Part shown: piece after piece, positions 1 to 29,781 of the stretch
Layout: every line of letters starts with the position of its first letter
Position numbering within the stretch: position 1 is the stretch's first letter
DNA from: a virus
Reading direction: 5' to 3' (one strand)
IMG/VR virus record: IMGVR_UViG_3300046387_000909
Location: 1-29,781 of that record
DNA: 29,781 bases
Notes under the pieces: generated by a model
Database searches by the model: none
The model's input: only the letters and a program-made list of their open reading frames with translations
Told to the model about the DNA's origin: nothing
Position numbers and translations under genes: made by a program

Positions 1-273
1 GCAACACTCGGACTCGACGAAATCGAGCGACTTGAGAAGCGTGGCGTACGACTGGCCGAGTCCTACGGGGCAGGCAGCGTCTTCAATCAAGAGAAACCCC
101 TTGAGGGCGTAGTCAGCAAACAACGCATACGCAACCGAAAGGCAGGCGACGTTCTGAACATCGGCTCAGGCACACGGTGTAAATCGTGTGGTATGCTTTA
201 CTTCTGCTGGGTTGACAACTGTCGAACATGCGGAACAAAGATGGACTTTAACTTGGGAACAAAGGAGGAATGA
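1..273 (+). CDS. C-terminal fragment of a zinc-ribbon protein (5' partial)
   Basis: The reading frame is open from the first base to a TGA at 271-273, giving the last 90 residues of a protein whose start lies outside the window. The visible part is a charged helical stretch followed by a cysteine cluster: C60-x2-C63, C69 and C74-x2-C77 (numbering from base 1). Two CxxC knuckles 10 residues apart are typical of a small zinc ribbon, here very close to the C-terminus. The function is not recognisable. Its place just upstream of virion genes suggests either the end of the head or packaging module or a small regulatory or assembly protein. The stop overlaps ATG 270-272 in an ATGA arrangement, and the ribosome binding site of the next gene (AAAGGAGG, 261-268) lies inside this coding sequence, so the two genes are probably co-translated. 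Confidence 0.75.
   Translation, partial: ATLGLDEIERLEKRGVRLAESYGAGSVFNQEKPLEGVVSKQRIRNRKAGDVLNIGSGTRCKSCGMLYFCWVDNCRTCGTKMDFNLGTKEE
261..268 (+). promoter_or_regulatory. Ribosome binding site deciding the start at 276
   Basis: AAAGGAGG is a strong Shine-Dalgarno sequence. Two in-frame ATGs follow, at 270 and 276. The first is only one base from the motif; the second is seven bases away, which is the usual spacing. The start at 276 is therefore preferred. Confidence 0.65.
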
Positions 274-275
274 CG

Positions 276-2285
276 ATGTGGATAGGTATACGCAAGGCTC
301 CTGATGACCCTAACATGGACGCGATGAAACAGCAACTAAAGCGCCTCATGCAAGGTAGCAAGGCTGCTGACATGAAGCAACGAATCGAACACATGCTGGG
401 CATGGGTATGGGACAAGAGCAAGCCGAGGATATGGCTCAAAAGTACGAAGAACATCTTGAGAAGCCGATTCAGGCTCGTATGGAAGAATTGCGTCAAACA
501 AGGCCTGAGATGGATGAAGGTCGACTTCGACGTCTCGCAGAAGCAGACATAATGACGCCCGGTAGTCCACATCGTGTCGCATCGCCCAAGGAAGCACCTC
601 AAGAATCTGAAAAGATAGGTGAGCGAGAACAACGCCCGTCTCTTGGACGAGGACAGGCGCCTGCCCCACGTGGTGAGTTTTTACAGCCTCTTCGTGAAGG
701 CGAGGATGAACGTCGTAAAAAGACTGTACAACTGGGTACAGAAAGTGGATTTGGTGGCTTCAATAAAGAAACTATACTACACGACCCAACAGGTCAACAC
801 CCGTTGTTTTACGGCAGTCCACGCAAGTTGCAAGATGCACAAGCAAAGCATCAGCAAGCATCACAGATGGCTGAGCGATTGCAACCGCCAATTGATAGGT
901 TGGAAACTCAGATTTTACGACTGAGAAGCAACAAAGACGAGGAGGGTAACGAACGTACTCCTACTCCTCAAGAATTAGCACAAGCCGACCAACTCGATGA
1001 AGTTCGATTCAAGTTGATGAACGACCTTTATCCTCACACGGAACGTATGCGAGAAGCAAAAGCCGAGATGGAAAAACACGGTCCGCAATCTCACATGAGT
1101 CTTGAGAAGTATCTCGGTCGAATGTTGAGTGGAGCATCAGCAGGTGCTCGTGACATGCAATTCGGCGGACAGGGGCGAAAGGGTGGAGTCGGATTGGCCG
1201 ACTTCCAACAGAAAATCTTGGGACAAGATGTTGCTGATGTAGGGCGAGGTTCAGGCGGTCAACAGGAAATGATTGACCGAATGTTTGAACTTCATCGAAC
1301 AGACCCGTTGAATCTAAGCAGTAACGTGTTGAATCACTTGAAGACCGAGGGCTTAGCCATCGATTTGGAACGTAGTCCAAGCATGGCGAACCTTGACATT
1401 GGCGAACAAACGGAGCGTCAAAAGAAACTGATTCAATATCAGATGCGAAGTGCTCAAAAGCAAGACGACTTTCTTGAGAACCTACGTGGTCGATACATGG
1501 CTAATCCAACAGCCGAAAACCTCCAAAAAATTATGGATGTTGACCGAAAACGAGAAGAACTCGCCACAGAAATCCGAAGACTAAATGCTCGGATGGAATC
1601 AGGTCACATGTCAGTCATGACGCCTGAGATACTTGCTGAACGTGTGTTCGGTCAAGGTCGAGACATGAGCAAAGACCCTACAATCGTTCGACCCGGAGAG
1701 GGCGAAGATGGTATGGACATGCGAATGGAAAACGCCCTCAACAATCTCGTTTCACGACTTGGGCTTGAAGAAGCACCTGCGAACGAAAGTGATGGCGAGC
1801 GAGCCATGCGTGAGCAACAACTTGTGAGCGCACGAAAACAATTCAGGGATTTAATTCAACAAGGAATGTCACTCGATGAAGTCAACGAACAAGTTCGACA
1901 GACTGTCGAGGATAGCAAAACTCGATTCGCAGGCGAAGCGGCGCCATACGGAGCCTTATCGGTCCTACAACCCGGACAAGGACTTTCTGAAGGTAAAGTC
2001 CGACAAGACTTCCCGCACGCTCCACAAGGCGAAGATTACACACTCGACGATTCAGATGCACCCCCAGTTGAGACTCCTGAAAAACCGAGTTGGATGGACT
2101 CGCAGAAGCAGGGAGCACGGGATAGAAGGCGATTTGGTGACCCGTTCGGAGACTTTGGTATGCAAGTTCCTGAAAAAGAGGAAGAAGACGAGGACGATGA
2201 TATGAAGCAAGCAGCATTCCCGATGGCACTCGGTGAACTTCTCATGAAGTCGGTACACGACCGTCTTTGGTGGCAAGGTCTATGA
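276..2285 (+). CDS. Helical Met/Gln/Glu-rich virion-associated protein, function unknown
   Basis: This is a 669-residue protein from ATG 276 (671 from ATG 270). I do not recognise its family. It is almost entirely charged and helix-prone, rich in Met, Gln, Glu and Arg. Heptad-like stretches occur near residues 1-90, in the middle, and around residues 385-440, so coiled coils are likely. A Pro/Gly-rich linker lies near residues 95-135. Close to the C-terminus is a very acidic run (about residues 632-643), followed by a roughly 27-residue hydrophobic/aromatic tail ending in RLWWQGL. There is no signal peptide or membrane segment. It sits between the zinc-ribbon fragment and the head-tail connector, a place where scaffold, minor capsid or internal virion proteins are often found. 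A scaffold or internal core protein is therefore possible, but this rests on position and composition only. Confidence 0.7.
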   Translation: MWIGIRKAPDDPNMDAMKQQLKRLMQGSKAADMKQRIEHMLGMGMGQEQAEDMAQKYEEHLEKPIQARMEELRQTRPEMDEGRLRRLAEADIMTPGSPHRVASPKEAPQESEKIGEREQRPSLGRGQAPAPRGEFLQPLREGEDERRKKTVQLGTESGFGGFNKETILHDPTGQHPLFYGSPRKLQDAQAKHQQASQMAERLQPPIDRLETQILRLRSNKDEEGNERTPTPQELAQADQLDEVRFKLMNDLYPHTERMREAKAEMEKHGPQSHMSLEKYLGRMLSGASAGARDMQFGGQGRKGGVGLADFQQKILGQDVADVGRGSGGQQEMIDRMFELHRTDPLNLSSNVLNHLKTEGLAIDLERSPSMANLDIGEQTERQKKLIQYQMRSAQKQDDFLENLRGRYMANPTAENLQKIMDVDRKREELATEIRRLNARMESGHMSVMTPEILAERVFGQGRDMSKDPTIVRPGEGEDGMDMRMENALNNLVSRLGLEEAPANESDGERAMREQQLVSARKQFRDLIQQGMSLDEVNEQVRQTVEDSKTRFAGEAAPYGALSVLQPGQGLSEGKVRQDFPHAPQGEDYTLDDSDAPPVETPEKPSWMDSQKQGARDRRRFGDPFGDFGMQVPEKEEEDEDDDMKQAAFPMALGELLMKSVHDRLWWQGL

Positions 2286-2320
2286 TGGAGAACCATCTGT
2301 GGGAGATGAGGGGATGACGC

Positions 2321-3976
2321 ATGCCAGTAGTATTCTCACCCGGTGAAGCGGAAACACGCCCTCTCAACCCCGAAGAAATCGTTTACACGACTGCACAAAA
2401 AGTCGCTGACTTACTTGGCATTGGACCGCAAGAAGCCGTCCTGATGTCAGCGAGTGCGGAAGCAAACGCGGTCTTTGTTACTGGTGCTGACTACAGAAAC
2501 ACCGGCTTTTCAGTTGGCGACATCATACTCATTTACAGTGATGCTGACCCAATGGGCGTCGAACAGACAATCACTGCAATTACATCAACTGCAAGCGGGG
2601 TGAAACTGGCCTTTTCGTCAGCAATCAATCCCGGCTTGTATGAAACAGCGGACAACGGCTATGTCCAAAACACTGCCTCCTTTACCAACGGTAAGACACG
2701 AGGCGTCACAAAATCACACGTCGAACAACGTATCAAAGAGATACAGGACCGCATCGACAACGTCACACACAACGCATGGCGACCGAGCCTTGTCATTGCT
2801 GAGTACATCAACTTCGATACCTACAAGCCCTACCGTCGACGATACTATGTCGATTACGTCGGCAGCACGCCACTGTTGTTCCGCAACGTGCAACAGATGC
2901 TTCGTATTGAACTGTGGCAGGGTGACGACTACCGTGAAATATGCAGTGCCGAGGCACGTGTTGAAATCGCTGACTACACCGCACTGAGAAACACAGACGA
3001 CAGTGGCAAGCGAATCGCTGTTTCGCCCGGAGGCGGAGGCTTTGGTCAATTGGTTGTAGGAACGGGAACTACGAATTGGGACGACCGCTTCGACAAAGTA
3101 TCAACAGCACAAAGTCTTGCCGACCTTATCAACAAAGAGGACCGTACGAATCGCAGTGCTATACCGCTGACTGAGACACAAGAAGGAGGCTCAAAGCAAC
3201 ACGATATTGATGGTGCGGCATTCACGTTACCCGTAGCAGGCGGCACGCAGTCTGTCAACGTCAATAACGAATTTTTGGCGACTGCGAATTCTGATTACGG
3301 TAATGGCAAATTGAAGATTACAAGCATGCGTCAAACCAAAGGTGGCGAATCTGCTACAATGGCTACAGACGCTACTACAGGTATCTCAATTAGTCAGACA
3401 ACGGCTGTTACAGGAACTATGACGTATGCTCGTGCAGGTGCGATATGGACAGTTGCTTCGGGTGACACAAGTGCCTTTGCTGACTACGGTGTCGCAGTTG
3501 CAGTCGCTGATGGACAGACAACTGCGCTGTTTGGTTATACAAGTAAAAACTCAACGCAGTTGCTCGACGTTCACTGGATGAATACTGAGCCTGTTCAAGC
3601 AACCAACTACACAATCACTCAACACCAATTCAAATCAGACATCGGTGCGTTCTCAGATGCGGGTGGCGACCAAGCCCGTCTCAAGGACTGGTGGATTGAC
3701 TACGAAATCGGTATGATTTATTTCAACAACTCATACCCGTTCTTTGAGCACAACGCTGTCAAGGTGTCCTACATTTATGGCGAGCGATACTTGGAGAAGG
3801 CTATTGAAGAGGCTGCTACAAAGATGGTGGCTGTCGACCTACTCATGGCTGACGACCGTTCTGTTCTCATCCCTGAGGGCAGTCAGAACGTACCGCTTGC
3901 ACAAAAGATTCAGATGTTCAAAGAAGAAGCCAACTCAATCTTGAACAGATACAAGGAGATAGTTGTCTTTGAGTGA
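2321..3976 (+). CDS. Putative head-tail connector (adaptor) protein with large beta insertion
   Basis: This is a 551-residue protein starting at ATG 2321, with GAGGGG seven bases upstream (2308-2313). The N-terminus holds a short helix (TAQKVADLLGI) and a beta module containing SVGDIILIYS. A helix follows near residues 133-156 (VEQRIKEIQDRIDNV). The middle (about 235-430) is a Thr/Ser/Gly-rich beta region. The C-terminal 70 residues form two helices separated by a loop. A segment of the form G-x-I-Y-F-x-N-x-x-P precedes the last helices, as in many tailed-virus adaptor and neck proteins. Helical ends enclosing beta inserts, plus the position directly before a tail-terminator-like gene, point to the ring joining portal and tail. 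Usual adaptors have about 100-200 residues, so this one is greatly enlarged. Homology is inferred from pattern and order. Confidence 0.6.
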   Translation: MPVVFSPGEAETRPLNPEEIVYTTAQKVADLLGIGPQEAVLMSASAEANAVFVTGADYRNTGFSVGDIILIYSDADPMGVEQTITAITSTASGVKLAFSSAINPGLYETADNGYVQNTASFTNGKTRGVTKSHVEQRIKEIQDRIDNVTHNAWRPSLVIAEYINFDTYKPYRRRYYVDYVGSTPLLFRNVQQMLRIELWQGDDYREICSAEARVEIADYTALRNTDDSGKRIAVSPGGGGFGQLVVGTGTTNWDDRFDKVSTAQSLADLINKEDRTNRSAIPLTETQEGGSKQHDIDGAAFTLPVAGGTQSVNVNNEFLATANSDYGNGKLKITSMRQTKGGESATMATDATTGISISQTTAVTGTMTYARAGAIWTVASGDTSAFADYGVAVAVADGQTTALFGYTSKNSTQLLDVHWMNTEPVQATNYTITQHQFKSDIGAFSDAGGDQARLKDWWIDYEIGMIYFNNSYPFFEHNAVKVSYIYGERYLEKAIEEAATKMVAVDLLMADDRSVLIPEGSQNVPLAQKIQMFKEEANSILNRYKEIVVFE

Positions 3977-3981
3977 TGAAC

Positions 3982-4416
3982 ATGAAGGAAGCACTCGACG
4001 TCGTTATTGAAAAGTTGGAGGCTTGGAACCGAGCCAACACAGGTAACATCAAGCCTGTCATCGCTGACATTGCTACAATCTCACCTGAGCGTGGTAAGCG
4101 TCAAGACTTACAGCGTTCAGACTTTGTGCTCGTATACGAGACAGCACACAACGAAGAAGTCCCTGACTTGCTGTACAACTTCGTTACAACACGTGTCAAC
4201 ATCACGGTCGATGTACGCACAGCCAAGAGCCGTTCACACCTGCAACTTCTTGAGAACGAGATTCGACGTCTCGTCCACGCTGCACGCAAGGGCGATGCGA
4301 CCAACTACGACCGCATGGTGTTCAAGACACGTACGGACCTCAGCGACCGTACCAAGCGACTTTTCAGGCATACGTTTCAAATAGAAGTCGTGACTCTCGC
4401 TGAATCAATAGCATAG
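3982..4416 (+). CDS. Tail terminator / tail completion-like protein
   Basis: This is a 144-residue protein. In-frame starts exist at GTG 3973, ATG 3976 and ATG 3982. I chose 3982 because GAGTGAT (3971-3977) lies four bases before it, the same layout as at other junctions in this operon. The N-terminus is a helix (MKEALDVVIEKLEAWN), followed by beta strands and a helix with RSHLQLLENEIRRLVH. The C-terminal hairpin contains LSDRTKRLFRHTFQIEVVTL (residues 119-138). A helix-strand-helix-strand order ending in an 'L.DR...LFR..F.IEV' strand is characteristic of tail terminator or tail completion proteins of the gpU / HK97 gp10 kind, which cap the tail tube and join it to the head. The position between connector and tail tube fits. 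The upstream stop is followed directly by a second TGA (TGATGA), and this gene ends in TAG inside the next gene's GGTGAT signal region. Confidence 0.6.
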   Translation: MKEALDVVIEKLEAWNRANTGNIKPVIADIATISPERGKRQDLQRSDFVLVYETAHNEEVPDLLYNFVTTRVNITVDVRTAKSRSHLQLLENEIRRLVHAARKGDATNYDRMVFKTRTDLSDRTKRLFRHTFQIEVVTLAESIA

Positions 4417-4424
4417 GTGATACA

Positions 4425-6458
4425 ATGGTAAGTCAAGCATACAAAGGAGACGTCTCGGAAGTCCTTATGGGGCACGAGACTGGTATCTTCATTGAGCACG
4501 GCGAGCCTTGTCACTTTGACACGACATTCAGTTCAAGCACACCTGACTTCAATACAATCACGTTTACTGAAACGGGACACAGTAACCATAGCACAATATT
4601 TGAAAATGGCAAGGCTATTCTCAAAGTCCCAGTTGGTATGCTCATTGGTCAGAAGATTAGTTTTCACAAAACAGCAGGTGGAGGCGGTTATACCAACCAT
4701 TATTCTGACGGTATGACAAATAAGGTGTTTACAATTGTTGACCATACCGTTGAGAGCAACGCTACAAAATTGAAAGTAGTGCCACGATTTACTACAACTA
4801 GCATTGTAAGTGCTGCTGGTGATGCTATGCTTATTCACTCAACAGGTATGCCTACACTCGCTAGTGGTTCGACCTTTGCTCACAACGATAGTGCAGCGTC
4901 GTCAAGTGAGTTCTCACAAATTGACCAGTTCATTGGTCTTGCATCACACATGAAACTACCTGACACAAAGGTTACGATGCACCGACACCACGTTATTGGC
5001 TTGGGGCGTCAGGCTGCAATCCAACAAACAGGACGTGTGTTCCACCAAGGTGCTCAGTTGGAGATGCCACTCAACAATCCTCGATGGTTGTATTACAGCC
5101 TTGGGCGAGAAGCGATTGATGCACACACATCCGTTGCAAGTTATTCACAAGCAGGTGTAATTAAATCAGGGACGAAGGTCACGGTAGGTCAAACGTATGT
5201 GGATGTCAACAGCGTGGATTTTAACACGGGTAGTGGTTCTCACGCAGTTGCAATTGGTGACTACATCCTCATCCGTGATACGACACGCGTACCAGTCATC
5301 GGTTACGACGCTCCTGATACTGGTGCATCTGACGACAAGTTTTGGCCGCCTGCATCGACGTCGACACTTGCATCTGATTCTGAACACTTTGAGGAAACCG
5401 AAACCAGTGAGTTTAGACGCGTCGTAGCAATTGAAGCATTGAGCAGTGGCGTTCGTTTGTTTGTCGATGACCCGTTTCAGTTTGAACACATCAGCACTGA
5501 TTCGATTTTTGCTTACAGATTCAACGGTACAACACTGACTGGTAGCCCACACGTTAATTCTGACGGTACGATTACAAACCCTACTCGACGCCTTTTGTTT
5601 TCAGGTGATACGTTGCCTTCGTTTTGTATCGAGCATAGTATTCGCAACCGTGATGTTGGCTCTCACAGCAACGAGAACAGCAACGCACCCGGCTCAAGTA
5701 CGGACAGCAAGCAACTGACTCGTGTATTCCGTGGGTGTAAGATTGTTGAGTATGAATTGAATGCAACGGTCGATGCTGAGGTCAAGTACAGATGTATCTT
5801 CGATGCGCTTTCATGCTATACAGACACTGGTCGCCTTGAGTCATCCAATGCAGGTGACAGATACCGTGCTCATCGCTTGTTCCAAAACACAGCGACTGAC
5901 GCAGCGGGTCGAAAGGAAACAGGCATAGCATCAGGTTCTGAGAAGCCGTTCATGTTTTACAACGGTACAATCACAGCCTTCGGTCAGGACATTGGTTTTA
6001 TCTCAACATTTGAGTTGCGTGGCAAGACAGGTGTCGAGATATTCCACACTATGGGCGGAACACCTGTAGCCGAATCAGTCGACGCCAACAATCGTTCACT
6101 CAAGCAAGTCCCGTATGGTGGCACACGCAATGCATCGATTATTCGTGAAGGTCGTGAAGAGTTTGAACTTGAGATGGACGTTATCATCCGTGACTCGCTT
6201 CTCTTCCATGAACTACGCACGCATCGTGAGGTATCAGGTACCGCTGGCTCAACTGGCAACATCATCGAGATGGTGTTCACAAAGCCGTCCACTGGCTCGA
6301 CAGGTAGCCAACAACAGATGCGTATCATCTGTGATGACTACGTGATTACAGACGCTCCAATCCCAGTACCTGACGACAAAGGGCTACTGCACTCCAAGAT
6401 TATGATTCATCCTAAGAACATCAAGGTGATTAGCACCGACACCCTTTTCCATTGCTGA
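4425..6458 (+). CDS. Major tail (tube) protein candidate, unusually large
   Basis: This is a 677-residue protein starting at ATG 4425, with GGTGAT (4416-4421) three bases before it. It is beta-rich with few long helices. The N-terminus (VSQAYKGDVSEVLMGHETGI) and C-terminal 110 residues look like the two halves of a tube fold. The latter contains IREGREEFELEMDVIIRDS, then a final strand set with DYVITDAPIPVPDDKGLLHS and IHPKNIKVIS. Between them (about 60-560) is a long insertion that includes a barrel-like module near residues 251-356 with AIGDYILIRD. Its position between the terminator and the chaperone pair is where the major tail protein lies in siphovirus-type operons. Typical tube proteins have 150-350 residues, so inserted decoration domains are likely. 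A tail sheath or second capsid-type protein is less likely but not excluded. Confidence 0.55.
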   Translation: MVSQAYKGDVSEVLMGHETGIFIEHGEPCHFDTTFSSSTPDFNTITFTETGHSNHSTIFENGKAILKVPVGMLIGQKISFHKTAGGGGYTNHYSDGMTNKVFTIVDHTVESNATKLKVVPRFTTTSIVSAAGDAMLIHSTGMPTLASGSTFAHNDSAASSSEFSQIDQFIGLASHMKLPDTKVTMHRHHVIGLGRQAAIQQTGRVFHQGAQLEMPLNNPRWLYYSLGREAIDAHTSVASYSQAGVIKSGTKVTVGQTYVDVNSVDFNTGSGSHAVAIGDYILIRDTTRVPVIGYDAPDTGASDDKFWPPASTSTLASDSEHFEETETSEFRRVVAIEALSSGVRLFVDDPFQFEHISTDSIFAYRFNGTTLTGSPHVNSDGTITNPTRRLLFSGDTLPSFCIEHSIRNRDVGSHSNENSNAPGSSTDSKQLTRVFRGCKIVEYELNATVDAEVKYRCIFDALSCYTDTGRLESSNAGDRYRAHRLFQNTATDAAGRKETGIASGSEKPFMFYNGTITAFGQDIGFISTFELRGKTGVEIFHTMGGTPVAESVDANNRSLKQVPYGGTRNASIIREGREEFELEMDVIIRDSLLFHELRTHREVSGTAGSTGNIIEMVFTKPSTGSTGSQQQMRIICDDYVITDAPIPVPDDKGLLHSKIMIHPKNIKVISTDTLFHC

Positions 6459-6467
6459 GTGATAGCC

Positions 6468-6707
6468 ATGCCAATGAAACATGCTATAGCACTTCATCCA
6501 CGCAACGAGATTGCTATCGTTGTCGAAGAGGAAGAAGAAGTATTCAATCCTGAGGCTGGTAAAGTCTCAGACGCCCCGTTCGGCGAACACGTCGCTCCCA
6601 GTGAGCCACGTGAGGCTGAGCAAGAAGCCCCCTCAGAAGAGGCTGCTTCAACTAAAACAGTGAGTGAGTTGGATGACAACACCGAAGAGAGTGATAATGG
6701 AAATTGA
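6468..6707 (+). CDS. Small acidic protein, function unknown
   Basis: This is a 79-residue protein from ATG 6468, four bases after a GAGTGAT signal (6458-6464 region). A GTG in frame at 6459 is possible but leaves no room for a ribosome binding site. The first 20 residues resemble a short beta hairpin (HAIALHPRNEIAIVV). The rest is low-complexity and rich in Glu, Ala, Pro, Ser and Thr, including a run of five Glu, and is probably disordered. It has no recognisable domain. It overlaps the next gene by 11 bases, which indicates tight translational coupling with the tail chaperone gene. By place it could be a small tail assembly factor or a minor tail decoration protein; this is only inference. 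Confidence 0.6.
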   Translation: MPMKHAIALHPRNEIAIVVEEEEEVFNPEAGKVSDAPFGEHVAPSEPREAEQEAPSEEAASTKTVSELDDNTEESDNGN

Positions 6708-6963
6708 CGGATGCGAAGTGACAATAGAGGTAGCCAAACCCACGTTCTTTGACGTGCAGTCTATGTCACCCATTTTCCTGAGTAGCGACCCGCAACTTGA
6801 GGATTACTGGCAAGAAGCATTCCGCCGATGGGTCACTGCAACACCTTCTATAGATTTCAAACAACTGTCAGCCGAGGATGGCGCTGAGATAGCAAAGATG
6901 CTACCAAGTCCATCCGAGGTGGTGAGTTGGCTAAATTTTCAACGAGCGAGGTCGGACGAATAA
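6697..6963 (+). CDS. Tail assembly chaperone, zero-frame product (G-like)
   Basis: This is an 88-residue protein from ATG 6697, just after GAGAGTGAT. An upstream in-frame GTG at 6664 is less likely because it lies deep inside the preceding gene. The sequence has a short N-terminal beta part (EIDGCEVTIEVAKPTFFDV) followed by helices (YWQEAFRRWV, AEIAKMLPSPSEVVSWLNF). In tailed viruses two overlapping small ORFs between the tube and tape-measure genes encode the chaperones that hold the tape measure during tail building (lambda gpG and gpG-T). The longer one arises by -1 frameshifting. Here the second ORF is in the -1 frame and overlaps the end of this one, with the slippery heptamer A_AAT_TTT at 6933-6939 in the correct phase. 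Function is inferred from this architecture and place rather than from sequence identity. Confidence 0.7.
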   Translation: MEIDGCEVTIEVAKPTFFDVQSMSPIFLSSDPQLEDYWQEAFRRWVTATPSIDFKQLSAEDGAEIAKMLPSPSEVVSWLNFQRARSDE

Positions 6964-7193
6964 GGGACTACGTCAATGGACGTAAACCCGATGACTGGCC
7001 TCGCATACAACAACAAGCAGCAGAATATCTATTGATGACCCACTACTCCATGACACTGAACAAGGTGAGACAACTTGACCCGCAAGACGCAATCCAACTC
7101 CTCACATGGGCTACCGTCATGCAACAGCATGACAACCCTGAGCAACGTGACAGTATTTACTTGGGGTATGACATCATCCCGCCTTTGGAGTGA
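6927..7193 (+). CDS. Tail assembly chaperone, -1 frame extension (T-like)
   Basis: The -1 frame is open to TGA 7191-7193. It could be translated on its own from TTG 6927 (GAGGTG at 6916-6921, five bases upstream), giving 88 residues. It could also be reached by -1 slippage from the upstream gene at 6933-6939, giving a fusion of about 165 residues (81 zero-frame plus 84 from this frame). The sequence is helical, with IRDYVNGRKPDDWPRIQQQA, a Tyr/Leu-rich helix and LDPQDAIQLLTWATVMQQ. A helical extension of this size is usual for the T part of a lambda-type chaperone, which binds the tape measure. The two modes of expression are not exclusive. The stop TGA is part of GAGTGAG, used as ribosome binding site for the next gene. 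Confidence 0.65.
   Translation: MAKFSTSEVGRIRDYVNGRKPDDWPRIQQQAAEYLLMTHYSMTLNKVRQLDPQDAIQLLTWATVMQQHDNPEQRDSIYLGYDIIPPLE
6933..6939 (+). promoter_or_regulatory. Slippery heptamer for programmed -1 ribosomal frameshift
   Basis: In the frame of the upstream ORF the bases read CTA AAT TTT C, so A_AAT_TTT fits the X_XXY_YYZ rule with both tRNAs able to re-pair after slipping back one base. The upstream frame stops 24 bases after the site, and the downstream frame is open for 84 codons. A Shine-Dalgarno-like GAGGTG (6916-6921) lies 11 bases upstream, similar in spacing to the internal element that stimulates the E. coli dnaX frameshift. A perfect 6-bp hairpin (6969-6984) lies 29 bases downstream. 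Confidence 0.65.
6969..6984 (+). promoter_or_regulatory. Perfect 6-bp hairpin downstream of the slippery site
   Basis: TACGTC (6969-6974) and GACGTA (6979-6984) are exact inverted repeats around the four-base loop AATG. The distance of 29 bases from the slippery heptamer is longer than the usual 5-9 bases for a stimulator, so its involvement in frameshifting is uncertain. It has no T-run and is not a terminator. Confidence 0.3.
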
Positions 7194-7198
7194 GAACA

Positions 7199-7669
7199 AT
7201 GGTTGACGAAAAGATTGACACAGGTACGATGGAATCGATGAAGCGATTCTCCGAGTTTAGCGAAAAGTCACGTAACAACATGCGCTCGTTGCGTGAAGAG
7301 ATTCAAGAGTTCAACAAGGTCATGAACGCTGCTCATTCAACGACAGACAGCCTTCGTGAGTCCCTGCGACAGATGAGCAACGTACAGCCTGCACAACCAA
7401 TCACCGAAGCGCTTGAGGCGGAACGAACGACGGCTACAACAAACGCACGGGTTGCGAATTCCCCTAGCCCCGCACCATCTCAGTCAGCCGAGTCTGTTGG
7501 AATGAGTCAGAATGTCACCATCAATACGCTTCGCATCGACGTTAGCGGAGTAACCGACCGAAGCGACAAGCGAGCACTGGCACGTGAAATCAGCGAAATG
7601 GTTACAAAAGAACTGCGAGCAAAGATGGGCGGTCCGCTGTCCACATCAGGATTAAATCGAGGTGTTTGA
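7199..7669 (+). CDS. Short tape-measure-like tail protein
   Basis: This is a 156-residue protein from ATG 7199, preceded by GAGTGAG (7188-7194); GTG 7190 is in frame but falls inside the signal. Residues 1-65 are a charged helical region likely to form a coiled coil (MKRFSEFSEKSRNNMRSLRE). Residues 70-100 are a Pro/Ala/Ser/Thr linker. Residues 104-145 contain NVTINTLRIDVSGVTDRSDK followed by a helix ALAREISEMVTKELRAKM. That C-terminal pattern of a short strand, SGVTD and an amphipathic helix resembles the end of many tape measure proteins. The gene directly follows the chaperone pair, the fixed place for the tape measure. The oddity is its size: tape measures normally have 600-2,000 or more residues. 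It may be a minimal tape measure for a very short tail, or a separate initiator protein. Confidence 0.55.
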   Translation: MVDEKIDTGTMESMKRFSEFSEKSRNNMRSLREEIQEFNKVMNAAHSTTDSLRESLRQMSNVQPAQPITEALEAERTTATTNARVANSPSPAPSQSAESVGMSQNVTINTLRIDVSGVTDRSDKRALAREISEMVTKELRAKMGGPLSTSGLNRGV

Positions 7670-7676
7670 TTTGGTT
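7660..7676 (+). repeat. 17-base junction repeat, copy 1 (ribosome binding site plus TTG start)
   Basis: AGGTGTTTGATTTGGTT is identical to 10835-10851. It carries the upstream stop (TGA 7667-7669), an AGGTG ribosome binding site and a TTG six bases later. Both copies sit at the same kind of gene junction. Confidence 0.8.
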
Positions 7677-9398
7677 CAGCGTGTTCCTATTCGTCTTGTA
7701 CAAGAGAATGGGAACCGTATCGACCTCGACGTACAAACAATGGACATCAACATTCGTAGGGTGTTCTCAGCGTTCCCTATACCATTCACTGGTGGTTTCA
7801 ACGCAGGTATTGATTTGAATCAAGCAAGCGTCGAAATTGAATTACAAGGTGTATTTGCAGACGAGTCAGGTCAGGAAGCAAGTCAAGGCGCGTCGGCTAC
7901 GATTGAGTTTGGAAGTGATGAGTTGCCTCCTTTCGGTAACCCCGGTCAAGGTAGTGGTCAGGGCGAGGCTGAGGTTTTTCCTCCGTCCTCTAATGTTGGC
8001 ACTGGATTTCCTATACTCGGTCAAGCAACAAATCCATGGGCAAGCGGACCTGTGTTACCGACAAATCCCCCAACTACTCCTGACGGACTTGATGCCGAGC
8101 GTAACAGAATTTTGAATCGTTATCACGGTCGTGAGTTCCACATACCGCTTGCATATCAAATAGCAACTGGTCCGCCTGTTCCTCCGAACGGGGATTACGT
8201 TCGTTTTATCTTTGACTCAAAACGCAGCGGCTCGTCAAAAGAACCGTTTTCGTACCCTTACATGCGACGTACAACAGACATTACTGTTGCCAGCAATACG
8301 TTGACTTCCAATTCAAACGGAACACTAAGAGTGTTAATTGCTTTTGGTGACCCACGTTCATGGATTGAAACTCCTGACGACCCTACTTTCAATGCTGTAA
8401 GCATTGCGGTGGGCGGCGCTCTCTTTGGAATAGTCCACGCCATTACCGCTTCGTCGATTGATTTCTTCCCTGTAAGCGGAATAACAGCAGGTATGACGCC
8501 ATCAGGTACTGTTGAAATTATTCCAAGAGGGTTAGGTGTATCACCTTACGATAAGACAACGGACCCGCCCATCATCGCCGTACCCATCAAACACATGTTT
8601 GACGAGAACCCACCGAACTTTGCCGATGGCTCGTCTCGTTCTGTTGGAACTGCTACCTCGCCGGGTGAGGTGTTGGTACACATTTTTTCACAAGCACTAC
8701 AGACAGCACCGGCTTCCTCAGTAGGAGACATCACTGACCGTGACTTGGTGGCTGGTGGCAGAGTCCTTTCAGATGCTTTTTTGGTTGAAGTCACGGGGCG
8801 TTACGCTAATGTCAATGTCAAGATTACACAGAAGCACGCTTTTGACATGGGTAGTCAAGGAGGAATTCGCTGTAGCATACCCGCTGACCTACGACCAGTT
8901 ATTAACCCGTTTACAGGCGGTATTGCAGGTAACAAAGTCAAATCCGCAGGTGACAAAGTTCAAGACATTCTTGGCATAGTGGCGAACAGTCAAAATTATC
9001 AACAAAACAACAACGGTACTCAAATAGGTAGTTTACTTGATGGATTCAATAAATTGACTGAAATTATGGAGCAACGACCTACCGACTTAACGACAAACGG
9101 GGATTACATCATTGGTATTCAGATACCCTACGAATCCAGTGTCAGCCTTGGTTTAAGTCTTTTAGACACAGATATAGCACAGCGTAATTTTTACACAACC
9201 TTCGGTGATGCTAAAACAAATGAAAAGACCGGGGTTAAGAACGATTTACATGCATCGCTTGGCTTCAATCCAAGTGCACGCAAGCATCGTACGAACGGCA
9301 TCAAAGCGGTTGTCACAGATTTCGTTGCAATGCACGACGCACAGGAGCGCTTGTACAACTTTACGATGAAACTGATTGCAGTTGACTCGCTACTATGA
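7671..9398 (+). CDS. Tail/baseplate protein, first of two tandem paralogs
   Basis: This is a 575-residue protein from TTG 7671 (578 residues from GTG 7662). TTG is preferred because GAGGTG (7659-7664) is six bases upstream and because the resulting N-terminus aligns with its neighbour: MVQRVPIRL here, MSLPVRL there. Residues 1-65 include AFPIPFTGGFNAGIDLNQAS and EIELQGVF. Residues 89-140 are a Gly/Pro/Ser/Asn-rich linker. The middle is beta-rich. The C-terminal 150 residues hold SAGDKVQDILGI, a helix, IIGIQIPYESS and NFYTTFGD, all with matches in the next gene. The N-terminal pattern 'GIDLN.ASVEIELQGVF.D' recalls distal tail or baseplate proteins that form rings below the tube, and the position after the tape-measure slot agrees. 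The exact role is not recognisable. Confidence 0.6.
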   Translation: MVQRVPIRLVQENGNRIDLDVQTMDINIRRVFSAFPIPFTGGFNAGIDLNQASVEIELQGVFADESGQEASQGASATIEFGSDELPPFGNPGQGSGQGEAEVFPPSSNVGTGFPILGQATNPWASGPVLPTNPPTTPDGLDAERNRILNRYHGREFHIPLAYQIATGPPVPPNGDYVRFIFDSKRSGSSKEPFSYPYMRRTTDITVASNTLTSNSNGTLRVLIAFGDPRSWIETPDDPTFNAVSIAVGGALFGIVHAITASSIDFFPVSGITAGMTPSGTVEIIPRGLGVSPYDKTTDPPIIAVPIKHMFDENPPNFADGSSRSVGTATSPGEVLVHIFSQALQTAPASSVGDITDRDLVAGGRVLSDAFLVEVTGRYANVNVKITQKHAFDMGSQGGIRCSIPADLRPVINPFTGGIAGNKVKSAGDKVQDILGIVANSQNYQQNNNGTQIGSLLDGFNKLTEIMEQRPTDLTTNGDYIIGIQIPYESSVSLGLSLLDTDIAQRNFYTTFGDAKTNEKTGVKNDLHASLGFNPSARKHRTNGIKAVVTDFVAMHDAQERLYNFTMKLIAVDSLL

Positions 9399-9407
9399 GG
9401 TGAAAAG

Positions 9408-10844
9408 ATGTCGTTACCAGTTCGTTTGATGTTCGGCGATAATAAATTCACCATACCTGTTCAGGCTGAGGAGATTACCATGGCAGTGCATCGCAAGTTG
9501 CATGCTTTTCCGATACCGTTCGACGGCTCACAGCGAATAGGTATAGATACAAACATGGCATCCATGCAAATGAACATGTCTCTTATCTTACAAGACGATA
9601 CGGTGGCATTACCAAGAGGTAGTGGGCAACCCCTTGTCAATATGTTGAATTTTGCTAAATTCAAAACTGGTGTCACCGCTGATTCGTTTCGCTCCATCGG
9701 CTCAATTGAAAAGGTTATACGACTACCAGTGATTGCTTTTTCTCAGAGTTTAGTTTACGCAACGCTTACAGATTTCAATCAATCAGGAATAAAGTTAGTG
9801 ATGGACGGAACAACTACATCCAATTTAGCCGGAGGTTCAGGCAATCCGTCGGTTCGTTCAGGTCACAATTTAATAGAAAACGGACAGGTGATAATTGATG
9901 TTCCAGTTGGGGGAATACATACCGTTTCAAATCCTGCAACAACAATTGCACTCGCTGTAAAGCAAGCCCTTGAACTGACAACAAACATCACCAATCTATC
10001 AACAGGGGTTGACAATGCAGGCGGTACACGAGTTGTTGATGTGTTCAATGTCACTGTTTCTCCTGACAACGATACTGTTCTGATTGTTGAACAGAAGTAC
10101 ATTGACCGTACCCAAGAGCATTCATTTTCTGTATTTGTTTACCCGTCTGAGGTCGTAACAACAACGGTAGTTGTAGGCTCAGGTTTAACTTTTTCAGGTA
10201 CGACAAATTCATGGAAACTTGTAAAAAAAGGAGAACTGCTGACTTCGACATTCCAATTGTCAAAAAATCTTCCGCCTACTGGCATAGTTGGGAACTTGAT
10301 GAGTGCAGGCGATAAGGCTCAAACACTTCTTGGGCTGTTGGCAAATGCAAAGACATCAACTGACTTGCTCAGGGGTATACAGATACCTTACGACTCACTC
10401 ATACAGTCAAATGCGGTTACACCGGAGGTTCGGAACTTCTTTACAACGTACGGTCGTACAACATCACCTGATGATAAAAGTTCAGATGGAAACACACTAC
10501 CTGCCTCTAAGCCGATGATTGCACCTTCAAAGACTTCAAAAGATGGTCAGAGTGTCCTTGATGACAGTGAACAAGAAGAATCTATCCCTGACATGCTTCT
10601 AGGCGCAGTTGATGATGTGTTGGACTTAGCGTTCAGTGCGTTTGGACTTGATAATCTCTATGACGGTTTGAAAGATATAGGGGCGGCTACAATCGATGCG
10701 TTGAAGGGTGAAGTATCATCCCAATCAAGAGCAAACGGTATTTACGTTTTGCCTGAAAACTTTCATTTACGCAAGGAGGCTGGGAAGAACTACTACGTGG
10801 CCGACCTCGATTTGATTATGGTTCACAAAGTGGCAGGTGTTTGA
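9408..10844 (+). CDS. Tail/baseplate protein, second of two tandem paralogs
   Basis: This is a 478-residue protein from ATG 9408, with GAGGTGA (9397-9403) four bases upstream. It is clearly homologous to the preceding protein. Shared landmarks are HAFPIPFDGSQRIGIDTNMA near residue 32, GNLMSAGDKAQTLLGLLAN near residue 296, RGIQIPYDS near residue 322, NFFTTYGR near residue 344, and SRANGIYVLPENFHLR followed by DLDLIMVHKV at the end. The middle contains a Thr/Val-rich beta domain. A segment absent from the neighbour (about 355-435) carries an acidic low-complexity stretch and two helices. Such pairs can build a hetero-oligomeric ring or hub-adaptor stack. The function is inferred only from position. 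The last codons form part of the 17-base junction repeat. Confidence 0.6.
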   Translation: MSLPVRLMFGDNKFTIPVQAEEITMAVHRKLHAFPIPFDGSQRIGIDTNMASMQMNMSLILQDDTVALPRGSGQPLVNMLNFAKFKTGVTADSFRSIGSIEKVIRLPVIAFSQSLVYATLTDFNQSGIKLVMDGTTTSNLAGGSGNPSVRSGHNLIENGQVIIDVPVGGIHTVSNPATTIALAVKQALELTTNITNLSTGVDNAGGTRVVDVFNVTVSPDNDTVLIVEQKYIDRTQEHSFSVFVYPSEVVTTTVVVGSGLTFSGTTNSWKLVKKGELLTSTFQLSKNLPPTGIVGNLMSAGDKAQTLLGLLANAKTSTDLLRGIQIPYDSLIQSNAVTPEVRNFFTTYGRTTSPDDKSSDGNTLPASKPMIAPSKTSKDGQSVLDDSEQEESIPDMLLGAVDDVLDLAFSAFGLDNLYDGLKDIGAATIDALKGEVSSQSRANGIYVLPENFHLRKEAGKNYYVADLDLIMVHKVAGV

Positions 10845-10851
10845 TTTGGTT
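10835..10851 (+). repeat. 17-base junction repeat, copy 2 (ribosome binding site plus TTG start)
   Basis: It is an exact copy of 7660-7676. It contains TGA 10842-10844 of the upstream gene, AGGTG, and TTG 10846 six bases later, the probable start of the giant gene. Confidence 0.8.
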
Positions 10852-13800
10852 GTATCGGCGGACTCCACATATGCCATGCGATTCAACGGTATCTCGGATG
10901 CTGTCGTTGTACCCATGCAAAAATTTGCACAGGATGCAGGCAACTACCAAAAGGGTGCTTCCGTAAATGATACAAGTATACCGAATGTACTTGATGCGTT
11001 TACATTGGAAGCATGGGTTATTCCCGATTCGGGGGGCATCGTGTGGGAATACGAACATGTTATGCGACTTGTCGTTGGTGCTCCGTCAAGTAGTGCACCG
11101 GCTGCCTTTCAAGTAAAATTGAGAAGCAAGAGCACAGGTGATGAAAACACATTCACGCTCAGCAGTGCAAGACCCATCACTGATTCTGACGGCAACGTCT
11201 CTCACTATGATGGTGTTGTTTATCCACGTCCTGCCACCTTTGCTCATGATTCATACGATGCACTTGACGGTATCAAAAACAACAACGCAGCCGTGCATGA
11301 TGGGCACAGGGAACTTTTACAAGTCGCATTCGTGTTTGACAAGCGCCATTTGTCGCTACGCATTAACGGAGATGTTGTTGCGACAAGGACTCTTTCAACT
11401 GACCACGAACTTGTTGTATACCCAACTCAGATATTCATGGGCGGTCAAGGCGGTGAGTTCCGTGGAACAATCGAGGCGATTCATTGGGCACGAGGTGCAC
11501 ATGACAGTAGTGTTGATTCGTATGCTCCAGTCACTACAGATTCGACGCTTGGTCTTTGGCGATTTGAGGAACCGATTGAACCCATCTCGACCATACTTAC
11601 ACTACCATCACTTTCAGCATCAACGTCAGCCAACTCGACGGTTACAATCGGAACAACAGAAGCCCAGTCACTCATCGACACACTGACAGGTAAGAGTGGC
11701 ATTACTTCGCTTGACTTGACTTCGACTGCTTATTCAGCAGGAAATTACACTGTGACGAAGAATGCAGCCAACTCAGAAAGCACAATTACAATTCCACAAG
11801 TATCTTTCAACTTACTCATCAACCCTCTCGGCTACAATCGGACAACTGGCGTACCCAATCGTGAGGCACCTGAACGTGCACGTCTGATGAATGTTGATGC
11901 AAGTGCTGGCACGATTACGGTCGAAAGCATACACCTTGACTTTGTTTCAAACGCAACAAACGGACGACGTGGGTTGCTTATGGCACATAGTGCGAGTGAT
12001 GCAGTGATTGTCATCGGTGACTGTCTTGTCGATAGTGGAACCGGTAATCAAGGCGTAGGTACAGGTACGCAGTTTTCAAACAGGCAAGGTCAAGTCGTTA
12101 TTGACGAAAGTGACTTTGAAAATCACGGCATTGTGTTTTCAACACGAATGTCCATTGTTGACGACCCGTACATGAAATACTCAGCGACTACAAACATGGG
12201 TCGCAATTTCACAGCAGGTCACACTGGTCGGCATATACTCAACCATGTCAAAAGCCACCCGTACATCGGTATGCTACCACGCCCAATCGAATCAGAAGTC
12301 GAGCAAAATATCGATGGTTCAGCATCTGTCATGACTGCAACGTTTGCTCCACAGTACGCAAACGTGCGTGACGCTGCACCTGCGAACTCAGTCGTGTCTT
12401 TCTATGACGTTTCAGGACCATTTACTGTCGCGGCAACCGCATATACATCAGTAGTTCAACAGGTTGTGGAAAATGGGATGGCGGGTATAACTGATTCAAA
12501 ACGAAACATACTCGCACTTGGTGTCGACGATGTAAGTAAATTTTTACTCAGGTCAGCCACCTCGACATCTGTCGATTCACTAACAACAGACTCAGATGAA
12601 CACATTCGCCACATGACGCCTTCATCTGTAGGTCGGACTGCGGTGTTAGAACTGCCATCACTTTTGCAGTACGACCGACCCGCAGTTGTACAAATCAAAT
12701 ACAGCGCTGTCGACATCACTGGGCGTGGTATCAAACACGCTGCTACTGCACGATTGACGACAGGAATAAGTGGTAGCGGAACTGTTCTGACATTTGCTTC
12801 TGTCAAGCAGTTCGGTGCTGACACTGATACAATTACTGCTGACCTTATCAGCATAGGAGGGGAAGTAGCAGGTGCAAGTTCAATTACTGCAACAATCAGT
12901 CATTCTGCAAACACACTCACGTTTTCGTCAGCCACGACAGGTGCGTTCCAATCAGCAGCAACTGCGAACGCAATCGTCAATTCATATCTCAGTCATGGAG
13001 CACTTCTCGTTGAGAGCACCTACCCTGATGTTGGCGAGGAAGTTACTTCGGGAACACGAATTATCGATTTAATTCACACAGATGTTGAAGCAGGCGAGGC
13101 TGTTGTTCATGCAGCAGGTGGTACAATAACGTGCATTAAAACACCTCAGATGGTGTTTAATGCTGGCGAACTAAACGGCGATGATGAAGAAGGGTATCAG
13201 ACTGAGCGTGCTCTTGATTTTACGATGTGTCCCGACAACTACCTCCCAGTCCACAGTTCCGATTCGCCGCAACTCAACCCACGCCGTATCGTTTCTCCTC
13301 GTGCGAGCAACAGCGCACGTGATTCGGTATTCAACAAAGTCGTCATCATACCAGCCAGTGGCGGTAATGATTCGTTCGTTATTGACAGCGAGGCTGAGTT
13401 AGTTCAGTCGAAACAAGGGCAGGTTCGTAGCAGTACTGGGGTCTTTGTGAACAACGGAAGTGGTTATTCCTCAGGGACTACAACGATAAACGTCGATGGT
13501 GCCAACGCTACGAACTTTTTCGGCGCAGGTACACGTCTTTTCAGCCTTAGTGGTGTTCAACTTGGTACGGTAGCCAGTTCAACAAGCACATCGATTACAT
13601 TGGCAGCAGGCTCAGTGCAAGCGGTTGTTGACAATGAAGAACTATTTTATCAGCCAGTTGCATCTTCAATAGGAACTACATCTCAAAGTAGTGGTGTACA
13701 TGAGGTATTTGACATCATTTCTCACACAGAAAACGGAATACAAGTCGACCTTGTAGTACAGCCTTCTGACCGCAATCGTTTCACACAACTGTCAAAGTTG

Positions 13801-16800
13801 TTCACAAACGAACAAGGGACAAGCGTACGAGCCAACCAGTTTGAAATTCACTATCTCATGGGGCGTGGCCGTGCGCTCACAATGTCTGACGGTGATGCAG
13901 GTACGTCTGTTCTCCGAGCACATGGACTTGGGGCTGACTTGGCTGCCAACTCAATCAGTGTCAAGGGTGACGGAGCACCTGATTCGTTCGTCGTCAAAGA
14001 GACCATGCCCGGTTCACCAGTCGTTACGGTAACGCTTGGAGGCGCAGGGCAGGGTGCTATCAATACAAAGCCAACATACAACCCTTCACCAACGGCTCGC
14101 CTCGGCTGGTCAACACGCCGAGACTGCTCAGCCCGATTATCGGCAACCTCCAGTACATCAGTCGGAGTTGTACCACTCAACAACAAATCGTCAGCCCTTG
14201 CTTCATGGGGCACATACTGCTTCCCCAAAGTTGGTCGAATATACTTTGGAGTTCCTGTGGAGTCAGGCGATAGTGCGACGAAGTATGCCTCAGCCGAATA
14301 CACAAGCAAAAACGGAACGTCGTTCACGTTCGCTTCGGGAACGGGTCATACTGGTAGTGGTAAGTTTGTACTTACTGATGGGTCTGAAAGCGATTCTTTC
14401 AGCGCTTGGCTGAGCGCTACTGGCGCAAAGGTAGGCTCAATCATCGAAGTCGACGACCAGTTCAACGAGGGTTCGATGTGCAACGACGGGACGACCATCA
14501 ACGACCGATTGTTCCAAACACTTGATACAGTACAACACGATTACCAACTCGGTACGCAGTATGCGAGCACACGTGCAATGGTCGAGATTCCTCTCTTCGA
14601 CGACTTCTTCTTTGAAAACGAGGACGAAGGCATCTTCCCCGGACCTGACAACAGCATGAAGTTGCATCTTGACCCAACGTATGCTGCTCCAACATGGGCG
14701 CCTAATCCTGTTGGTCGACGTGCACCATCAGTTGCACCCGAAGACCCAACAGTCAACAGCGCATTTTCGACATCAATCAAAACAAACTCGCATCGCCGAG
14801 GAACTGTGGTAAGTCAGCCCTACGAGTCAAGTAACCGACGCATCTATGTTCAAGATTACAAAGTCTTCCCCATCGCTACGGCTGCACCTGTTACCGTAGC
14901 ATCGATTGACGGTGCACTGCGCTACCGTCGTGCATTTTTGCCGTCAGGCGAGTGGGTGTTATACGACACTCGCAACACAGCCGGTTATCTTGAAGTAGCG
15001 GGTAGCACGACGGCTGATGACAACTGGGCGTTCAGCAAGAATTTCTTGCAGCAACTGTCGGTTGGTGTTTCAATCATTCCCGCTTCGGGCTTTCAGGACA
15101 TGAATTATCCGTCCATTGCTGACAATCCACTGGTTGACAGTGCAGGGTTTGAGGCTCGTCGACCTTATTACTATGACCGTGCAAACGTCATGACGCAAGG
15201 AGGCAACGTGGATTATGGCATGAAGCAATACGTTAGTGCCGTAGAGTTCCGTGCAGGCCCACGTGCAAATCCGCATCTCAAGCGCATTAAGAACAAGCGT
15301 GCTCGCTCGACATGTGCCTTTGCTTTCTTAGCAAATAATCTGTATCTCGCTGACATAACTGATTTCCCAAAAAGCATCGCACACGCTTCAAACTACAAAT
15401 ACAGAATTGCGTGGTGGAATGGGACTGTATACAAGTTTGCTCATTATGACACAATTAATACAACGACAGGGTTGATTGCATTAAACAATCTTGATGCAGG
15501 CTTTAGCCCACAGATTGGAGATGAAATCATCCTATGGGACATGCACGCACCCTCAGGCGTTTACCCTGAGGTCAAGGAAGACGCATTCTTGAACACGACT
15601 TGGGCAAACCCGTATTGCAACGGTGGTCTGCGAGCAGGTGATACCGTTTGGATGAACATGCATTACACAAATCCTCATGCAATCGAGGGGCTGTTCTGCA
15701 AGAGTCGAGGAACGCTCAATGAGGCTGAGGTATGGAGTGGATTCTTAGAAGGCGAAGGTGACTTTGCTACGACGCCACGTGAAAGCATAGCGATGGAGAA
15801 CTTCTTGATTGGTAATTCATGCATAGAGACTGCACGCAACTTCGTTCAGCACGTCAACAAAACTGTTGAACTAAATTACGAAGCGCTAGGACTAGATGCG
15901 ACGAACGCACCCACTGTAGCATACATCGACCCTTACCAATCAACTGAGGAGCATGCACGTGTACTGTTGTACGACGTAGCGCACGACCGTGAGTTCATTG
16001 CATTTCAAGACCTATGGATGCAAGTGCAGTCAAGCCCACAGGCTGCAACAATTGGTGATGAGCCGGAAGGAGCAGGTACTATCAACAACCAAACAACTGG
16101 AGCAGGTACAGGACTTGATGTCGCCAACGGCTTTCCTTCTCAAAACAAATCGCTTGCATCGACAACTCAGTCTGAGTTTATGGAAGCAGCCATGGCACAC
16201 AAATCGACATGGAATCTAAACGTTGATTTGAGCACACATTCTACTGGTTATCATGGGCATACACCGAGTGACCCTGACATTGACGGAGTACAAGTTCGTA
16301 CAAACAAAGCGGTAATGTCGGGTGCAAGAGACAACGCTAACGCTGACCATCAGCAAATAGATGTATCGACCACTGAAAACTCGACATTCTTTGATACACC
16401 TGATGGTACACGATGCATTCCCGTTTTCTTAGCGCTCAAGGGTATTCGTACAACGTCACTTGATTTGTCAACGCATGAAGAATCTCGCTTACAGCATTTG
16501 CCTCACTGGTCTGACATGGACTTTGTTCGACGTCTTACGATTGATTTTGGTGAGATTGGAATGAAAGACGGTATTCGTAACATCGAGGCGGCTGCTCGTG
16601 AAATCGTTCGCCTGATAAATCAAGCAGGTGCACCAAACGGACGAACACATGCACGAAAGCCTGCTGACCAATTCTTTGGCGAAAGTGAACGATTCGGCTT
16701 GTCACGCGTAGCAAATCAGGCTGACGTGACAAACGGCATCACCGACCCCACTGCTGCTCATCTCAACGCAGGCTTTGCTGCTACTGGAAGCACGCATGAC

Positions 16801-19800
16801 CCCTCTCCGTTTTGGGACAAAGAGCGAGCGTTTGCTTCGCATGACCGTGGTACACACATGGGCTACATGCGTGCTCACCTCGGTCGAGTTGTATCGGATT
16901 CAGGTGGTAAATCGGGATTCAGTATCATTATTCACAGCACAATACCCGGTGCGTCAGGCCGTAACTTCTGTGTGTGGCTTGACAATGCACGTGGTCAGTT
17001 GTCGTATAGACCGCAGTTCTTAATTGGACACGGTGGTCGATTCCGTAATTATTGGTGCCAGCCTGACGAAATGACAGGCGAAAACATGCACCCTGCACCC
17101 ATGCCAATCAATCGGTTTGGTCGTCCATTCGCACCAATCACGACGCTCAAAGAATATCTTCCGCCCGATGAGGTGGATGAACCATTCAGAAACAACCTTG
17201 AATTCGGACCTGAGACAACAGGTACATCGAGCAACATGGCTTCTTCAACCAGTGAAATCGCATCAGGTCGTAACTCCAACACAATCATTGACGAATCGTT
17301 TGAGGCGAAAAGCCCTGCCTCTCAACTCATCGATGGACTGCGTATTGGCACACCTGCACGTGCTCGTATCAACTTCGGCGGCTTGACACAGGCAGGCATA
17401 CCCGGTTGGGCACCCGACGCAGGTAACTGGGGCTTTGGTCGTGACCAACAAGATACTCGCTTTGAGCACATTTACGGTAATAACGTCGCTGCATTTGCAC
17501 AGCATGGAACAGTTGATGCTACATCAACTGGTGGTTACATACCTGATGAGCAATTGAGAACAGACAACATCGGCGACGGTCAACTGTACGGCATTCGTTT
17601 CGTCGACCACCGTGGCAAAAACCACACCATCCGTATGGTATATCGGCAACACGGTCAGGCGTTTGCAAACGACTTGACTGTACTACCATCAACGCTCGAC
17701 GACGAAGTTGTTATTCACTTCGATGACCGTGATGTAGGGCAGGGTGGATTCACTATTGGTAAGCACATGTTTGGAGAAGGTGACGTATGTGGAGAGTTTA
17801 CAACAGGTACAAAGAAGAAATTCAAAGGTAACCTGTGGAACAATTATCCGTCACCTGCGACTGGCATATCGGCGACTGTCCAAGTTGTCACAGTAAGTGG
17901 TGCTGATGCTCTCAAAATTACATTCACGGCTCCTTATGATACAGGTAGCACGTTGAATCATCCCGACATCTTGGGCTATCTTGGATTCCCTGAAAAGGGT
18001 ATGATTCAACTCAATGACGTAAATAGTACAGGGACTCCCGGTAACAATGGAGAGCCACTGTATTATCAAAGTCGTTCTAACTACGGCAAGGCAGGCGCAT
18101 CGGGCGTCCATTATTTGTACAATGTTGAGGGTAACACGACAGCATACGGCTCAGGTGTAACACGAATCATCTGTCCACGTATGTCGTTTACGTCTGTATT
18201 GACGGACGAGGTTATGGCTGCTGCCGTTGAGTTTGCCTTGACCATGGACGACCCGAACAGTGAGGATGTCAACAAAACCACATTTGACTGTACGCACATG
18301 CTTGCACCCGACGGTCGCACACTCGGCGAATGGGGTGTATCTCCTACAGCCATTCGTGTTAAATCACATTCAACATCGAAGCGCATCATTCCGCTACGAA
18401 AATTGTTTGAAGTTAGTCGTGAGAAAGACTGGGGATTCCAAGCAGGTGCATCCGTCCAAGCGACTGGTACTGACCACTTGGGCGGACTGAACTCTGATGA
18501 AATCGCTGACGGTGCTCGTCTTGATGTCGGTTACATACCTAAGACTGTACTACATATTACAACGAAGTATAGGGGAACGAATGCAAACACCGCAACACCT
18601 GTTCTTGTTGACAGCGCAAACAACGTCGTCGACACGATTGATTGGAAACAAAATTTACGGGGCAATACGTTCTATAGAACAGAAGGTGACCGTGTCATAC
18701 CGTGCGTCAACAGCCCTATGATTAACGTTCACCATACGAGCAGTACGGCCATTACGTTACCTGCAAGCCAATACCTGTATCTCATCACTACACCTGCATC
18801 GACTGATACAGATAGTTGGGCTGAAAAAATCACAGTATGGCTCGGCAGTGAAGAATCAGGTATTGTATCAAGCAAACCCGGCTCGACATCAACGACTGAA
18901 CTTGAGTTTGTAGCCGATTCAGCACAGTGGAGTGGAACAATTGCTAACAGCGACATCCTTGTAAGGCAAGGTTCTATAGAATACTCTTCTGAAGTAGGAG
19001 GCATTCGTCGAGCAGGCAGTCATCATGGTGAGCCGTTCTTGCACTTCCGAGGCGCACACGATAGCCCTGACCACTGGGTACCGCTGTATTTTGGTGGCGG
19101 ATTTTCAGGCGTAACGCTTGATGTCAACGACGGAACACAAAACGACTACAGTGAGTTCTATGAACATCCATACTCAGGTGGACCAACAGGCTCGGCTGGA
19201 TTACAAAACGTCGGTGAAATAGCAGGCTCATACGCTTTGCTCGATGCAAACGCAATGCTCGCTATGTTCCCCGGAACTCCTTATCTTGACCAACATGAAG
19301 GTCGCAACAGCATGCCATTCTTCAATCAAGATGCCATGCTGTCATTTGATTTAGATGCGGGAACCAGCAAATTCAACGCTGCCACTGGTGTGACGTATAC
19401 GGACAGTTCAACCACTGTTCGCTGTCAGCGACCAAGTCCAATTGTTCTTCGATTCTCACACCCACACGCTCGTTACACTGCAACAGGTAATACGACTGAC
19501 CATACAACGTACATGATTTTCGGCCCCGGTCAAAGCGTGCCTCACAACTTTGCAGCACACGAACCGCAATTGTCGAGCATTGTTACGGGCGGTAACGGCT
19601 ACAGCGCTGTGCCTACTGGTAAGAATTTGCCTAACGAGATTGCACACGGTGCAGCCAGCCGTAATGGATTCAGTGCTCACTTGCCACCTACTGCCGAGTA
19701 TCAGAAAGGTAACGTGCAAGGCTACAACTATGTTATGAATTGGGAACCATCTAAAGGTCAACCGAACAGTACATTGTTTGCTCAGACGGCAGGGCAAGGG

Positions 19801-22800
19801 TTGTTTTACGATACACAAATGACCGCAACAAACCCACCTGCTCACGCCCACCCGATGTCATATGTATTTACGAATTATGCAGGTGTTGCAATGGGCGCAT
19901 CAGGTCTCGCCACAACACTCGCACGCTCGTGCGTTTGGCACATGGACGGAGGATATCACCCCGGCGGTCATTTCCTCGACAACCACATCGAACGCAACCC
20001 AAAGCACCCAGTATCAACTCATCGTATATCGACTGGCTCAAACGCTCAGCAAAACCCTACAGTATTCCGTGTGTCGTCTTTGTTAGGAACTGCTTACTTG
20101 GGTACATTTGGAGGCGACACAAACATGACAAGCAACGCAGATTACGTTGTTATCGACGCTACTCGTGCACAGAACGCCGAGGAACTTGCCACGATTGTTT
20201 CAGCAGGTGTCAATACATTCCCCGGAACTGACCCACTCAAAGCGATTGGTGGTACGTTCCTGCCCTCGTTCCAAACCGCTGCCAAACAAGACCGATACGG
20301 TTGGGTTGAACTAACGATGGCTACTGGTGGGTATACTGCCGAAAGTGGCGCTGCTGCAACATTACAGGCCAACGCATCTATTCCCACAACATTGCCTCAA
20401 TACGGTTGGCTGCGTATTACAGACGGAGGTTCAAACGTAGGCTTTGCATCTTATGCTTCTTACAGTAGCGCTACGTTTACACTGGCGAAAAACTTGACAA
20501 CTACAACCAATATAGTCGACCCGACAACAAAGGCTGCGGTTACAGCATCGACTATCAATGGATTAGGAGCAGGTGCTGTCAAAATTTACGTGTGGACTAA
20601 AGCAGGTACCCATCGTTACAACAACACCTCCGAAGCCCGTAACCACATGACACAAGTCCACTACAGTGGATATGTCGATGCTGTTGACCGAACCAAGCCA
20701 ATCGGAGCAGTTGGTTGGTCAGGTGAAGCGTACTCCTATCTTAACTCGTACAACGGTACCCAAATCGGTAGCACCAAGTTCCCTGCTGGCAAAGGTGCAT
20801 GGCACCCGTTCCTCGGATTCAATCCATACGGGGCAGCCGAATCTTGTTTGTCAGGCAGTTCACCCGTTGGTGCTGACTCAATGCCTGCAAGTGTCACCGA
20901 GCAATCTTGCGAGATTGGTTTGGCCTCACGTCATTTGATTGCTATCACACACGAAAGCGAGATGCCTTTGATTGCAAAGGCTGACCGTGATGGTATTCTT
21001 TGTGCAGGTGACTGGCTTGACCTCAAACGGGGTGGAAATATTACACACGCAGGTACAACCCAGTGGGACACTGCGAAGGTACACAATCGTGACCGATACG
21101 TCGGTCCCGCTACAGCAGGTCCGCACGTTGAAGCGATGATGATGACCGATGTAAGTTCCTACCCACAAACCGCATCATACCCTGCCGTTGGTACAGAAAC
21201 GTACTGGCACAGCGCCCTTGGTACGAGTGGCATTGAGCGTGCTGACCCTTGTCAAAGCCCTACGGGTGATTTATTTTGGGACGAGTCAAAGGTCACTGCG
21301 AGTCAGTTCCACGAAGACACTGCCACATACGGGGTTACGTGCAAGGGTGTTTCAACACTGACTGAGTACAGTGCAACTGCTACTGGTATTTACAAATTCT
21401 ATAAAGAAGAACATCCTGCTCGCAACTTCAACGAAGAACACATCGTATGGAAGCGCATGGACGGCGGTAATCTTACTATGCCTGCTGTCAACGCACGGGG
21501 TCTTGGTATGGTACCGTGGGTCTATAGAAAGGATGGCGGAGCCTACAAGAAGGTTGGTGAGAAGATACTTGGAAACAATCGATTTTCGTTTGAAACGACA
21601 AACGGTGCGATGTTCCCAATCATTCAGGCACAGGAGTTATCACACCCGCAACTGGCTGAGCAAAATCAATTTACCACGAAGATTGAAGATGCCTTGCTCA
21701 TTCCAAACGAAGAGATTCAGTTCCAAAGCCTACAGGTTGTTGACGACACTGGACAAGAGCACAGAATCGCAGGCGGCAGTCCGCTTGGAACAGTCATTCT
21801 TGATTTCAGACATCTAAGTGATAGAGAAATAGAGGGCTTGTCACCTGCACTTGCAGGTTCAGGCATATCGCCCAACTTGAAAATACGACTACCTGACCCT
21901 GACGACATTCCGGGCAACATCATTGTTCGACCGAGTTTTGACCGTATACAAGGCTATCAGAACGAAACGATGGGTAGCGGTGGTATGCAACATCCATCAC
22001 AGCCTCAGCAGGCGATTACGGATATGTTCAACAACGCTCAGCCCGGACCACGTGCTTGGCCTACGTGGGAGAATAACGGGTGGGAGCATCTGAGTCAAGA
22101 TGGCACAGACATATCAACAGCAAAGAGTAAGACACGACTCGGCTCTCCTGACTCTTCTGTTGAAGGTTGGTCAGACCACACAAACAACAACCCACTTGAA
22201 ACAGCCTACGAGCCACATGACCGTTCGCTACAATTCCACATTACACGCATGGGTGTAACAATGACGCACCGTGACGACGTTGATGAGTTGTCTTTTACTT
22301 CATTGTCAGGCGATGAAATCGACGTCGGGTCAACACCTGAACCGGCTGTTTGGAAGGTCACCAGTGAACAAAGCGGCGGTCGTTGGTTCTTGCGAGTCTA
22401 TGACCCGACAACAAACAAAGGTGTTCTTGCATCCTACACTAATACAGGTACAAACAAATTCACTGGTGTTGTTGTATCTCCTGATTTTGTATCGTTCGTC
22501 ACAGGAAAGACTGGCCTCAAAGTCGTACCTTCATACTTCATGCCTGCGGGTAGTACACGTTTCTTTGCATCGCGTCGATTGCGTGACCACAGCGAATACA
22601 GTGGCTCAAGCCCTGACATGCCGAACGTTGATTGGGTAGGCATGACTGGTGATACTGCTAATGCGTATCTTTACCTGACAAATCCCAAGATGACACCTAT
22701 GCCTATCCCTCGTATGGGTCATCATTACGTTACACCGACAATGGCACTGCTACCCGGTCATTACGCTCACCCTGCTTATCAGCGAATGTACGATTTACAC

Positions 22801-25800
22801 CTTGCTTGTCGAAGTGCATCCAACAAACCGTATGAAGATGAATTCTTGGGTAGTAGTGATGTGGTCGACAAGGGATTCGGTCGTGACCCGCTTGTATGGT
22901 TCAGCGGACCGACGGCAGCGTTTGCCCCGTCTGACATTCACGGTGGCGCGTTTACGCTCATGACTGAGACGAAGGTCAAATACGATGGTTATGGTATCGC
23001 TGCATCGAACGGTTCGGCAGGGACAACCAACTCACAAGGCGGACATTCAATTGTGTTGGAAGCAGCAGGTACGTACACGCTTGACAATCACTTCCCTGAC
23101 CCGATGGAAGTCGGAGCGTATCAGATTATCATTCAGCCGAACGTGTTCTCACAACAGATTACTGGTTACCATCTCAATCACAGCGATGCAACCAAAGCCC
23201 CATCTGAGTCAGGTACGAAGGTAACTGAATTAACAGGGCAACAAGTCAACACTGTCATCGCCATAGAGCATGACAAATCCAACCTTGGTGCAATGACGCT
23301 TGTCCTTGCCGAAGCAACGATGGCCGACGTAAGAGGTTGTGAAATCATCATCAACGAAGTCATACTTGACTTGGAACCTGATGCGGGAAGTCAATTCACC
23401 AACATACCTACACTGGGATTGTATAACCCGCTTGGCGTTGATGAAACTGCTTCACCTGCGTTTACACGTCGTAGCCTGCCATATCGACCGAACATGTTTA
23501 TTCAAACAACACCGGGTATGACCACAACAGTACCATGGTGGGCACAGTTGCACAAAGATGGTGCACGCAACAGTTCGGCTGACGAGTTCAAGTTCCTTGA
23601 GTGGCACACACCCGACCATTACTATCAACTCAATCGACCTGCGTTTGGTGCGGTTGGTGCACAGATTACGCTTGCAGGTTTCTCAACAATCTACCCTGAC
23701 ATCTACGGTGAGCACTATCGGGCACGTAGCCTAAATCCAAGTTGCGTCGTCATTTCGTCTGATGCCAGCGCACAGACTGTCACAGTCGACAGCAACGAGT
23801 TGTTCCCTGTCGAGCCGTACTACGGTGAGGTGTTGGAGTATATCGATGCTGATGGTGAGCGTCGTACGGCTACTTACACTAATCGCACGGGTACACTGGC
23901 ACACGCTACATTGGCTGCTGCTACGATATTTGAAGGGGTATCGACAGCCAACCTGTTCTTTACAAACCTGACAGCAGGCACAGTCCTACGACTCAGCGGA
24001 CCATACGATAACAGAAAGGCAGGCGAGGTGTTCAAGGATTCCAAATCGAGCATTGCTACACGCACCCTTGCTCAGACGTTCGCAGGCACACGAGATACCA
24101 ACTCGTTACATACACCTGATGCATTCTTGTGTATGTGGCATCCAAATCTCGGTCGCCCCTATACATACTACTCAGATGACAGCAGTCGTTCGTTCTATAG
24201 CGCCACAGGTGCAGCCGACTCACCTGTCAACGAAGCATCGCTCAACAACATCCCTGAGCACTTTGAAACGATTCACTATCACGACTTCTTCTATGCAGCA
24301 TCAAAGGGTCCGTTTGCACTTGGCATGAAGTGGGTCGCTCCGCCGCACGATGCTGATAACGATGCTTCAACAGCCGACTTGCACGATGGAACGGTGTACA
24401 CCGCTGCACAGATGGATGCACTGGTCGACGGAACGGGTACACTCGACCACCAAGGTGGTACAGATGGCTCAGACAAATACAACTTTGCAGGTTACTGGCC
24501 GAGTGGTTCTCGTGGAGGCGCAGGTTCAAGTCGCCTCGACGGATTCCTTGAGGCTGTCATTGGATGGGGCGGTAAGTTGTTCGGCATCGATTGTGTAGGG
24601 TTCCGTGACGACAGCGGTATCGAAGAACGCACGTATGCACAGATGACTTCCGATTCAGACCATGCACGAAACACATGCTTCGGTTACCGGTTTTCGGTAA
24701 GACAGCCGTACAATCGACCACGGTGGTCTCCGTACGTGCGAGGGTGGATTGAAGGTACACAAGCCAACGCATTGCTCGGTTACTACCATGGTCCGTTTGT
24801 TCAGCAAGATAGCAAAACAGGTGGCTGGGATTACGTTGGTGCTGACACGTATCATGCATCTTCAAATCCCGACGGACAATCCGACGCAGACTTCCCCGCT
24901 ACCTACACTGGTATACTGGAGCGACTGACTCAAATCAGTGCTATGCTCAATCAAGACCAAATCGGTCGACAGGTACGATACAGCGACGGTCGTCGTATGA
25001 CACAACCGTTTGGTTGCCCTGTACGAACAGTGCGTAACTCTTCATCCGTTCGACGCATGTACCCGAATGACCACGCAGGTTTGGGTATTGCTGAACTTGC
25101 TCAGGCTCATCGCTTCTACTTAATTGACTGGTGGGGCAACACGCGTGGTGAAGACGTGCGTCGATTCCCAGTACGTGGGTTTGGTATTCGACCTGCGTGG
25201 GACCCTGAGGATGCTTACGCTGACACCAACGTTGCACATCGACCTGCTGCGAACAGCCTGTTCGGTGGTGACGGCACTGACCGTTACAGCGGTAACGCCA
25301 ACAATGACAACAACGCATCTTCAAACATGGGTACTGCGGACTGGTTTAACCCTGCCAGCGCCATGCGAGTGGGTGACCGTGGTGACGGACGTGGTGTTCG
25401 TTGGCCTACACACTTCAACGAGAGCCTGTTAGCCGATGTATCTGAAACAGTCGAGCCAACAGGATTGGTTGTCTCACAACCTACTGCTGAACCAACTGTA
25501 GGAAAAGGATTGATTCGCCCACGAAACGATGTACTACAAACTGACGAAGTCGAACGTGGTATCAGCAATCGACTTGGTCTTGCTGATGAAGATGGGTTGC
25601 TCAAACCGACCGCTATGGTCAGTGAAGGTGTTGAGTCAGTAACTGCTAACTCGCTGTTGGCCGAGCCTGTTGGCGGTGACGGCGTACGTGCGGGACTTGA
25701 CGTTGATACCCTTGGTGAACTCAATGACGGCATCAGTCGTGAGTACGTCATCATGAGCACAGAAGCACACAGCCTGCACACTGACCGTGAGGTCGGACAA

Positions 25801-26574
25801 CGTACGACACTGCGTGGAGCACTCAACATCGGCAGTCAGACACTTGGACATCTCGACATGACATCACTCTCTTGGAGTGGACAGCCTGTCAAGGGTGTAC
25901 TGCGTGTATCGAACGCTCACGCATTTTGGGCGCTCGGTGGCACATACGTGATGGATTGGTCGGTGCGAGAAGGTGTACTGTCCGACTTCGGCTGGGGTGC
26001 AACTGCTGCGGCTGATTCAACGAACCCGTATCAGGATGCGAACCATTCCCCAAAGATTGACCGTACGAACAACACGGACAGCACAATCGAGTTCTTACTG
26101 CGCCCAGTCATGACACTTGACAAGTCACACATCCAAATGTTCCGACACAACCCTGTTGTGACAGGCAGTACACCACAGGCCAGCCCGAACTTCTATGCAG
26201 CCACAGGTGGTTGCAAGTATGGCTTCTATGTCAGTGACGCACCGTCAGCCCGTACAGGTACGCCTTCGTCGCCTCCATACAAGCCAGTGTATGCCATCAA
26301 GCCTGCAAGTAGCGTGACCACTTCAACGAGCGACGGTCCGAAGATTCTTGGCGTCGACGTAACAGGATATACGAAGACTGATGTAACACAGCCAGTCGCT
26401 CGTATTGTCATGAGCGAAAACACGCTTGAGCACTTCCGCAGCGATGCACCTCGTCGATTGGCTGAGGACGGCGAGTCTGACTTCTCAGTGCAACCACGAC
26501 ACAGCCAAACCTTACACCCGAAGGGCAGTTCGGGCGATACGTCTTTTAACACGGGCGACCACAGTGGAGAGTGA
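10846..26574 (+). CDS. Giant tail-tip / host-recognition protein with N-terminal LamG-like lectin domain
   Basis: This is a single open frame of 15.7 kb, giving 5,242 residues from TTG 10846 (5,245 from GTG 10837). Residues about 8-246 show a LamG/concanavalin-like jelly roll: AMRFNGISDAVVVP, FTLEAWVIPDSGGIVWE, LSLRINGDVVATRTL, IFMGGQGGEFRGTIEAIHWA and LGLWRFEEP. The remainder is almost wholly beta-rich, with much Thr, Ser, Gly, Asn, Asp and His and scattered single cysteines. There is no membrane segment, no long coiled coil and no simple tandem repeat. Barrel-like modules recur near 13462-13640, 15319-15545 and 23740-24020. A His-rich patch (WHMDGGYHPGGHF) lies near residue 3031. An aromatic/Arg motif (YLIDWWGNTRGEDVRRFPVR) lies near residue 4758. 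The position between baseplate paralogs and the hub suggests a tail-tip adhesin or scaffold reaching the host surface. Tape-measure function is unlikely given the beta content. Confidence 0.65.
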   Translation: MVVSADSTYAMRFNGISDAVVVPMQKFAQDAGNYQKGASVNDTSIPNVLDAFTLEAWVIPDSGGIVWEYEHVMRLVVGAPSSSAPAAFQVKLRSKSTGDENTFTLSSARPITDSDGNVSHYDGVVYPRPATFAHDSYDALDGIKNNNAAVHDGHRELLQVAFVFDKRHLSLRINGDVVATRTLSTDHELVVYPTQIFMGGQGGEFRGTIEAIHWARGAHDSSVDSYAPVTTDSTLGLWRFEEPIEPISTILTLPSLSASTSANSTVTIGTTEAQSLIDTLTGKSGITSLDLTSTAYSAGNYTVTKNAANSESTITIPQVSFNLLINPLGYNRTTGVPNREAPERARLMNVDASAGTITVESIHLDFVSNATNGRRGLLMAHSASDAVIVIGDCLVDSGTGNQGVGTGTQFSNRQGQVVIDESDFENHGIVFSTRMSIVDDPYMKYSATTNMGRNFTAGHTGRHILNHVKSHPYIGMLPRPIESEVEQNIDGSASVMTATFAPQYANVRDAAPANSVVSFYDVSGPFTVAATAYTSVVQQVVENGMAGITDSKRNILALGVDDVSKFLLRSATSTSVDSLTTDSDEHIRHMTPSSVGRTAVLELPSLLQYDRPAVVQIKYSAVDITGRGIKHAATARLTTGISGSGTVLTFASVKQFGADTDTITADLISIGGEVAGASSITATISHSANTLTFSSATTGAFQSAATANAIVNSYLSHGALLVESTYPDVGEEVTSGTRIIDLIHTDVEAGEAVVHAAGGTITCIKTPQMVFNAGELNGDDEEGYQTERALDFTMCPDNYLPVHSSDSPQLNPRRIVSPRASNSARDSVFNKVVIIPASGGNDSFVIDSEAELVQSKQGQVRSSTGVFVNNGSGYSSGTTTINVDGANATNFFGAGTRLFSLSGVQLGTVASSTSTSITLAAGSVQAVVDNEELFYQPVASSIGTTSQSSGVHEVFDIISHTENGIQVDLVVQPSDRNRFTQLSKLFTNEQGTSVRANQFEIHYLMGRGRALTMSDGDAGTSVLRAHGLGADLAANSISVKGDGAPDSFVVKETMPGSPVVTVTLGGAGQGAINTKPTYNPSPTARLGWSTRRDCSARLSATSSTSVGVVPLNNKSSALASWGTYCFPKVGRIYFGVPVESGDSATKYASAEYTSKNGTSFTFASGTGHTGSGKFVLTDGSESDSFSAWLSATGAKVGSIIEVDDQFNEGSMCNDGTTINDRLFQTLDTVQHDYQLGTQYASTRAMVEIPLFDDFFFENEDEGIFPGPDNSMKLHLDPTYAAPTWAPNPVGRRAPSVAPEDPTVNSAFSTSIKTNSHRRGTVVSQPYESSNRRIYVQDYKVFPIATAAPVTVASIDGALRYRRAFLPSGEWVLYDTRNTAGYLEVAGSTTADDNWAFSKNFLQQLSVGVSIIPASGFQDMNYPSIADNPLVDSAGFEARRPYYYDRANVMTQGGNVDYGMKQYVSAVEFRAGPRANPHLKRIKNKRARSTCAFAFLANNLYLADITDFPKSIAHASNYKYRIAWWNGTVYKFAHYDTINTTTGLIALNNLDAGFSPQIGDEIILWDMHAPSGVYPEVKEDAFLNTTWANPYCNGGLRAGDTVWMNMHYTNPHAIEGLFCKSRGTLNEAEVWSGFLEGEGDFATTPRESIAMENFLIGNSCIETARNFVQHVNKTVELNYEALGLDATNAPTVAYIDPYQSTEEHARVLLYDVAHDREFIAFQDLWMQVQSSPQAATIGDEPEGAGTINNQTTGAGTGLDVANGFPSQNKSLASTTQSEFMEAAMAHKSTWNLNVDLSTHSTGYHGHTPSDPDIDGVQVRTNKAVMSGARDNANADHQQIDVSTTENSTFFDTPDGTRCIPVFLALKGIRTTSLDLSTHEESRLQHLPHWSDMDFVRRLTIDFGEIGMKDGIRNIEAAAREIVRLINQAGAPNGRTHARKPADQFFGESERFGLSRVANQADVTNGITDPTAAHLNAGFAATGSTHDPSPFWDKERAFASHDRGTHMGYMRAHLGRVVSDSGGKSGFSIIIHSTIPGASGRNFCVWLDNARGQLSYRPQFLIGHGGRFRNYWCQPDEMTGENMHPAPMPINRFGRPFAPITTLKEYLPPDEVDEPFRNNLEFGPETTGTSSNMASSTSEIASGRNSNTIIDESFEAKSPASQLIDGLRIGTPARARINFGGLTQAGIPGWAPDAGNWGFGRDQQDTRFEHIYGNNVAAFAQHGTVDATSTGGYIPDEQLRTDNIGDGQLYGIRFVDHRGKNHTIRMVYRQHGQAFANDLTVLPSTLDDEVVIHFDDRDVGQGGFTIGKHMFGEGDVCGEFTTGTKKKFKGNLWNNYPSPATGISATVQVVTVSGADALKITFTAPYDTGSTLNHPDILGYLGFPEKGMIQLNDVNSTGTPGNNGEPLYYQSRSNYGKAGASGVHYLYNVEGNTTAYGSGVTRIICPRMSFTSVLTDEVMAAAVEFALTMDDPNSEDVNKTTFDCTHMLAPDGRTLGEWGVSPTAIRVKSHSTSKRIIPLRKLFEVSREKDWGFQAGASVQATGTDHLGGLNSDEIADGARLDVGYIPKTVLHITTKYRGTNANTATPVLVDSANNVVDTIDWKQNLRGNTFYRTEGDRVIPCVNSPMINVHHTSSTAITLPASQYLYLITTPASTDTDSWAEKITVWLGSEESGIVSSKPGSTSTTELEFVADSAQWSGTIANSDILVRQGSIEYSSEVGGIRRAGSHHGEPFLHFRGAHDSPDHWVPLYFGGGFSGVTLDVNDGTQNDYSEFYEHPYSGGPTGSAGLQNVGEIAGSYALLDANAMLAMFPGTPYLDQHEGRNSMPFFNQDAMLSFDLDAGTSKFNAATGVTYTDSSTTVRCQRPSPIVLRFSHPHARYTATGNTTDHTTYMIFGPGQSVPHNFAAHEPQLSSIVTGGNGYSAVPTGKNLPNEIAHGAASRNGFSAHLPPTAEYQKGNVQGYNYVMNWEPSKGQPNSTLFAQTAGQGLFYDTQMTATNPPAHAHPMSYVFTNYAGVAMGASGLATTLARSCVWHMDGGYHPGGHFLDNHIERNPKHPVSTHRISTGSNAQQNPTVFRVSSLLGTAYLGTFGGDTNMTSNADYVVIDATRAQNAEELATIVSAGVNTFPGTDPLKAIGGTFLPSFQTAAKQDRYGWVELTMATGGYTAESGAAATLQANASIPTTLPQYGWLRITDGGSNVGFASYASYSSATFTLAKNLTTTTNIVDPTTKAAVTASTINGLGAGAVKIYVWTKAGTHRYNNTSEARNHMTQVHYSGYVDAVDRTKPIGAVGWSGEAYSYLNSYNGTQIGSTKFPAGKGAWHPFLGFNPYGAAESCLSGSSPVGADSMPASVTEQSCEIGLASRHLIAITHESEMPLIAKADRDGILCAGDWLDLKRGGNITHAGTTQWDTAKVHNRDRYVGPATAGPHVEAMMMTDVSSYPQTASYPAVGTETYWHSALGTSGIERADPCQSPTGDLFWDESKVTASQFHEDTATYGVTCKGVSTLTEYSATATGIYKFYKEEHPARNFNEEHIVWKRMDGGNLTMPAVNARGLGMVPWVYRKDGGAYKKVGEKILGNNRFSFETTNGAMFPIIQAQELSHPQLAEQNQFTTKIEDALLIPNEEIQFQSLQVVDDTGQEHRIAGGSPLGTVILDFRHLSDREIEGLSPALAGSGISPNLKIRLPDPDDIPGNIIVRPSFDRIQGYQNETMGSGGMQHPSQPQQAITDMFNNAQPGPRAWPTWENNGWEHLSQDGTDISTAKSKTRLGSPDSSVEGWSDHTNNNPLETAYEPHDRSLQFHITRMGVTMTHRDDVDELSFTSLSGDEIDVGSTPEPAVWKVTSEQSGGRWFLRVYDPTTNKGVLASYTNTGTNKFTGVVVSPDFVSFVTGKTGLKVVPSYFMPAGSTRFFASRRLRDHSEYSGSSPDMPNVDWVGMTGDTANAYLYLTNPKMTPMPIPRMGHHYVTPTMALLPGHYAHPAYQRMYDLHLACRSASNKPYEDEFLGSSDVVDKGFGRDPLVWFSGPTAAFAPSDIHGGAFTLMTETKVKYDGYGIAASNGSAGTTNSQGGHSIVLEAAGTYTLDNHFPDPMEVGAYQIIIQPNVFSQQITGYHLNHSDATKAPSESGTKVTELTGQQVNTVIAIEHDKSNLGAMTLVLAEATMADVRGCEIIINEVILDLEPDAGSQFTNIPTLGLYNPLGVDETASPAFTRRSLPYRPNMFIQTTPGMTTTVPWWAQLHKDGARNSSADEFKFLEWHTPDHYYQLNRPAFGAVGAQITLAGFSTIYPDIYGEHYRARSLNPSCVVISSDASAQTVTVDSNELFPVEPYYGEVLEYIDADGERRTATYTNRTGTLAHATLAAATIFEGVSTANLFFTNLTAGTVLRLSGPYDNRKAGEVFKDSKSSIATRTLAQTFAGTRDTNSLHTPDAFLCMWHPNLGRPYTYYSDDSSRSFYSATGAADSPVNEASLNNIPEHFETIHYHDFFYAASKGPFALGMKWVAPPHDADNDASTADLHDGTVYTAAQMDALVDGTGTLDHQGGTDGSDKYNFAGYWPSGSRGGAGSSRLDGFLEAVIGWGGKLFGIDCVGFRDDSGIEERTYAQMTSDSDHARNTCFGYRFSVRQPYNRPRWSPYVRGWIEGTQANALLGYYHGPFVQQDSKTGGWDYVGADTYHASSNPDGQSDADFPATYTGILERLTQISAMLNQDQIGRQVRYSDGRRMTQPFGCPVRTVRNSSSVRRMYPNDHAGLGIAELAQAHRFYLIDWWGNTRGEDVRRFPVRGFGIRPAWDPEDAYADTNVAHRPAANSLFGGDGTDRYSGNANNDNNASSNMGTADWFNPASAMRVGDRGDGRGVRWPTHFNESLLADVSETVEPTGLVVSQPTAEPTVGKGLIRPRNDVLQTDEVERGISNRLGLADEDGLLKPTAMVSEGVESVTANSLLAEPVGGDGVRAGLDVDTLGELNDGISREYVIMSTEAHSLHTDREVGQRTTLRGALNIGSQTLGHLDMTSLSWSGQPVKGVLRVSNAHAFWALGGTYVMDWSVREGVLSDFGWGATAAADSTNPYQDANHSPKIDRTNNTDSTIEFLLRPVMTLDKSHIQMFRHNPVVTGSTPQASPNFYAATGGCKYGFYVSDAPSARTGTPSSPPYKPVYAIKPASSVTTSTSDGPKILGVDVTGYTKTDVTQPVARIVMSENTLEHFRSDAPRRLAEDGESDFSVQPRHSQTLHPKGSSGDTSFNTGDHSGE

Positions 26575-26578
26575 TAGC

Positions 26579-27169
26579 GTGACACCGATGGATGAGGCTT
26601 GGCGGGTTTTGAAAACTGAGTTCTTGTTTGAAGATGCTCCGAGGGAGCAGACTATGCCTGCTGGCTTTGTCCCTCATAGTTTTAGTCCCGACTGGCTTTC
26701 AAACATTGAAAGTAATCCCGCCCAAGCGAACATCAACTTAGGCCATAGTAAGTTTCCACAAGAGGTAGAAAAAATAACAGGTGGTGAATTTCAAACGCCT
26801 GAATACCCATACGATAAAGAAGGTGTAATCAATAGTTATTGGAAAAATTATGATAAGAAGTTCGACCCCGCACTTATTGACAGTATGACTGATTTACTAC
26901 GACACGAATCTGTGCATGAAACTCTCAATAACGTTCCTGAAATGAGACAAGCGCTCGCACATGCAGTTAGCGAAGGCAAGAAAGGTAATTTAGAACCTTA
27001 CAAGCAGTGGTTGGTTGTTCACGAAACTATGGCTAATTTCCAGCCACCCGATTTCAAGGGTGAAAAAGAAAACGTCAAGAATTTCATATGGAATAATCCC
27101 AAGTTCAGCCACAGTGACTTGCACGAAGAAGCGCAAAAAGTCAGACAAGGTGGATGGAAAGGAGAGTGA
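26579..27169 (+). CDS. Putative HExxH zinc metallopeptidase
   Basis: This is a 196-residue protein from GTG 26579, three bases after GAGTGAT (26569-26575). An internal ATG at 26588 is an alternative. The central helix contains LLRHESVHETLNN, with H109-E110-S-V-H113 forming a classic HExxH zinc-binding and catalytic motif. About 35 residues later a second helix carries VVHETMANF, where E149 could be the third zinc ligand, as in gluzincins of the ImmA/IrrE or similar kinds that have a downstream E-x-x-A-N helix. The N-terminal 80 residues are Pro/Asn-rich. There is no signal peptide. Lying between the giant tail protein and the hub, it may process a virion protein, or be carried in the tail to cut a cell-surface protein. 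The motif is visible; activity and target are inference. Confidence 0.6.
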   Translation: MTPMDEAWRVLKTEFLFEDAPREQTMPAGFVPHSFSPDWLSNIESNPAQANINLGHSKFPQEVEKITGGEFQTPEYPYDKEGVINSYWKNYDKKFDPALIDSMTDLLRHESVHETLNNVPEMRQALAHAVSEGKKGNLEPYKQWLVVHETMANFQPPDFKGEKENVKNFIWNNPKFSHSDLHEEAQKVRQGGWKGE

Positions 27170-27173
27170 TAGG

Positions 27174-28574
27174 ATGGCTGACGCATACAACAGAACGACA
27201 GGGCGATTTAGCGAAGCCCAGTCAACTGTCATGAAGCGTGTTCGCAAACCGTCGTTTGTTGACAACGCTGTGCGTCACGCTACGTACGTGTCGTCGGCTA
27301 CCAAGCGTGTAGCAGGCTCGCCTGTGCGTACAGACTTTGAGTCGTCGACCGACAAGACCTACACACTATCAGAAGAGGACGACACCATCCGAATCGAACA
27401 CACATCGTCGGGTGGGAACAGATTCAGGGGCGGTGTCTTCCACGGAGACGACCAGTTCGACGCTTCGTCGACTGTCCCCTCGCTGTTTGTCAATGTCGAT
27501 GACAGTAAACAACGTCTCGCACCACATTCTATAGAAACAGCAACGAAGGGTACACGAATTCGCCTGAATAACCTCAAGGGTCGCAGCCTGATTGACATGG
27601 GATTCGACGGTAAGCGCTTGCAAATCGCACAACCAGTGGCTGTCGGCCTTCGGACGAGTGACTTGGCTGAACGAATCGTCACGGAGGGTAGGAAAACACT
27701 CTCAGGTTTCCGTATTTCGGCACCAAGTAACGTGTTTGTGGCAAAGAATATCAACAATGTGGACGCTTTGACTGCTTTGCGATACTTAGCAAGGCACGAT
27801 GGCTTCATGACAAAGACCGACTCTCATGGAATGGTTAGTTACGTGCATCAGTTGCGTGGCAATAGGTCGGTTTACATTCATCAAGACATGGTTTCTGACG
27901 GTATCAACGAAGAAAACATGGACGCAGCACCGAATAGAGTAACTGTGCGTGGAAAACGACGTGCGAACAATGACGATAACATCATTCAGGTCGACGATAT
28001 TGAGTCTCAGAAGGATGGAGTGCGTGAAGTGCAGGGTGGTATCTTTGCACCGACGGCAAACAACCGTAATGCGACCAAAAACATCGGTCGGAAGTTCTTG
28101 GCTACTGCAAAGCGTGCAAAAGGAGCCAAAATGTTGACCGGAACCATCAATTCGATGGCTGTACGTGCCGGTGACATCGTTTCGTTCCAAGATATTGGCG
28201 AAAAAACCCAAGATATTGTCCTACGAGTGCGTCACAACCTCACCGAGCGCCGTTCTGACATCAAAGTGTCGTCAATAGAGGGTAGTTTGGAAGATTTGAT
28301 ACAACGAGCGCAAGAAGGCGACATTTCTTCGATGTTTGACGACGGACAAGAGGAAAAACAGCAGGTCAAAGAGAAAAACTACGCTGTCAGCGCTACAATG
28401 ACCGTCAAAACCACTTGGGTCATCGCTGCAAGGCAAGTTCGACCCGAAGGAATGATAATTGGGCATCCTACAAGGGGATTGATTAAAGGAGATGGCTCAG
28501 TAGCCGAAGCAGACAACGTATTGTTGACGCTGGGGACATCTCAATCGAAATGGATAGTAAAGGGGAATGGTTGA
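27174..28574 (+). CDS. Tail hub protein, gpD/gp27-like
   Basis: This is a 466-residue protein from ATG 27174, three bases after GAGTGAT (27164-27170). Several features follow the late-control gpD / T4 gp27 hub plan. There is an N-terminal beta domain with an FRGGVFHGDDQFD segment. Near residues 185-226 comes a helix and hairpin (VDALTALRYLARHDGFMTKT, then GMVSYVHQ). Near residues 253-290 is a strand NRVTVRGKRR, then VDDIESQKDGVREVQGG. Next is a long helix (ATKNIGRKFLATAKRAKGAK), and MAVRAGDIVSFQDI near residue 327, the usual 'pGDiV' barrel strand. The hub forms the ring below the tube through which the tail tip is attached. A Glu/Gln/Lys-rich linker near residue 395 precedes a C-terminal extension of about 70 residues that could bind the spike or fibre adaptor. 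Its own upstream stop is doubled (TGATAG). Confidence 0.65.
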   Translation: MADAYNRTTGRFSEAQSTVMKRVRKPSFVDNAVRHATYVSSATKRVAGSPVRTDFESSTDKTYTLSEEDDTIRIEHTSSGGNRFRGGVFHGDDQFDASSTVPSLFVNVDDSKQRLAPHSIETATKGTRIRLNNLKGRSLIDMGFDGKRLQIAQPVAVGLRTSDLAERIVTEGRKTLSGFRISAPSNVFVAKNINNVDALTALRYLARHDGFMTKTDSHGMVSYVHQLRGNRSVYIHQDMVSDGINEENMDAAPNRVTVRGKRRANNDDNIIQVDDIESQKDGVREVQGGIFAPTANNRNATKNIGRKFLATAKRAKGAKMLTGTINSMAVRAGDIVSFQDIGEKTQDIVLRVRHNLTERRSDIKVSSIEGSLEDLIQRAQEGDISSMFDDGQEEKQQVKEKNYAVSATMTVKTTWVIAARQVRPEGMIIGHPTRGLIKGDGSVAEADNVLLTLGTSQSKWIVKGNG

Positions 28575-28907
28575 ATGCCGTTATTAACATCAGGACACCG
28601 ATTTGTAGTGGATAAGTTGGCTGAGGAGATTACGCAAGTGGTCTTTGGCTTTGACGGAGGTATTGCCACCAGTGAAGACGGCGGAGCAGGTCGCCCTGCT
28701 GTCACAGTCACACCTGTCGTGCGTATTGTCGATGACAACACCATTTCAGTCGAGGCTAAACTGACGACGACTGATTCATTTACCTTACCTCTCCGAGAGG
28801 TGTGCATTCGCTCGGCTGACCGAGCATTGTTCCGATACACGTACGACGCAATCACGAAGTCAAACGACACGGAACTGATATTCTCAACAATCATCGAGGT
28901 GAACTAA
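28575..28907 (+). CDS. Small baseplate / tail-fibre adaptor-like protein
   Basis: This is a 110-residue protein from ATG 28575, immediately after the upstream TGA (28572-28574), with AAAGGGGA (28559-28566) eight bases before the start. A short N-terminal helix (VDKLAEEITQVVFG) is followed by a Gly-rich loop and a beta sandwich. It contains LREVCIRSADRALFRYTYD, then a final strand LIFSTIIEV. The order 'REvgi...ALFrYtYd.i.Ks...l.f...Iev' resembles small proteins found at the baseplate rim next to fibre genes in many tailed viruses, where they attach fibres or regulate their number. The gene is followed at once by a fibre-like gene, which supports the idea. I cannot name a family with certainty. 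Confidence 0.5.
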   Translation: MPLLTSGHRFVVDKLAEEITQVVFGFDGGIATSEDGGAGRPAVTVTPVVRIVDDNTISVEAKLTTTDSFTLPLREVCIRSADRALFRYTYDAITKSNDTELIFSTIIEVN

Positions 28908-28908
28908 C

Positions 28909-29781
28909 ATGGTCAACCCACTATCAGGACATACAACTGGACAAACCGCATCATCTGAATCGTTGAAAGACGGTGCAGGGCTAACGAGCACATCACTCAC
29001 AAATCTGTACGAAGGGTTGCACGGCAACGGTATCATTCGACTTGACGACCGTGCATACGGGGACACCAATCGTCAGAACACAGGTACGAACACTGCGGGT
29101 CACGTCACCGTGTCCGGTAGTGGTTCGGTTACCGTGTATGGTGGCTATGCCTCGCTTGGTGGTATCTTGTATTCTTTTGCCAACGGCCCGAACTCGTCAA
29201 AAACGTATACAGCAGGCGACACTACATGGCATCTCGGCTCACTACCATCTGTACCTTCATCGAATTCAGATGTGATTGTCACAGTTTACGTTGTGGCTGA
29301 CAACAACACTGGTGTTGCAAACGTCAAACATCATTTCGGTACACCTGTTGTAACATCGACGGGTACGCCTCTTACATCTGATTCTTTTTTATCACAGCCT
29401 CAAGGTTCAGGGGCTGGGGTAAAAAATGAAGAAGCAACAGTTCTTGCTGTCCTACGATATACGATGACAGGCGGAGCAGCAAACGTTACTGCTTCGCTCA
29501 ATACACCTACTGTAAGTGACAAGCGTTGTCTGCTCAGCAACAGCCCAATGTACTTGACACCACTAACATCAGGTGCTACAGGTGGCTACGCCAGTGGAGA
29601 ATCTATCGACCATGCCAACCGTTCGCTCGACACCATGAATTCTGTTGTAGGAGGCACGCAATCAGGTGCGTTCAACGCTTCGCCACTCGGAGCAATATGG
29701 CAAAGTCACAGCCCTGACGGGCACGCAGTGTTGTACTACAGTGCCCGACGTGACCAAGGTGGCTCGCCTGCTCGGAATACA
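28909..29781 (+). CDS. Tail fibre-like protein (3' partial)
   Basis: The frame is open from ATG 28909 to the last base, giving 291 residues of an incomplete protein. GAGGTGA (28896-28902) lies six bases before the start and overlaps the end of the previous gene, so the two are translationally coupled. An N-terminal Ser/Thr-rich segment with a short helix (SLTNLYEGLHGNGI) is followed by RLDDRAYGDTNRQ. A beta-rich part comes next, with regular Gly, Ser, Thr and Val (GHVTVSGSGSVTVYGGYA, SDVIVTVYVVAD). The C-terminal visible part has YYSARRDQGG. Composition and position beside the adaptor fit a fibre or receptor-binding protein, or a structural partner of the giant protein. No catalytic motif is visible, and the missing C-terminus would be needed to decide. 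Confidence 0.5.
   Translation, partial: MVNPLSGHTTGQTASSESLKDGAGLTSTSLTNLYEGLHGNGIIRLDDRAYGDTNRQNTGTNTAGHVTVSGSGSVTVYGGYASLGGILYSFANGPNSSKTYTAGDTTWHLGSLPSVPSSNSDVIVTVYVVADNNTGVANVKHHFGTPVVTSTGTPLTSDSFLSQPQGSGAGVKNEEATVLAVLRYTMTGGAANVTASLNTPTVSDKRCLLSNSPMYLTPLTSGATGGYASGESIDHANRSLDTMNSVVGGTQSGAFNASPLGAIWQSHSPDGHAVLYYSARRDQGGSPARNT

What the first reader, a model, noticed from the sequence alone, without database searches (positions are those of the whole stretch)
1..29781. GATC appears to be completely absent from 29.8 kb
I read the sequence line by line and found no GATC, although GAT and ATC are each frequent and GATC is its own reverse complement. With equal base frequencies about 116 copies would be expected (29,778/256). 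A complete lack is far outside chance and is the classic footprint of long selection by a restriction system of MboI/DpnII-type specificity, or by a host defence that acts at GATC. The giant gene alone (15.7 kb) avoids it throughout, so codon choice has been shaped by it.
Basis: partly seen in the sequence, partly recalled or inferred. Interest (0 to 1): 0.85.

Follow-up and report, generated by a model that had tools for sequence, protein, structure and literature searches.

The report
Archaeal virus purged of restriction sites
A virus, probably of ocean archaea, has removed every copy of several short DNA words that cell defence enzymes cut, and its relatives have each removed their own set, so their genomes may record which cutting enzymes their uncultured hosts carry.

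Summary
Confirmed: GATC occurs 0 times in 29,781 bp (Markov expectation 121; synonymous-codon shuffle 94±8). Three more words are missing: AGCT (109 expected), CCWGG (32), CCAGA (17). The window is one record of a tailed-virus group weakly related to haloarchaeal Druskaviridae, probably magroviruses of Poseidoniales. In an 81-row set GATC is absent in 72, AGCT in 74, CCWGG in all 61 that could be scored. Members differ: up to 28 known restriction specificities (some overlapping) are missing from one 107-kb contig, and 26 of its 28 missing 6-mers lie in known enzyme sites. Among loci that purge GATC or CCWGG, all 9 with one C5 methyltransferase recognition motif keep AGCT, while 17 of 35 with other C5 enzymes lack it; at least four Poseidoniales genomes carry that motif. 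GATC is partly back in several contigs with an adenine-type methyltransferase, with one truncated exception. Some Poseidoniales carry Dam/DpnM-like methyltransferases, two beside a nuclease-like gene. GATC, AGCT and CCWGG are the most depleted of 20 words in a 254-kb Poseidoniales sample. Best reading: host restriction-modification drives site loss, offset by viral methyltransferases; a known strategy, here unusually broad. Host and cleavage are inferred.

The parts
1..29781 (.). Whole virus record, free of GATC, AGCT, CCWGG and CCAGA; CGCG, CTAG and GGCC depleted
   Evidence: record size
10837..26574 (+). Giant ORF, 5245 aa (role not determined), free of all four words through synonymous codon choice
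   Evidence: long ORFs of 3703-5624 aa in relatives G003, G001, G011, G022
2321..3976 (+). ORF 551 aa, used to find relatives; its last 107 residues match HCTV-1 gene 117, five genes after that virus's major capsid gene
   Evidence: phrog_17057 E 5e-25; tblastn 29% identity, E 5e-7 to HCTV-1; gene order
3973..4416 (+). ORF 147 aa, matches phrog_19972 (function unknown)
   Evidence: E 1e-5
4425..6458 (+). ORF 677 aa, weak match to a phage tail tube family (and an equally weak one to Lactamase_B)
   Evidence: PF18906 E 0.009 and PF00753 E 0.007, both below the curated cut-offs
270..2285 (+). ORF 671 aa, no family match
7662..9398 (+). ORF 578 aa, no family match
9408..10844 (+). ORF 478 aa, no family match
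27015..28574 (+). ORF 519 aa, no family match

Best explanation
The window is part of the structural region of a tailed archaeal virus (magrovirus-like; host most likely Poseidoniales). Its genome has been purged of the recognition sites of type II restriction-modification systems met in its hosts: GATC, AGCT, CCWGG and CCAGA here. Each uncut genome survives entry into a restricting host, a new site is lethal or costly, so selection, largely on synonymous codons, holds the count at zero. A virus that acquires a methyltransferase for a motif can methylate its own DNA, selection relaxes, and the motif drifts back; contact with a new enzyme purges again. Shown: the absences, their match to known restriction sites, their turnover on the tree, and the link between one methyltransferase recognition motif and AGCT. 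Inferred: the host, cleavage by host enzymes, and the specificities of the enzymes.
For: Counts and codon-shuffle null. Absence across the group, with different extra words in different clades: fewest changes on the tree are GATC 3, AGCT 2, ACGT 10, CGCG 14, CTAG 10, GTAC 7. Missing words decode to known restriction specificities, including degenerate sets such as CYCGRG, GTYRAC and RAATTY. Missing 6-mers lie in known sites in 26 of 28 for G006 against 251 of 1769 other 6-mers, and in 8 of 9 for G001 against 287 of 1833. In 32 simulated sequences that keep 4-mer content (8 contigs, 4 each), at most one extra missing word appeared beyond the inherited 4-mers. AGCT is kept in G014, G015 and G040, each with a 262-aa C5 methyltransferase, and in two further carriers L361 and L362. 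All 20 viral loci with its recognition motif keep AGCT, while 17 of 131 with other C5 enzymes lack it; within loci that purge GATC or CCWGG it is 0 of 9 lacking AGCT against 17 of 35. G006's enzyme is 48% identical overall but has another recognition region, and that virus lacks AGCT. At least four of 318 Poseidoniales genomes carry the same recognition motif. Dam/DpnM-like enzymes occur in Poseidoniales, two beside a candidate nuclease. GATC 0.52, AGCT 0.58 and CCWGG 0.71 are the three lowest of 20 words in 254 kb of Poseidoniales loci, and stay so when possibly viral loci are dropped. The cultured relative HCTV-1 lacks GATC (0/430) and CATG (0/215).
Against: No cleavage or methylation data exist for this virus or host. 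No nuclease gene was recognised next to the AGCT-type host methyltransferases in the 1.9-3.3 kb read, and the Dam-like gene with a candidate nuclease was seen in only 2 of 318 genomes. G011 carries a truncated N6/N4 methyltransferase match yet has no GATC. Seven of eight GATC-keeping contigs searched show no such methyltransferase, though all seven are 20-60 kb pieces; likewise G043 keeps AGCT without a hit in 25 kb. GATC return is partial (about 0.3-0.4 of expectation) where a carrier is known. The host link rests on one contig in 1 of 318 genomes and on literature. In other contigs of that genome AGCT (0.87) is only sixth lowest of 20 words, and in 534 kb of rRNA-bearing loci TATA falls between GATC and AGCT.
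Confidence: 0.85

Rival explanations
1. Avoidance of methylation rather than of cutting: orphan host methyltransferases (GATC m6A, AGCT m4C, CCWGG m5C are typical persistent archaeal motifs) would mark viral DNA, harming viral functions or exposing it to methyl-directed (type IV, Mrr-like) nucleases, so the virus removes those words.
For: Persistent archaeal methyltransferases, mostly orphans, recognise GATC, AGCT, CCWGG, GTAC, CGCG and CTAG (PMC10609329, passages seen). A Haloferax restriction system (mrr) targets methylated GATC, and HF1-group virus isolates lack GATC (PMC7230728, passages). N6/N4-type methyltransferases match in 183 of 318 Poseidoniales genomes; in three loci read no nuclease gene was evident beside them. 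AGCT-type host enzymes look solitary.
Against: It does not explain the many 6-bp and asymmetric restriction sites missing, nor why viruses with their own AGCT-type methyltransferase keep the motif, unless viral marks block the host mark.
Confidence: 0.1
2. The virus encodes its own sequence-specific nucleases to degrade host DNA and therefore lacks their sites.
For: Apasviridae are reported to encode restriction-enzyme-like nucleases (PMC12999244, passages).
Against: Up to 28 specificities missing from one contig with 89 ORFs of 100 aa or more is too many; Poseidoniales DNA is itself depleted in the same three words. I did not search these viruses for nuclease families.
Confidence: 0.03
3. Sequencing, assembly or composition artefact.
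For: All sequences of the group are records of uncultivated viruses.
Against: The 80 loci come from 67 IMG ids (counted by hand). Other contigs of the Poseidoniales genome G366 have normal counts and no missing site. Many unrelated viral loci keep both words. A sequenced isolate, HCTV-1, shows the same kind of absence. Codon-shuffle and Markov nulls exclude composition.
Confidence: 0.02

Closest known systems
Restriction-site purging in haloarchaeal tailed viruses (HF1 group; Druskaviridae such as HCTV-1)
   Same: Complete loss of GATC and other palindromes; methyltransferase carriers keep the motif (PMC8651126 section 9 read; PMC7230728 passages; HCTV-1 counted over 93 of its 103 kb).
   Different: Here AGCT and CCWGG are lost in nearly all members (HCTV-1 keeps both); up to 28 specificities are lost, including asymmetric 6-mers; no QueC match in 50 of 50 records, whereas the paper says all Druskaviridae encode the preQ0/G+ pathway. 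HCTV-1 itself lacks 11 specificities.
Restriction-site avoidance of prokaryotic viruses in general
   Same: Loss of type II sites in dsDNA viruses (PMC6286503, abstract and passages).
   Different: That survey found no avoidance of type I or type IIG sites and complete or almost complete elimination in about a tenth of genomes. Here many sites are lost per contig, some of them type IIS or IIG by recalled enzyme class (Eco57I CTGAAG, BfuI GGATAC).
Magroviruses (order Magrovirales)
   Same: Long contigs up to 109 kb, family B DNA polymerase, weak relation to a Druskaviridae member, one homologue in a Poseidoniales genome (PMC12999244 passages).
   Different: Membership not established; habitat of the records is not told by any search. 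No mention of GATC, palindromes, restriction or methylation in the magrovirus survey PMC10160649 (term search of its text).

Membership tests
Restriction-site avoidance | Recognition sites absent beyond compositional and coding expectation | tested here: met
Restriction-site avoidance | Missing words coincide with known restriction specificities | tested here: met
   the window itself yields 4 such sites
Restriction-site avoidance | Site tolerated when the virus can methylate it | tested here: met
   AGCT: (by association, no enzyme assay); GATC only in part, with G011 as an exception
Restriction-site avoidance | Host restricts unmodified sites in infection | not testable with these tools
   uncultured virus and host
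Host GATC type II R-M of MboI/DpnII kind | Dam-family methyltransferase in candidate hosts | tested here: met
   TIGR00571 over cut-off in 4 of 4 tested; the L328 enzyme matches DpnM 2dpm, E 1e-45
Host GATC type II R-M of MboI/DpnII kind | Adjacent GATC endonuclease | tested here: inconclusive
   PF22518/PF22515 ORF (DUF6997/DUF6996) with a D...ExK-like stretch read by eye beside the methyltransferase in G063 and G074; no solved relative at E up to 1
Magrovirales | Marine dsDNA genome of about 90-110 kb with family B polymerase | tested here: inconclusive
   18 of 20 long relatives (56-109 kb, all classed linear) have PF00136; habitat not told; the window is a 29.8-kb record
Magrovirales | Capsid/terminase phylogeny within the order | not tested
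   no capsid or terminase gene recognised in the window; reference genomes not compared
Magrovirales | Poseidoniales host | tested here: inconclusive
   homologue on a 106-kb contig in 1 of 318 Poseidoniales genomes; could be a co-binned virus

The most novel reading that the evidence does not exclude
The missing words of these viruses are a readable restriction barcode. The genomes of one virus group record, clade by clade, the collective restriction repertoire of an uncultured archaeal order, up to about 25-28 specificities in one contig, including asymmetric type IIS/IIG-like sites whose type IIG class an earlier survey reported as not avoided. Motif return then marks an acquired viral methyltransferase and gives its specificity.
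Probability: 0.5. Interest if true: 0.75.

Novelty: new variant of a known kind. Interest (0 to 1): 0.62.

Why it matters
Restriction systems of uncultured archaea cannot readily be assayed, but their viruses' missing words predict them and give testable enzyme specificities. The natural pairs (virus with and without one methyltransferase) tie a target-recognition sequence to AGCT in both virus and host. The breadth of loss suggests these viruses meet a large shared pool of restriction systems.

Tried and rejected
Artefact and composition were rejected (see rivals). A solitary viral nuclease as general cause was rejected on number of sites, without a search for nuclease genes. Base modification by a preQ0 pathway was checked and not found: QueC in 0 of 50 records. 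PF02086 in the virus records gave no match over the cut-off in 50 and one weak match, in G011. G366:C2 was largely masked, so its counts (AGCT 0/38, CCWGG 0/15, GATC 30/73) come from readable parts of the first 86 kb only. The window's proteins gave two PHROG matches and weak Pfam ones. A first scan of genome contigs with the window protein found nothing. DNA search of window 1-8000 against phages found nothing. Host enzymes for CCWGG and CCAGA were not identified. A null simulation failed on N letters and was repeated with N handled. While checking this report I found that three loci of the host sample might be viral, so I recomputed without them and without the five loci lacking GATC or AGCT; the ranking held.
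Full report
Observation. GATC is absent from all 29,781 bases, against 120.7 expected from a second-order Markov model. A stricter null that keeps every protein and every gene's codon usage gives 94.4 (sd 7.8; 500 shuffles; minimum 64). The absence holds in each successive stretch of up to 5 kb. All are far below the codon-shuffle null. GTAC, ACGT and TCGA are at expectation under that null, and CATG and TGCA are above it, so this is not a general dislike of palindromes.

What the window is. It is a whole IMG/VR record. It holds a 551-aa protein whose last 107 residues match HCTV-1 gene 117 at 29% identity, five genes after the major capsid gene of that haloarchaeal virus, and a 5245-aa giant ORF. 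A scan for relatives of the 551-aa protein found 261 viral stretches, of which the best 80 were kept. Eighteen of 20 long relatives encode a family B polymerase. One homologue lies on a 106-kb contig in one of 318 Poseidoniales genomes; this could be an infecting or a co-binned virus. With the literature on magroviruses (PMC12999244, passages) a Poseidoniales host, and so a marine habitat, is likely but not proven; no call tells the habitat of the records, and capsid phylogeny was not tested.

The phenomenon spans the group and varies by clade. In the 81-row set (66 distinct proteins; whole contigs for 29 relatives, the fetched locus for the others; 'absent' means at most 5% of expectation), GATC is absent in 72, partial in 6 and present in 3; AGCT is absent in 74 and present in 7; CCWGG is absent in all 61 rows with enough expectation, and 20 rows could not be scored. 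Other words come and go: the fewest changes on the tree are 10 for ACGT, 14 for CGCG, 10 for CTAG and 7 for GTAC (quick tree, SH-aLRT support only, many near-identical rows). I fetched 29 whole contigs and screened them and the window against 366 known 4-6 bp specificities from Biopython's enzyme list. The window lacks 4. G001, a 103-kb contig whose 551-aa protein is 97% identical, lacks 12. G006, G007 and G013 lack 28, 27 and 25. Two contigs of 82 and 95 kb, G010 and G016, lack only 4 each. Some specificities overlap. Missing 6-mers are members of known sites in 26 of 28 cases in G006 against 251 of 1769 other 6-mers (p 8e-20), and 8 of 9 in G001 against 287 of 1833 (p 3e-6); the six other contigs tested behave alike. 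Third-order simulated sequences gave at most one missing word beyond the 4-mers they inherit, in 32 runs. Among loci of at least 18 kb, 42 of the 80 group loci qualify and lack a median of 4 specificities; 44 other viral loci lack a median of 1. That second set was fetched by methyltransferase homology, and thirteen loci allied to the group were left out of it. Several of those 44 also lack many sites, up to 10.

Methyltransferases and return of motifs. In 50 of the 80 records searched, C5 methyltransferases occur in 5. Three of these, G014, G015 and G040, share a 262-aa enzyme and are the only ones among the 29 fetched contigs that keep AGCT. Another searched AGCT-keeper, G043, is a 25-kb record without a hit; a 30-kb contig from the same metagenome id, L362, carries the enzyme at 92% identity and keeps AGCT. 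The other two, G006 and G019, carry C5 enzymes but lack AGCT. G006's enzyme is 48% identical to the 262-aa one but has a different recognition region. Across viral loci fetched by C5 enzymes, with AGCT expectation of at least 10, all 20 with the pattern WRR(1-4)R.N in a C5 reading frame keep AGCT, while 17 of 131 without it lack AGCT. Most loci do not purge anything, so the fairer comparison is within loci that lack GATC or CCWGG: 0 of 9 with the pattern lack AGCT, against 17 of 35 without. The loci are not independent and the pattern was drawn from this enzyme. All 20 printed examples go on with LTANMGTGGHNVPL. I infer AGCT specificity for that region. For GATC, among the eight GATC-keeping records only the 109-kb G003 has N6/N4 methyltransferases; the other seven are 20-60 kb pieces. 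Two more carriers of one of G003's enzymes, L441 and L442, also keep GATC at about 0.3 of expectation. The carriers of one D12-type enzyme, G366:C2, L438 and L439, keep it at about 0.4. Against this, G011 has a truncated N6/N4 match and no GATC.

Host side. D12 methyltransferases are over the cut-off in 35 of 318 Poseidoniales genomes, 15 of them at E below 1e-20; many of the weak ones are short matches, some lying on N6/N4-type genes. Four of four tested strong ones are Dam family (TIGR00571), and one matches DpnM at E 1e-45. In G063 and G074 the Dam-like gene adjoins a PF22518/PF22515 ORF with a D...ExK-like stretch; PF22518 occurs in 4 of 318 genomes. I take it as a candidate nuclease. The viral C5 enzyme matches something in 31 of 318 genomes; the four best matches, the only ones I inspected for it, carry the AGCT-type recognition motif, without a recognised nuclease gene in the 1.9-3.3 kb read. 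In 254 kb from 76 Poseidoniales loci (centred on R-M gene hits, so biased) GATC 0.52, AGCT 0.58 and CCWGG 0.71 are the three most depleted of 20 words, and remain so when eight doubtful loci are dropped. In 534 kb of loci found by the rRNA primer, a few of them not Poseidoniales, the order is GATC 0.61, TATA 0.69, AGCT 0.69, CCWGG 0.76. In 155 kb of other G366 contigs GATC is 0.70, CCWGG 0.82 and AGCT 0.87, with TATA and TTAA among the lowest. No specificity is missing from seven 20-kb pieces of G366 contigs.

Mechanism. Host restriction removes genomes that carry sites; selection acts largely through synonymous choice; viral methyltransferases substitute for purging. The main rival is avoidance of methylation by persistent orphan methyltransferases or of methyl-directed nucleases. 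It gains from the match with typical archaeal methylation motifs (PMC10609329, passages), but it does not account for the many 6-bp and asymmetric sites.

Known or new. Site loss is a known anti-restriction strategy (PMC6286503, abstract and passages). The purge-or-methylate rule has been stated for haloarchaeal tailed viruses (PMC8651126 section 9), and HF1-group haloviruses lack GATC and CTAG (PMC7230728, passages). HCTV-1 itself lacks GATC and CATG. In searches I found no report of this for marine archaeal viruses; I saw listings and opened only the papers named here plus PMC7962313 (term search, no GATC or palindromes) and PMC10768690 (passages). The library holds open-licence papers only, and key subscription papers were not seen. 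What seems new is the breadth, the asymmetric sites, the recognition motif shared by virus and host, and the lack of a QueC gene (0 of 50).

Noticed in passing
window 10837-26574: A 5245-aa giant ORF without any family match; long ORFs of relatives vary widely (1912 aa in G038 to 5624 aa in G022).
   Followed up: no
L551, L553, L554 (Poseidoniales): A roughly 320-aa N6/N4-type DNA methyltransferase with TSPPY sits beside a gene I read by eye as phosphoglycerate kinase in three loci; PF01555 matches occur in 183 of 318 Poseidoniales genomes. Looks like a widespread orphan enzyme of unknown specificity.
   Followed up: partly
L392, L395, L453, L454, L459, L517, L519: Other viral contigs (up to 166 kb), found through C5 methyltransferases, also lack 6-10 specificities; all seven loci lack GATC, AGCT and CTAG and have almost no CGCG, some also lack CCWGG, ACGT, GTAC or TCGA. 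L395 and L454 are one contig.
   Followed up: partly
G003, G022, G028, G029, G044, G038, G039, G042: In contigs where GATC is partly back, TGATCA is 0 of 119 GATC in G003 and 1 of 56 in G022; G038, G039 and G042 keep GATC (224, 150, 84 copies) but none as AGATCT or GGATCC.
   Followed up: no
L548 (Poseidoniales G357): The DUF6997-family ORF sits here beside a different, TSPPY-type methyltransferase, suggesting the family is a type II nuclease with several partners.
   Followed up: no
L328, L329 (Poseidoniales G074, G063): Pfam families DUF6997/DUF6996, unnamed in function, adjoin Dam-like methyltransferases: candidate GATC endonuclease family.
   Followed up: partly

Follow-up and report, generated by a model that had tools for sequence, protein, structure and literature searches.

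The window analyzed here, a 29,781-base virus record that is itself a genome fragment (29.8 kb), contained a 15.7-kb gene for a giant tail protein, which is probably the core scaffold of the tail tip, with a lectin-bearing end that would face outward and interchangeable modules on its surface. Gene order, conservation, and domain type are the grounds for placing the protein in the virion and at the tail tip. The gene fills about 15% of the genome and represents the largest single investment of a virus belonging to the magrovirus type, members of which are known only from metagenomes and their virions only from gene lists. It offers a marker as well as a structural target, in which the conserved core, the lectin end, the hypervariable upstream gene pair, and the module sites can each be tested separately.

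The frame at positions 10837-26574 comprised 5,245 sense codons with no internal stops, versus 149-361 stops in each of the other five frames over the same interval. GTG at 10837 was the sole upstream alternative start and gives 5,245 residues; TTG at 10846 gives 5,242. Because the codon at 10846 is ATG in one relative (G005) and other relatives have a methionine near the same place, sequence comparison makes TTG 10846, or a codon close to it, most likely the start. Residue numbers of the giant count from the GTG, and those of the structure models from the TTG (three lower). The product has a mass of approximately 566 kDa, a pI of 5.3, and a Gly, Ser, Thr, and Asn content of 33%; its composition is nowhere helical, and no clear transmembrane stretch was found by hydropathy. 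The longest exact internal repeat was six residues, and an all-against-all profile comparison of 250-residue tiles yielded only one weak pair (50-57%; starts 1376 and 4126-4251). Recognizable repeats thus do not make up the protein. The first-pass annotation had described the size, the composition, and the absence of simple repeats correctly, and its statement that no enzyme motif accounts for the size agrees with our searches, in which no enzyme family was found. Its reading of the uninterrupted frame as a true gene was also borne out, as the frame is open in relatives and under strong constraint.

The first 800 residues, used as a query in IMG/VR, retrieved 33 relatives, and a profile of the most conserved stretch found relatives of the giant in at least 204 contigs, 80 of which were kept for analysis. 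The giant was approximately 43-93% identical to that of the window in the kept set and 58-62% identical from end to end in an initial set of 13 distant relatives with complete genes. Both gene ends lay inside the locus in 40 loci, including a few near-duplicates, with a protein length of 5,098-6,002 amino acids; one additional giant ORF, of at least 6,046 amino acids, reached a locus end. The dN/dS ratio against three close relatives was 0.006-0.113 per 350-codon block wherever computable, and the entire giant is under purifying selection. The tail tube gene was present in 80 loci, with the giant further down the module in 65 of them, and the remaining 15 loci end before the giant or just at its start. 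Therefore, the complete loci, the dN/dS values, and the tube-gene loci establish the giant as a fixed part of the virus lineage rather than an artefact. Frame breaks in two relatives were exceptions; one of these sequences contains undetermined bases, and the other break is compatible with a small indel. A fusion of separate genes by an assembly or frame error, which the first-pass annotation had named as what would overturn its reading, is practically inconceivable given complete loci from many metagenomes, dN/dS far below 1 throughout, and constant flanking genes, and nothing was found in its favor.

The gene lies in a tail module in which the order connector, terminator, tube, two small ORFs, 159-residue protein, baseplate-like pair, giant, and downstream gene is the same in relatives (Table 1), and this position supports its earlier designation as a tail protein.

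Table 1. Features of the tail module and of the giant tail gene in the window.
Feature	Position	Strand	Evidence or remark
Connector-type protein, HVTV-1 gp125 homologue	2321..3976	+	hhalign 96%; phrog_17057
Tail-terminator-position protein, HVTV-1 gp127 homologue	3973..4416	+	hhalign 94%
Major tail tube protein, 677 aa, HVTV-1 gp128-related	4425..6458	+	hhalign 64%; weak Phage_tube_2
Two small overlapping ORFs, tail assembly chaperone position	6664..7193	+	position only
159-aa protein, tape-measure position, helical by composition	7190..7669	+	weak phrog_1068 (E 0.03); position versus HVTV-1 gp131
Baseplate-like protein 1, fast evolving	7662..9398	+	paralogue of the 9408..10844 gene; near relatives 63-67% identical
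Baseplate-like protein 2, fast evolving	9408..10844	+	paralogue of the 7662..9398 gene
Giant tail protein gene	10846..26574	+	open frame, start comparison, complete relatives, dN/dS
Predicted ConA-like lectin (LamG/pentraxin) jelly roll	10861..11565	+	model residues ~6-240, range approximate
NNALY-type beta module, residues 865-937	13429..13647	+	HMM; located elsewhere in other viruses
Most conserved core stretch, residues 2001-2200	16837..17436	+	no known homologue
Highly conserved C-terminal stretch, residues 4701-5245	24937..26571	+	conservation
Small gene with HESVH (HExxH-like) motif	26588-27169		directly 3' of the giant
Conserved tail-module protein, tentatively hub-like	27174..28574	+	conserved in 57 ORFs

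The match of the 159-residue protein to HVTV-1 gp131 by hhalign was not significant. The usual tape-measure ruler is 0.15 nm per residue, and if it applies here, 159 residues suggest a very short tail of near 24 nm. The two baseplate-like proteins share common N- and C-terminal motifs. For the protein encoded downstream, the label hub-like is kept tentative since no PDB or Pfam match was found. The slot directly after the giant held different genes or none in relatives, resembling a cargo position, and the HESVH protein was ruled out as a processing protease of the giant because its gene is not conserved in relatives. A similar N-terminal motif (MDEAWRVLK, EQAWDLLKA, EQAWLLLKA) was seen in unrelated small proteins, at 26588 in the window, at about 2423 in L096, and at about 7332 in L100 (87332 in G019). 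Positions 270-2285 of the window encode a charged protein of 671 amino acids with a helical composition, for which the fetched loci contained no relative; in G028 this slot is occupied by ORFs of 1,089 and 189 amino acids, and in G019 by one of 147 amino acids.

Long relatives of the window had genomes of 97-109 kb, and PolB was found in nine of nine relatives, with the structural genes on the other strand. One of them (G028) carries genes for a portal, terminase, S78 protease, chaperonin, RFC-like ATPase, SNF2-type helicase, and HMG-CoA lyase, and its major capsid protein (MCP) had its best annotated matches in the Druskaviridae (33%, by match ranking and not by a tree). PolB, the RFC-like ATPase, and the chaperonin are known from these relatives, and none of them is on the window fragment. 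Genome size (approximately 90-110 kb), PolB-centered archaeal replication genes opposite the structural module, RFC, chaperonin, and HMG-CoA lyase are in common with the Magrovirales (Apasviridae and Aoguangviridae), Poseidoniales-associated viruses whose ICTV profiles, unlike our loci, name only tail fibre or baseplate proteins and no giant (PMC12999244, PMC10768690). An MCP clade unites magroviruses and the Druskaviridae (PMC8651126), and magroviruses have been reported among the commonest marine viruses (PMC10160649). Judged by the gene content of its relatives, the virus is a magrovirus-type archaeal member of the Caudoviricetes; the presumed Poseidoniales host is taken from the literature. 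As a query in the phage record collection, the giant returned no homologue, and the ICTV exemplars are apparently not among these records. A scan of the genome collection returned only three contigs (L101, L102, and L103) with pieces of the giant gene, in public bacterial MAGs labelled Cytophagaceae and Maricaulis; these matches were judged probable binning errors, and both taxa were set aside as hosts. Additionally, L092 has a Cpn60_TCP1 chaperonin gene (7000-8493) that is encoded on the opposite strand, immediately after the tail module ends.

The comparison of relatives proposed in the first-pass annotation separated variable from conserved parts of the giant. Mean pair identity rises from the N- to the C-terminus (0.74 for residues 1-1000, 0.80 for 1001-4000, and 0.86 for 4001-5245), with low-identity spots near residues 801-1000, 2601, 3801, and 4301. 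Distant relatives were 58-62% identical in the giant, about 57% in the tube, about 43% in the downstream gene, and 32-33% in the baseplate-like pair. For the near relative G004, identity was 99% in the tube, 100% in the terminator, 93% in the giant, 98% in the downstream gene, and 64-68% in the baseplate-like pair; generally, the pair was 63-73% identical in viruses whose giant is approximately 93% identical. Overall, conservation of the giant is similar to that of the tail tube, and the upstream pair is the most variable. Because the pair varies and the giant is conserved, the pair (7662-10844) provides the better, and on sequence grounds the best, candidates for host-range determinants.

For residues 1-997, numbered from the TTG, an AlphaFold2 (AF2) model built on 45 aligned sequences had a mean pLDDT of 81 and a pTM of 0.80, and was mostly beta, with a lectin followed by further mainly beta domains. 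The first 240 or so residues matched PAPP-A LamG chains (Z 15.8) and PTX3 (Z 13-14) in a comparison with known folds (VIA-align). Laminin_G_3 (Pfam) was detected in 8 of the 45 members at E 0.001 or better (best E 2.6e-08); the score of the window itself was 15.2 bits, below the Pfam cut-off of 27.6. According to the model, the giant starts with a ConA-like lectin (Laminin_G_3) fold, which may bind glycans. The structure search with the N-terminal model listed many phage lectin-domain proteins, and the whole model matched BFVD fragment 1 of A0A1B1IU10 (E 4e-66, TM 0.74, 26% identity). This unnamed viral protein in UniProt is a homologue over the entire N-terminal model, carries no name or function in the tables, and was compared by its 1,377-residue fragment only. 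Foldseek matches to botulinum binding domains and neurexins were attributed to the common jelly-roll fold, and no kinship is claimed.

No match to residues 1000-4230 was found by profile in the PDB or in Pfam, where two of four tiles were scanned across all members and the other tiles with the window sequence alone; known baseplate, hub, and fibre proteins likewise gave no confident match. Searches of the middle and C-terminal regions against Pfam, PHROGs, and PDB profiles gave nothing above chance, and a thrombospondin match (E 0.6) was discarded. The structure model of residues 4230-5245 had a pLDDT of 43 and was left out of the fold search; an obligate oligomer, contact with other proteins, or a poor alignment would explain this result. 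The domain-by-domain fold search that had been recommended thus gave a confident model with a lectin fold for residues 1-997 and no confident model for 4230-5245.

Across the giants of the relatives, insertions of at least 40 amino acids were counted at as many as 26 positions; some of these are neighbors and may represent a single site. Many inserts formed families of modules (70-110 amino acids) that recurred at different positions in HMM searches: 24 domains at 7 positions for the GSGY type, 24 domains at 11 positions for the GMAVSG type, and 10 domains at 6 positions for the EHANGH type, with position counts that depend on the alignment. Most relatives had the NNALY-type module near residue 900, and it was found at four other positions as well; in G008, a 76-residue copy was inserted in frame at residue 5157, between flanks close to those of the window. 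Some relatives had an extra LamG domain near residue 5060 or beta-propeller-like inserts near 4503, the latter assigned by eye. The modules also turned up elsewhere in these viruses, in ORFs that include those of the connector type. The connector of L003, a close relative, has 768 amino acids versus 551 in the window, and its extra 220 or so residues, between conserved halves, are possibly another insertion of the module kind. The GSGY module was found in 118 phage records, nearly all from cyanophages, in which structural proteins (phrog_697) carry a 70-80-residue module of this type with up to 46% identity; the module is in common, but the scaffold is not. It is conceivable, although we would not give it even chances, that the giant works like a pegboard: a universal tail-tip scaffold, among whose loop positions and neighbors at least four small beta-module families move, at least one of them common to cyanophages. 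Exchange of modules would then alter the surface properties on an unchanged scaffold. As part of this reading, folding of the giant may be assisted by the virus chaperonin, whose gene is a few kilobases from it.

In the arrangement that we favor, a single giant, mainly beta chain would build the tail tip (baseplate), with the conserved middle and C-terminal parts forming a scaffold beside the proteins of the neighboring genes. The variable, lectin-led N-terminal 1,000 residues would probably point outward, small beta modules at loop positions would decorate the scaffold and may add glycan or particle binding, and the fast-evolving upstream paralogues probably carry much of the host specificity. 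Points against the scaffold are that neither residues 1000-4230 nor the downstream protein confidently resembled a known tail component, that the C-terminal model was poor, and that an N-terminal lectin and a conserved C-terminus are the reverse of the usual fibre polarity. The giant might instead bind receptors as a long tail fibre and act as the main determinant of host range, as the N-terminal lectin fold, the richness in Thr, Ser, Gly, and Asn, the higher variability of residues 1-1000, and the extra domains, LamG among them, inserted in some relatives would allow. We consider this unlikely, since the giant is conserved like the tube, the two upstream genes vary far more, and a good monomer fold is predicted for the N-terminal fifth, in contrast to a trimeric fibre with intertwined chains. 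The same evidence divides the earlier proposal of an elongated host-contact structure: host contact fits best the N-terminal 1,000 residues, with their lectin and lowest conservation, and the modules, but fits less well a giant that evolves overall at the rate of the tube below a hypervariable paralogous pair. An elongated shape was not borne out; the modelled N-terminal fifth comprises several domains in one chain and gave a good monomer prediction.

Cleavage of the giant after translation into several tail proteins would account for its size, is compatible with the sequence, and could draw on the S78-type prohead protease encoded in relatives. Nevertheless, no conserved protease adjoins the giant, no separate known proteins are recognizable within it, and no relative was found with the giant split into separate genes, which makes such a polyprotein improbable. 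It is still harder to regard the giant as the tail-length ruler, even though the tape-measure position holds only a 159-residue protein, no long helical protein is encoded between the tube and baseplate genes, and tape measures of 5,002 residues exist (PMC10770324). Tape measures are long, mainly helical, and often transmembrane; here, the modelled N-terminal fifth is mainly beta, in line with the original argument against a tape measure, and the rest, judged by composition and hydropathy, is nowhere helical and has no clear transmembrane stretch. In addition, the giant follows the baseplate-like pair and not directly the genes in the chaperone position. Therefore, a tape-measure role is highly improbable, and a tail-tip scaffold remains the preferred reading.

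Phage tails are known to carry lectin and decoration domains. The tail module of HVTV-1 (Druskaviridae) has a homologous MCP (33%), connector, terminator, and tube, but it has a 480-residue tape measure and no giant gene. Regarding the suggestion that the protein is among the largest of viruses, viral polyproteins can be longer, coronavirus pp1ab being an example. The giant does exceed the 5,002-residue tape measure of phage P23-45, itself called 'giant' (PMC10770324). The P23-45 protein is likewise a single giant tail protein of comparable size, but it is a tape measure with an N-terminal RNA polymerase, and no relationship is indicated (PMC10770324). Our literature search found no giant tail gene described for these viruses, although a prior mention is possible. 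What appears to be new is a longer, lineage-wide tail protein that is not a tape measure and carries relocating modules.
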